DNA of 44,326 bases from positions 1 to 44,326 of the IMG/VR virus record IMGVR_UViG_3300035684_000006; one strand, given 5' to 3'. Under the pieces are notes generated by a model. That model was given only the letters and a program-made list of their open reading frames with translations. It was not told where the DNA came from and did not search any database. Of the stretch, positions 1-44,326 are shown piece after piece (the first letter of the stretch is position 1; each line of letters opens with the position of its first letter). The DNA comes from a virus. Both the position numbers and the translations under genes were made by a program.

Positions 1-2
1 CG

Positions 3-461
3 GATTGGAAAGCGAATCCGATCACCGCGCCTCGAGTCCCGATTCTGGAAGCGGCACTGTGGGCTCACACAGAAGGGCAATTCGCGCTGGCAATCCCACC
101 ATTTCTTGCACAGCTCGAAGGCATCGTCCTTGACTGTGCAGCTCCACCGCTGACGGCGCTCGGCGGGCGGCCACCGTCGCGCCATACACTCATGAAGCGG
201 GAGCTAGAAGCTCTCTCTGCAAATGATCCCCTCATGGGCAATGTGACCTCAGAGTTCGTCGCCAATATCGTTCTGGCGAGTTTCGGCCAGGGACATCCAG
301 GGCCCGACTTTAGCCGGCATGCGATCCTCCATGGGGCGGACCTAGAATACGGAACTGAGCTGAATTCTGTCAAGGCAATATTGATCTTCGACTACGTACA
401 AGACCTTCTTCGTAAACGAACTGAGGCTGCTACCCCGGCAGGTTCGGATCCCGCGCGCTGA
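3..461 (+). CDS. C-terminal part of a HEPN-like hypothetical protein (partial)
   Basis: The reading frame is open to the left edge, so the gene begins outside the window; the first internal ATG is at 192, but the frame upstream of it reads as good protein. The visible 152 residues end in a conserved-looking block RHAILHGADLEYGTELNSVK followed by a hydrophobic helix. R-x4-H is the form of the HEPN ribonuclease motif, and similar RHxxLHG...YGT..NSxKA blocks occur at the ends of uncharacterised HEPN-like proteins (recalled, not searched). The stop lies 2 nt before the next gene, so the two are probably co-transcribed. Function is inferred; an RNase or toxin role would fit. Confidence 0.6.
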   Translation, partial: DWKANPITAPRVPILEAALWAHTEGQFALAIPPFLAQLEGIVLDCAAPPLTALGGRPPSRHTLMKRELEALSANDPLMGNVTSEFVANIVLASFGQGHPGPDFSRHAILHGADLEYGTELNSVKAILIFDYVQDLLRKRTEAATPAGSDPAR

Positions 462-463
462 CA

Positions 464-1318
464 ATGACTCCCTGGTCACAATCGAACGCGCTCTCGCTGG
501 CGGTCAGTGCGCACGAAAAGACAGTCCTCGATCTCAAGACGCGCTACGACCTCACGAACCCTACGAGTGTGTTCGAGCTTGCGAAGGACATGGCGGCCTT
601 CGCCAACGCACTTGGCGGAACTGTGCTCATTGGTGCCAGCGAGCACAGTGACTCGTTAGGACGAAAGACTGGGCGTATCGAAGCGTTTGTCCCGAACATC
701 GACGATGCGGGGCTAATCAAGGCGGCAACCACGGCTGCACGCGATCTCTGTCAGCCTCCCTTTACCGTAGAGCCCGAGGTCATCAAGCTCTCAGTGAATG
801 AGCAGGCGAGCGTTGTGAAGAAGCCTCTCGCCCAGGATGCAACGCTCGTTGCGTTGAACGTACACCCGCTCGTCGCGAGCCCATGCGCCGTCGCAGCCTG
901 CGACGCGGCTGGCGTGCGGATCGCAAACGCATACAGGTTCCCCCTGCGGTTTCTGGAAGGCACGAAGTGGCTCAAGCCCGAGGATCTCGCGTTTCACATG
1001 AATTCGCACGAGAGACGTATGTATTTGCTGCTTTCGCGGGTCCCGCGCGATCAGCGGATTCAAATTTGGGACAAGGGCCAAGGAGCTCTCGGTGCGAAGC
1101 GACTCGGCAAGCTCATCGACGTCGACGCTGAACGCATGATCGCGAAATTCGCGTTCCGAGGTAGCGACTACGAGGTTATCGCGCATGTGCCGCTAGTATT
1201 TGTGACCGCGGTCTGGCTCGATGAAAAGGACGTCTCGAACATCGACGTGCGCGGCGCATTCAACGTTACCAAGTTCGGCAATGTGCCGCCGTTCGTCCCG
1301 CTCGGCAGTGTGGGGTAA
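464..1318 (+). CDS. AlbA_2 / Schlafen-like domain protein
   Basis: A 284-residue protein starting 2 nt after the HEPN-like gene. Residues about 15-65 (E-K-x-VLDLK, then ELAKDMAAFANALGGTVLIG) match the pattern of the Schlafen AlbA_2 domain: an acidic strand, then a helix with AxFANxxGG and a strand LIG. The remaining 220 residues are unassigned. AlbA_2 proteins are nucleic-acid-associated and often act as regulators or defence effectors. Pairing with a HEPN-like gene suggests a two-gene defence or toxin unit, but that is inference. Base composition is less GC-rich than in the phage genes to the right, consistent with separate acquisition. Confidence 0.65.
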   Translation: MTPWSQSNALSLAVSAHEKTVLDLKTRYDLTNPTSVFELAKDMAAFANALGGTVLIGASEHSDSLGRKTGRIEAFVPNIDDAGLIKAATTAARDLCQPPFTVEPEVIKLSVNEQASVVKKPLAQDATLVALNVHPLVASPCAVAACDAAGVRIANAYRFPLRFLEGTKWLKPEDLAFHMNSHERRMYLLLSRVPRDQRIQIWDKGQGALGAKRLGKLIDVDAERMIAKFAFRGSDYEVIAHVPLVFVTAVWLDEKDVSNIDVRGAFNVTKFGNVPPFVPLGSVG

Positions 1319-1450
1319 CCACGAGAATGGCGTCACGGACGGCCGTTTATGCGAGCGATCGACGTGCATGCCGGAAGAATTCCGGGACGCGTAGCGTGAT
1401 CCCCGGGGGGGGGATCTTGCCGGACGGCTTGGCCGGATGGCGCCCACCAT

Positions 1451-1479
1451 TTGGACTTACGTCCAGTACATGGTACACT
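1451..1479 (+). promoter_or_regulatory. Sigma70-type promoter with palindromic operator candidates
   Basis: TTGGAC (1451-1456), a 17-bp spacer and TACACT (1474-1479) fit the bacterial consensus. The ATG of a small ORF follows 6 nt after the -10 box, so the mRNA would be leaderless. The inverted repeat TGGAC-TTAC-GTCCA (1452-1465) covers the -35 box, GTAC-ATG-GTAC (1467-1477) covers the -10 region, and TCCA-GCA-TGGA lies across the start codon. Such nested dyads are typical of autoregulated promoters. Confidence 0.5.
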
Positions 1480-1485
1480 TCCAGC

Positions 1486-1665
1486 ATGGAGCAAGAGCGC
1501 CCCAAGAAGCGGCTCCCTGCGGTGGTGGTAATTACACACTCTGACTACGTTCGCCGTGGGTTAGCCTCGCCTGCGCAAGTCGACCTTTTACGTCGGCTCG
1601 ACCCGAGACCAGGACGGATGACTTCTGTCGGTACGGTCATTCCTAGGACGCGACGGCGGACATAG
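1486..1665 (+). CDS. Small basic hypothetical protein, possibly a regulator
   Basis: A 59-residue Arg/Lys-rich ORF whose ATG sits where transcription should begin from the promoter at 1451-1479. There is no Shine-Dalgarno sequence. No family recognised. The middle (GLASPAQVDLLRRL) could be a helix-turn-helix-like segment, but that is weak. After its stop the same frame stays open until about 1827 and ends in a protein-like stretch (DLGKYGINAELLSVEYMQAV), so it may be the start of a longer gene broken by a stop. Confidence 0.35.
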   Translation: MEQERPKKRLPAVVVITHSDYVRRGLASPAQVDLLRRLDPRPGRMTSVGTVIPRTRRRT

Positions 1666-2106
1666 GGACCTCCGCGATTACTTCGTCGAACGCTGTGGCC
1701 AGCGTTGCCACGCGTCCCGGCACCTCCGCGCTCACGGTGGCGAATCGAGCCGGCTGATCTGGGCAAGTACGGCATCAATGCCGAGCTGCTCTCAGTCGAG
1801 TACATGCAGGCGGTATTCGAGCTGTAACAGCGGCAGCATCGCGACGCAGTCGCTCCGGAGAGATCTCGTCGTTGGCGACGGTGATGCAGACGGGCGAAGG
1901 GGCGAGCGATGTACTCTTGTGGCCCTTGCGGCTCGACACCACCGGTCGGCCCTTGCGGCTCGACACCACCGGTCGGCCCTTGCGGCTCGACACCACCGAT
2001 CGGCCCTTGCGGCTCGACACCACCGGTCGGCCCTTGCGGCCCGACCGGTGGTCCAAGCGGCATACCGCGGTAGCAACCGGACCCGATTCGTCACCTGGCG
2101 GCCTGC
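1666..2106. other. Region without a supported gene, containing a tandem repeat
   Basis: No convincing gene. The plus frame from 1741 to 1827 reads like the end of a protein (IEPADLGKYGINAELL..., ending VFEL) and may be a gene remnant. The 27-bp tandem array occupies 1921-2055. The gap ends at the convergent stop of the minus-strand gene at 2107. Confidence 0.5.
1921..2055. repeat. 27-bp tandem repeat, four full units plus a diverged fifth
   Basis: Units start at 1921, 1948, 1975 and 2002, each beginning GGCCCTTGCGGCTCGACACC; the third differs by one base (GATC for GGTC at its end). A fifth copy from 2029 diverges after 12 bases. The period is a multiple of three, so all frames stay open; on the minus strand it encodes a nine-residue collagen-like unit (GPTGGVEPQ). 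The units abut with no spacers, so it is not CRISPR. Confidence 0.9.
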
Positions 2107-3060
2107 TCAACCCGGGATCAGTGCTCTACCACTCTGGTACGTGATCTCGACGTCAATTATGTGTCGGACTGCGAAGCCTTCAAATTCTGTCGGGCGAGCC
2201 AGCCCTGCCCTCGGGAATAGCTCGTCTCGGAGCCGCGAGGGCGTCACCAGTCGCACTACCTCCTCCCGCATGTCTCCGACGAAGCACGCTGCGAGGAAGT
2301 CGACCGCGAACACGCCGAAAGGGATGCAGCCGCGTAGGATCCGTTGAGCGTCGATCGGCAACTGATTGCCGGAAATGGCTGCTGCTGCCGACATCGACAG
2401 CACGCGAGCGGCAGGCAACACTGCGATTCCCATATCCCACATCCCGCCGCCCGATTCACTCCAGACGTGGCACGCTTCGGCTATCCCCGCCGCTGCCAAG
2501 GGAATTGGAACCGTGTTCTCTATCGGACAAATGGTAGCCGTCGGAATCGAGGACCAATTCAGGAGCTGCCGCTGCGTTCCGAAGTTGTAGAGCATGAAGA
2601 ACGACGCAGGAGTGACTCGTAGCATTTTCTTCGCCTGTTCTTCACCACGCCCGCGAATCTCGGGATAGGAAGGATGACTTGCTGGCCCGTAGAGACGCTT
2701 GCATTGGAACAGAACTCCCTTGACCAGTGCTGCATCGTCAGAACGGAGCGTTGTGCGAAGACCGATATCGGCGCCGAACCTGGTTTCGTCCCCAACGCGT
2801 ATGTTCGTCGCGTGGAACTCGATGCGAACATTTGCACCGCGCTCCCTCAGTTCGGCGGCGACCAGTTCGAGCCGGCGTGCCACGCCGGTGCGAAGCTGGT
2901 ATACGAACTCGTCCGTGTAGGAAGGCTCGGCGGTCGCCCGCTCACCGTGCTCCTCCGCGGACACAGACTCGTTGCTGCGCGCGCGGATGTCGGCCGCTGC
3001 GCCGCCGAAAATTTCTCCAACTGCCGCAGCAACTCGTGGGTCGTTGATTACGCCGATCAT
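2107..3060 (-). CDS. Hypothetical protein with PD-(D/E)XK-like nuclease signature
   Basis: A 317-residue protein. Residues 95-122 carry FGADIGL then VLFQCKR, i.e. D98 and Q119-x-K121 on predicted adjacent strands, the arrangement of a PD-(D/E)XK (restriction-endonuclease-like) core; E81 may be the extra acidic residue. The rest is not recognised. The ATG has AGGTGG just upstream, and a possible promoter (TTGATA, N18, TAGGTG; 3097 down to 3068) ends 7 nt before it. It stands alone between repeat-rich stretches, so it may be a defence or mobile-element gene; the nuclease assignment is motif-level only. Confidence 0.6.
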   Translation of the reverse strand: MIGVINDPRVAAAVGEIFGGAAADIRARSNESVSAEEHGERATAEPSYTDEFVYQLRTGVARRLELVAAELRERGANVRIEFHATNIRVGDETRFGADIGLRTTLRSDDAALVKGVLFQCKRLYGPASHPSYPEIRGRGEEQAKKMLRVTPASFFMLYNFGTQRQLLNWSSIPTATICPIENTVPIPLAAAGIAEACHVWSESGGGMWDMGIAVLPAARVLSMSAAAAISGNQLPIDAQRILRGCIPFGVFAVDFLAACFVGDMREEVVRLVTPSRLRDELFPRAGLARPTEFEGFAVRHIIDVEITYQSGRALIPG

Positions 3061-3110
3061 CGAATTCCACCTACAACGTACGCCCCAACGATATCAAGTT
3101 GCTCGACTTA

Positions 3111-3236
3111 CTCGAGGTGGCCCGAGGTGGAACCGGCGGAGCCAGCATGCCTTCCACCGGAGGCTAGCAGCGTGGGCCGGCCTACAATGGGTCGATCTCG
3201 GTGCAGACTGGTCCCTGGCCGAACGTGTCGGCGGTC
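3111..3236. repeat. Imperfect 125-bp direct repeat, left copy
   Basis: Closely matches 3661-3785: both share GAGGTGGAACCGGCGGAGCC, then the same order of GTGCC/ATGCC..TCCACCGGA, GTGGGC.GGCCTAC, CAGAC.GGTCC.TGGCCGA and GTCGGCGGT. The same orientation and 550-bp spacing suggest a duplication or the edges of a degenerate insertion. Confidence 0.75.
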
Positions 3237-3660
3237 GGCGCCGTCGCGCTGGTTGGAACCAGCGCACGCCGGCCGGGCCCCGTAGCGGCACAAACCGTAT
3301 CGAGCGCCTCCCGATCGACCGTCGATGGCCAGATCGCGTACCTCCACGCCAGCCGCTTGTGCGCGAACGCCCGGCAGCCACCAAGCTCCCCGCCGCCGGT
3401 AGCATTTCTCCGCGGGCTTGCGGGACCATCCGCCACCGCGCCGACACCTGGTTCGCTACGTTGGCGTCTTCGGGCCGGCGTTCCAGGTTGACCAGGCGCC
3501 CGAACCGCTGGACGAACGTGATCGCCCTCCGTCCGCGGTGCGCGGAGGCCGCGCTGGCGTGCGAGGCGCCGCTGCCACGACCCAATCGTATGTTGCCGAC
3601 CCGTTGCCTCGTGCAGATCGCGGCAAGGACATTCAAGCGGGGTTTCGCCGCCCCGAGTTG

Positions 3661-3785
3661 CTTGAGGTGGCCTGAGGTGGAACCGGCGGAGCCGGCGTGC
3701 CCTCCACCGGATCCAATCGCGTGGGCGGGCCTACGTTCGGTTGACCGCGAGCAGACCGGTCCATGGCCGACCGCGTCGGCGGTGG
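3661..3785. repeat. Imperfect 125-bp direct repeat, right copy
   Basis: Partner of 3111-3236, same orientation, roughly 80 percent identical by eye with small indels. Most differences are transitions. Confidence 0.75.
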
Positions 3786-4628
3786 TGCAGGCTACGAAGC
3801 GTCGTCGAACCAGAGCTCGGCCCGCGCCGGCACGAAGGTCGCAGGGGTGCACGATCCTGGCCTCGCCGAGCGCCTCGATCAGCCAGTGCATGGCGGCCTC
3901 GTCCGCGCGCGGGCCAGCTCATGGTAGGCGCCTTGTCGCCCCTACTCGCAATCCGCTCCCGGCTGCCCGACAGCGCACCCTTCTCGATCTCCGCGCCGCT
4001 GGTCGCCGCTGGACCGCCGAGCCCTGCCGTGCGCGGGGCCGTGAACCTCCGCTCGACACGGCGCCGCGCGTGCGCGGAGGCGGCGATCGACAACTCGCAG
4101 ACGCATCAATCCCCAGGAGTCCTGCACTTCTGGAAATCGTCACCGGGAAATCATCGGCGGGTTCGATGCGGGGGCGGACCCGATCCCGAGAAGGTGCGCT
4201 TACTTGAGCGACCGGGAAATCGATCGAGGTTTCAGCGCCGGGCCACGTGATCGCGCCGGAAACCGAGGTCTGTCGCGCGGTTGACGTTGGATCGAAATCG
4301 CGAGTTGTGCTCCTGGCCACGCGTCGCTTCTACGCAGGCGCGAAGGCGGGAGCCGCGAGCGCGGCTCCACGGAAAACGCCGCGGTGATGACCGCGTCTTG
4401 GTGTGCTCGCCGTCGGTCCAGAGGTGCGGATCCGCGTGCGAGTGTTCGGCGACGTGTGTCTGCCCGCACGGCGTGGCCGAAAATCGACCGAAAGATCCGT
4501 CGAGAGGGCCCCCCTCAGGTGCATTACCTAGTAGAGGGTCTCGACGACGCGGACGCAGCGGCGACCTCGGTGGGAGATGTTTGCCCACAGCCTGGATCGC
4601 GGGCAGGTGCTGCCCGAGGAGTGCTGCT

Positions 4629-5978
4629 ATGTCGGAGTTGGCGTTTGATAAGGAGGGCAACCCGTTCCGTTTCTCACGACGGACCAAGAGGCTCCGGCCC
4701 CGGCGCTGGAAGAATGCCGGCCAGCGCGGCACGTGTGCCGCGGTGCTGGACGTCGATGGCGAGCCAGTGCTGATCGACGCGGACGCCGAGTACACCGAGT
4801 TTCGCACCGCGATCGGCAACGTGCCCGGCTTCTACCGCCTCGACCAGTGCGACGAGGACGGCGCTCCGATCGAGGACGTGCCACCGGCCTACGTGTCGAT
4901 CGAGTCCACTCGAAACGCCGCGCCGGTCGGCGATGTCGATCCGCGCGACGCGATCATCCGTGATCTGGCGCAGATCAACGCCGATATAGTTCGCACGATC
5001 ACGGAACGTTTCGGCAATGTGATGCAGGCGGCAGCCGACATCCTGCGCGCGGCCGACGGGGCGGGCTTGCCTCGTCGCGAGCCACCGCCGCCACCACCGC
5101 CCACGGTGGACGAGGACGACGAGGGCGAGGAGAACGACGAGGACGAGGACGACGAGGAGATCGAGCCAGCGCCTCGGCCGAACCCCTTTGGCCCGTTCCA
5201 ACCGCTCATCGAAATGGCGATGCCTCACCTGCCGAAATTCGGCGCGTTCATGTGGCTGAAGTTCCAGGAGTTCATGAAGCAGAACGCGACACCACCCCCA
5301 GCGACGGCATCGCCCACACCCGCACCAGAGCCAGTCGCCACTACCACGCCCGCGCCGGCACCGAGCGCGGCCCCGGCACCAACCGGCTTTGTCAGCGAGG
5401 CGAGCGCGCCGGCACCGAGCGCGGCCCCGGCACCGAGCGGTTTCGCCAGCGAGGTGAGCGCACCTGGCCCGGTCAGCGTGCCCACGCCGATGAGCTCGAG
5501 CACCACGGCGCCCCCGGTTCCCACACCGGCGGCATCGAGCGCCGCAGAGCCCTCGGCCTCCGCTCCGGCCGCGGTCGCGACGATATCGCTCTCAACGCCG
5601 CCCGGTACGGCAGCGAACGAGAGCTCGATGCCCGATGCCCCAATGCCGAGCACCGCGAGCGCCGCCCCGAGGCCGGCCGGTACCACGCAGGGCGACGGCC
5701 CGCGCAACGCCCCGCCTGCAGTTGAGTCGACGCCCGAGCAATCGGCGCACTGGCTCGCCATACGGACGCGACTGTCACCCCGAGAGGGAGCCATCGCTGA
5801 CATCGCCCTCACCCGCATGACGCCCGAGATGCGCGCGCAGTGGTTCACCGAGCTGTCGATGCTCGGTGTCGACCACGCCACCGACATCGTGCGCTCGATC
5901 ATCCCAAAGGCACCGCCGAGGCCACCGCCCGCCGCGGGCAACTCCAACGACGACGCCAACGGCGGGAGCTGCTCATGA
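4629..5978 (+). CDS. Hypothetical acidic, Pro/Ala-rich protein upstream of the recombinase
   Basis: 449 residues from the ATG preceded by GAGGAG (4616-4621) at good spacing; the frame is open further upstream but reads as nonsense there. Residues 1-150 look folded (LDVDGEPVLIDADAEYTEFR, then a helical part ending MQAAADILRAADGAG). A Pro run and a strongly acidic tract (about 160-180) follow, then roughly 170 residues of Ala/Pro/Ser linker with two near-copies of APAPSAAPAP.GF.SE. The last 60 residues are again helical. No family recognised. It is translationally coupled to the next gene (ATGA), and the trio ends in the recombinase, so it may be a partner of recombination or of DNA maintenance. 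Confidence 0.75.
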   Translation: MSELAFDKEGNPFRFSRRTKRLRPRRWKNAGQRGTCAAVLDVDGEPVLIDADAEYTEFRTAIGNVPGFYRLDQCDEDGAPIEDVPPAYVSIESTRNAAPVGDVDPRDAIIRDLAQINADIVRTITERFGNVMQAAADILRAADGAGLPRREPPPPPPPTVDEDDEGEENDEDEDDEEIEPAPRPNPFGPFQPLIEMAMPHLPKFGAFMWLKFQEFMKQNATPPPATASPTPAPEPVATTTPAPAPSAAPAPTGFVSEASAPAPSAAPAPSGFASEVSAPGPVSVPTPMSSSTTAPPVPTPAASSAAEPSASAPAAVATISLSTPPGTAANESSMPDAPMPSTASAAPRPAGTTQGDGPRNAPPAVESTPEQSAHWLAIRTRLSPREGAIADIALTRMTPEMRAQWFTELSMLGVDHATDIVRSIIPKAPPRPPPAAGNSNDDANGGSCS

Positions 5979-6292
5979 CGCGCGCCGCTGCCAAGCGTGC
6001 TCCCGAAGAGCAAGCCGTGAACGCCATGGCCGAGACGGCGCCTCTCGAGCGCTGCTCGGAGGCAATCGCGCTGGTTCGGCCCGCGAACACCAACACGAGC
6101 GCGCTCGTCGAGACCTGGCCCGTCGGCGACCCGCGCACTACCGCGCGCCTGCTCGCCCAGATCCTGGTGCGTCGCGCGCTGGTCGACCTGGGGATCGTCC
6201 CCGATGATCCGCGCCCCGAAAGGCAGCACCGGACTAAATATCCGGCCCGCTCGGGCGTTACCTTGCCGGAGCCGGAGGAAGATCACCGATGA
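5975..6292 (+). CDS. Hypothetical protein, middle gene of recombinase unit
   Basis: 105 residues starting at the ATG that overlaps the upstream stop (ATGA). The N-terminus is basic, then a helical stretch (TARLLAQILVRRALVDLGI), then a polar tail. No recognised domain. The stop overlaps the recombinase ATG, and the recombinase ribosome-binding site GGAGG (6274-6278) lies inside this gene. Tight coupling suggests a small accessory factor made with the recombinase. Confidence 0.6.
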   Translation: MTRAAAKRAPEEQAVNAMAETAPLERCSEAIALVRPANTNTSALVETWPVGDPRTTARLLAQILVRRALVDLGIVPDDPRPERQHRTKYPARSGVTLPEPEEDHR

Positions 6293-8067
6293 TGGTCCGC
6301 ACGTACCGTCGACGCTCGAAGAACGACGAAGGCAAGCAGCAGTTCAGCCTGGACGTCCAAGCCGCCGGCTGCGACGAGCTGATCGCGCGCTTGGGCCTAG
6401 CCGATCAGCCGCGCAAGGACTACGTCGACGATGGCCGCGCCGGCGATGACTTCCTCACCCGCACCGGGCTGCGCCAGCTGCTCGCCGACGCGCAGCGCGG
6501 CGACGTCATCGTCTGCCGCGATCAGTCGCGCTTGGGCCGCGACGCCATCGAGGTCACGCTCGTCGTCCGCGATCTCGTCCACGATCGGGGCTGCCGGCTC
6601 TACTACTACGCCACTAGCCAAGAGGTGCAGTTCGCCAACGCGATCGACCAGGCGACCACGTTCATCCAGGGCACCGGCCACCAGATGGAGCTCGAGGCGA
6701 TCCGCTCGCGTACCCGCGAGGCGCTACGCTCACGCGTCCGCAACGGGCAGATCGCTGGCGGCGCGTGCTTCGGCTACAAGCTGGAGCGCAAGAGCGACGC
6801 CGCCGGTCGCAAGCACACAATCGCGATCGTCCACGAGGCCGAGGCGCCCATCGTCCGCCGAATCTTCGCCGAGTACCTCGCGCAGCGCGGCATTCGCTCG
6901 ATCGCGCACCAGCTTAATGCCGAGGGCATACCCGCGCCCGCCGCCGGCCGCCGCGGCAGTGGCTCGTGGGCCCCTGGCGCCGTCCGGACGATTCTGCTCA
7001 ACCCGCGCTACCGCGGCATCTACGTCCACGGCCGGATCAAGAAGCTGCGCCAAGGCAGCGGCGTCGTCCGCGTCAAGGCCGAGCCCCACGAGCTGATCAC
7101 CGTCGAGATCCCGGAGTGGCGCATCGTCGACGACGAGACGTGGTTCGCCGTCCAGTCACGGTTCACCACCCGCGGGCCGCAGCCCCGCAGCGCGATCGCG
7201 AACGGCGCCAAGTACGCGCTCAGCGGCATTGCGCGATGCCAGTGCGGCGGCGCGATCGTCTGCACGCGCGTGCGCGCCCCTCGCGGCAGCCGCTGCGTCA
7301 AGACGTACTCGTGCCACCGCAACCACCAGCGCGGTAGCGCCGTCTGCCCGATCACGATCCATCAGCCCATCGAGGAGGTCGAGGGACTGCTCCTCGATCA
7401 CCTCCGCGATCACGTGCTCAACGACGAGATGATCGCGCTCGTGCTCGACGAGATCCGCGCCGAGATCAAGGCGCAGATCCCGCAGCGCGAGGCCGACCTC
7501 GCGGCGCTCGAGGCCGAGCTATCCGCCGTGACCACCGAGCAGAAGCGGCTCGCGCGAGCCGTGGCGATGTCCGACGAGATCCCGGAGCTCATGACCGAGC
7601 TAAAGCAGCGGATGAGCCGGATGAAGAACCTCGAGGCACAGATCGCCGCCGCGCGCCGCACCCCGGCCGAGCTCGCCGCGTTGAGCAATGAGGTCGAGAC
7701 TTCCGTGAAGGAGCGCCTCGCCGACGTTCGCGCCGCCCTCGCCGACCGGCGCGATCTCCGAGATCTCCTCCTGGGCCTGTTCCCGCGCGGACTCATGTTC
7801 AGCCCCGCGCGGACTCCAGACAATTCGCGCGCTGTCTGGAAGCTGAGTGGGCCCGCTGTCTACAAGGTATTGAGTAGACGCACGCCGTCCGGGACGCCCT
7901 TTCGGGGAGGCTCTGATAACTCTAATTATTCAGATGGGTTGGATGGGCCGGCTGAGCCGGCTCTGTCCAATCCGAGTGGCGACCCCAACGGGATTCGAAG
8001 ACTGAGGCCTACCCATGGAGACTCCAGCGAAGACAAGCGCTTGCAGTGGTTCCGGCGGCTTAGCTGA
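6289..8067 (+). CDS. Large serine recombinase (integrase)
   Basis: 592 residues. The N-terminal resolvase domain has the nucleophile Ser10 in YRRRS with Arg8, and SRLGRD at 80-85. A Recombinase domain follows (about 160-260: FGYKL, RRIF.EYL, GIRSIAHQLN.EGIP, W.PGAVRTILLNPRYRG). A zinc ribbon lies at about 312-355 (CxC ... YSC ... C), then a coiled coil at about 395-470. The conserved part ends near residue 530 (LFPRGLMFSPARTPDN). The last 60 residues are low-complexity, and residues 563-570 (SGDPNGIR) are translated from the end of a tRNA gene. Family role: site-specific integration and excision by double-strand cleavage and subunit rotation. Start chosen for GGAGG at 6274. Confidence 0.95.
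   Translation: MMVRTYRRRSKNDEGKQQFSLDVQAAGCDELIARLGLADQPRKDYVDDGRAGDDFLTRTGLRQLLADAQRGDVIVCRDQSRLGRDAIEVTLVVRDLVHDRGCRLYYYATSQEVQFANAIDQATTFIQGTGHQMELEAIRSRTREALRSRVRNGQIAGGACFGYKLERKSDAAGRKHTIAIVHEAEAPIVRRIFAEYLAQRGIRSIAHQLNAEGIPAPAAGRRGSGSWAPGAVRTILLNPRYRGIYVHGRIKKLRQGSGVVRVKAEPHELITVEIPEWRIVDDETWFAVQSRFTTRGPQPRSAIANGAKYALSGIARCQCGGAIVCTRVRAPRGSRCVKTYSCHRNHQRGSAVCPITIHQPIEEVEGLLLDHLRDHVLNDEMIALVLDEIRAEIKAQIPQREADLAALEAELSAVTTEQKRLARAVAMSDEIPELMTELKQRMSRMKNLEAQIAAARRTPAELAALSNEVETSVKERLADVRAALADRRDLRDLLLGLFPRGLMFSPARTPDNSRAVWKLSGPAVYKVLSRRTPSGTPFRGGSDNSNYSDGLDGPAEPALSNPSGDPNGIRRLRPTHGDSSEDKRLQWFRRLS
7977..7999 (-). other. tRNA 3'-end fragment, probable attachment-site core
   Basis: Read on the minus strand these 23 bases give TTCGAATCCC...GGGGTCGCCA: T-loop TTCGAAT, the 3' half of the T-stem, the 3' acceptor strand TGGGGTC, discriminator G and CCA. 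The implied 5' strand GACCCCA fits many bacterial tRNA-Glu genes (from memory). The match ends at the T-loop and no 5' part of a tRNA follows at higher coordinates. It lies inside the 3' end of the recombinase gene, the usual place for attP in tRNA-targeting elements. Confidence 0.7.
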
Positions 8068-8148
8068 CCGCGTTGTCCGGCTTCGTCCGGGATCGTCAGG
8101 CCGCGTGTGGCCACGTCGGGCAGCCACCGGGCAGCAAGGCAGCAGGCC

Positions 8149-8343
8149 ATGATCGACCCGAACATCCGCCGCATCTTCGAGGAGAACGGGTTCGGCTTCC
8201 GCTACGGCTGCCTGGACTGCGGCGCCGCGCGCGCGACCTGGTGCGAATGCTTCCTGAGAGAGGCGGTGCGCAAGGCCCGCGAGGAGCGGTTGCAGCGGTG
8301 GCGCGAGACACGGGCGGCCCACGCCGCAGGGAGTGGACGATGA
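8149..8343 (+). CDS. Small zinc-finger-like hypothetical protein
   Basis: 64 residues. CLDCGAARATWCEC gives a CxxC...CxC cluster likely to bind zinc; a basic helical tail follows. The start MIDPNIRRIF was chosen because the sequence before it is not protein-like. The stop overlaps the next ATG (ATGA). First of a run of coupled small genes after the recombinase. Confidence 0.6.
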   Translation: MIDPNIRRIFEENGFGFRYGCLDCGAARATWCECFLREAVRKAREERLQRWRETRAAHAAGSGR

Positions 8344-8639
8344 AGATCAAGATCTGGGACTTCGGCTCTGACCCTTCATCGGCCGTGGAGGTCGAGGCGC
8401 ACGGGGTCTACGACGCCGTCATGGAGCACGCTCCGCGCGTGTGGAGCCCCGAGGGGAACCAGCACCTCGCCTTCGTGACGACGGACGAGGATGGCACCGT
8501 GCGCGACGTCGACGTCTACGTCGAGATGGAGCCCTCGTTCGACGTATGGATCAAGAGGCGCGATGGCGAGTTCGAGCGGCCCAGCGCGTCCGAGGAGCGG
8601 GCGGCCGCACTCGACCGGCTGGCCAGGAGCAAGCGATGA
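8340..8639 (+). CDS. Hypothetical protein
   Basis: 99 residues, acidic, starting MKIKIWDFGSDPSSAVEVEA. The pattern of short strands and charged turns suggests a small alpha/beta fold. The ATG overlaps the upstream stop and its own stop overlaps the next ATG. No family recognised. Confidence 0.65.
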   Translation: MKIKIWDFGSDPSSAVEVEAHGVYDAVMEHAPRVWSPEGNQHLAFVTTDEDGTVRDVDVYVEMEPSFDVWIKRRDGEFERPSASEERAAALDRLARSKR

Positions 8640-9007
8640 ACCCCAGGCCTCTCGAACCAGCCAGCGACGGCCACGCCCCGGCGGACCTCGACGACCTCGA
8701 CTTCCACGCCTGGCCTCCCGTCGCCAGCCCCGGCGGCCAGCAGGTGACCGACATGCGCGTCGGCGTGCTCGCGATCCACCGGCCGACGGGGATCGCCGTG
8801 GTCTGCGAGAGCGAGTGCAGCCGGCACGCGAACAAGGCGAAGGCGGTGGCGATGCTTCGGGCGCAGCTCGGTATCGAGTCTGATCTCGAGCGCATCCGGC
8901 CGGTGTACGAGGCGGCGGTGAAGTGGCGAGATGCGGACCTATTCAAGCTGGACGATGGGGCAGTCGCGCTCCGTGATGCCGTGGATGTTGCGAGGTCGGC
9001 GCCATGA
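8636..9007 (+). CDS. GGQ-containing release-factor-like (RF-1 domain) protein
   Basis: 123 residues. Residues 30-77 follow the catalytic domain of class I release factors: GGQ at 33-35, then the strand pair VGVLAIHRPTGIAVVCESEC, then SRHANKAKAVAMLRAQL, which parallels the S(Q)HKNKAKA(L)..L.A(R/K)L helix of RF1/RF2, PrfH and ArfB. GGQ is the motif that triggers peptidyl-tRNA hydrolysis in the ribosome. The codon-recognition domain is absent. It could rescue stalled ribosomes or modify phage translation. Coupled by ATGA to both neighbours. Domain call fairly sure, role inferred. Confidence 0.8.
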   Translation: MNPRPLEPASDGHAPADLDDLDFHAWPPVASPGGQQVTDMRVGVLAIHRPTGIAVVCESECSRHANKAKAVAMLRAQLGIESDLERIRPVYEAAVKWRDADLFKLDDGAVALRDAVDVARSAP

Positions 9008-9357
9008 CCTCGATCTACCTCCCCGACTCGCAGACCTGGGTCGACCTCTACGAGCCGCAGCCTGCGTGCTCGTGCCGACCCCACTGCGGTCTGCCGCCCT
9101 GCACCGAGTGCGGCGAGGACCACGGCGGGCACGACCACGGCAACGGCGTGCACCTCTGCCGGGACTGCGATCTCGAGTACCGGCTTACCGGGATGCGGTG
9201 CTCGGTTTGCCAGCGCATGCGGTACCGGTCGGGCGTGCTCGGCGGTCTTGGTGAGAGCCTCTGGGGCGAGCGATGCCGGTGCGCGCCGGGGACGCCGAGC
9301 GTGCGGGATGCTGCTGACGCGTCAATTCGCGCTTGCGATACGACGCGTCCGGCCTGA
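9004..9357 (+). CDS. Cys-rich zinc-ribbon hypothetical protein
   Basis: 117 residues with about a dozen cysteines in CxC/CxxC pairs (ACSCRPHCG, CTECGEDHGGHDHG, CRDCD, CSVCQ, CRC) and a His-rich patch, so multiple metal sites are likely. The ATG overlaps the upstream stop. The C-terminal coding end overlaps the operator-promoter region of the following regulator gene. Unknown function. Confidence 0.65.
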   Translation: MTSIYLPDSQTWVDLYEPQPACSCRPHCGLPPCTECGEDHGGHDHGNGVHLCRDCDLEYRLTGMRCSVCQRMRYRSGVLGGLGESLWGERCRCAPGTPSVRDAADASIRACDTTRPA

Positions 9358-9361
9358 CACT
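9316..9361 (+). promoter_or_regulatory. Operator pair and promoter of the RHH regulator gene
   Basis: Two copies of the palindrome GACGCGTC at 9316-9323 and 9342-9349, exactly 26 bp apart. A weak promoter fits between and after them: TTGCGA (9333-9338), 17 bp, GACACT (9356-9361), with the ATG at 9368. The same operator spacing occurs at the next promoter (9730-9774), suggesting that the encoded regulator controls both. Confidence 0.65.
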
Positions 9362-9367
9362 TCTCGC

Positions 9368-9700
9368 ATGCCACCGCGCCCCGCCATCCGTGACGTCGTT
9401 GCTGCGCTCGGCGACCGCGCCTCTCCGACTACGCTCCCCTCCGGCTACGGCCGTGCCGCCATCGACGCCGCAGTGGCCGCCGGCGAGATCCGCTACCGAC
9501 CCGACGGCACGCTCGAGGCCACTCCGCGCCGCGGTCGCCCGCCCTCCGCCGGGGAGACGGCGAGCGCGCGCATCGACCTGAGGGCCACTCCCGCGCAGGT
9601 GAAGCGGTGGCGCGCTGCTGCCGAAGCAGCTGGCATGGGCCTCCGAGACTGGATTCGGGCGCAGGCCGATGCTGCGTGCGGCCGCGCAAAGCCTCAGTAA
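9368..9700 (+). CDS. Ribbon-helix-helix DNA-binding regulator (module A)
   Basis: 110 residues. The N-terminal 55 residues resemble a small winged or helical domain (IRDVVAALGD..., AAIDAAVAAGEIRYRPDGTL), then a GRPPS linker. Residues 67-103 form a ribbon-helix-helix: strand ARIDLRA, helix TPAQVKRWRAAAEAAG, helix GLRDWIRAQADAA. A similar end (LTLRATQAEIQAWQRRA..., LSTWGRD) is found in the product of 27609-28007. There is no Shine-Dalgarno; the ATG lies 6 nt after a -10-like box, so a leaderless mRNA is likely. Position between two matching operator pairs suggests an autoregulating repressor of the early genes. Confidence 0.75.
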   Translation: MPPRPAIRDVVAALGDRASPTTLPSGYGRAAIDAAVAAGEIRYRPDGTLEATPRRGRPPSAGETASARIDLRATPAQVKRWRAAAEAAGMGLRDWIRAQADAACGRAKPQ

Positions 9701-9729
9701 TCTCGCGTGGTTGCTAGATTCGACATATG

Positions 9730-9774
9730 GACGCGTCGAAACGCGTTGACATTCGGACGCGTCAGACCTAGACT
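9730..9774 (+). promoter_or_regulatory. Strong early promoter overlapped by an operator pair
   Basis: TTGACA (9746-9751), 17 bp and TAGACT (9769-9774). GACGCGTC occurs at 9730-9737 and 9756-9763, 26 bp apart, one just upstream of the -35 and one in the spacer; AACGCGTT (9740-9747) lies between. Binding at either site would block RNA polymerase. It drives the gene run from 9901. Confidence 0.75.
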
Positions 9775-9781
9775 GTTCTTT

Positions 9782-9875
9782 GTGACGGGGACGGGATGCG
9801 GGCCCCATTGAAGCGCGACGCCGAGCTGATCGGCTAGCTGCCTCACGCTGAGATCCAGCACCCCCTCCCCGTCAC
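9782..9875 (+). ncRNA. Structured 5' leader RNA candidate
   Basis: Transcription from TAGACT gives a leader of about 120 nt before the ATG at 9901. Its ends form a perfect 10-bp helix, GTGACGGGGA (9782-9791) with TCCCCGTCAC (9866-9875), enclosing about 74 nt with further complementary pieces (AGCTGATCGGCTAGCT). No known riboswitch class is recognised. AGGAG for the next gene lies just beyond the helix. Confidence 0.45.
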
Positions 9876-9900
9876 GCCCACCGAATCCAGGAGCTAGACC

Positions 9901-10194
9901 ATGAGCAACCGCAGCCTCCGCACCGTCAAGTCCGCTCGTAGCCTCGACGGCATAATCGCCGACGCCACCGACGGTGCAGCCGAGCGCGGCGTGGACCTGT
10001 CGCGAGCCGCCTGGCTCGTGCTCGGCGACGTCACCAAGGATCGCGGCACCGTAATCGCCGTGGCCTGGGACGAGGCCGATGCCCGCCAAGCGCTGCGTCG
10101 CCTCGACCAGGTCGTTGAGATCTGGCCGGCCGCCGACGCCGCCGACATCCAGGACCAGGAGCGCATCTGGCGCCGGGATGGGGGCCGCTCGTGA
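9901..10194 (+). CDS. Hypothetical early protein
   Basis: 97 residues, first gene behind the promoter at 9746-9774, with a clear AGGAG ribosome-binding site. A helical N-terminus is followed by strand/helix alternation (WLVLGDV, GTVIAVAWDEADARQALRRL). No family recognised. The stop overlaps the next start (GTGA). Confidence 0.7.
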   Translation: MSNRSLRTVKSARSLDGIIADATDGAAERGVDLSRAAWLVLGDVTKDRGTVIAVAWDEADARQALRRLDQVVEIWPAADAADIQDQERIWRRDGGRS

Positions 10195-10661
10195 GCCTCC
10201 CCTACATCGGCTACGTCCGCACCGACCGCGGCGCCGTCCTCGTCCAGATTCCCGACGACGGGCCGCACGGATTCGCGCTCGCCGACGACGACCGGACCTG
10301 GCCCGGCGGCCTCGGGATCGCGACATCATGGGTGCCGCTCGCCGATAGCGACGTCGACGAGGATGACCGTGAGCGTATCGGCTGGCTGCTCGATGAGCAC
10401 CGCCCGGTCGCGACAACCGCCAGCGGCGACCGCGCGCACTGCCAGTGCGGCCAGTGGAGCGGCGTCCGGTGCCAGTGGGAGGGCCCCAGGTCCGAGACTG
10501 TGGCTGTCGAGTTCATGCCCGAGGCGGCTCGCGAGTCGCACCGCGCCGCCGGAAACAGCGGCGTCTACCCGCACAACGGCGCGCTCAGGATTCGCGTCGA
10601 GCGCTCGTGCGCCGAGCATATGGCCGCGACCGATGGCGAGTGGGTCGAGATCCTGGCCTGA
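10191..10661 (+). CDS. Hypothetical protein with Cys motif
   Basis: 156 residues from a GTG that overlaps the upstream stop. Starts with strand-rich sequence (PYIGYVRTDRGAVLVQIPDDG); CQCGQWSGVRC at about 84-94 may bind metal. No family recognised. Confidence 0.7.
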   Translation: MSLPYIGYVRTDRGAVLVQIPDDGPHGFALADDDRTWPGGLGIATSWVPLADSDVDEDDRERIGWLLDEHRPVATTASGDRAHCQCGQWSGVRCQWEGPRSETVAVEFMPEAARESHRAAGNSGVYPHNGALRIRVERSCAEHMAATDGEWVEILA

Positions 10662-10885
10662 CGATTCCGCGATCGACCCGCCGCCCCACGGCATCCTGAT
10701 AGGTAGACCACGAGGGATCCAGACGGCAGCGCATTGCGCCCCGGCCCGTCTGCTGCGGCTCGATCTCCGCAGGTGGTCGCGAATTTCCGAGCTCAGGCTC
10801 GGCCCCATTGCGTCGGCTGTTCGGTCGGCGCCGCATCAAACGTCTACACAGGAGCGGGCATGGCGCCCGCGATAGGATTGAGATT
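10662..10885. other. 224-bp intergenic region with a possible promoter
   Basis: No ORF of note. Near its end the inverted repeat GCGGGC-ATGGC-GCCCGC (10854-10870) is followed by TAGGAT (10873-10878), 7 nt before the next ATG; no good -35 is seen. The layout matches the leaderless starts elsewhere in the window. Confidence 0.4.
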
Positions 10886-11347
10886 ATGGACATCACGAGC
10901 ACCGATACCGCCCTCACCTTCCAGATCGTCAACTACAGCGCCGACCGCACGCGCCCGACCACGGACCACGTCTACATCTTTGGCGCCGACGAGCACACGC
11001 CGGCCGATGTCATCGTTCGGGCCGGGATCGAGGGGATCTCGCGCGCCGAGCACGGCCGCCCGGAGTTTTGGGTCTACGGCCGCGACCAGTCTCAGCTCGT
11101 CACGTACGGCTGCCGCGTGGGCGAGCGCATCGAGCTCTGGCGCGGCAACTGCGAGGCGCCGTGGCATGTCGCGCTGCTCGATCGCCGAGTAGGCGACGAC
11201 GGACGCACCGAGTGCGGCGACAACCTCCGGCCCGGAGCGCGCCGCCTGTGCGGAGGCTGCGCGCAGTCCTGGCAGTCCGGGCAGCCGGAGCCGCGCGGGT
11301 GCGGCGAGGTGCTCGAGCGACACGACGTGCGAGGCGCGGCGTCGTGA
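10886..11347 (+). CDS. Hypothetical protein with C-terminal zinc-finger-like motif
   Basis: 153 residues. Residues 1-95 look like a compact alpha/beta domain (MDITSTDTALTFQIVNYSAD, HVYIFGADEHTPADVIVRA). The C-terminal third has CGDNLRPGARRLCGGC, a probable zinc knuckle. There is no clear ribosome-binding site; a TAGGAT box lies 7 nt before the ATG. The stop overlaps the next GTG. Confidence 0.65.
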   Translation: MDITSTDTALTFQIVNYSADRTRPTTDHVYIFGADEHTPADVIVRAGIEGISRAEHGRPEFWVYGRDQSQLVTYGCRVGERIELWRGNCEAPWHVALLDRRVGDDGRTECGDNLRPGARRLCGGCAQSWQSGQPEPRGCGEVLERHDVRGAAS

Positions 11348-11691
11348 GCGGTCCGGCCGACGAGGACGCTCTGAGCCCCTCCGATCGCGCTGTCGCCGCT
11401 CGTGTCGCCGACCTGCCCGATATTGATCCGCCGCCGGGCTGGGCGGACCACGCTGCTCAGCGTCTGAGCGGCGCGGCCGTCAATCTCTGCCCGCGGGACC
11501 CGGCTAATCTGCGCGAGTGGCTCATCGTCGTGACATCCTCTGGCCTCGATATCGCGGGGACGCCGGTGCTCCTGTCCTGCATCGAGGAACACGACGATCT
11601 CAGCGTGACGCTGCACCTGCTGGTCGGCCCCGACCGCTGGGAGGTGCTGGTCACGCCGCCACAGACCATTGCCCGCCGGACGGCGCCGTGA
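11344..11691 (+). CDS. Hypothetical protein
   Basis: 115 residues from a GTG overlapping the upstream stop. The N-terminal SPSDRAVAARVADLPDIDPPPGWADHAAQRL is a helix plus a Pro turn of a kind seen in many GC-rich actinobacterial and myxobacterial small proteins. Hydrophobic strands follow (WLIVVTSSGLDIAGTPVLLS). No function assigned. The stop overlaps the next GTG. Confidence 0.6.
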   Translation: MSGPADEDALSPSDRAVAARVADLPDIDPPPGWADHAAQRLSGAAVNLCPRDPANLREWLIVVTSSGLDIAGTPVLLSCIEEHDDLSVTLHLLVGPDRWEVLVTPPQTIARRTAP

Positions 11692-12134
11692 GCAGACGTG
11701 CATTGGCGTGGGCTGGCGTCGGTCTCGTCGTCGCGGGTGCAGTCGCCGTGGCCATGTGGCACCGCAGTGATGCGGCGGGGTTCCGCGGCCTCACGGTGAC
11801 CGTAACCTCGCACGATCGCCGCTCGACACTCCGCAATGGCGAGGTCGGGCACGCGCACGGTCACGACACCATCGCCGCGGCGCTCGCCGTGGACGCGCCG
11901 CACGCGGACCTTCGCGTGTATCGCGACGGCGTGCTCTCCGCGTCGGTTCGTGCCGACGGTGGCCGCGCTTGCGCAAGCTTCTCCCCAGACGGTGCACGTG
12001 TGATCCGCATACTCGCCATCGCCAGCGACCGCCCGATCGCGGATCCGTCCCTCAGCGGATTCGATGCTGACGCGCTGGCCGTCGACGTCGCAGGCGCTTC
12101 GCTGGAGATGGTCCGGATCATGGTGACGCCGTGA
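11688..12134 (+). CDS. Single-pass membrane-anchored hypothetical protein
   Basis: 148 residues. SRRALAWAGVGLVVAGAVAV is a basic N-terminus followed by one transmembrane segment, after which the chain should lie outside the cytoplasm. A strand-rich soluble domain follows. No cysteine lipobox. GTG start overlaps the upstream stop, and its own stop overlaps the next GTG. Confidence 0.65.
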   Translation: MSRRALAWAGVGLVVAGAVAVAMWHRSDAAGFRGLTVTVTSHDRRSTLRNGEVGHAHGHDTIAAALAVDAPHADLRVYRDGVLSASVRADGGRACASFSPDGARVIRILAIASDRPIADPSLSGFDADALAVDVAGASLEMVRIMVTP

Positions 12135-12463
12135 GTGACTGGCGCGATCGAGCCGTCCAGGCTTGGCGCCGCCGGCAGGCCGATCTCCAGTGCGATGGCG
12201 ACGCGACCGGCCTCGACCCGCGCGACGCCGATCCGGCTCGTCAGCGCGACATCGAGAGCGTGCCCGAGCACCTCCGCGCCGCGTACGAGTGGATGGATGG
12301 TGGCGCGGATAGCTGGCACGACCTCGAGGGGCAGTCCCTGATCGACCAGGCAGACCGCGAGTCCGAGGCGGCCGGCGAGATGGGCTACGAGGTGCCAGCC
12401 GAGGCTATCGTCGCGCTGGCGGAGTGGCTGCGGCGCAATGATTCGACGACGCCGAAGACTTGA
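12131..12463 (+). CDS. Hypothetical acidic helical protein
   Basis: 110 residues, GTG start in a GTGA overlap. Predicted mostly helical (HLRAAYEWMDGGADSWHDLEG, EAIVALAEWLRRND). No domain recognised. Confidence 0.6.
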   Translation: MSDWRDRAVQAWRRRQADLQCDGDATGLDPRDADPARQRDIESVPEHLRAAYEWMDGGADSWHDLEGQSLIDQADRESEAAGEMGYEVPAEAIVALAEWLRRNDSTTPKT

Positions 12464-12473
12464 GGAGATGGCG

Positions 12474-13028
12474 ATGAGCAGGCAGCGGAAGGTGCATCAG
12501 GTTGTCCAGCACGGCGAGCCGTGGACCTGCTGCGACGTGCTACCGGAGCAGGTCCGCGTGATGGGAGACGTGTCGGTCTCGGTCGACGCATGGCGCTGCC
12601 TTCCTCGCGCGGCCAAATGCGAAGCATGCCTCGGGTGCGGCGCCGACCGCGGCTCCGCCTCCCATGCCGACATTCTCTCCGTCTCCCTCATGCTCTGCGG
12701 CCTCGCCGGCTCCCTGCCTGCCGACGCCGCGCGCCTGCTCGCCGACTACGTGCGCGGTGACGCGCCCGCCCTCAGCCCACTGCTCGATCTCGCCGAGGAG
12801 CGCGGCTGGCACACGCCCGGCAACCTGCCCCAGCCGGTCGGCGTGGAATGGCCGGAGGCGACGGGGCATGAGCATGTGTGGATGCCGTGGCGCAGCGGTG
12901 ACCGCGCCCGCACGATTCTCGAGGCGCCCGGTTCGGTCCGGCGCTGTCCGTGCGGCCTGTTCGAGCACGAGCGCGAGGCGCTGCGTCGCGGCGCAGAGAT
13001 GGGACTACGTCGGCACACGGCGCGCTAG
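12474..13028 (+). CDS. Hypothetical protein with two zinc-binding-like Cys clusters
   Basis: 184 residues. GAGGAG at 12462-12467 sits 6 nt before this ATG, which decides against the ATG at 12468 and the one inside the previous gene. CEACLGCG near residue 46 and RCPCGLFEHE near the end are likely metal sites; the middle is a Leu/Ala-rich helical bundle. Unknown function. Confidence 0.65.
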   Translation: MSRQRKVHQVVQHGEPWTCCDVLPEQVRVMGDVSVSVDAWRCLPRAAKCEACLGCGADRGSASHADILSVSLMLCGLAGSLPADAARLLADYVRGDAPALSPLLDLAEERGWHTPGNLPQPVGVEWPEATGHEHVWMPWRSGDRARTILEAPGSVRRCPCGLFEHEREALRRGAEMGLRRHTAR

Positions 13029-13062
13029 ACCGCGCGGCTGGCGATGGTTACAACGAGAGACG

Positions 13063-13514
13063 ATGATCGACAATGCCGTCAGGTTCGAGGATCTTTGTGG
13101 CCCCCACGTCCTGGACGGTCGCGGCGAGTTCGTGCTCGGTCCCGACATGGACCAGTGGCGATACGAGAACGCGACCGTCGTGGTCCTGAGGCTCGACGTT
13201 CAATGCTACTGGTTCCAGGAGGATCCTAGCGACGGCTATCGCTCTTCGCTCGGAACGATCAGGCGGTGCAACCTCGAGGACATCCCGGACGGGGCGTTCC
13301 GTCCTTCCCTCCGATCGCAGTATCTGTCCACGTCCGCCACTGGAAGTCGCATGACTTCTCGGACGGGCCGGATAGCGTCATGTTCGGCGTCAACGAGCTC
13401 ACCGGCCTGGTCCTGTTCGAGGTAGGCACGGAAGGTCTCGACGACTACTGCCCGAGCTTCATCCACTCATGGACGCCCGATGGCGTCTCGCCGCACTGGC
13501 TCCGCGCGTCCTAG
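13063..13514 (+). pseudogene. Hypothetical gene interrupted by a frameshift
   Basis: The ATG frame from 13063 reads as protein to about 13300 (ENATVVVLRLDVQCYWFQED, NLEDIPDGAFRPS), then turns to Ser/Thr/Arg-rich nonsense. From there the frame of 13266-13514 continues sensibly (PIAVSVHVRHWKSHDFSDGP, FGVNELTGLVLFEVG, to PHWLRAS). Joining them around 13300-13315 gives about 150 residues. No classical slippery heptamer is seen in TTCCGTCCTTCCCTCCGATC. It could be mutation, sequencing error or an unusual recoding site. Its stop TAG shares the palindrome CTAG with the endolysin stop on the other strand. Confidence 0.6.
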
Positions 13515-14218
13515 CCCGGCCGCTCGCACCACCGCATCCGCTCGACGCCGCGCCCCATCGTCACGATGCTGATGTCCGCGTCACCGATCGGCGTGGTCCG
13601 CGGGTAGCTGGCGAGCTCGCAGAGCATCCCGCGACCGCTGCATCCGGCGTACTGCCAAGCCCACAGCTCCGCCGCCGTGAACCCGAGCTGCGAGCACCAC
13701 TCGTGAGCCGGCAGCTTCGCGACGTAGGCGGCGAGCCATAGCGCCTCGCAGCCCATCCGGTCGCGCAGCTTGAGCGAGCGGAGCCAGCCGCCAGCGTAGA
13801 GGATCGGTGGCAACCCGGTGCGCTCGGTGACGCGCTTGGCGAACGCCCGGCCGGCGGCGGACACACAGGCGGCGCCGCGGCGCGCCACGATGTCATCGTT
13901 CCCCGAACCCTCCTCGATGTCGACGATCGCGCGCAGCGTCGGCTTCGTCGCCTCGATGGCGGCGGCGAAGCGATCGGCCTGCTTGACCGCGTCGGCGTCC
14001 AGGCGGAGGTACCAGTAGAGGCCGAGGTCGAGGCCGGCCGCGCGGACTGCAGCGGCGTGCTCGCGAAGCCACCGGCCGGTGTCGCGCAGGCCCTCGCCGG
14101 CTTTCAGGACCACCGGCCCCCAGGGTGCGCCGGCCGCGGCGAGACGAGCCCACGCAGACGGGCGGATCGTGTCGCGCTGGTAGGGCGAAACGTCGATCAG
14201 GAGCGGCGAAGCGGTCAT
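13511..14218 (-). CDS. Endolysin, glycoside hydrolase family 25-like muramidase
   Basis: 235 residues from MTASPLLIDVSPYQ. GH25-type blocks in order: IDVSPYQ with the first catalytic Asp (D9), VVLKAGEG, LGLYWYLRLD, AIVDIEEG (second acidic pair), PILYAGGWL, ALWLAAYV, LWAWQYAG and GDADISIV. This is the TIM-barrel pattern of phage lysozymes that cut the MurNAc-GlcNAc bond. No signal peptide, so it should need a holin. The TTG extension to 14236 is less likely. Transcribed with the late strand and convergent with the early genes. Confidence 0.85.
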   Translation of the reverse strand: MTASPLLIDVSPYQRDTIRPSAWARLAAAGAPWGPVVLKAGEGLRDTGRWLREHAAAVRAAGLDLGLYWYLRLDADAVKQADRFAAAIEATKPTLRAIVDIEEGSGNDDIVARRGAACVSAAGRAFAKRVTERTGLPPILYAGGWLRSLKLRDRMGCEALWLAAYVAKLPAHEWCSQLGFTAAELWAWQYAGCSGRGMLCELASYPRTTPIGDADISIVTMGRGVERMRWCERPG

Positions 14219-14265
14219 GGCGATCTCGGGTTGCAAGAGCGCACTCGAGGCACTACCCTGCGGAG

Positions 14266-14329
14266 ATGCGCGGACCCGGCCGACAGCGATGTCGGCAACC
14301 GACTAACCAACGGCAGTCGGGCCGCGCAT
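14266..14329. ncRNA. Compact three-way-junction RNA candidate
   Basis: Perfect outer helix ATGCGCGG (14266-14273) with CCGCGCAT (14322-14329). Inside it are hairpin GCCGACA-GCGA-TGTCGGC (14279-14296, a GNRA loop on the plus strand) and hairpin CCGACT...AGTCGG (14299-14320). The next 110 nt also hold paired pieces (GCAGGCC/GGCCTGC, CCCCGA/TCGGGG). It lies between the endolysin start and the tRNA. Strand unknown; plus is favoured by the GNRA loop. No known family recognised. Confidence 0.4.
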
Positions 14330-14457
14330 GTCGGGAGCAGGAGACGCCTCGCCGGCATAGTCGACCGCACGAGGACTCGTCGCGCGGCAGGCCTAGGCGG
14401 ATGTAACCAGGCGTGACCCCGAACCTGGCCTGCGCAACTCGGGGTGCTGTAACTCTT

Positions 14458-14528
14458 CGCACCGTGTCCATTGGAGGACAGGCCAGCTTCTACCTGGCCC
14501 CTCGCGGGTTCGAATCCTGCCGGTGCGG
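14458..14528 (+). tRNA. tRNA-Arg, anticodon TCT
   Basis: Acceptor stem CGCACCG/CGGTGCG with discriminator G, D-arm GTCC-ATTGGA-GGAC, anticodon stem GCCAG/CTGGC with loop CTTCTAC (anticodon TCT at 14489-14491), T-arm GCGGG-TTCGAAT-CCTGC. CCA is not encoded. The D-loop is short. It would read AGA (and AGG by wobble), codons that are rare in GC-rich genomes. It is on the plus strand among minus-strand lysis genes. Looks phage-borne rather than an integration site, since lysis genes lie on both sides. Confidence 0.85.
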
Positions 14529-14531
14529 CTA

Positions 14532-14813
14532 TCACAGCGGCGTCCCGTCCCACGTCGCAAGCCACGCCTCGGCCTCGTCCTCGGTCACTGTCCTGCGGTC
14601 GATGCAGCGCAGCGATAGCCCGGCGACCGCGCAGTAGAGCTCGGCCGGCGAGAGGCCGCCGCGTTCGGCGAGCCGCTCGAGCGACTGCTCGTGGTTGCGC
14701 GCCACCTGAGGCTCGAACGGCGCGACCCACGACCACGGCACCGAGCGGCGCGCGTCCGGGTAGCGACGGCGGTCGAGGTAGTCGCGGAGGACGGGGAACT
14801 CGCGATCGGTCAT
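14532..14813 (-). CDS. Hypothetical helical protein
   Basis: 93 residues from MTDREFPVLRDYLDRRRYP; the longer upstream frame reads as shadow. The ATG overlaps the stop of the preceding minus-strand gene (ATGA). Contains an HEQSLERLAERGGLSPAELY helix pair and ends VTEDEAEAWLATWDGTPL. Its stop is 3 nt from the tRNA. No family recognised. Confidence 0.6.
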   Translation of the reverse strand: MTDREFPVLRDYLDRRRYPDARRSVPWSWVAPFEPQVARNHEQSLERLAERGGLSPAELYCAVAGLSLRCIDRRTVTEDEAEAWLATWDGTPL

Positions 14814-15103
14814 GAGGTCGTGTCGACCCGATCGTCGAGGATGTGACCACCGATATACGTCGCGGCCGTATAGCCCCACTTGCCTTTGACCATCACTCGG
14901 GACGCGAGCCGCCATCTGATCAGGTCGTCGCGATCGGCCTTGCAGATGACGTCACCATCCCACACCGGACCGTTCTTGATCAGGTGCGCGAGTTCGCCGC
15001 GGTGCGCGGCCGGCAAGGCCAGCCTTACGTCCACGATCAGCGCATCGGCCTTCTCGTCGTTCTTCTCCGCGGCGAGCGCCGCGCACAGTTCGTCGATGTT
15101 CAT
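14810..15103 (-). CDS. Hypothetical protein
   Basis: 97 residues (MNIDELCAALAAEKNDEKAD..., VKGKWGYTAATYIGG). No Shine-Dalgarno; an AT-rich stretch (GGTAAAATA on the coding strand) directly precedes the ATG, unusual for this DNA. Coupled to the next gene by ATGA. Confidence 0.6.
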   Translation of the reverse strand: MNIDELCAALAAEKNDEKADALIVDVRLALPAAHRGELAHLIKNGPVWDGDVICKADRDDLIRWRLASRVMVKGKWGYTAATYIGGHILDDRVDTTS

Positions 15104-15152
15104 TATTTTACCACCGTAATCATGATGTTGACAGACTGCACAAAGATATCGC

Positions 15153-15623
15153 TCACAGCACCCCTCCGTTCACGCGATACCTCCGCCCTCCGAGGTCGAC
15201 GGCGCGCAGCCGCTCCCAGCCCTCGCGTACGCTGGCCTCGCTCGGCTGCGGCGTCACCGCAAGCGAGCGGACCGCGACGCTCGGGTCAGCCGGTGCGAGC
15301 AGCCTCGTCACCGCCGCGGCGAGTCCGCACTGCGCAACGTCCCAGCCGAGAGCCTCGGCAGCGCCGCGGACGCGGGTCCAGTCGACGACGCCGTCCGGTG
15401 CGGTCGTGTCGCGGATGACCTGCTCGAGCACCGGGCCGAGCTCGTCGGCGTTCTGCGCGGCGGCGCCGACGGTGCAGTCGACGACGGCGGCGGTGCCCAC
15501 GCGGACGTCCGGTCGATGGCCGCAGCCCGCGCACCAGCCGACGAGGATGCCGATCACCAGGCCGACGATGGCGGCGATGGGGTGAGAGCGGAGATCGCGA
15601 AGAAAGGATGTGACGATGCGCAT
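15153..15623 (-). CDS. Membrane-anchored hypothetical protein, possible lysis accessory
   Basis: 156 residues. One transmembrane segment near the N-terminus (AAIVGLVIGILVGWCAGCG) after a basic start, with a Cys pair right behind it, so either a signal anchor or a lipoprotein-like export signal. The rest is a soluble helical domain. Its position beside a candidate holin and an endolysin suggests a spanin or other envelope protein, but that is only context. Confidence 0.6.
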   Translation of the reverse strand: MRIVTSFLRDLRSHPIAAIVGLVIGILVGWCAGCGHRPDVRVGTAAVVDCTVGAAAQNADELGPVLEQVIRDTTAPDGVVDWTRVRGAAEALGWDVAQCGLAAAVTRLLAPADPSVAVRSLAVTPQPSEASVREGWERLRAVDLGGRRYRVNGGVL

Positions 15624-15641
15624 GGCAGTCTCCTCGGCGGA

Positions 15642-16139
15642 TTAGCGGTTGGTGGGCGCACGGCGGGCGGCTCGCAGCGGGCGCGTCGCGCTTGTAGGCT
15701 CGGGCCGCCTCGCCCGCCAGAACGCCAGGATCGCGGTCACGGCCGCGGTGCCCATCGCTACCGGCGAGCCGCCGAGCGCGGCGACTTCGACGACGGCCGA
15801 GCCGCCGGCCGCGACCGCGCCGAGCACCGTGGCAGCGGTCCCTCGCGCGAGCCACGCGAGCCACGGGACATGCAGATGCACGCCTGCGCGGCCCAGCGAA
15901 AGGGCGAGCACCGTCACGATGGCAAACACGCCGACCGGCCAGCCGATGCGGCGAGCTGCCTCGGCGTCGTCGAGCGCAACCTCCTGCGGCGCGGCATCGT
16001 GTGCGACGGTCGCCGCATCAACGGCCACAGGCGCGGCGTGCGCGACCCCCAGGCGGATCATGGTGAGCAGCCCGACGACGACGAGCACGCCGGCGAGAAA
16101 GAGGGCCACAAACGGGGCCAGGTTGCGAACGCGGATCAT
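15642..16139 (-). CDS. Multi-pass membrane protein, holin candidate
   Basis: 165 residues with hydrophobic segments at about 8-32 (FVALFLAGVLVVVGLLTMI), 67-84 (VGVFAIVTVLALSL), 92-110 and 112-140, ending in a basic RARRPEPTSATRPLRAARR tail. Three or four membrane passes plus a charged C-terminus is a holin-like layout, and an endolysin is encoded downstream on the same strand. ATG overlaps the upstream stop. No sequence family identified. Confidence 0.6.
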   Translation of the reverse strand: MIRVRNLAPFVALFLAGVLVVVGLLTMIRLGVAHAAPVAVDAATVAHDAAPQEVALDDAEAARRIGWPVGVFAIVTVLALSLGRAGVHLHVPWLAWLARGTAATVLGAVAAGGSAVVEVAALGGSPVAMGTAAVTAILAFWRARRPEPTSATRPLRAARRAPTNR

Positions 16140-16690
16140 GGGTGCTTCCTTGGCCAGTTGCCGGGGTCAGGCGGATCCGGCTCGTCTCGGCGACGCGCCG
16201 GCCGGTAGTAGAACTCGGAGCGGAGCGAGTCGATCTCGAAGCGGAGACGCTCGGCAGTGGCGCGCGCCTCGGCAGCCGCTCGCTCGGCGTCGCGCTCGAT
16301 GATGTGGAGCCGCAGCTTGTCGGCGCCCTCGGCGCGCGCGTCATCGAGGGCCGAGCGCGCCGCGGCCCACAGCGATCCAACGGAGACGCCAGCAGCGGCC
16401 ACGAGCGCAGCCCACAGGCGGCGGAAGCGCTTTCGTGTCGCCTCCTCGAGATGCGCGTCGAAGGCCGCGGGAAAGATCGCGGCAAACCGCGCGTCGATGC
16501 GGGTGTCAAGCGGGTCGAGGGCGGGCCCCTGTTCCGCAGCGAGCATGGGGCGCGATGGGAGGTCGAAAGCGACGACCGGAACAGCATGCGGCGACGTGTA
16601 TCGGCGCACGCTGCCCGTGTCGGTCGGGCGCGGCTGTCCAACCGGGTCACTCAGCCGGCCGGCTTGTCGGCCGTCGTCACGATCGTCCAT
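16136..16690 (-). CDS. Hypothetical protein with one membrane segment and coiled coil
   Basis: 184 residues. A disordered N-terminus, then LWAALVAAAGVSVGSLWAAA (about 93-112) as a probable transmembrane helix, then a heptad-rich charged helix (DAERAAAEARATAERLRFEI) and a basic tail. This resembles inner-membrane spanin or holin-associated proteins in layout only. Coupled to the candidate holin by ATGA. Confidence 0.6.
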   Translation of the reverse strand: MDDRDDGRQAGRLSDPVGQPRPTDTGSVRRYTSPHAVPVVAFDLPSRPMLAAEQGPALDPLDTRIDARFAAIFPAAFDAHLEEATRKRFRRLWAALVAAAGVSVGSLWAAARSALDDARAEGADKLRLHIIERDAERAAAEARATAERLRFEIDSLRSEFYYRPARRRDEPDPPDPGNWPRKHP

Positions 16691-16696
16691 CGCGAC

Positions 16697-17224
16697 TTAC
16701 CTCATCACGTAGACGGTGGCCGCACCGACGCGATGTCCCAGTTGGCCGGAACCGGCGACGAACAGCGAGTACACGTCGTCCTCTGTCGTCGGCCAGGGGG
16801 GCGCCAGTTGCTCGTGCAGCGCGAACGCGCCGTCGTGGTACTGCGTCGCCGTGCTCGTCGACTGGCATGCGCCGACCTGGACATGCTGCGGCGCCGCGGC
16901 GGTCAGCACGGTCTCGAGCCGATGCAGGCACGCCGTAGTGACCTGCTGCCCGGGGATGTCGCGGCGGCCGAACACGGCCCACTCGACGATGGTGTCGCCG
17001 GCCTGGATCGGCAGCGCGCAGCGGATGCCGGTCGAGATCGGCACGCTCCACAGATCGCCGTCGTACGCCGCGCCCGCGGCCCCGCCGGTGCGCGGCTGGC
17101 ACCCGGCGAGGTCGATCTGCAACGTGCGCAACGTGCCCGTCAGAGCGGGCTGGGGCGGGTCGGCGGCGGACGAGGAGCAGCCGGCGACGGCGATGACCAG
17201 GAGGGCGAGGAGGATCTTGAGCAT
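16697..17224 (-). CDS. Lipoprotein
   Basis: 175 residues with a classical lipoprotein signal: MLKILLALLVIAVAGCSSSA, lipobox VAGC with the lipidated Cys at 16. The mature part is strand-rich with several cysteines. First gene behind the late motif at 17253-17263, whose end is 28 nt from the ATG. At the head of the lysis-type genes it could be an outer-membrane spanin or a superinfection-exclusion lipoprotein; not decided by sequence. Confidence 0.75.
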   Translation of the reverse strand: MLKILLALLVIAVAGCSSSAADPPQPALTGTLRTLQIDLAGCQPRTGGAAGAAYDGDLWSVPISTGIRCALPIQAGDTIVEWAVFGRRDIPGQQVTTACLHRLETVLTAAAPQHVQVGACQSTSTATQYHDGAFALHEQLAPPWPTTEDDVYSLFVAGSGQLGHRVGAATVYVMR

Positions 17225-17252
17225 GCTGCCACGGTAGACAGCGTGGGCGCGC

Positions 17253-17263
17253 GGGTCGATTTG
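17253..17263 (-). promoter_or_regulatory. Late-strand motif, variant copy (CAAATCGACCC)
   Basis: One-base variant of the recurring CAAATCGCCCC motif, 28 nt upstream of the lipoprotein ATG at 17224, in the only sizeable gap between the tail-tip and lysis genes. TACCGT lies 16 nt downstream of it and could be a -10 box. Confidence 0.5.
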
Positions 17264-17266
17264 GCC

Positions 17267-20200
17267 TCAGCCTTCTAGCTTCGCCTCGCGTGCTCTCACG
17301 ATGACGCGGTGGATGATCGCGTTCGGCGGACCGCCGATGTTCGCGTCTCCGCCGATGTAGATCGTATCGAGAGGCGATGTGGCAATCGGGAAGGCGAGCG
17401 GGGCATAGGTCGCGCCGTCAGCGCTGCTCGCCGCGACCACGAGCCCGACCTGGTCGCCTGGCGACTCTGGCAGCGCGAGGCTGTTCCACCGTGCCCGCAG
17501 CTCGAAGCCCTGCGACCAGTCGAACGCCGATCCGGACGTGACCGTCGGCGCTCCGGCACCGTCGTAAAGCGTGAACAGCGGCGCGGCGGCGGCTCCTGTG
17601 CCGAGCGCCCGCAGACCCTCCACGTTCGATGACCAGTCGATCGCCGCAAGCGTCCTGTCTGCCGGCGGGGAGGCCGTCGACGCAGCGCCAGCGACGAACA
17701 GCTCGCCCTCGTGGTTCGCCTGCAGCGGCAGCGTCTCGATGAGGGTCCCGCCGGCGCCAGAGAGCGTCGTGCCGGCGTCGTGGATGGCGAATGGCGCGTC
17801 CGCGCCGAAGGCGGCCCACATGATGTGCGAGAGGTCGAACGAGCCGAGCGCTGACGATGCGAGCATGAAGCGCAGGTATGCCGTCGGCGTCGACGCGGCC
17901 CACGGACCGAGCTGCACATGGTACCGCTCCCAGCCGCTGCCGAGCACGACCGTCTGGCTGCCGATCAACACGTCACCGGCGTCGCGGAGCTCGACGATCA
18001 GGCTGCGCGAGACGCCGTCGTTCGTGCGCGCGAACAGCACGACCGAGAGTGGCGTGCCAGTGCCCATCGTGAGCCCGAGGCATCGCAGCCCCTTGCTGGC
18101 CGTGCCGTTCGTGACGCGGACGCCGCGTGCCAGCCCGGTCGCATCGACGAGCCCCTGCGTGAGCGTCGCTCCGGTGTCAGCAGCCCACGTCGCGCCGGCG
18201 GTGAAGTCGTTGCTGGGGATCTTGTTGGTCGACGCAGCCGCTGTGACCAGGCCGTAACCGCCGGAACCGGAGCCGATGGGAATGTGCCGCGCCGAGTACC
18301 GCAGCAGCGCCGCGCCATTCGGGATGCTCTCGTGGTCGGGGACGCTCGCCCACACGGCGCGGTCGCTCGTCCACGAGATACCAAGGCCGCTCGGATCCGC
18401 GCCGTACCGCAGGATCGCGGCGACCTCGCCAGCGGTCAGCGCGACGTCCCAGAAGAACACCCGAGAAATCTGAACGCCCCCGGCGGCGCTCGCGGGTCCG
18501 TCGCGTCCGATGCGGAGCGGCACGCCGCTGGCTGCAAGCGAGCCGAGGCCGGCCGTCGATGCCGTGAGCGTGTCGGCGGCCGTGTCGCTGAATAGCCGCA
18601 AGAGACCAGCGGCCGGATCGTTGACGAGGAAACCCCAGTGCGGCGCGGCGTCGGCCTGCTGCGCGGTCCCGGTGACCGTCGCGGTGCCACTTGCGCCCTG
18701 CAGCACAACCTGCAGCCGGCCGCTCGCGTCGAGGCGCATGCCCCAGCCGATGCCGGTCGCGCTCCGGCGGCCGACGAGCCCAGCAGCGCCCGACCACGTG
18801 GGCTCGTCGGTGCGGAACATCACCGCGATGGTGAACGGCTCGTCGAGCGCAAACACGCCGTACTCATCGCCCGTCGTGTCGTCGGGCCCGGTGGCCTGCA
18901 GATCGATAGCTGACGCCGCGATCGCGCGCGTGAACTGGTACGCCTCGGTTGTCAGCACGAAACGCTGCACCGGGTCCGGGTAGAGGATATGCGGCCCGAT
19001 GTCCCAGAAGCCGCGGAAATCGGCGGCGGGCGGCGTGCTTGCGTCGCTCCACGCGAACGTCGGGCCCGAGAGCGCGTGCGCGAGTTTGACCATCGGTTCC
19101 GCGTTCGCTCCGTCCCAGCTCATGAACGGTGTCGGCAGCGTTGGGAACGCAAGATGGAATTGCTGCCAGTTCTTCGGCAGCGGCTGCCACGATGGATCTC
19201 GGAAGTCGAGGTCACGCGTGAAGACCGGATCGAGGTCCTTGTGGATGAGCAGCGACAGATCGTCGAAACACGCCCCGCTGTTGCCCGAGCTGAGCGTGCG
19301 CACCGCGAGTAGCCGCACGCGAAGCGTCACCGTGTTGTCCGGAAGCTGCAGCGCAAGCCGCCGACGCTCCCATACATCGAGCAGCGGGAACCCTTGCACG
19401 AGGGCATACTCGGCACCCGTGGTCAGGCTCTCGAGGACCGCGCCCATGCTGTCCAGGGCCTCGAGCACGACCTCGCCGGTGTCGTTGTCGAGCGTCGTTG
19501 AGCGCGCGAGCTGCAGAAGCGCCGTGCCGTACTCGTAGCCGGCCGGGATGGCGACCTCCTGCTTGATCTCCGAGAACGCGAATGCGCCGCCCTGCGCCGC
19601 GCCGATCGTGCCGTTGCGGCTCGAGTAGGGGTTCGTCGTGTTGACCACGAAGCTGTTCGTCACGTTCGTCCAGCCGGTGAGCGCTCCGTCGAACGAGGGA
19701 TTGGTCAGCAGCTCAGCCGTCATCTGGCCGATCTGCAGCCGGATGCGCGTCACGCCGGCCCTCGGTCCGCCCACGTCTGGGCTCGCCTCGAGCGCCACCT
19801 CGACGGCAATCTTCGCCGTGTCGGGCGGCAGCGTCAACGACACCGAATCGCGCTGCCAGTGGCTGGCGGGGCCGGCCAGGCTATCGCTCGCATCGGCGAG
19901 CTCGACGTCGGCCGCATCCAGAGCACGGATCGTGACGGTGACCGCCTTGCTGCCGCCGTTGAAGTTGCGCGCGTAGTAGCTGACGGTCGCCGTGAGCCCG
20001 TTCGGCTTGTACCCGGTGACGTCGACGACTTGCTTGATCGTGGCGTCGCCGATGCCTTGGACCCAGAAGCCGCCGCTCGAGTAGCGGGGCAGGCAGTTCG
20101 GCCCGGTCGCGATCTCTACGGTGCCGGACGTCGTCGACCAGCCAGGCGTAAGCGCGCCGTACTCGAAGGAGCTGTTCGCGAGCAGGTCGCGCCAGTGCGG

Positions 20201-22819
20201 CGCATCGACGCGGACGACCGGCGACTGCCAGGAACGCGCGGCCGTGAAGCCGATCGTGCGGTAGCTGTCGAGCCGGATGTCGATCTCGCCGTGGCCGACC
20301 GGACCCAGGAGCGCGCCGACCGTCGACGGCTCCGTCAATCCCGTGTGACCGACGAGCGCGACGTCGCCCTCCTCCCCTCCGACCTTCTCGGCCGCGAGCG
20401 TCCAGGTTGTCCCCGGCTCGGCGTCCCACGCAGCCTCGTCGCCGCGCACCACCACGCCGGCGTCAATGCGGTTCTCGCGCGCGTCGACATCGAAGGCCCC
20501 CTCGAGCCGCGAGACGGCCTTGAACTCGCCGACGCGCGGGTAGTCCGGGGCGTCCGACTGCGGCCCCTCGGTGCCGTCCATGTCGAAGCCGGACAGCCGC
20601 ATGTCGGCAGCGCGGAGCGGCAGAGCCCGCCGGCCGACGGGGTTGATGAGCACGTCGTGGCTCGCGTAGCTGAGCCCGTCCGAGCCGTCGACGCCACCGA
20701 ACTGCGGCACCGCGTAGCCGCGTGCGTACTGGTTCGTCGCCCAGTTGCGGCGGCCCACGGCGAGGCTAGGCGTGATGAGAAAGAACCGCGTGCCGACCGG
20801 ATGCGTGACCGGCGCGGTGTCGAGCAGCCCACGCTGGACGTTGTTGAGGCAGAACTGCCCGCCGCCGAGGTCGGTGAGCGTCTCGTACGAGATGATCTCG
20901 CCAGTCTGGTACAGCTCGTCGCCGTTGGTGGGCGTGATGTTTGCGCCGCCGAGGAGCGCGAGATGGCGACCCGTCGCGCGGATCTCTGAGGCCGTCGCGG
21001 GGCGGATGAAGTCGAGCGCGTCGGGGCCACCGCCCGAGACGACACCCTCGAGTACGAGCCCCGTCGTGTCGTCGAACGGCTCGAGGTGGCGCGGGTACTC
21101 GACGGCAACCAGAGCCGTGACCGGGAACGGCTGCGGGGAAATGTCCGACGTCGTGCCGAACGAGTACGAGCCGGAACCGCCGGCCTGCGTGTCGACGCGC
21201 CACTGCGTAGCCGGGTCAGATGCCTCGGCCGCGGCGAAAGCCATCATGCTCTGCTCGCCGATCGACGGGATCGAGCCCGCGATCGCGGCGAGGCGCATCA
21301 GGTGGTAGGGCGCCTCGTCGAAGACGAAGTGGGTGATTGGGATGAGGGTGGTTGGGGTCGTGTCCGGCTCCGGGTCGCCCGCGAAGCCACCTACGGTCTG
21401 GTCGAACACGTCCCGGATGAGGCGCACCTCGATGGTCCCATCGGCGAGCTGGCCGAAGTTGACCTCGAGCACGCGGTGGATCTCGTTGTTGATCTGGTAC
21501 TGCGGGAGGTGCACCTTGACGACGTCGCCGAGCTCAAGTGCGTAGAACGCGCGGGTGACCTTGATCCGGATCGTGCGCAGCGGGCGTCCGACCACTGAGA
21601 GTTCTCGAGCGGCGATCTTTGCGGCGATCTCAGGCGTTGTGCACCCTGGCGCATCGAACGAGACCGGGCGTCGTTGGTTGCCGCGCGCGGTGACGTTCCC
21701 CTCCTTTTTCCAGGGCAAGATGTCGCGCTTATAGTCGTGCGCGCGCGATGTGAAGCTGACGCGGATCTCGTTGGGAGAGTCGCGCTCGTGGATGTCGTCG
21801 ACGTCGGGCCGCCCGATGACGTTGTCGGAGTTCATCACTGGCAGATCGTCCGGATCGTAGCCGCCGCGAATGAGCTTGATCGTGATCTTCCCAGTACTCG
21901 GCGCCTCGTAGACCACTCCGTCAATCTGAGACGTGATAGCGGCGAACACGCGCGCGGCGTCCTCGATCTGCTCGATGACTACGGAGCATCCGTGCCCCTC
22001 GGACACGAGAGTCACAGCGGCGGCCTGAAAGCTGGCGAGGTCGACGTCGTCTGGGTTGATGCCGAGTCCCCAGACTGGCCGACAAAGCAGATCGTAAAGC
22101 ACCCAGGCCGGGTTCGCATCGAGTCCGATCGGTTGCGGCCCCAGCGCACTCACCTCGATAGCGGTCGCGAGGACGCGCGGGCTGCTGCCGAGGCCGCCGA
22201 GGGTCGGCTGTGTCGCGGCGACCTGCCCAGGCGTCGCCTGCACCGACAGAAGCATCCGGTGCCGGTACCCCGGGATGTCAGCGGCGCTGATGCCCGTCAC
22301 CGCCATACTCAAGGCGATCGGCCTGCCTGCGATACTCTGATCGGCGCGGCCGTCATAGAAGTGGACTCCGGCCTCGAGAATCGTCGCGCCGCCGGGCCTG
22401 ATCAGAACCTGCGCTTTCTTGTCGTGGCGAAGACCAACTACGCCGCTGCTCAGGAGTGGAAGCCTCCGGTCGCCATACCAGAGCGTTCGCGCAACCGGAG
22501 GCGTGGTAGACCGCCATGAACTCCACGGCGCTGTCGCTTCGTCCCACGGCGGGACCCCGACTGCGAAGAGCATGTCCGCGCGGTACCGGAACCCGCTGTC
22601 CACGAGAGTCGCTCCTTGCCTCCCATACCACACGAGCACGGGAGTCACGCGCACCGTCCCGGCCACGTAGGGGATCGGGCTGCCGACGCTTGCGAGCGTG
22701 AACTCAAGTCCCTCTGCCTGAGGCTTTGGCAGTTTGTTCTCATCGTCACGCAGGAGTCGGCTGACGACCCAAAGACCAACCGTGATGCCGAGTTGAGCGG
22801 CGATTGCTGGGAACCCCAT
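17267..22819 (-). CDS. Giant tail-tip / host-attachment protein with glycan-binding-like modules
   Basis: 1850 residues, the largest gene. The N-terminus is hydrophobic (about 1-22). The first 500 residues have the features of putative tail proteins of the Phage-tail_3 type (LYDLLCRPVWGLGINPDDVD, FAAITSQIDGVVYEAPSTGKI, SVVGRPLRTIRIKVTRAFYALEL, LGDVVKVHLPQ). Two beta-sandwich modules start at about 880 (LLANSSFEYGALTPGW) and 1036 (LLTNPSFDGALTGW), both of the NxSFE...W type found in carbohydrate-binding modules. A LamG/concanavalin-like domain covers about 1320-1480 (FTIAVMFRTDEP, LRIGRD, VFFWDVALTAGEVAAIL). Another jelly-roll-like part is near 1570-1660. Expected at the tail tip, binding host surface sugars. 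Confidence 0.85.
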   Translation of the reverse strand: MGFPAIAAQLGITVGLWVVSRLLRDDENKLPKPQAEGLEFTLASVGSPIPYVAGTVRVTPVLVWYGRQGATLVDSGFRYRADMLFAVGVPPWDEATAPWSSWRSTTPPVARTLWYGDRRLPLLSSGVVGLRHDKKAQVLIRPGGATILEAGVHFYDGRADQSIAGRPIALSMAVTGISAADIPGYRHRMLLSVQATPGQVAATQPTLGGLGSSPRVLATAIEVSALGPQPIGLDANPAWVLYDLLCRPVWGLGINPDDVDLASFQAAAVTLVSEGHGCSVVIEQIEDAARVFAAITSQIDGVVYEAPSTGKITIKLIRGGYDPDDLPVMNSDNVIGRPDVDDIHERDSPNEIRVSFTSRAHDYKRDILPWKKEGNVTARGNQRRPVSFDAPGCTTPEIAAKIAARELSVVGRPLRTIRIKVTRAFYALELGDVVKVHLPQYQINNEIHRVLEVNFGQLADGTIEVRLIRDVFDQTVGGFAGDPEPDTTPTTLIPITHFVFDEAPYHLMRLAAIAGSIPSIGEQSMMAFAAAEASDPATQWRVDTQAGGSGSYSFGTTSDISPQPFPVTALVAVEYPRHLEPFDDTTGLVLEGVVSGGGPDALDFIRPATASEIRATGRHLALLGGANITPTNGDELYQTGEIISYETLTDLGGGQFCLNNVQRGLLDTAPVTHPVGTRFFLITPSLAVGRRNWATNQYARGYAVPQFGGVDGSDGLSYASHDVLINPVGRRALPLRAADMRLSGFDMDGTEGPQSDAPDYPRVGEFKAVSRLEGAFDVDARENRIDAGVVVRGDEAAWDAEPGTTWTLAAEKVGGEEGDVALVGHTGLTEPSTVGALLGPVGHGEIDIRLDSYRTIGFTAARSWQSPVVRVDAPHWRDLLANSSFEYGALTPGWSTTSGTVEIATGPNCLPRYSSGGFWVQGIGDATIKQVVDVTGYKPNGLTATVSYYARNFNGGSKAVTVTIRALDAADVELADASDSLAGPASHWQRDSVSLTLPPDTAKIAVEVALEASPDVGGPRAGVTRIRLQIGQMTAELLTNPSFDGALTGWTNVTNSFVVNTTNPYSSRNGTIGAAQGGAFAFSEIKQEVAIPAGYEYGTALLQLARSTTLDNDTGEVVLEALDSMGAVLESLTTGAEYALVQGFPLLDVWERRRLALQLPDNTVTLRVRLLAVRTLSSGNSGACFDDLSLLIHKDLDPVFTRDLDFRDPSWQPLPKNWQQFHLAFPTLPTPFMSWDGANAEPMVKLAHALSGPTFAWSDASTPPAADFRGFWDIGPHILYPDPVQRFVLTTEAYQFTRAIAASAIDLQATGPDDTTGDEYGVFALDEPFTIAVMFRTDEPTWSGAAGLVGRRSATGIGWGMRLDASGRLQVVLQGASGTATVTGTAQQADAAPHWGFLVNDPAAGLLRLFSDTAADTLTASTAGLGSLAASGVPLRIGRDGPASAAGGVQISRVFFWDVALTAGEVAAILRYGADPSGLGISWTSDRAVWASVPDHESIPNGAALLRYSARHIPIGSGSGGYGLVTAAASTNKIPSNDFTAGATWAADTGATLTQGLVDATGLARGVRVTNGTASKGLRCLGLTMGTGTPLSVVLFARTNDGVSRSLIVELRDAGDVLIGSQTVVLGSGWERYHVQLGPWAASTPTAYLRFMLASSALGSFDLSHIMWAAFGADAPFAIHDAGTTLSGAGGTLIETLPLQANHEGELFVAGAASTASPPADRTLAAIDWSSNVEGLRALGTGAAAAPLFTLYDGAGAPTVTSGSAFDWSQGFELRARWNSLALPESPGDQVGLVVAASSADGATYAPLAFPIATSPLDTIYIGGDANIGGPPNAIIHRVIVRAREAKLEG

Positions 22820-22821
22820 GG

Positions 22822-23667
22822 CTAACCTCTCGCAACTCCAGCGCCGGTCGGCGCGGCCGGGTTGTCGTCAGGAATGTGCGGCTCACCGCCGAACCGAGGC
22901 ACGTTGTTGAACTTCACCTTGCACCCGTGTTCGCCAAGCAACGACCGATCGCATCCGGCGAAGACATCGAGCGCGTCGCCGTTGGCGAGCTCGCGGAATG
23001 GAAAGTCCAGCGCTATCGTCGTGCCGATCTGGCTGACGACGGTCCGCCTCTCTCCATCTGCAACGCGGATGATCTTTCCGTCCCGCGCCCATGCGTCAGG
23101 CTTGCCGCTCATGCTCGACACTATCAGGGCCGAGCCGTCGGCGCTGACCGAGGCGACCGTGGGCGTGATCCGAAAACCACCAGCCACCAGATCGACTCCA
23201 CATCCGACGTCGCCGAGCACGTGCGGACACCGCCGCTCGGCCAGCTTGATTGGCAACCCGCAGTCGAAAGCTAGGTCAATCTTGTTGGGAACGCGAATGA
23301 CGGTTGCCGTTCTGCTCGTGCTCGTGCCGCCGATATAGCCCTGCCACCAGACTCGCGAACCGGTGTCGCCGAGGTGGATGCGGCGGATAGTGACGAGCGC
23401 ATTTTGCGGCGGGAGTCCACCCTGGCGCAGTTCGATGGCCAGGTCGTGGTCCAGCGCCAGCGAGACGGTCACCTCCCGGACATTTCCCCCGATGGGCACA
23501 AGCTCGAGGTCGCTGCTACTGATCGGGGCGACGCTGTACACGTCGCCTCCGAAGGTCTGGTCAGCGTCGCCGGTGCACAGCCTGTATGTCGCGCCGGGCA
23601 ACGAGAAGGTAAACAGGTCAACGCGCTGGGCGTCTTCCACGCTGCGCTCAACGCTGTCGTAGGTCAC
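22822..23667 (-). CDS. DUF2163 / BR0599-family tail hub protein
   Basis: 281 residues from a GTG. The N-terminal half (LFTFSLPGATYRLCTGDADQTFGGDVYSV..., TVSLALDHDLAIELRQGG) and the C-terminal signature GCDRSLLGEHGCKVKFNNV then FGGEPHIP are typical of phage proteins with DUF2163 plus Phage_BR0599 domains. In gene transfer agents the homologue is a tail hub subunit with metal-binding cysteines. Its stop is 3 nt from the tail-tip start. The gene that usually precedes it (distal tail) is separated from it by the 4.3-kb island. Confidence 0.85.
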   Translation of the reverse strand: MTYDSVERSVEDAQRVDLFTFSLPGATYRLCTGDADQTFGGDVYSVAPISSSDLELVPIGGNVREVTVSLALDHDLAIELRQGGLPPQNALVTIRRIHLGDTGSRVWWQGYIGGTSTSRTATVIRVPNKIDLAFDCGLPIKLAERRCPHVLGDVGCGVDLVAGGFRITPTVASVSADGSALIVSSMSGKPDAWARDGKIIRVADGERRTVVSQIGTTIALDFPFRELANGDALDVFAGCDRSLLGEHGCKVKFNNVPRFGGEPHIPDDNPAAPTGAGVARG

Positions 23668-23681
23668 GCTGCACCCCGCGC

Positions 23682-23711
23682 TTGACCAACGGCGAGATCG
23701 GACCGTAGCAT
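23682..23711 (+). promoter_or_regulatory. Promoter of plus-strand lipoprotein gene
   Basis: TTGACC (23682-23687), 18 bp, TAGCAT (23706-23711); the ATG follows after 6 nt and no ribosome-binding site is seen. An independent promoter opposing the late strand. Confidence 0.5.
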
Positions 23712-23717
23712 CGGCGG

Positions 23718-24026
23718 ATGCGGATCACGATGCTCGCGGCGATGTTGGCGACGGGGTGCGGCTCGGAACCGTCCAACTATGACCTTTCTGAAGAGTGCCC
23801 GGGTTGGCGGGGGGTCTACGACGACGTCGGGATCGTGATTGCGAAGTGCGCCCACGCCTGCCCGCGTCCGCCGAGTGGTCAGGAGACGTGCTTCTACGAG
23901 CCCGACCAGGAGTGCACGGTGGTCGAGGTTGATGGGCTTAGGGGGTGCTGTATCCCGGGGCCGGACTTCGTCGATCCTCAGGCTCCGGATGACCACTTCG
24001 TAGTCAGCTTCGTGACGTGCCTCTGA
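23718..24026 (+). CDS. Small Cys-rich lipoprotein, accessory gene
   Basis: 102 residues: MRITMLAAMLATGCGSEPSN is a short lipoprotein-like signal with the Cys at 14. The mature part is acidic with nine further cysteines (CPGW, CAHAC, CFYEPDQEC, GCCIPG), suggesting disulfides outside the cytoplasm. Inserted against the late strand with its own promoter, the pattern of a moron gene expressed in lysogens. A role in host envelope change or exclusion of other phages is inference. The antisense ORF is rejected. Confidence 0.7.
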   Translation: MRITMLAAMLATGCGSEPSNYDLSEECPGWRGVYDDVGIVIAKCAHACPRPPSGQETCFYEPDQECTVVEVDGLRGCCIPGPDFVDPQAPDDHFVVSFVTCL

Positions 24027-24076
24027 AGCGATCCGTGCCGTGGACATGCCGCCACCATCGCGCCGAGCACTGAGAC

Positions 24077-24087
24077 GGGGCGATTTG
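24077..24087 (-). promoter_or_regulatory. Late-strand motif CAAATCGCCCC
   Basis: Exact copy of the recurring motif. The next late gene starts at 23667, 410 nt away, because the plus-strand lipoprotein gene lies between. A minus-strand ATG at 24047 is 29 nt away, the usual spacing, but its ORF looks like a shadow. Confidence 0.65.
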
Positions 24088-24103
24088 CGCCTCCGCCGTT
24101 TGT

Positions 24104-24132
24104 TTGCGCACCCGGCGCGCTGCGCCTAGGAT
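24104..24132 (+). promoter_or_regulatory. Promoter of plus-strand membrane protein gene
   Basis: TTGCGC (24104-24109), 17 bp, TAGGAT (24127-24132); ATG at 24141 after 8 nt, without a ribosome-binding site. Confidence 0.5.
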
Positions 24133-24140
24133 CCGCAGCC

Positions 24141-24398
24141 ATGCGGACCTTCGGCTACGGACTACTGCTCCTCCTCGGCTTCGGCGGCCTCGTGGCCGGG
24201 GTGCTTTTCTTCGCAAGCGCCGAGAACGCGGTGCACGAGATCGAGGCGCTCATCTGCCTCCTGATCGGCGCCGTAGGCGTCGGCTGCGCCACCATCGCGG
24301 CTTCGACGGAAGCGGCACGAACGGAGATCGAGGTACAAACGCGGACGACCCTGGGCTCAGCGCCGCGCCAGCCGCAGGCCGCGCCCGGACCGCGCTAG
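24141..24398 (+). CDS. Small membrane protein, accessory gene
   Basis: 85 residues with two transmembrane helices (GLLLLLGFGGLVAGVLFFA and IEALICLLIGAVGVGCATIA) joined by an acidic loop, then a short polar tail. Own promoter and opposite orientation to the late genes, as with the lipoprotein before it. Its stop is 1 nt from the stop of the convergent minus-strand mini-operon. No family recognised. Confidence 0.65.
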   Translation: MRTFGYGLLLLLGFGGLVAGVLFFASAENAVHEIEALICLLIGAVGVGCATIAASTEAARTEIEVQTRTTLGSAPRQPQAAPGPR

Positions 24399-24399
24399 C

Positions 24400-24597
24400 C
24401 TACGCTGCGCCATCCGGACGGATCATGCCTCGGGGGTGGGTGTCAACCACGGCGATGGTGCTCACGACGAACCTGAACAGCACCCGCCCGTGCGCCCAAG
24501 CATGACGAGCCAGCGCGGCCATCTGCGCCTCGTGATCGGCGTAGATGCGTGCCGCCGACGGGGTGAGGAACAGCCATCTCCACGTGCCGCGCGTCAC
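24400..24597 (-). CDS. Hypothetical protein, end of a four-gene minus-strand operon
   Basis: 65 residues from a GTG that overlaps the stop of the previous gene (GTGA): TRGTWRWLFLTPSAARIYAD..., with a hydrophobic stretch VLFRFVVSTIAVV. The longer upstream frame is a shadow. No function assigned. Confidence 0.5.
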   Translation of the reverse strand: MTRGTWRWLFLTPSAARIYADHEAQMAALARHAWAHGRVLFRFVVSTIAVVDTHPRGMIRPDGAA

Positions 24598-24764
24598 TGC
24601 CTGCCCTCGCGTCGATCCCCGCGACGTCTGAACCACGCCCGGATAGCGAGCGGCACCTCCACGACCAAGAGCAGCGCCACGTAGGCGGCGACTACCCCAA
24701 CGACCACGCCGGCCGCGATCGCGAGGATGGCCCACGGCCACGGCAGATCGCACAGCGCCCTCAC
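24594..24764 (-). CDS. Small single-pass membrane protein
   Basis: 56 residues from a GTG in a GTGA overlap. One long hydrophobic helix (AILAIAAGVVVGVVAAYVAL) then a basic tail RRRGDRREGRQ. Size and layout are common in phage membrane peptides, including small holin-like ones; no evidence beyond that. Confidence 0.5.
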   Translation of the reverse strand: MRALCDLPWPWAILAIAAGVVVGVVAAYVALLLVVEVPLAIRAWFRRRGDRREGRQ

Positions 24765-24943
24765 CTGACACCCCCGTCCAGCACGCGGAGCTCGGGCGCG
24801 GCGCGGCTCGGCCGGCCCGGAGGTGTGTGCAGCCCAGCCGTCTCCGCCGCGCGCCTGACGATCTCCTCGAAGCCCTTGGGATCGACGGCCTGCATCGCCT
24901 GCCCGACACGGATCCACTCGAGCAGCACCTCGGCCAAGCTCAC
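24761..24943 (-). CDS. Small hypothetical protein
   Basis: 60 residues, GTG start overlapping the upstream stop. Starts with an amphipathic helix (SLAEVLLEWIRVGQAMQAVD) and ends in a Pro/Arg tail. Coupled on both sides. Unknown. Confidence 0.5.
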   Translation of the reverse strand: MSLAEVLLEWIRVGQAMQAVDPKGFEEIVRRAAETAGLHTPPGRPSRAAPELRVLDGGVR

Positions 24944-25302
24944 GATGCCCTCCGTCGAGCGCGAGCGGTCAGGACCGCCGGCGCCGGCGGCTTGGGCTCT
25001 GCGGCCTGCCAGCGCTCGAGCTCCGTGCGGTACTCGTCGGCGAGGCTCGAGAGCATCCGGTCGCGGTCGTCACGCAGGAGCATGACGGCCTCGGCAACGG
25101 CGGAGTCGTCGGCCGCGGCGAGCGCCAGGCGGAGCACGCGGCGCGCCGTGACGCGATCCTCGAGTTCGAGCGCGTGGAGCAGGACGTCACGTGTCAGCGT
25201 GTCGATGTACCGCGGATCTGACCAGGACGTGGACGAGGTGGTCACCTCGTCGAACAGAGCGAGCGCCTCGGACGTGAGGCGAGCGCGCGAAGACGGCTTC
25301 AT
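24940..25302 (-). CDS. Hypothetical helical protein
   Basis: 120 residues, ATG start, first gene of the four-gene unit. Almost fully helical with a heptad-like region (EAVMLLRDDRDRMLSSLADEY) and a basic end. No family recognised. Confidence 0.6.
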   Translation of the reverse strand: MKPSSRARLTSEALALFDEVTTSSTSWSDPRYIDTLTRDVLLHALELEDRVTARRVLRLALAAADDSAVAEAVMLLRDDRDRMLSSLADEYRTELERWQAAEPKPPAPAVLTARARRRAS

Positions 25303-25401
25303 GGGGCTCCTCGATGCGGCCGGCGGGCCGCGGCTGTGAGGGACGAGGCCCAGCGGGCCTCCGCGACGAGCACCTAACCCTCGCTCGTCACTGCGCGGTG
25401 G

Positions 25402-25980
25402 CTATATGCACTCTCGTCCCCGGCGACACCGGAACTGTCCGCTCTCATACGTGTAGTACGACTGCCCGGTCGAGTACGTATTCTTCGTCACACAGTACTG
25501 CGTTGTGGTGAGCCACGACCACACGCAACACGTCGTGATCCCCATCGACGAATAGCAAGACAACGACACGAGACCCTGGGTCTCCTCGGTCGCGGTCAGC
25601 GTCTGGTAGGCGGACTCTGCCTCCGGTCGCTCCGCCCCGAGGTCCAGGAAGATGGGGACGATCTGGTCGGGGCGGATCTCGTAGCGCTCCTCGATCCAGT
25701 CCTCGGCCGGGTCCGCCTCGACCGGATCAGTCTCTGAGACGAATCCGTACGGCGCGTCGTTCTCGGTGGCAGCAGGAGGAGGCAAGCACAGCCCCGACCC
25801 TCCACACTCGATGCCGTCGCCGTGCGCCGCCTTGCAGCACCGGTACCCATAGCCGGCGCACCAGCAGTTATCGCCACTGGCCGGCAGGAGCGACGACTCG
25901 CTCTCCGCCACGGGCACGTCGCCCGGCGACCCGATACAGCCCACACACGCGAACACCAGACAAAGAATCAGTCTCACCAT
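25402..25980 (-). CDS. Cys-rich lipoprotein, accessory gene
   Basis: 192 residues from MVRLILCLVFACVGCIGSPG; the lipidated Cys is at 15. A good GGAGGA ribosome-binding site precedes the ATG. The mature protein has cysteine clusters (NCWCAGYGYRCCKAAHGDGI, ITTCCVW, CRRGREC) and a Tyr/Thr/Ser-rich end. Second exported Cys-rich lipoprotein of the island. The upstream gap (25981-26144) holds a hairpin GGCCCT...AGGGCC (about 26048-26068) but no clear promoter. Confidence 0.7.
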   Translation of the reverse strand: MVRLILCLVFACVGCIGSPGDVPVAESESSLLPASGDNCWCAGYGYRCCKAAHGDGIECGGSGLCLPPPAATENDAPYGFVSETDPVEADPAEDWIEERYEIRPDQIVPIFLDLGAERPEAESAYQTLTATEETQGLVSLSCYSSMGITTCCVWSWLTTTQYCVTKNTYSTGQSYYTYESGQFRCRRGRECI

Positions 25981-26144
25981 AGCAATCCTCCACTCAGAAG
26001 ACGCGGCACCATGCCGCGCCGATACGGCACCGCGCCGCATCGACCAGGCCCTGCTGCAGATAGGGCCTCGTCGACATCGCGTGGGCGTGTCGTGGTTGAG
26101 CGCTCGAGGCACGAGGCAGAGCGCGGTAGCTAGCGAGGTCGGGG

Positions 26145-26372
26145 CTACGGCTCGTCAGCGGTCGCGTACCGGAGCAGCTCCTCGAGCACGGCAGCGGGGT
26201 CGGCGCCGGCGAGGCTCATCGAGGCGCCGTCGACGCGTGCGACCGTCGCGCTCCACGTGACGGAGCCGGTGGCGCCGACGGTCGGCCGCACGGAGAGGAC
26301 CCGCCAGCCAACCGCCGCGAAGGCATCGACGGTCTCGGGCGGCGGCGTGTACTGCGGGTCGGTAGTGGTCAT
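26145..26372 (-). CDS. Hypothetical protein, last gene of operon B
   Basis: 75 residues (MTTTDPQYTPPPETVDAFAA, then WRVLSVRPTV...TWSATVARVDG, a beta hairpin, then a helix PAAVLEELLRYA). This looks like a small alpha/beta protein. ATG overlaps the upstream stop. Unknown. Confidence 0.6.
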   Translation of the reverse strand: MTTTDPQYTPPPETVDAFAAVGWRVLSVRPTVGATGSVTWSATVARVDGASMSLAGADPAAVLEELLRYATADEP

Positions 26373-26593
26373 GAGCGTTCTCCGGGGGTCGAGATGTTGA
26401 TGTGCTTGGCGCGCGAGCCGCGCCGGCGCCGGGGCTTCACGGCGGGCGCCACGTAGCCGACGACGCGCCACGGGCCGGGCGCGAGGGTGTGGATGAGGCC
26501 GCACGTCGGGCACGGGACGCCGATGCGGTCCGTGGCATCTGCGGGCAGATCGAGGGCGGCGGAGCAGTCGAGGCAGGAGAGTCCGGCGGTCAC
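26369..26593 (-). CDS. Zinc-ribbon hypothetical protein
   Basis: 74 residues from a GTG overlapping the upstream stop. CLDCS and CPTCG, 19 residues apart, form a treble-clef or zinc-ribbon pair; a basic RRRRGSRAKH tail follows. Small zinc ribbons of this kind are common in early phage operons. Role unknown. Confidence 0.6.
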   Translation of the reverse strand: MTAGLSCLDCSAALDLPADATDRIGVPCPTCGLIHTLAPGPWRVVGYVAPAVKPRRRRGSRAKHINISTPGERS

Positions 26594-26811
26594 GACGTCC
26601 TGCCCTGGCGAGCGTTCCAGGCCTCTGCACACAGGCGCCTAGCCAGCGTCCGCTTCCGCGGGCGAACCGCGAGCACGATGCGCGCCTGCTCCGACGAGCC
26701 CAGTGCCAGGTCACAGAGCGCCTCGATGTGCGGGGCTGCCGCCAGTCCGGTGACCGATCCCCTCAACTCCAGGATCTGCTCGTCCGTGATCGTCTCCCCG
26801 GTGACCCTCAC
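26590..26811 (-). CDS. Hypothetical protein
   Basis: 73 residues, GTG start (GTGA overlap). ITDEQILELRGS...IEALCDLALG...ARRLCAEAWNAR has the shape of a family of small helical phage proteins seen in many GC-rich phages (recalled pattern, no name). Likely a helical hairpin. Confidence 0.55.
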   Translation of the reverse strand: MRVTGETITDEQILELRGSVTGLAAAPHIEALCDLALGSSEQARIVLAVRPRKRTLARRLCAEAWNARQGRTS

Positions 26812-27059
26812 GGCTCCTCCGTGCACACGTCGGTGAGCCCGAGCGCGACGATCGGCCGCCACACAGTGACGTCGACGAGATCGCTGCCGGGGTGGTCCGC
26901 GCAGCCGGCCTCGTCGTCCTCGATGGTCGCGCCGCGGTAGTGGCAGGCGACGATCTGTCGCTGGGCCGGGCCGATGAGGGCGGCGAGCGCGAACAGCTCG
27001 AGCTGCTGGCCCGGAGCGTCCGACTCGTCAACCCCGAGCAGCTGGCGGGCGGAGATCAC
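26808..27059 (-). CDS. Hypothetical protein
   Basis: 83 residues, GTG start (GTGA overlap): SARQLLGVDESDAPGQQLEL, then IVACHYRGATIEDDEAGC, mixed alpha/beta. No family recognised. Confidence 0.55.
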   Translation of the reverse strand: MISARQLLGVDESDAPGQQLELFALAALIGPAQRQIVACHYRGATIEDDEAGCADHPGSDLVDVTVWRPIVALGLTDVCTEEP

Positions 27060-27274
27060 CGGCCACCGCCGATCGCCGTGCGCTCCCACCGCGCGAAGTC
27101 GCGCGCCGCCCGCTGGGCCGCCCGCATCTCCTCGCACCGGGCCTGCGCCGCCGCGATGATGCGCTCGGCACCGGCCGGGTCCACGCGGCGGACCGAGCCC
27201 GCCTTGCGGGCCTGGGCGCGGGCGTAGCGGGCGATCTGCGCGTCGGTCGGGACGGCTGCGGGCTTCGCGATCAC
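27056..27274 (-). CDS. Hypothetical helical protein
   Basis: 72 residues, GTG start (GTGA overlap). Ala/Arg-rich helices (TDAQIARYARAQARKAG, ERIIAAAQARCEEMRAAQ). It may bind nucleic acid given the charge, but no motif supports this. Confidence 0.55.
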   Translation of the reverse strand: MIAKPAAVPTDAQIARYARAQARKAGSVRRVDPAGAERIIAAAQARCEEMRAAQRAARDFARWERTAIGGGR

Positions 27275-27492
27275 AGCGCACCCCCCGTCATGAGGCCGAA
27301 CAGCCGGTCGCACGCCCACTGCACGACCGGGGTCTGGGTCGCGCCGGCGCGGACGGCATCGAACGCCGACTCCGCTTGCTGCACCTGGTACTTCGAGCCG
27401 TTGCGGCGGTAGTGGTTCACCAGCGCGTTCAGCTCGGTGAGGCTGATCTCGTCCGGGGCGAGGCGGGTGACCGTGCGGCGCGTCGTGTTCAT
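27271..27492 (-). CDS. First gene of operon B, hypothetical
   Basis: 73 residues from MNTTRRTVTRLAPDEISLTE; the in-frame ATG at 27588 lies upstream of the promoter and is rejected. The ATG is 7 nt after the -10 box TAGACT with no ribosome-binding site, so a leaderless mRNA is likely. Helical with a basic patch (LVNHYRRNGSKYQVQQAESA). Divergent from the RHH regulator at 27609, so it may be a Cro- or antirepressor-like partner; that is context only. Confidence 0.6.
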   Translation of the reverse strand: MNTTRRTVTRLAPDEISLTELNALVNHYRRNGSKYQVQQAESAFDAVRAGATQTPVVQWACDRLFGLMTGGAL

Positions 27493-27499
27493 GAGAGAG

Positions 27500-27549
27500 A
27501 GTCTAGATTCCGTCTGCCGGATTGTCAACAACAAATCGTCTGCCGGATT
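27500..27549 (-). promoter_or_regulatory. Promoter of operon B with a 13-bp operator pair
   Basis: On the minus strand: TTGACA (27528-27523), 17 bp, TAGACT (27505-27500). The 13-mer AATCCGGCAGACG occurs twice, at 27549-27537 and 27523-27511, 26 bp apart, one upstream of the -35 and one in the spacer. Box sequences and operator geometry equal those of the promoter at 9746-9774. Confidence 0.75.
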
Positions 27550-27572
27550 CCACGACGTGGCCGACGGGTCAC

Positions 27573-27601
27573 TTGAACTAGTCGTCATCCATGGTTACGC
27601 T
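27573..27601 (+). promoter_or_regulatory. Promoter of the second RHH regulator
   Basis: TTGAAC (27573-27578), 17 bp, TACGCT (27596-27601), followed after 7 nt by the ATG at 27609. Divergent from the operon B promoter. Confidence 0.5.
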
Positions 27602-27608
27602 CGCCCGG

Positions 27609-28007
27609 ATGAAGCTCTACACGTCGCGGGATCTCGTCGGTCAGTGGGTCGGCGAGGACAAGCGCGGCGGTCTCGTGACGTGGCCAGCGCGAGATGGCGG
27701 GTGGGCCGACCGCACGCCCTTCACGGGGAAGCGTGCCCAACTCGAGGAGGTAGAGCCTGCGCTGGCCAGGGGGACCGGATGGCCTGGCGGAGGCCGCGGG
27801 CCACGACCGCGGTCTGGAGGCGAGGCAAGCAACGAGAGGCTGACCCTGCGAGCAACGCAGGCCGAGATCCAGGCGTGGCAGAGGCGCGCTTCCGCGCTCA
27901 ACAAGCCACTGAGCACATGGGGGCGCGACACCCTCAACGCCGCGGCCGGCGCCGACGACCCACCCCAGCCGAAGCCGGCCGGCGCCCCATCGCGCCCGAA
28001 GCGGTGA
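27609..28007 (+). CDS. Ribbon-helix-helix DNA-binding regulator (module B)
   Basis: 132 residues from MKLYTSRDLVGQWVGEDKRG; the ATG at 27591 lies inside the promoter. A distinct N-terminal domain (1-60) and a Gly/Arg/Pro linker precede strand RLTLRA, helix TQAEIQAWQRRASALN and helix LSTWGRDTLNAAA (about 80-115), the same strand-helix-helix layout and key residues (LRAT..., W) as in the regulator at 9368-9700. A Pro/Lys tail ends the protein. No Shine-Dalgarno. Divergent from operon B across the paired 13-bp repeats, so a repressor of that operon is the likely role. Its stop is 1 nt from the distal tail gene stop. Confidence 0.7.
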   Translation: MKLYTSRDLVGQWVGEDKRGGLVTWPARDGGWADRTPFTGKRAQLEEVEPALARGTGWPGGGRGPRPRSGGEASNERLTLRATQAEIQAWQRRASALNKPLSTWGRDTLNAAAGADDPPQPKPAGAPSRPKR

Positions 28008-28008
28008 G

Positions 28009-29187
28009 CTACTGCTGCACCACACGCGCGGTCAGATCCGCGCTGAACGTCCTGCCCTGCCAGCTTACGGTGACCTCATCGCTGCCGAGCCGCACGAGCT
28101 CGAGGAACTCCACGCGCTCAAGGGCCCCGGTCGCGGGCGAGTCCAGCGCAAGCTCGTGCGTGGCCCCGACGGACGCGCAGCTCGTCACGGTGCGATACAC
28201 GGCCGTCCCGTCAGTCCGCACAAGCCGGAGCCGCCGATGCGCGAGCGACGGGAACCACGCGCCCACGTAGTCCGCCGCCGCATCCACGGCCAGCGTGCCG
28301 GTCGACGCGTCGCCGACCGGCGCCAGGTCCGGGCGGCCTGTCGGGAGCAGGAACGCCTTCCGCCGCCCTTGCACGGAGTCCAGGAACTTGCGGAGCCACT
28401 GGTACTCGGCGCGCTTGTGCGACGTCGCGCGAATCGCCCTAGCCCACGCCGCGCGCGTGTACGACGGCAGCGAGTCGACCACGCCACCGAGGTCGACGAG
28501 CTCCACGCCGGACATGAGCGGCTGGTCGGCCTGGCGCTTGGCCACGCCGCGATCCCACACGGGGAGCGACTCGTAGGCCGTCACGGACGCGCCGGTTCCG
28601 ACGACGGAGCCCGTGGCGTAACCGTTCAGCGTCGCGCGCGCGGCGAGGCTCCACGCACCCATGCGAGCCTGGTAGCGTGACAGCCCCTGCTCGGGGTCGA
28701 GGACGACGGGCGTCGTCGGCATTACGCGCGCGCCGCGCACAGCGACCGCGGTCAGGTTGACATCGACGCCGATCGTTGCTCCGGCGACGCTCTGCACGAT
28801 GGCGGAGCCCGTCGCGCCCGCTGGCGAGACGACGACGATCCGCTGGCCCGCAACCGCCCAGTCGACGAGGGCGAGCGAAGCCGTCGTGATCGTCGTCGAC
28901 GTCGAGGACGCAACCGAGACGTCCTCGTGTGGCATCGCGAGCAGGAACGTCGGAGCGTTCGCGGCGTGCTTGGCGAGCGTCGCGAGCACGCTGCGATGCT
29001 GGGCGTCCGTGAGCAGCGTCGAGAACTGGTAGCGCTGACGCGGCTGCGCGAGGTACGAGGCGCGCGTCTCGAGGCCGGAGATCGACGTACGGATGTCCGT
29101 GCCCCACTGCAGCGTCAGCGTCGCGCCGCTCTCGACGTCGAGCACGAACGTCGCAACACCGGCAGGCCCATACCCAGCGACCGGCAT
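28009..29187 (-). CDS. Distal tail-type protein
   Basis: 392 residues directly after the tape measure gene, the usual place of the distal tail protein. Two related beta-rich halves are visible: FSTLLTDAQHRSVLATLAKH...PTFLLAMPHED near 55-90 and WARAIRATSHKRAEYQWLRKFLDSVQGRRKAFLLPTGRPD near 245-285, the second a shape seen in tail proteins that adapt the tube to the tip. GGGGAGG precedes the ATG. Exact family uncertain. Confidence 0.7.
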   Translation of the reverse strand: MPVAGYGPAGVATFVLDVESGATLTLQWGTDIRTSISGLETRASYLAQPRQRYQFSTLLTDAQHRSVLATLAKHAANAPTFLLAMPHEDVSVASSTSTTITTASLALVDWAVAGQRIVVVSPAGATGSAIVQSVAGATIGVDVNLTAVAVRGARVMPTTPVVLDPEQGLSRYQARMGAWSLAARATLNGYATGSVVGTGASVTAYESLPVWDRGVAKRQADQPLMSGVELVDLGGVVDSLPSYTRAAWARAIRATSHKRAEYQWLRKFLDSVQGRRKAFLLPTGRPDLAPVGDASTGTLAVDAAADYVGAWFPSLAHRRLRLVRTDGTAVYRTVTSCASVGATHELALDSPATGALERVEFLELVRLGSDEVTVSWQGRTFSADLTARVVQQ

Positions 29188-29190
29188 CGC

Positions 29191-32100
29191 TCACCTCCCC
29201 GACGTGCGGCCACGCTGCGCCGACCTGTTCCGCTGCGACCACGCGAGGTGGTAGCGCTCGCCCTGCCGTTCGAGCACAGCCGTCATTGGACTCTCGTCCA
29301 TCGTCGGGACGATCTGGACGACCGGCGCCGCTTGCTGTGCTGGCTGCGCTCGCTCGGTCGGCTGCCCCGGCGGCACGAACCGGAAGTATTCGCCCGGGGT
29401 CACGCGCGCCATGAACAGCTTGCTGTCCGGTGGGCCGGAGCCGGCGATGCGACCCTCGCCGCCGCGCGCGTAACCTGGCGCACTACCGAACAGGCCCGAG
29501 AACGCCTGCGTCGCTCCGGTGCCGAACACGCTGGGTGCGCCACCGCCTGCGAACGCGCCGATGAGGCCAACTGCGGCTTGCCGGATGAGGAGCCGGGTCA
29601 GGTCGGCGAGCGCTGAGTCGACGAACTTGCGCATCGAGAACTCGCCCGTTGTAACGAACGCGATGAGCGCCTCCTCGGCGTTGCTGAACGCGTTGACGAG
29701 CGACGACTCGAGCGCACCGGCGACGTCTGTGACCTCGGCGCGGATCTTCTCGAAGCCGCGCGCGAACCCGTCGTCCTGCGACTGCAGCTTGAGCAGCTCG
29801 AGCTCGCGGTTCCAGGCCGCCGTCTTGAGCGCGTTGTCCTCGAGCACGCCGCCTGCCTGGCGCTGCTTCGCGAGTAGGTCGTCCATCCACGACGTGTCGA
29901 TGCTCGTGCCGATGCCCATCTCGGCGAGCGTGCTCGGCCGCGCGCGCCGGTCAGCGCGCTCCTGCTGCTCGGCGGATAGCTCCTCGTAGCCGATGGCCAG
30001 CTCTTGCCCGCCGAGCCTGCGACCACCGACGAGCGACGAGCCGCGTGGCATCTCGCCCGTGCGCACCGGCTGCGACTCGGCCAGCTTCGCGAGCTCGGTG
30101 TTGTACTGCTGCAGGTCGATCCGGCCTTGGCGCAGCAGCGAGTTAAGCGCCGAGATCGTCTTGCTCCATTCGATCGACGGCTCGGTGAGCGACTTGAGGA
30201 TCTCGGTAGCCTTCCCTGCCTCGAAGCCGAGCCGCTTCATCTCTTCCCAATACTGCTTCGTTGTGATTCCGCCGACGCGCAGGGCGCCGTTGACGTCCTC
30301 GAGCGCGTCCTTGCGGTGCAGCTCCTCGAGCCGGTTCTTGACGATGACGGCGCCGTGTTGCTCGTCGGCGTACTTCGCCTGGATCCTGAGGTCGCGCGAC
30401 TGCCGCATCGCCTCGATCTCCTGTCGCGACGGCGCGAGCGGCGCCGGCCGAGCGGCAGCGAGCTTCGTGACCGCGGTGTCCAGTCCCTGGATCATCATGT
30501 CGAGCGATTGACCGGCCGCGTCGCCGTAGCGCTTCACCTCGTCAAGGAACGCGCGCGCCGAGATGCGTCCACCCTCGAGCGCCCCCTTGAGGTCGTTCAT
30601 CGAGTCGACTCGCTCCTGCTCGGCCTTGGTCACGCGCACGACCGTCGCGCCGTACTCGTACTCGACGTTCGCCATCTCCAGCTTGACGTCGCGAAGCTCG
30701 CGCTGCGTGGCGAGCTCGAGGCGCGTTCGCGACAGCGCGTCGGCGCCGCTCGTCATCTCGATCAGTGGATCCTTGCCGGTGACGCGCGCCAGGTCGGCCC
30801 GGTCCTTGGCGATCTGCGCGAGGACGAACTGCGCGCCGCGCTGCTTGTCCTCGAGCGTCTGCCACTGACGCGCGTGCTCGACGAGGGTCTCGTTGAATGC
30901 GAGGGTGGCGTTTGCGGCGCGCTTCACGTCGGCGGCGAGCTTGTCCGCGGCCTGCTGCTCCTTGAGCTTGTCGAGCCCAGCGGCCAGTGCCATCGACCGC
31001 TTCGTGGCCTCGTCAAACGCAGCTGGCACTTCGATTCCGAACGCGCGCTTCATCCGGGCCGACACGTCGACGACACGCTTTGCGGTCTCCACGTCGAAGG
31101 CCGGTAGCCCATCGACGCCGGCTGCCCTAGCGGCGCCGAGCGTCGCACCGATCTTGTCGATCTTCTCGTACTCGGAGTGCAGCTTCTTCAGCGCCTCCAT
31201 CTCGGCGAGGTACGCCTTCGCGTCGGCGGCCGAGATCTCGCCGCGCTCGCGGAGTGCGCTTGGGTTGAGCGCGCGGACGCCACCGCCGCCGACCGCCGCC
31301 TCTGCCGCGGCCTCGGAGCGTGCGAAGTCCTTGATCGCGGCGATCCCATCGCGCACGAGCTTGAGCGGGTTCAAGATCGTGCGCAGCGCGTCGCCGAACA
31401 CGCCGAGGCTCGACAGCGCGGAGTCGAACGCGCCCTTGAGCCCACCGACGACGTCACCCACCAGACCGAGCACGTCCCCCACGACGCCAAGCGCGCCGCC
31501 CAAGACCTCGAACGTCCCGGACGCCTCGAGCACCTTGCCGACGACCAGCGTGAGCTTGTCCTGCAGCATGGCCCACTGATCGGCCAGCGTCGGGACCGTC
31601 TTCCCGAAGTCCTTGTCGATCTTCGAGCCCATCCTCTCGAAGGCCCCAACGACGACCGACGACGTGAGCTTGCCCTCGGACGCGAGCTCGCGGAGCTTGC
31701 CGCGGGTGACGCCTAGTGACTCGGCAAGGATGCCGAGCACGTACGGCGCGTTCTCGCCGATCGACCGGAACTCGTCGCCCTGCAGTCGGCCCGAGGCGAG
31801 CGCCTGCGAGAGTTGCTGCGTCGCGGCCTGCGCCTCCCCAGTGCTGGCGCCAGAGACCTTGACGGCCTTGTTGATGCGCTCGGTCAGTCGGAGCAGCGAG
31901 TCGCTGGACATGCCCATCTCGCGCGTGGCGCCCGATAGGCGCTGGTACGCGCTCGTCGTGGCTGCAAGGCTCGAGCGGGTCGCGTCCGCGGCGCCCTGGA
32001 TCCTCGAGAACACCGAGGACACGCTCTCACCCTCGCCGGCGACCACGCGCATCTTGTTCTGGAGGTCCTGGTAGCTCGACGCCATCGACAGGACTTCGCG

Positions 32101-32655
32101 CGCTCCGAACGCAAGGCCAGCCGCTGCGAGACCGCCGCCAACGCTAGCGAGCAGCCCGCCGCCGCCCTTGGCGACTGCCGGCGCGGCTTGGACCGGCGCC
32201 GTCTGCTTGATCGTGCTGCCGCGCTCGAGCTCGCGGTTGAGCTTGCGGACCTGCTCGGCCCACTGCTCCGTCGACACGCGACCGCGAGCGTGCAGCGAGT
32301 CGAGCGTCTGCAGCCCCTGCTCGTAGCGGCGCAGCGGACCATTGATCCGGTCGAGCATCACCTGCTCGCGTCGCAGAGCCTCGGTCAGGCCATCGAACGC
32401 GCGGATCGCGACGCCGGTGGACCGGGCTGCGCTCTCTGTTGCCGTCGATCCTTGGCGCGCCGCGGACACGAACCGGCCCATCTGGTCGCGAGCGTGCTCG
32501 GCCGCGACGCTCGACTCGCGCATACCGCGGCTGATCGCGGCCCCGGCGCGTTCGCCCGCCTGCTCCGCCTTGCCGAGCTCCGCAGCGACACGGGCCGCAT
32601 TCGCGACCGCGGCGCCTGGGTCGACCTTGACGGCAATGCCGTAGTCCTCGGTCAC
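29191..32655 (-). CDS. Tail tape measure protein
   Basis: 1154 residues from a GTG overlapping the upstream stop. The tape-measure N-terminal pattern is clear: ASSYQDLQNKMRVVAGEGES, AATTSAYQRLSGATREMGMS, ATQQLSQALASGRLQGDEFR, SIGENAPYVLGILAESLGVT, GKLRELASEGKLTSSVVVGA. A hydrophobic segment near 380-400 (LGGALGVVGDVLGLVGDVVGG), long coiled coils at 490-900, and a second Gly/Ala-rich part near 1060-1100 follow. At about 1.5 angstrom per residue the length implies a tail of roughly 170 nm (family rule of thumb). Confidence 0.93.
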   Translation of the reverse strand: MTEDYGIAVKVDPGAAVANAARVAAELGKAEQAGERAGAAISRGMRESSVAAEHARDQMGRFVSAARQGSTATESAARSTGVAIRAFDGLTEALRREQVMLDRINGPLRRYEQGLQTLDSLHARGRVSTEQWAEQVRKLNRELERGSTIKQTAPVQAAPAVAKGGGGLLASVGGGLAAAGLAFGAREVLSMASSYQDLQNKMRVVAGEGESVSSVFSRIQGAADATRSSLAATTSAYQRLSGATREMGMSSDSLLRLTERINKAVKVSGASTGEAQAATQQLSQALASGRLQGDEFRSIGENAPYVLGILAESLGVTRGKLRELASEGKLTSSVVVGAFERMGSKIDKDFGKTVPTLADQWAMLQDKLTLVVGKVLEASGTFEVLGGALGVVGDVLGLVGDVVGGLKGAFDSALSSLGVFGDALRTILNPLKLVRDGIAAIKDFARSEAAAEAAVGGGGVRALNPSALRERGEISAADAKAYLAEMEALKKLHSEYEKIDKIGATLGAARAAGVDGLPAFDVETAKRVVDVSARMKRAFGIEVPAAFDEATKRSMALAAGLDKLKEQQAADKLAADVKRAANATLAFNETLVEHARQWQTLEDKQRGAQFVLAQIAKDRADLARVTGKDPLIEMTSGADALSRTRLELATQRELRDVKLEMANVEYEYGATVVRVTKAEQERVDSMNDLKGALEGGRISARAFLDEVKRYGDAAGQSLDMMIQGLDTAVTKLAAARPAPLAPSRQEIEAMRQSRDLRIQAKYADEQHGAVIVKNRLEELHRKDALEDVNGALRVGGITTKQYWEEMKRLGFEAGKATEILKSLTEPSIEWSKTISALNSLLRQGRIDLQQYNTELAKLAESQPVRTGEMPRGSSLVGGRRLGGQELAIGYEELSAEQQERADRRARPSTLAEMGIGTSIDTSWMDDLLAKQRQAGGVLEDNALKTAAWNRELELLKLQSQDDGFARGFEKIRAEVTDVAGALESSLVNAFSNAEEALIAFVTTGEFSMRKFVDSALADLTRLLIRQAAVGLIGAFAGGGAPSVFGTGATQAFSGLFGSAPGYARGGEGRIAGSGPPDSKLFMARVTPGEYFRFVPPGQPTERAQPAQQAAPVVQIVPTMDESPMTAVLERQGERYHLAWSQRNRSAQRGRTSGR

Positions 32656-33008
32656 CTGCGCTCCTTCGACGCGCGCTCGGCCGCGTCGCGCTCTGCGCGC
32701 GCTGCATCGAGCCTCTGGATGACGGAGATGAGCATGGCGGTCAGGTCACGGTCGACGCGGTGGTGGGTTGCCCATGCGATGACGGCGCGGAACGGAACGA
32801 AGCCGACGACACCGAAGCCCAGCGGGCGCTCTCCTTCGAGGTCTCGCCACGCATCGATGACCATCTGCATCGCCGCGTCCATCTGTGGCTCGGCGGCGAG
32901 AACCTGGGTCTCGAAGCCTGGGAGCGCTGCTCGCCTGTGGAGGCGCATCTGCCGGCGTACCGGCAGCGCCTCCTCTTCCCAGGCGAGCCACGCCGCTACC
33001 CGTTTCCC
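32652..33008 (-). CDS. Tail assembly chaperone, frameshift extension (T part)
   Basis: The -1 frame opens at the slippery site and runs to 32652, adding about 117 residues (KRVAAWLAWEEEALPVRRQM..., QMVIDAWRDLEGERPLGFGV, a helical end ERDAAERASKERR). An ATG at 32948 exists but has no ribosome-binding site, and the reading frame before it is protein-like, so expression as a G-T fusion is preferred. It ends overlapping the tape measure GTG, as in lambda-like phages. Confidence 0.8.
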   Translation of the reverse strand, partial: GKRVAAWLAWEEEALPVRRQMRLHRRAALPGFETQVLAAEPQMDAAMQMVIDAWRDLEGERPLGFGVVGFVPFRAVIAWATHHRVDRDLTAMLISVIQRLDAARAERDAAERASKERR

Positions 33009-33433
33009 AGCGCCTCGACCGTGCCAAGCGGCGCGCGGAAGTGGTCGGCGTCGAGCGCGTAGTTAAACGCGCGCGCGATGAGATCGCCGGCGCCCTTGCG
33101 GTTCAGCACCGAGAGCAGAGACTCGACCTCGTGCGGAGAGAACGCGATCGGCTGGCCGTCCTTGCCGATCACCTCTTCCCAACCGACGATCACTGTCTCG
33201 GCAAAGACGGGGATGAGCGCCTCACGCGTCTGCTCGTTCGTGGGGTCGCCAGCGGTGGCGCGGAGCTGGTTTTCTGCCTTGCGCCGCGCATTCATGAACG
33301 CCGGGTTGCTCTCGCCGGCGTGCTGCATGATCAGCACGAGCGGGCGCTGAGAGCGCACGTTGACGCCCTGGAGCGTGAAGCGGACGGTGCCGTGCGGCCT
33401 GAGATCGTTGAACAGGTCGTTGTAGTTGGACAT
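32996..33433 (-). CDS. Tail assembly chaperone (G part)
   Basis: 145 residues from MSNYNDLFNDLRPHGTVRFT. Follows the tail tube gene and precedes the tape measure, the conserved slot of tail chaperones. Contains the helical PAFMNARRKAENQLRAT and EALIPVFAETVIVGWEEVIG patterns typical of these proteins (they bind the tape measure during tail assembly). Ends in GNG-stop just after the slippery heptamer. The late motif at 33462 is 28 nt upstream. Confidence 0.8.
   Translation of the reverse strand: MSNYNDLFNDLRPHGTVRFTLQGVNVRSQRPLVLIMQHAGESNPAFMNARRKAENQLRATAGDPTNEQTREALIPVFAETVIVGWEEVIGKDGQPIAFSPHEVESLLSVLNRKGAGDLIARAFNYALDADHFRAPLGTVEALGNG
33002..33008 (-). promoter_or_regulatory. Slippery heptamer GGGAAAC for -1 frameshifting
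   Basis: In the G frame the codons are CTG GGA AAC GGG TAG, i.e. G-GGA-AAC in X-XXY-YYZ form, 3 nt before the stop. The -1 frame (AAA CGG GTA GCG...) stays open for about 117 codons. This is the established mechanism for tail chaperone fusions in lambda (GGGAAAG) and relatives. Confidence 0.85.
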
Positions 33434-33461
33434 GCCGTCATCCTCGCGCCCGACGGGGGAC

Positions 33462-33472
33462 GGGGCGATTTG
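33462..33472 (-). promoter_or_regulatory. Late-strand motif CAAATCGCCCC
   Basis: Exact copy, 28 nt upstream of the tail chaperone ATG at 33433, in the gap after the tail tube gene. Confidence 0.7.
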
Positions 33473-33552
33473 CCCTTGCGGGGCCGACTTCGAGGCGCTG
33501 GTCGGCGCAGCAGTCCCCTTCGGCAGGTCGCGCCGGCCTGCAGCCTCGACGG

Positions 33553-35067
33553 CTACGGCGCGGGCGGCAGGTACGCGAACAGCGTGAGTGCCGCGACGAT
33601 GCTCGTCGTCGGGTCGCGGTAGCCCGGGACGTCCAGCGACATTCGCACGGCGTCGTTCGCGGCGAACTGCGGGCCGTCGCCGCTGTTGGCCTTGACGCAC
33701 GGCATGTCGAGCACCCAGCCGCCCTGGTCGTTGCGGCCCTGCACGTCGAACGTGCAGTCCGGGTACGAGCGCATCGCCGCAGCGAGCTCGTACGTCGTGA
33801 AGTACGCCTCCAGGCTCACGCTCGGCTTGTACTTGCCGTAGATGAGATCGACGGGACCCATCTCTCCCTGCACTTCGCGCGGCGAGATGTCGTGCTCCAT
33901 CGTGAACGTCCAGCTATTCACCTCGGCGACGAGCGAGGCGTCGCTGCTCTTGACCGCCAGCCGGCATCGGACGAGCTGCGGGGAAGCGGTGTGGAACAGG
34001 CGCGCCGCCATCGGTCGCCGTGGCGTGGCAGCACCAGTGGCGCGGTCGGCGGCCAGCACCGGGTCGCGCACGTCCTTCGCGACGAAGCTCGCGGTCGTCG
34101 TGATCTTCGACTCGATCGGCGCGTTGATCGTGAACGTCTTCAGCGCCATGCCCTTCGCGTTCGTGAACGACGAGACGCCTGAAGGCCCGGCCCCGAGCAT
34201 GGTCAGCTCGCCGTGCAGCGTCGGCTCGCGGTACTTGGCGGTGTCGTCGAGCGAGACGTTGCGGAACCAGTGGTAGCCGAAGAAGACCTGAATCGTCTTG
34301 CCCGTACCGTCGTCGGCGGCACCGACCGTCCAGTTGCGGCGATTGAGCGTGATGAGGTTGGTGGTCACGCTCTCGACCTGTGCGCTCCGGTTGTATGCAG
34401 CCGTCGCGAACTGTGTCGCCGACGTGGCTCCGCCGATCTTGATCCACGACTCCTCGGCGATGTTCAGCGTCGTGAAGTCGAGCGTCGTCGAGATGAGGTT
34501 GCCGTCGGCGTCGATCTCGATGTCGCCGGTCGCGCCCTGCACGCCAGCAATCTTGAGCGTCGCGCCGAGCGTGGCTGCGACGCTCTCGGCGACGAGGCCG
34601 GACGCCTTGATTTCGAGGTTCGTGCTCGAGGCTCCGACGAGCTTGAGGCCGTTGTTGGCGAGCGTGGGGAATCCGTTCGCATACACGAGCAGACCTTGCG
34701 TCAGCGCGCCGCTTGCGGCGACCGTGTACCCGGTGCTCGTGACGGCGGTCGGGCGGAAAAGCGCCACGCCGGTGTTGCCGCTGACCTCGGGCGTCGAGCG
34801 GAACATCGCCGACGCGAGCAGATCGAGCCAGTCGACGTTCAGATCGTGGTCGATCTCCGGCGTGGCGTCGAAGCCGACGACGTCGCCCGCCTCCATCGTC
34901 GCGTACACGGACAGCGGATCGCGCGCGACCGTCGTGAAAACGTCCTGCCAGCGCTTGATCCCGCCAGGGTTCGGCTGAACCTGGACCCAGCCGGTGGTGG
35001 GCTGAGCCCCGAACGACGACTCGGGGGCGAGGGTGAGAGTGCTCGGCTCGGTGAGGACGCGTCCCAT
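33553..35067 (-). CDS. Major tail tube protein
   Basis: 504 residues. Begins TLTLAPESSFGAQPTTGWVQ and contains SLSVYATMEAGDVVGFDATPEID-like repeats near 55-80 and TLHGELTMLGAGPSGVSSFT near 285, both typical of tail tube proteins of the long (about 50-kDa) type; beta-rich throughout, ending in SLDVPGYRDPTTSIVAALTL. It self-assembles into the tail tube around the tape measure. Position after the tail terminator and before the chaperones supports this. The late motif is 29 nt upstream of the ATG. Confidence 0.85.
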   Translation of the reverse strand: MGRVLTEPSTLTLAPESSFGAQPTTGWVQVQPNPGGIKRWQDVFTTVARDPLSVYATMEAGDVVGFDATPEIDHDLNVDWLDLLASAMFRSTPEVSGNTGVALFRPTAVTSTGYTVAASGALTQGLLVYANGFPTLANNGLKLVGASSTNLEIKASGLVAESVAATLGATLKIAGVQGATGDIEIDADGNLISTTLDFTTLNIAEESWIKIGGATSATQFATAAYNRSAQVESVTTNLITLNRRNWTVGAADDGTGKTIQVFFGYHWFRNVSLDDTAKYREPTLHGELTMLGAGPSGVSSFTNAKGMALKTFTINAPIESKITTTASFVAKDVRDPVLAADRATGAATPRRPMAARLFHTASPQLVRCRLAVKSSDASLVAEVNSWTFTMEHDISPREVQGEMGPVDLIYGKYKPSVSLEAYFTTYELAAAMRSYPDCTFDVQGRNDQGGWVLDMPCVKANSGDGPQFAANDAVRMSLDVPGYRDPTTSIVAALTLFAYLPPAP

Positions 35068-35096
35068 GCAGAGAGCGTCGGGCCGAGGAGGTCAGC

Positions 35097-35107
35097 GGGG
35101 CGATTTG
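35097..35107 (-). promoter_or_regulatory. Late-strand motif CAAATCGCCCC
   Basis: Exact copy, 29 nt upstream of the tail tube ATG. GACGCT lies 17 nt downstream of the motif and 6 nt before the ATG, a poor but well-placed -10 candidate. Confidence 0.7.
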
Positions 35108-35109
35108 GG

Positions 35110-35307
35110 TCAGGGCCCCGTGCGCTGCGGCTTTGGCCGCTCGCACCCGCAGGACAGGTACCCAACCGGCACCATGCCGCTCGCGAAGAACGCGCACGCG
35201 TCTCCGGTGGCACCACATCGTGGAGGCGGTGGCGGTAGGCGCAGCTCCGATGCGCGTGGGGCGTGCTCACGCCGAAGACGCGCCAGCGACCAGAGCCAGC
35301 GAATCAC
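35110..35307 (-). CDS. Small hypothetical protein
   Basis: 65 residues from a GTG 1 nt beyond the previous stop (35309), filling the gap up to the motif. Has a basic helical start (IRWLWSLARLRREHAPRA), a Pro run and three cysteines (GATGDACAFFASG, LSCGCERP). Could be spurious; kept because it fits exactly between neighbours. Confidence 0.4.
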   Translation of the reverse strand: MIRWLWSLARLRREHAPRASELRLPPPPPRCGATGDACAFFASGMVPVGYLSCGCERPKPQRTGP

Positions 35308-35308
35308 G

Positions 35309-35608
35309 TTATGCGGCCTGTCCGATGGCGCCAAGGAGCGACCCGACGACGAGACGGCGGGTCCGTTGACGTTCTTGCGCGTCACGGTCGGGTCCGTGTT
35401 CCGGTGGCGGAAGCATCTCGAGCACGAGGTGCCCGGCGATGCGCCACGCAGATGGCTCGAGGCTGGGGCTCGAAACGTCGACGATCCACTCGTCGCGGAC
35501 TGCGCTATAGGCAGCCTCGACCGACGTCACGTCTGGCGCGGATCTGCGGATCTCCTCGAGCAGGAAGGGCTCCAGCCACGAGCGAATCGCATCCAACGAG
35601 TCGGCCAT
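35309..35608 (-). CDS. Hypothetical tail-region protein
   Basis: 99 residues (MADSLDAIRSWLEPFLLEEI, then WIVDVSSPSLEPSAWRIAGH). Sits between the tail terminator and the tail tube genes. Small proteins here are often minor tail or assembly factors. No family recognised. Confidence 0.6.
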   Translation of the reverse strand: MADSLDAIRSWLEPFLLEEIRRSAPDVTSVEAAYSAVRDEWIVDVSSPSLEPSAWRIAGHLVLEMLPPPEHGPDRDAQERQRTRRLVVGSLLGAIGQAA

Positions 35609-35620
35609 CCCTCGAGATTA

Positions 35621-36034
35621 CTACGCCTGCTCGTCGAACCGGTACGGGATGCGCATCACCGCCTCGTCCCAGCGTTGCTCACGCGTCGGACGCGGCACCG
35701 CGGCCGCAGAGAACGTGATCAGTTCCTGTCCGCCGACCAGCGTCCCACGCAGCACTGCCCGCACGCTGTCGGCCAGCACGGCCCGCGCGCGCATCCCGCC
35801 GCCGAGGTCGCAGAACAGCTCGACGACGATCGCGCCGCGGTGCTCGAACCGGCGCCCGCCAACCGGCCCCATCGTGGCCTGCTCCTCGGTGAGCGGCTGG
35901 ACAGTGAGCCGGACCCAGGTCGCCGCGGAGTCTTCCACCTCGTTGCCGAGGCGCAGCGGCACGGACGGCTGTAGCGTCGGCCACGCGGACACGAACAGCG
36001 CGGCGATCGCCTCGACGGCCTCGGTCTCAGTCAT
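35621..36034 (-). CDS. Tail terminator / tail completion-like protein
   Basis: 137 residues. Pattern TETEAVEAIAALFVSAWPTL, TWVRLTVQPLTEEQATMG, FEHRGAIVVELFCDLGGGMR, then ITFSAAAVPRPTREQRWDEA fits gpU-like tail terminators: an alpha/beta fold with a central Fx..G.I.V.LF strand. Located after the HK97 gp10-like gene as usual. Its ATG overlaps the upstream stop. Confidence 0.75.
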   Translation of the reverse strand: MTETEAVEAIAALFVSAWPTLQPSVPLRLGNEVEDSAATWVRLTVQPLTEEQATMGPVGGRRFEHRGAIVVELFCDLGGGMRARAVLADSVRAVLRGTLVGGQELITFSAAAVPRPTREQRWDEAVMRIPYRFDEQA

Positions 36035-36405
36035 CGCCGGCCCCTGTACCGCGCCGTCGCCGTCGGGATACCCGGCGCAGACACCTGGACGTCGCGCGCT
36101 CGAACACCGGCACGACCGCGGCGGGCCCGTACGTTAACGACGGCCTGAGCCACGGCGGCCTCGACGAAGCCAGCCGGCGCTTGCTTGGACGAGCCCTCGT
36201 TGAGGTAACGGACGTGCTCCTCGTCGTTGCGCACGGAGACGGCACCCGCGGCGCCCGGCTCAATGCGCCAGCCCGCGCGGGCTGCGCCCGTGTCGACCGG
36301 GGTGACCTCGCGCAGGATGCCGAGCGTCTCGTTGGCGAGGTCGACAGCGGCGCCAGTGACGAAGCGCCCGAGCCGATCGCGGAGCGCGTCGGACTGGCGC
36401 GTCAC
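36031..36405 (-). CDS. HK97 gp10-like neck / tail-connector protein
   Basis: 124 residues. VTPVDTGAARAGWRIEPGAA, then VRNDEEHVRYLNEGSSKQAP and AGFVEAAVAQAV are the family's hallmark (VDTG.lr.sw....N...Ya.yvE.Gt....p..fl..a). It joins head and tail. Coupled to both neighbours by ATGA. Confidence 0.85.
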   Translation of the reverse strand: MTRQSDALRDRLGRFVTGAAVDLANETLGILREVTPVDTGAARAGWRIEPGAAGAVSVRNDEEHVRYLNEGSSKQAPAGFVEAAVAQAVVNVRARRGRAGVRARDVQVSAPGIPTATARYRGRR

Positions 36406-36755
36406 CGGCGATGGTGGCGCTTGGAGCTCGGCGCCGGCGCGCGCGGCGGATCAGGCGTGACGACGTGCGGCGGCGGCGGCGAGATGCTGACCTCGCGCTC
36501 GGCGCGCTGCTCGGGTGATATCCGCGCATGGTCCTCACCGTGGGTCGGCTGGGCGGCGGCGGCGAGCTGCGGCGTATCCGAGACGGTGTCGATCTGGCCG
36601 GCGACCCACAGCTCCGCGGCGTCGGTCAGTGTCAGGCCGAGGTCCCCCCAGGGGAACGGCTCGCCACGGCGAAAACGTCGCGAGCCCGCGACGAGTGTCT
36701 CGCTCGCGACGACCTGCGGCGCCTCCGGGTCGAATGGGACGCGCGTGGCGCTCAT
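36402..36755 (-). CDS. Hypothetical protein after the capsid gene
   Basis: 117 residues. RFRRGEPFPWGDLGLTLTDA is a short domain seen in small proteins next to capsid genes; the second half is Pro/Arg-rich and likely disordered. Starts just after the capsid stop. Function unknown. Confidence 0.6.
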   Translation of the reverse strand: MSATRVPFDPEAPQVVASETLVAGSRRFRRGEPFPWGDLGLTLTDAAELWVAGQIDTVSDTPQLAAAAQPTHGEDHARISPEQRAEREVSISPPPPHVVTPDPPRAPAPSSKRHHRR

Positions 36756-36757
36756 GG

Positions 36758-37855
36758 CTACGGCGTGACCATGCCCGTAAACAGCGTGCCGGCCTCGTCG
36801 GTAACGACGACGAACCCGTTGTACACGTCGATGACGTGCGCCCAGGAGCCGCCCGGACCGGCATCCTCCTTGCGGAACCTGCGGATCTGGACGCCCTCGC
36901 CATTGGCCCCGGACACGCCGGACCAGACGGCACGCGCGAAAGCGGGCGGCTGCGGGGTCGTCGGCGTCATGATCGCGTTGGCGGTCTCCATGCCGGCGAC
37001 CGGGTTCACGAACAGGAGTGCGCTCGCCTCCGGCACGATGTACTGGTTGTCCGGCCGCTCGGTGGCGTCGGAAGTCATGACCTTCGCGTTGTAGATTGCC
37101 TCGGACACGGCGCAGTACCGCACGCCGATGAGGCGCGCGAACTCCTCGAGCTCGGCCTGGCGAGCCATCGCGATGAGCGCGTTGCCGATCGAGGACCCGG
37201 CCACGCCGACGATCTGCGACTTGACCTTGGCGCTGTTGCGAACCTTCTCCCAGAGGATCGCGCCGAACACCAGGCCCATCTGCTTCTTGGACGCGCCGGT
37301 ACGCTTGCTCAGGATGCGCGCCTCGGCGGAGAACGCGGCGATCGGGTCCGCGCTCGCGTTGTCCATGTAGATTCGGTTCATCGCGGTCGTGCCCTCGGAC
37401 GCGCTGTCCGAGCCGGCGCCGGTGACCGTGCGATACCAGACCGTCGACACGCCGCCCGAGACCGAGAAGAACTCCTCGGCCATACGCCGCTCGAGGTGAA
37501 GGTTCGCCTTGTAGGCGAGTACCGTCGGGATCGTGATCTCGGGGTTGATCTCGATGTCGGACGCCGCGACCTGCGCGTCGTTGAGGTCGTACTCGAGCGA
37601 CCTGGCGTCGGTGTCGAACAGCTTGTTCGAAGTCCGCCAGCCCGCCTTCTGCGCCGGGGCCGTCGGGCCGCGCGGCTGCAGCTCGTCGCGATTGAGGTCG
37701 CCGCTGTTGAAGACGGGGTACAGCCCCGACGGCTTGTTGACCATGAGCTTCGGCACCATCATCGGCGCGACGAAACGCTCGTCGCTCTGGATGCGGCGCA
37801 CGGCGATCCCGGTCTGGATCTCGTCGACGTAGTTGTTGCCGAACAGGGGCTGCAT
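36758..37855 (-). CDS. Major capsid protein
   Basis: 365 residues. Starts with an N-arm (LFGNNYVDEIQTGIAVRRIQ) and a strand FVAPMMVPKLMVNKPSGLYP, then LAYKANLHLERRMAEEFFS (spine-helix region), KQMGLVFGAILWEKVRNSAK, and ends in a P-domain-like strand run HVIDVYNGFVVVTDEAGTLF. This layout belongs to the HK97-fold coat proteins used with a protease/scaffold and a separate decoration protein. Position between decoration and neck genes is canonical. Confidence 0.87.
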   Translation of the reverse strand: MQPLFGNNYVDEIQTGIAVRRIQSDERFVAPMMVPKLMVNKPSGLYPVFNSGDLNRDELQPRGPTAPAQKAGWRTSNKLFDTDARSLEYDLNDAQVAASDIEINPEITIPTVLAYKANLHLERRMAEEFFSVSGGVSTVWYRTVTGAGSDSASEGTTAMNRIYMDNASADPIAAFSAEARILSKRTGASKKQMGLVFGAILWEKVRNSAKVKSQIVGVAGSSIGNALIAMARQAELEEFARLIGVRYCAVSEAIYNAKVMTSDATERPDNQYIVPEASALLFVNPVAGMETANAIMTPTTPQPPAFARAVWSGVSGANGEGVQIRRFRKEDAGPGGSWAHVIDVYNGFVVVTDEAGTLFTGMVTP

Positions 37856-37888
37856 TGCGTGGCTCCGTGAGGTGGTGAAGTGGCCGCG

Positions 37889-38647
37889 TTACGCGCGCGG
37901 GATCGCGAGGATGAACAGCTGCGCGGCCATCGAGCCGGCGGCGCGGGTCGCGACGACCTTGAAGCCCGCGTTCGCCTCGAGCGTGCGCGTGGCCTTGTCG
38001 ATCGTCGACGCGTCGGTCTTCGTCTTGTCGACCGCGGCGGCCATCGCATTCGTGATGGCGACGTCGGAAGCGTTGTTGATCTGGATCGTGTTGCCGGCGC
38101 CTGCGGTGTCCTTGATGTTCCAGACGGCAACGATCTCGATCTTCTCGGCGTTGACGTACGTATACGTCGCGGTCGCCGCGTTCGGGATGTCGATCACGAT
38201 CAGGCCGACGCCGTTGAGCCGGGTTGACGCCGGCGAGATCGAAGCGTTCGCGATCGTCGTCAGCGCCGCTGAGCGCGAGTACGGAGGCTTGATCTTCACG
38301 ATATCGCCGGCCGCCGTCGACGCCTCGAGCGCAACCGCATTGACGACGGAGCCGCCGGTGGCCGCGACGGCGCGCCCGTCTGCGTCCGTGGTCAGGTCGA
38401 CGTTCGCTGCGAAGGCTCCGCCGGTCTCGACGCAGAACTGCCGGTCGACGTAGAAGTCGACGGCATCGCCGGCCGCCGGGTTCTTCTTGTAGTGGGCGCC
38501 GATGACGCCTGCTGCCGCCTCACCGGCGACGGTGCAGACGTTGACGCCGGTCGCAGTCAGCTTGCCGAAGCGGCGGAACTTCGTGGTGAGGTCCGCCGCC
38601 GCGATCATGCTGATCGGGTAGGTCATCCCATCGATGGTTGCGGTCAT
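37889..38647 (-). CDS. Capsid decoration / cement-like protein
   Basis: 252 residues from MTATIDGMTYPISM. Residues 20-110 contain LTATGVNVCTVAGEAAAGVI and DAVDFYVDRQFCVETGGAFA, resembling DUF2190-type capsid cement proteins. Residues 150-252 are a second domain (GLIVIDIPNAATATYTYVN, WNIKDTAGAGNTIQINNA, GFKVVATRAAGSMAAQLFIL) often fused to head proteins. Placed between scaffold and capsid genes. Confidence 0.75.
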   Translation of the reverse strand: MTATIDGMTYPISMIAAADLTTKFRRFGKLTATGVNVCTVAGEAAAGVIGAHYKKNPAAGDAVDFYVDRQFCVETGGAFAANVDLTTDADGRAVAATGGSVVNAVALEASTAAGDIVKIKPPYSRSAALTTIANASISPASTRLNGVGLIVIDIPNAATATYTYVNAEKIEIVAVWNIKDTAGAGNTIQINNASDVAITNAMAAAVDKTKTDASTIDKATRTLEANAGFKVVATRAAGSMAAQLFILAIPRA

Positions 38648-38679
38648 GGTCTGGTGGTTCCCTTCGCGTGGATGGCCGG

Positions 38680-40284
38680 TTACTTGGTCTGGCCGTACGA
38701 GCGGGTCGCGTCGTACGCGGACTTCAGCTCGCGGCCCTTCGCGGTGCCGAGAAAGCGCTCGAGCGCCGCGCCGCGGTCGGTGATGTTGTTGGCCTTGGCG
38801 TACTCGTCGACGCCGCGGTTCCACGCCCCGAGCGCGTCGCCGGCGTGTTCGACCGGATCGGCGCCGTCGTTCGCGCCCGGCGCCTTGCCGCTGCGCTGAA
38901 CGAACTCGCTCGCGGCCGTGAGGGACTGCAGCGACTGTTCGAGCAGAGCCGGATCGCCTGCCTTGCGAAGCGCGCGCACGATGTTCTCGCGGACCGCGTC
39001 CGCACCGGGCAGGTGCGCAAGGCGTGAGCGGCAGAGCGTCGCGATCTCGGCGCTCTCGGCGGCGGCTGCCGCTCGCGCGAGCGCATCCTCGTTGCGCTTG
39101 TTCTGCTCGGCCCCCTGCTCGGCGAGCTTCGCGAGCTGCAGCGCCTTGGCGCCCTCGCTGCGCCGGATCGTGAGGCCGGTGAGCTTGCCCTCGAACTCGA
39201 CCGGGTCCGCGGCGAGCGCGGCCTGTACGGCGGACTCTCGTTCGGCGGCGGACAGGCCGAGGAACGCCTCGCGCTCCTGGTCGTCGAGCCCCGCGGCGTG
39301 CTGCCGGTGCGCCTCGGGCATGGTGAGCGCGAGCGCGAGCGCCTTGCGGAGCGCGCCGAGCTGCTTCGACTGGTCGGGGTTCTGGTCGGCCATCTGGATG
39401 TTCTCCGCCTGGGTCTCGGGTTGTGGGTCAACGCTACGGAGTGCGGACGAAGGGGGCGATTTGTCCGCGGCCAGCGCATGCGCCGCGTCGTCCTCGTCGG
39501 GTTGACCGTCGAAGCCACAGCCCGGAAAGCGCGCAGCGAGCCGCCCGCGGAGCTGGTCCATCCCCGCCGACTCGACGCCCGGAACAAGCACCCACGAGGT
39601 CTCGATGAGGACGGCCTTGGTGTAGATCCACCGCACGACCTCCGCGCCGTCGCGCTTGCGTACTTTGCGCTTCGTGCCGTCCTCGTCGGTGACCGTCGCC
39701 AGTCGATCGCCTGGCCAGTGCCAGCACTTCTCCATCACCGGCGCGTTGCACGCCGAGCACAGCACCGGACCGGTCGGGTGCCAGCCGATCGAGACCGAGG
39801 TCATCAGCCCGCGCAGGTACGCGTCAACAGCCCACGGGGCGGTGAGACGCGCGACTTGGAAGATCTGCCGGTGCCCCTCCTGCGGTGTCTTCGTGTCGCT
39901 CGAGACGATGGTGCCGCCGCGGGCCAGCGCGTTGCGCTGCTCGTGATCGCGGATGAACGGGTTACGCCGTCCGGAGCGACCGAGCGACGGCATCTCACCG
40001 TCACGGAAGCAGACGAAGTTGCGGTTGTCCTTGTCGGGGAACTTCTCGAAGTCCCACTGCTCGTAGGCGAGGAGCGGGACGTCGATCTCGACGTACTCGT
40101 TGCGCGCGCACTTCGCGAGCAGCTCCTCGCGCACCTCCGGAGTGATCGGCGCGCCGGCGTACAGCGCGGGCGACACGTCCGGATCGAGGGTGACCGAGGC
40201 GCGGCACAACATCGGGGCCGCCTCGAGAAGCTGCTCGAGCGATGGGCGCTTGATCTCGGGGTTCCTCGTCACGCCACGCAGCAT
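38680..40284 (-). CDS. Prohead protease fused to scaffold, with internal start
   Basis: 534 residues. The first 250 follow the pattern of prohead serine proteases: PFIRDHEQR with His114, GGTIVSSDT, IFQVARLTAPWAVDAYLRGL, MTSVSIGWHP with Ser163/Ser165, and LIETSWVLVPGVESA. A CxxC pair (CSACNAPVMEKC) is inserted after the serine. After a linker at 255-297, Met298 (39393) begins a helical, Gln/Glu/Ala-rich scaffold-like part. GGAG lies 9 nt before this internal ATG and the late motif 59 nt before it, so a separate scaffold (237 residues) may be made, as with lambda C/Nu3. Confidence 0.8.
   Translation of the reverse strand: MLRGVTRNPEIKRPSLEQLLEAAPMLCRASVTLDPDVSPALYAGAPITPEVREELLAKCARNEYVEIDVPLLAYEQWDFEKFPDKDNRNFVCFRDGEMPSLGRSGRRNPFIRDHEQRNALARGGTIVSSDTKTPQEGHRQIFQVARLTAPWAVDAYLRGLMTSVSIGWHPTGPVLCSACNAPVMEKCWHWPGDRLATVTDEDGTKRKVRKRDGAEVVRWIYTKAVLIETSWVLVPGVESAGMDQLRGRLAARFPGCGFDGQPDEDDAAHALAADKSPPSSALRSVDPQPETQAENIQMADQNPDQSKQLGALRKALALALTMPEAHRQHAAGLDDQEREAFLGLSAAERESAVQAALAADPVEFEGKLTGLTIRRSEGAKALQLAKLAEQGAEQNKRNEDALARAAAAAESAEIATLCRSRLAHLPGADAVRENIVRALRKAGDPALLEQSLQSLTAASEFVQRSGKAPGANDGADPVEHAGDALGAWNRGVDEYAKANNITDRGAALERFLGTAKGRELKSAYDATRSYGQTK
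39453..39463 (-). promoter_or_regulatory. Late-strand motif inside the protease-scaffold gene
   Basis: Exact CAAATCGCCCC within coding sequence (codes for DKSPP), 59 nt upstream of the internal scaffold ATG at 39393. TAGCGT lies 16 nt after it. Confidence 0.65.
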
Positions 40285-40302
40285 CGGCGGCTAGGCGTGA
40301 TC

Positions 40303-40313
40303 GGGGCGATTTG
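40303..40313 (-). promoter_or_regulatory. Late-strand motif CAAATCGCCCC
   Basis: Exact copy, 18 nt upstream of the protease ATG at 40284; the shortest spacing of the set. Confidence 0.7.
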
Positions 40314-40328
40314 CCCGCGTCCGGGGGG

Positions 40329-40700
40329 CTACCTGGCGACTTCGAGCATGTACACCGCAGCGTCAGGATCGCGCTCTGGTACTGCCGCGATCCGGTACGT
40401 CACCCCCTCGATCGTCACCTTGTCGCCGCTCGTCGGGATCTGCTTGCCGGCGATGGTCGCGCCGAGCAGCGCCACCTTGCGAGCCTCGCGCCGCGTCGTC
40501 GACCCCGGCACGTAGCCGCTGCCGTACTCGTCGATCCAGCCGCGCGCGCGGTAGCTCGTCTCGGTCTGGGCGAGCCCGCCAGAGATGGAACCGGGCGTGC
40601 GGGTCCCGGTCGTGACCTTGATGAGCGTCGCGGGCTTGACCTGCCTGCCGAGCCCCTTGGCGATCTGCTTGGCGATGAAGCCCGAGAGGAGCTTTGGCAT
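40329..40700 (-). CDS. Head-closure / stopper-like protein
   Basis: 123 residues: basic start (PKLLSGFIAKQIAKGLGRQV), TLIKVTTGTRTPGSISGGL, then a beta-rich part ALLGATIAGKQIPTSGDKVT and IEGVTYRIAAVPERDPDAAV. The G.TI.G..IP..GD.V...G..Y.I motif is usual in small beta-barrel head-completion proteins. Follows the connector gene. Confidence 0.7.
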   Translation of the reverse strand: MPKLLSGFIAKQIAKGLGRQVKPATLIKVTTGTRTPGSISGGLAQTETSYRARGWIDEYGSGYVPGSTTRREARKVALLGATIAGKQIPTSGDKVTIEGVTYRIAAVPERDPDAAVYMLEVAR

Positions 40701-40703
40701 CGG

Positions 40704-41315
40704 CTAGAACCCTCCCGACCGTCGCGTCAGCGTCGGGCACTCGAACAGCGAATCACTGCGGGATCCCGTCGCGAGACCGCCGAACGAGCCCCCAGCCACG
40801 GCTGACAGCCCGGCGCCTAACAGCCACATCCCGAGCAGGCTCTGCACGACCGTCGGCAGCGTCGCCGCCGTTCCGGCGCGCACCGACGTCGGCCCGAACA
40901 GCTCGAGCTCGGCGCTGCCGGCCTTCATGCGCTTGATGTTCGAGGACTGGTCGGCCTCGCTCAGCGCCGACGGATCCTCGGCGATCAGCGCCGCAAGCTC
41001 GAACACGGCCTGAGCGACCCGCGCGAGCTGATAGCCGTCGCTCGCGGTGGTCTCGCCGTCGGCTTCGGTCAGGTCGGTGCGCGGGAACGCCAGCGTCGTG
41101 CCGCCGGCGCCGGAGCGCGTGCCCTTCCACCGCTGCCGCTCGATGTACCGTGTCGCGTCAGCGAGACGACGCTTTCGGTCGTCGCTGTCTTCGGCAAGAG
41201 CGAGGTACGCAGCGGCGGCATCGCTCGAGGACGTGAACAGGTAGGCGTCACATGCGTCGAGACCTCCGTAGACCTCGACAGTTGCGCCGTTGCTGAACGT
41301 GACGGTGAAGGTCAC
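40704..41315 (-). CDS. Head-tail connector, DnaT-like family
   Basis: 203 residues from a GTG overlapping the portal stop (GTGA). VEVYGGLDACDAYLFTSSSD, then KRRLADATRYIERQRWKGTR and TLAFPRTDLTEADG are the standard pattern of phage proteins annotated as DnaT-like or head-tail adaptors. It docks below the portal. The C-terminal 60 residues are Gly/Ser/Ala-rich. Confidence 0.75.
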   Translation of the reverse strand: MTFTVTFSNGATVEVYGGLDACDAYLFTSSSDAAAAYLALAEDSDDRKRRLADATRYIERQRWKGTRSGAGGTTLAFPRTDLTEADGETTASDGYQLARVAQAVFELAALIAEDPSALSEADQSSNIKRMKAGSAELELFGPTSVRAGTAATLPTVVQSLLGMWLLGAGLSAVAGGSFGGLATGSRSDSLFECPTLTRRSGGF

Positions 41316-42721
41316 TGCTCGTCCTCCTCTCCGGCGGCCGGCGCGCCCTCCCCCTGGTAATCGCTCGGCCCTCCGGACGCCGATCGCGCCGATCGCCACG
41401 CTGCGATGTCCTCGTCGTCTGGTTCGGGAGCGGCCGGCAGTTCCTCGCGGGCGCGCAGCACGTTCTCCGCCGGGTCGCCTGGCTTGAGCTTCGCGTCGGC
41501 GAGCATCTTCAGCATCTCGGCCGCCTGCTTCGCGCTCGAGCGGGCAACGCTCTGATGCTGCAGCTCTGGGAAGAGGCGCTCGTCGGTGATTCCGTTGCGA
41601 GCGAGCAGGTCCGGGATGATGTCGCGCTCGGCGTCGTCGCTCAGGTCGTCGAGGGAGCTGTCGATGCGGATCGTGAAGAGGCTCGTCTTGTCGGCGCTGG
41701 CCGCGTACGCCCCGCTCGTGCCGGCGCTACCCATGAGCAGGTGCTCGGCGGAGAGCACGATCGCCATGAGGTGGTTGCACTCGGCGAGCGCCTTGGCGAG
41801 GTCAGGCAGTGCGCCGGTCGCCTGCCGCATCATGTCGACGGACCACTTGAAAACCGTCGACGGCGTGCGCTGCCCCGTCTGCGCGTTGTCCGCAAAATAG
41901 GGCATGCTCTCGAGGAGCAGCGTCTTGTTCGGCGTGCGGACACGCTGCTCCGCGAACTTGCGGATCTCGGCGGTGCGCATCATGACGTGCTCGAGAATCT
42001 TGGTCTGGTCGCCCGGGTATAGGCGGTCCCCTTCCTGAAACAACTCGTCGAGGGGCGCGCGCGGGAGCGGCACGCCGTTAAGGTCGGTGTCGAACCCGAG
42101 GCCCTGCAACTGCAGGTACCGGTCGAAAATCTCGGCGAGCTTGACGAGGTGCCGGAGAAGGCCAACGCCCTGCGGGCTCTCGCCGATCGCGCCCTCCTGG
42201 CTATAGAACAAGTCCCGGCGCGCGATCGGGAACTCGGCGCCTGAGCGGCTCCGCTGCACGACGCCTTCCCAGGGCTCCGTCTCGAGCGGCTTCGTCCACC
42301 GCTCGATGGTGTGCTGCGGGCGATGCGCGAGCTCCGACAGCACGACAAGCCCGTCGTCGCGGCGGCGCCACCCTTTCGCGTGGAGCGCGAAGCCGCGGAA
42401 GCGCTTCATGGCCTGTTTCTTCACGACGCTGCGCCAGCGCGTCGGCATGCGCGCTCCGATGAGTCCCTCTTGCACGATCTCGGCAGCGCGCACCGCGTCT
42501 GCGCCACCGGCCTTGTTCGGCGCGGCCTCCCACTTCGACGAGCCCGCTAGGTCGAGCCAGATGCCCACCGCCGCCGCGATGACCGTCGTGTCCGCGATGA
42601 GGTTGTCGTACGTGACCCACTGATTCGAGCCGACCAGCGCTGGGCGTCGCTCACCAACGTCGACGAGAAACCCGCCGTAGGCGTAGACGCCGTCGGAGCC
42701 GGGTGCGCGCGTCGCTTCCAT
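41312..42721 (-). CDS. Portal protein
   Basis: 469 residues from MEATRAPGSDGVYAYGGFLV; the TTG three codons earlier is less likely. Portal features: VTYDNLIADTTVIAAAVGIW near the start, FALHAKGWRRRDDGLVVLSE, QGVGLLRHLVKLAEIFDRYL, a long helix region, RTPNKTLLLESMPYF, and VLSAEHLLMGSAGTSGAYAA, as in the DUF935/Mu gp29-related portal group. Twelve copies would form the DNA entry ring at one capsid vertex. The C-terminus is acidic. Next to terminase and connector as expected. Confidence 0.87.
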   Translation of the reverse strand: MEATRAPGSDGVYAYGGFLVDVGERRPALVGSNQWVTYDNLIADTTVIAAAVGIWLDLAGSSKWEAAPNKAGGADAVRAAEIVQEGLIGARMPTRWRSVVKKQAMKRFRGFALHAKGWRRRDDGLVVLSELAHRPQHTIERWTKPLETEPWEGVVQRSRSGAEFPIARRDLFYSQEGAIGESPQGVGLLRHLVKLAEIFDRYLQLQGLGFDTDLNGVPLPRAPLDELFQEGDRLYPGDQTKILEHVMMRTAEIRKFAEQRVRTPNKTLLLESMPYFADNAQTGQRTPSTVFKWSVDMMRQATGALPDLAKALAECNHLMAIVLSAEHLLMGSAGTSGAYAASADKTSLFTIRIDSSLDDLSDDAERDIIPDLLARNGITDERLFPELQHQSVARSSAKQAAEMLKMLADAKLKPGDPAENVLRAREELPAAPEPDDEDIAAWRSARSASGGPSDYQGEGAPAAGEEDEQ

Positions 42722-42752
42722 CGAGAGCAAGGCTAGCGGCGCGAGGACAGGC

Positions 42753-42763
42753 GGGGCGATTCA
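42753..42763 (-). promoter_or_regulatory. Late-strand motif, variant copy (TGAATCGCCCC)
   Basis: Differs at the first two bases, where it overlaps the TGA stop of the upstream gene (42763-42761). The portal ATG is 31 nt downstream; TAGCCT lies 17 nt from the motif and 8 nt before the ATG, the best -10 candidate of the series. Confidence 0.6.
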
Positions 42764-43297
42764 GAGCGGCCAGGGAGCCAGCGACCACGGCATAGACGGC
42801 GTCTGCGCACCGCATTCGGGGCCATCGGGGTCCAGGTCTAGCGGTCGGACGGTGTACCCGAGCGACCACGGCGCATCGAACCCGCCGGTGACTTCCGTCT
42901 CGACGACGATGAACGAGCGTCCGTCCTGATCGCGGATCACGTCGCCAGGTCGGACTATGGGCGGCGGTACCACGTCCAGGACCGGTAGACCCCGGACTCT
43001 CTGGTGCAGGGACGGAGGTTCCCAGGCCAGCCAGTCGGATGGGTCGGCGATCACGGCTTCGGCGACGTCGTGGCGAAACCATCCGTGCCGCCCGCTGCGC
43101 GACCACATGCGCTTGAGGCACGTCCGTCTGATCGGAGCCGCGCACTCTCCGCCCTCGAAGATCGCATCGAGCGCTTCCCACATCGCCACCGCAGCCTCCG
43201 CGGCGAGCCTCGACTCAGGCCCGTGATGCTCGACGGCGTCCGCGTGCACCATGCGGCAGGCGCGAAGATCGGCGAGGGCTGCAAGGGTCGGGTGCAT
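42761..43297 (-). CDS. Hypothetical protein between terminase and portal
   Basis: 178 residues from MHPTLAALADLRACRMVHAD (ATGA overlap). The helical N-terminal part contains cysteines (GGECAAPIRRTCLKRMW); the second half is strand-rich (PGDVIRDQDGRSFIVVETEV). No family recognised. Confidence 0.65.
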   Translation of the reverse strand: MHPTLAALADLRACRMVHADAVEHHGPESRLAAEAAVAMWEALDAIFEGGECAAPIRRTCLKRMWSRSGRHGWFRHDVAEAVIADPSDWLAWEPPSLHQRVRGLPVLDVVPPPIVRPGDVIRDQDGRSFIVVETEVTGGFDAPWSLGYTVRPLDLDPDGPECGAQTPSMPWSLAPWPL

Positions 43298-43728
43298 CAG
43301 GATCCTCGGGCAAGCTTCCGCCACGCGATGATCCGAGGGTCGGTCTCCTCGGCCGCTCGCGACGAGGGGCCGACGCTGTCGTTCATGTACTCGACGAGCA
43401 GATCGAGCGCACCGTTCAGCGCTTCGCGGAGCGCACCGTCGGAGGACGTCCGCAGATGCCGCGCGAGATGTTTCTCGACGACGTCTGCAAGGTACTCGCT
43501 CGGCTCCCACTCGTTGTCGCCGTGGTCGCGGCAGACGGAGCGCAACGCTGCCACGGTGTCCTCGCGCTCCTTGGTGAGCCGGGCGATCGTGCGCAGCGGC
43601 TCATCGCGTGAGCCATGGACGTCGAGCCGGCGCAGCACCTCCGACAGCATCGCACGCAGCGCAGCGCGCTCGCCCTCGAGGTAGCTCGGCTCGTGGATCT
43701 TGGGCACGTCTCGTATCTCGTCGGCCAT
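43297..43728 (-). CDS. Hypothetical helical protein after terminase
   Basis: 143 residues from MADEIRDVPKIHEPSYLEGE; the longer frame overlaps terminase and is rejected. Mostly helical with charged heptads (LREALNGALDLLVEYMNDSV). Unknown role. Starts 10 nt after the terminase stop. Confidence 0.65.
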   Translation of the reverse strand: MADEIRDVPKIHEPSYLEGERAALRAMLSEVLRRLDVHGSRDEPLRTIARLTKEREDTVAALRSVCRDHGDNEWEPSEYLADVVEKHLARHLRTSSDGALREALNGALDLLVEYMNDSVGPSSRAAEETDPRIIAWRKLARGS

Positions 43729-43738
43729 GGATCCAATC

Positions 43739-44326
43739 CTAACCACTCGCGCGCTCGAGGGGAATCGGTGCTCCGCCTGCTCCTCGAGCCGGCGCAACCG
43801 CGCGATGCCGTGCCACGTACTGCGAGAGCGAATCCATGCGGTCGCCGCGCCGCGACTTCGGCCACGAGCACACCTCGCCGATAAACCCCTCGTCGACCAC
43901 GCGGCGATTCACGTCGGCATGCGGATACAGCCACGGCGCGCCGTCGAGCAGGAAGATCTGACCGCTCTGCCAGGGCAGCACGAGCCCCTGGTTCCGCGCC
44001 GGCTTGCCCTCGCGTGGATTCGTCACGTGGATCTCGGGCCGCGCCGGCTTGCCGTCGGGGCCGACGAGCATGATGCGCTCGTCAGTGTCCGGGTCCATGT
44101 ACCAGCCGCGCCGGATCGCGATGCGCAGCTCGCTCACGACGCTCGCGCCGGCGGCCTTCAGCTCGACGAGGATCTCGTCAAGCTGCCAGACTGCCATCGC
44201 TGCGAAGATCGCCTTGTACGTTCCGCTGACGTCGGTCACCAGCGTCCGATCGTCGAGCACGAAGACATCGGTCCCCATCATCGCGTCGACGGTTAGGCCG
44301 ACGGCGGACGGCTGCGCACCGGGCTT
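43739..44326 (-). CDS. Terminase large subunit, C-terminal nuclease part (partial)
   Basis: The frame is open through the right edge, so about 196 C-terminal residues are visible. SAVGLTVDAMMGTDVFVLDD matches the first strand of the RNase H-like nuclease domain; AVWQLDEILVELKAAGASVV is the next helix; the end GDRMDSLSQYVARH fits the terminal (D)xxDxxx helix that closes the active site. Together with the following portal gene this identifies the DNA-packaging motor nuclease. The ATPase part is outside the window. Confidence 0.8.
   Translation of the reverse strand, partial: KPGAQPSAVGLTVDAMMGTDVFVLDDRTLVTDVSGTYKAIFAAMAVWQLDEILVELKAAGASVVSELRIAIRRGWYMDPDTDERIMLVGPDGKPARPEIHVTNPREGKPARNQGLVLPWQSGQIFLLDGAPWLYPHADVNRRVVDEGFIGEVCSWPKSRRGDRMDSLSQYVARHRAVAPARGAGGAPIPLERASG

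Follow-up and report, generated by a model that had tools for sequence, protein, structure and literature searches.

The window analysed here is a 44,326-nt stretch of viral DNA (positions 1 to 44,326 of IMG/VR record IMGVR_UViG_3300035684_000006) in which portal, protease-scaffold, tail tube, tail assembly chaperone and tail-tip genes are accompanied by seven copies of an asymmetric 11-bp motif (Table 1). Five copies are exact and two are near copies, all on the - strand, as the initial annotation had listed them. Over the entire record the exact 11-mer was found five times, always in reverse orientation, and a reversed control was found 0 times. Copies with up to two mismatches were not in excess by count (14 observed versus 14.7 expected), so that the two near copies count through their context alone, whereas the core AATCG[AC]CCC occurs seven times in the window against 0.81 expected from composition. 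Among the literature matches listed for this core, none had a phage context. Elsewhere in the window, a release-factor (RF-1) domain (PF00472, E 7e-10) is present in a small phage protein encoded at positions 8636-9007, and a tRNA-Arg (TCT) on the + strand (14458-14529) adjoins leftward lysis-region genes. Across positions 1-4000 the GC content falls to 60-65% and the genes are unlike those of phages, with a Schlafen AlbA_2 protein at 464-1318; this segment, next to the serine integrase (6289-8067), may be accessory DNA or DNA of the host.

Table 1. Promoter elements and associated genes in the window, and zinc-ribbon family members in related records (record:coordinates)
Feature	Coordinates	Strand	Remarks
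Portal promoter, upstream box TGAATCGCCCC	42753..42763	-	near copy, 2 mismatches
Portal promoter, -10 TAGCCT	42730..42735	-	17 nt past box; 8 nt to ATG 42721
Portal protein	41312..42721	-	predicted leaderless or near-leaderless start; PHROG 113, Pfam Portal_Mu
Protease-scaffold promoter, upstream box CAAATCGCCCC	40303..40313	-	exact
Protease-scaffold promoter, -10 GATGCT	40280..40285	-	17 nt past box; 7 nt to GTG 40272
Protease-scaffold gene	38680..40272	-	Peptidase_S78_2 (XkdF) matches in relatives
Internal scaffold promoter, upstream box CAAATCGCCCC	39453..39463	-	exact; within protease-scaffold gene
Internal scaffold promoter, -10 TAGCGT	39431..39436	-
Shine-Dalgarno GGAG of leadered internal scaffold start	39403..39406	-
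Separately started scaffold domain	38680..39393	-	ATG 39393, in frame with long gene
Tail tube promoter, upstream box CAAATCGCCCC	35097..35107	-	exact
Tail tube promoter, -10 GACGCT	35074..35079	-	6 nt to ATG 35067
Tail tube protein	33553..35067	-	Pfam Phage_tube_2
Tail assembly chaperone promoter, upstream box CAAATCGCCCC	33462..33472	-	exact
Tail assembly chaperone promoter, -10 GAGGAT	33440..33445	-	6 nt to ATG 33433
Tail assembly chaperone	32996..33433	-	PHROG 313
Upstream box CAAATCGCCCC before 127-aa gene	24077..24087	-	exact; gene heads tail-tip genes
-10 GATGGT of 127-aa gene promoter	24054..24059	-	6 nt to ATG 24047
127-aa protein, no assigned function	23664..24047	-	first gene of unit before J-like protein
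Upstream box CAAATCGACCC (A variant)	17253..17263	-	near copy, 1 mismatch; right past J-like gene end
-10 TACCGT of 175-aa gene promoter	17231..17236	-	6 nt to ATG 17224
175-aa lipoprotein-like protein	16697..17224	-	first gene past J-like tail protein
Zinc-ribbon family member	L185:4513-5118
Zinc-ribbon family member	L186:2619-3236
Zinc-ribbon family member	L188:6336-6950
Zinc-ribbon family member	L340:172-861
Zinc-ribbon family member	L216:7213-7950

Site alignment placed a NANNNT hexamer 16-17 nt 3' of the 11-mer at all seven sites, with a start codon 6-8 nt past this -10 element at six of the seven; the hexamers that the initial annotation had pointed out at three sites are present, but the element is general rather than confined to those three. 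The motif-to-ATG distances proposed earlier (28, 29, 28, 29, 31 and 18 nt) were correct on recomputation. The last of these runs to ATG 40284 at the protease-scaffold site, where the promoter geometry points instead to an in-frame GTG (40272) 12 nt downstream of that ATG, and the counterpart of this gene in the relative G001 is also GTG-started with an identical promoter offset.

To place this arrangement on a statistical footing we used 31 copies of AATCG[AC]CCC from the window, G001, G386, G387, L186 and L187, records mostly found via portal homology; this set is the only fair test, yet two G001 sites in it were pattern-selected. NANNNT followed with a spacer of 16 nt (10 copies) or 17 nt (19 copies) in 29 of the 31 (binomial p 8e-35) and occurred only three times over the remaining spacers between 8 and 25 nt combined, while ATG or GTG stood exactly 6 nt past the -10 element in 18 of these 29 (p 4e-21). 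The four long records contain 7, 7, 9 and 4 copies of the 9-mer itself, where 0.8, 1.2, 1.1 and 0.5 would be expected. When all records were pooled, the -10 element was present at 62 of 67 9-mers and missing at five, with spacers of 17 nt in 44 and 16 nt in 18, and the distance from -10 to start was exactly 6 nt in 38 of the 62 and 5-9 nt in 52; the loci contributed by promoter scans add breadth to the catalogue but not strength to the test, because the -10 element and the start were part of the search pattern. A weight-matrix scan of four genomes, which the initial annotation had proposed, scored true sites at 18.3 bits or more and everything else at 17.2 bits or less, a separation rather than an independent proof since the matrix was trained on the same sites.

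The -10 element has the A2 and T6 of a sigma70-type hexamer at a fixed 16-17 nt from the upstream element, although G or C mostly takes the place of T at its first position, which makes it weaker than TANNNT. Upstream, the box is AATCG[AC]CCC by definition at the 62 listed sites and is not a canonical TTGACA. The distance of about 12 nt between the -10 element and the start, where no Shine-Dalgarno sequence is needed, is that of leaderless, TA-led genes, for which TANNNT approximately 12 nt 5' of the start is an accepted mark (PMC3160421).

Among isolate phages we found no relative at the DNA level, and proteins reached only ~21-33% identity. One true relative, G001 (IMGVR_UViG_3300015263_000969; portal 63%, tube 58%), came from a promoter-pattern scan of viral contigs, and a portal profile search returned L186 (57%), L187, L188/G387, L189/L216/G386 (~36%) and many others at no more than 33%. 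G001 carries the promoter at the portal, protease-scaffold, internal scaffold, tube and chaperone genes and at two further places. G386 and G387, at ~35-43% protein identity, also carry it at orthologous genes, including in G386 the place equivalent to the window's 175-aa lipoprotein-like gene; the protease-scaffold and internal scaffold promoters of G387 are weaker and fall below the separating line of the weight matrix. Counts of the strict pattern in L186, L187, L188, L189 and L216 were 1, 1, 3, 3 and 3, with 0 for eight permuted motifs, and it was found 0 times in the 27 portal relatives at or below 33% identity, where the permuted controls gave one match in total. Further sites came from the full records of G386 and G387. 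In G386, whose tail block is inverted, the orientation of the sites follows that of the genes and a back-to-back divergent pair lies at the reversal. The initial annotation would have been contradicted by a motif missing from, or randomly placed in, close relatives; we found it kept at orthologous gene starts.

A second promoter-only scan, with the A variant, recovered multi-site contigs, ten of them new (L234/L255, L236, L247, L257, L266, L269, L275, L290, L319 and L340) besides parts of G386 and G388, all of them relatives by their capsid and tail proteins; its single-site matches were mostly unrelated contigs. Outward-reading box pairs were seen where opposed tail blocks meet (L290:1720-1745, L236:2460-2496, L226:8746-8788). 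A pattern scan of the genome collection gave isolated single matches across many phyla, which we took as chance.

The site within the protease-scaffold gene, which had been annotated as preceding an internal scaffold start, fits the pattern as a conserved internal promoter of a scaffold with a Shine-Dalgarno leader. The long gene is assigned through relatives that match Peptidase_S78_2; the window's own copy has no Pfam match but aligns with these relatives over its scaffold part. The internal promoter is kept in the window, G001, G386, G387 (weak), L255, L247, L266, L275, L319 and L340; the leader is mostly ~15-40 nt with a Shine-Dalgarno sequence, and L255 and L247 appear leaderless. In the coding frame the box reads K-S-P or K-S-T (window, G001, L216, L319), and the choice of P or T tracks each phage's own C or A box variant, which suggests that the DNA rather than the peptide is conserved here. 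The promoter would yield a scaffold mRNA of its own, in most cases with a short leader and Shine-Dalgarno sequence. In lambda C/Nu3, the scaffold likewise arises from a start nested in frame within the protease gene; the nesting is similar, but here the inner start has a conserved promoter of its own.

We conclude that the motif very probably forms the upstream element of a class of phage promoters with the layout AATCG[AC]CCC, 16-17 nt, NANNNT, 6 nt (5-9), ATG/GTG. Sequence statistics and conservation establish this layout; the start points, the timing and a reader of the box are inferred. The box would lie at about -39 to -29 of the predicted promoter, and the -10 element would most likely be recognised by host RNA polymerase through its main sigma factor. 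Judged by this geometry, the transcripts would have their 5' ends on the start codon or no more than 1-3 nt away, and most downstream genes would as a consequence be translated from leaderless mRNAs. The late promoter with near-leaderless mRNAs that was one of two readings in the initial annotation is thus strongly supported, both by the -10 and start geometry and by the orthologous placement. Because one copy in G386 stands ahead of helicase-type genes, the promoter class is not strictly late.

In a search for the host, the tube profile matched 2 of 379 Myxococcota-group genomes, with a partial, weak match in 1 of 249 Gemmatimonadota and none in 396 Actinomycetota or 247 Acidobacteriota genomes. 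The best match, on a contig of a Myxococcota genome (G101:C31), is a motif-free relative; this 64 kb contig (L221-L224) is a permuted relative of the phage without the motif, and its tube and Hc1 genes have ordinary Shine-Dalgarno leaders. TANNNT is strongly enriched 6-9 nt before starts in the Myxococcota genomes G079, G290 and G058 (L362-L379, L381, L397-L401), not in G214 and at most weakly in G158, so that leaderless translation would suit this group.

One alternative is that the box belongs to a host programme adopted by the phage, its reader being an alternative sigma factor or a regulator of the host. A C immediately precedes the -10 element at most phage sites (20/29) and also in some Myxococcota leaderless promoters (14/17 in G079, G290 and G205; 17/33 in a wider set), and a few host matches resemble genuine leaderless promoters, for example those of GpsA (G205) and of a secreted protein (G079, G290). 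It is also in keeping with a host reader that no phage sigma factor was recognised among the proteins searched: sigma families were absent among the leading matches for 114 non-structural proteins from three relatives, a search that a very divergent sigma might escape. Against this, the full promoter occurs at ~0.5 per genome in 284 Myxococcota (maximum ~4), which is near chance, in a phylum that may not be that of the true host, and AATCG is present in only 2 of 33 Myxococcota leaderless promoters, correctly placed in neither, so the box is not their usual -35. We regard a host reader as a tentative possibility. That the box is a plain sigma70 -35, with TCGMCC standing for TTGACA at a spacing of 17-18 nt and no special factor, would agree with the spacing and start geometry and with the matched T, G and C of TTGACA; we consider it improbable, as nine near-invariant positions across phages exceed a -35 hexamer and the host-type leaderless promoters show TTG, not TCG, at -35 (4/33).

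The other reading of the initial annotation, a binding site of stoperator or start-associated type, went unsupported. Stoperators, or repressor sites that silence the late genes in a prophage, would be compatible with short, asymmetric sites that all lie along the direction of transcription, and with a serine integrase that makes the phage probably temperate. Stoperators do not need the fixed spacing to -10 elements and start codons seen here, however, and the sites recur at equivalent orthologous genes in diverged phages, which leaves this explanation very unlikely. Start-associated sequences acting in translation share with the motif a position close to gene starts, and those of Cluster K mycobacteriophages likewise form a repeated asymmetric motif near many genes, but they are located 3-7 bp away from the start codon and include AGGAG (PMC3203893). 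The box lies 28-31 nt upstream without a Shine-Dalgarno or AGGAG sequence and is predicted to fall outside the mRNA, and we find a role of this kind scarcely credible.

Under the promoter reading, a dedicated factor would recognise the box, as it is nearly invariant, unlike TTGACA and too strict for an ordinary -35; on balance we lean slightly towards a phage-encoded activator or sigma-like protein. A zinc-ribbon protein with two cysteine sets adjoins the terminase small subunit in G001, L186, G386, G387 and L340. Its gene was present in all five motif-bearing lineages that cover the terminase region, and none was seen in the motif-free relatives examined; the window's own terminase-side region falls beyond the end of the record, which places the window outside this comparison. 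The family, which is undescribed, combines two sets of zinc-binding cysteines with a conserved GR-R--G--RG stretch (members in Table 1); it matched no Pfam or PHROG family and had no significant PDB fold match, its structure model is of low confidence (pLDDT 69), and a profile search of viral sequences returned known members only. We propose this protein as a candidate reader of the box, though the association could simply reflect common descent. A fuller scheme, in which the virion genes of an uncultured clade are as a rule leaderless and run from a dedicated promoter whose box is read by the zinc-ribbon protein to redirect host RNA polymerase, is speculative and in our view rather unlikely as a whole.

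Several known systems resemble parts of the proposed promoter. T4 middle promoters combine a host-type -10 element with a phage-specific MotA box that replaces the -35; they are similar in this combination and differ in the box, its position and the class of genes. The late promoters that a phage-encoded sigma factor recognises in phages 7-11 and phiEco32 are likewise phage-specific and repeated before late genes; those of 7-11 are bipartite (GTAAtg-16-aCTA), and transcription starts 6-9 nt away from the downstream element (PMC8948821). Their sequences are different and 7-11 encodes a recognisable sigma factor, whereas here none was recognised and predicted leaderless starts are the rule. Leaderless TA-led genes of bacteria, whose transcripts start with the gene's first base (PMC3160421), and the predicted leaderless SigA promoters of phage Corndog (PMC4351075) also place a -10 element anchored by A and T 12 nt ahead of the start codon. 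Unlike both, the promoters described here add a strict box at the -35 place that marks structural genes throughout the clade.

Two start codons are corrected by these results, GTG 40272 for the protease-scaffold gene and ATG 39393 for the internal scaffold. The promoter sequence is specific enough to fetch more members of this uncultured phage group from contig collections. As judged from the genomes of this group, its capsid and tail genes seem as a rule to be expressed from leaderless messages. If it is true that the zinc-ribbon protein reads the box, it would add a new kind of transcription activator to those of phages.
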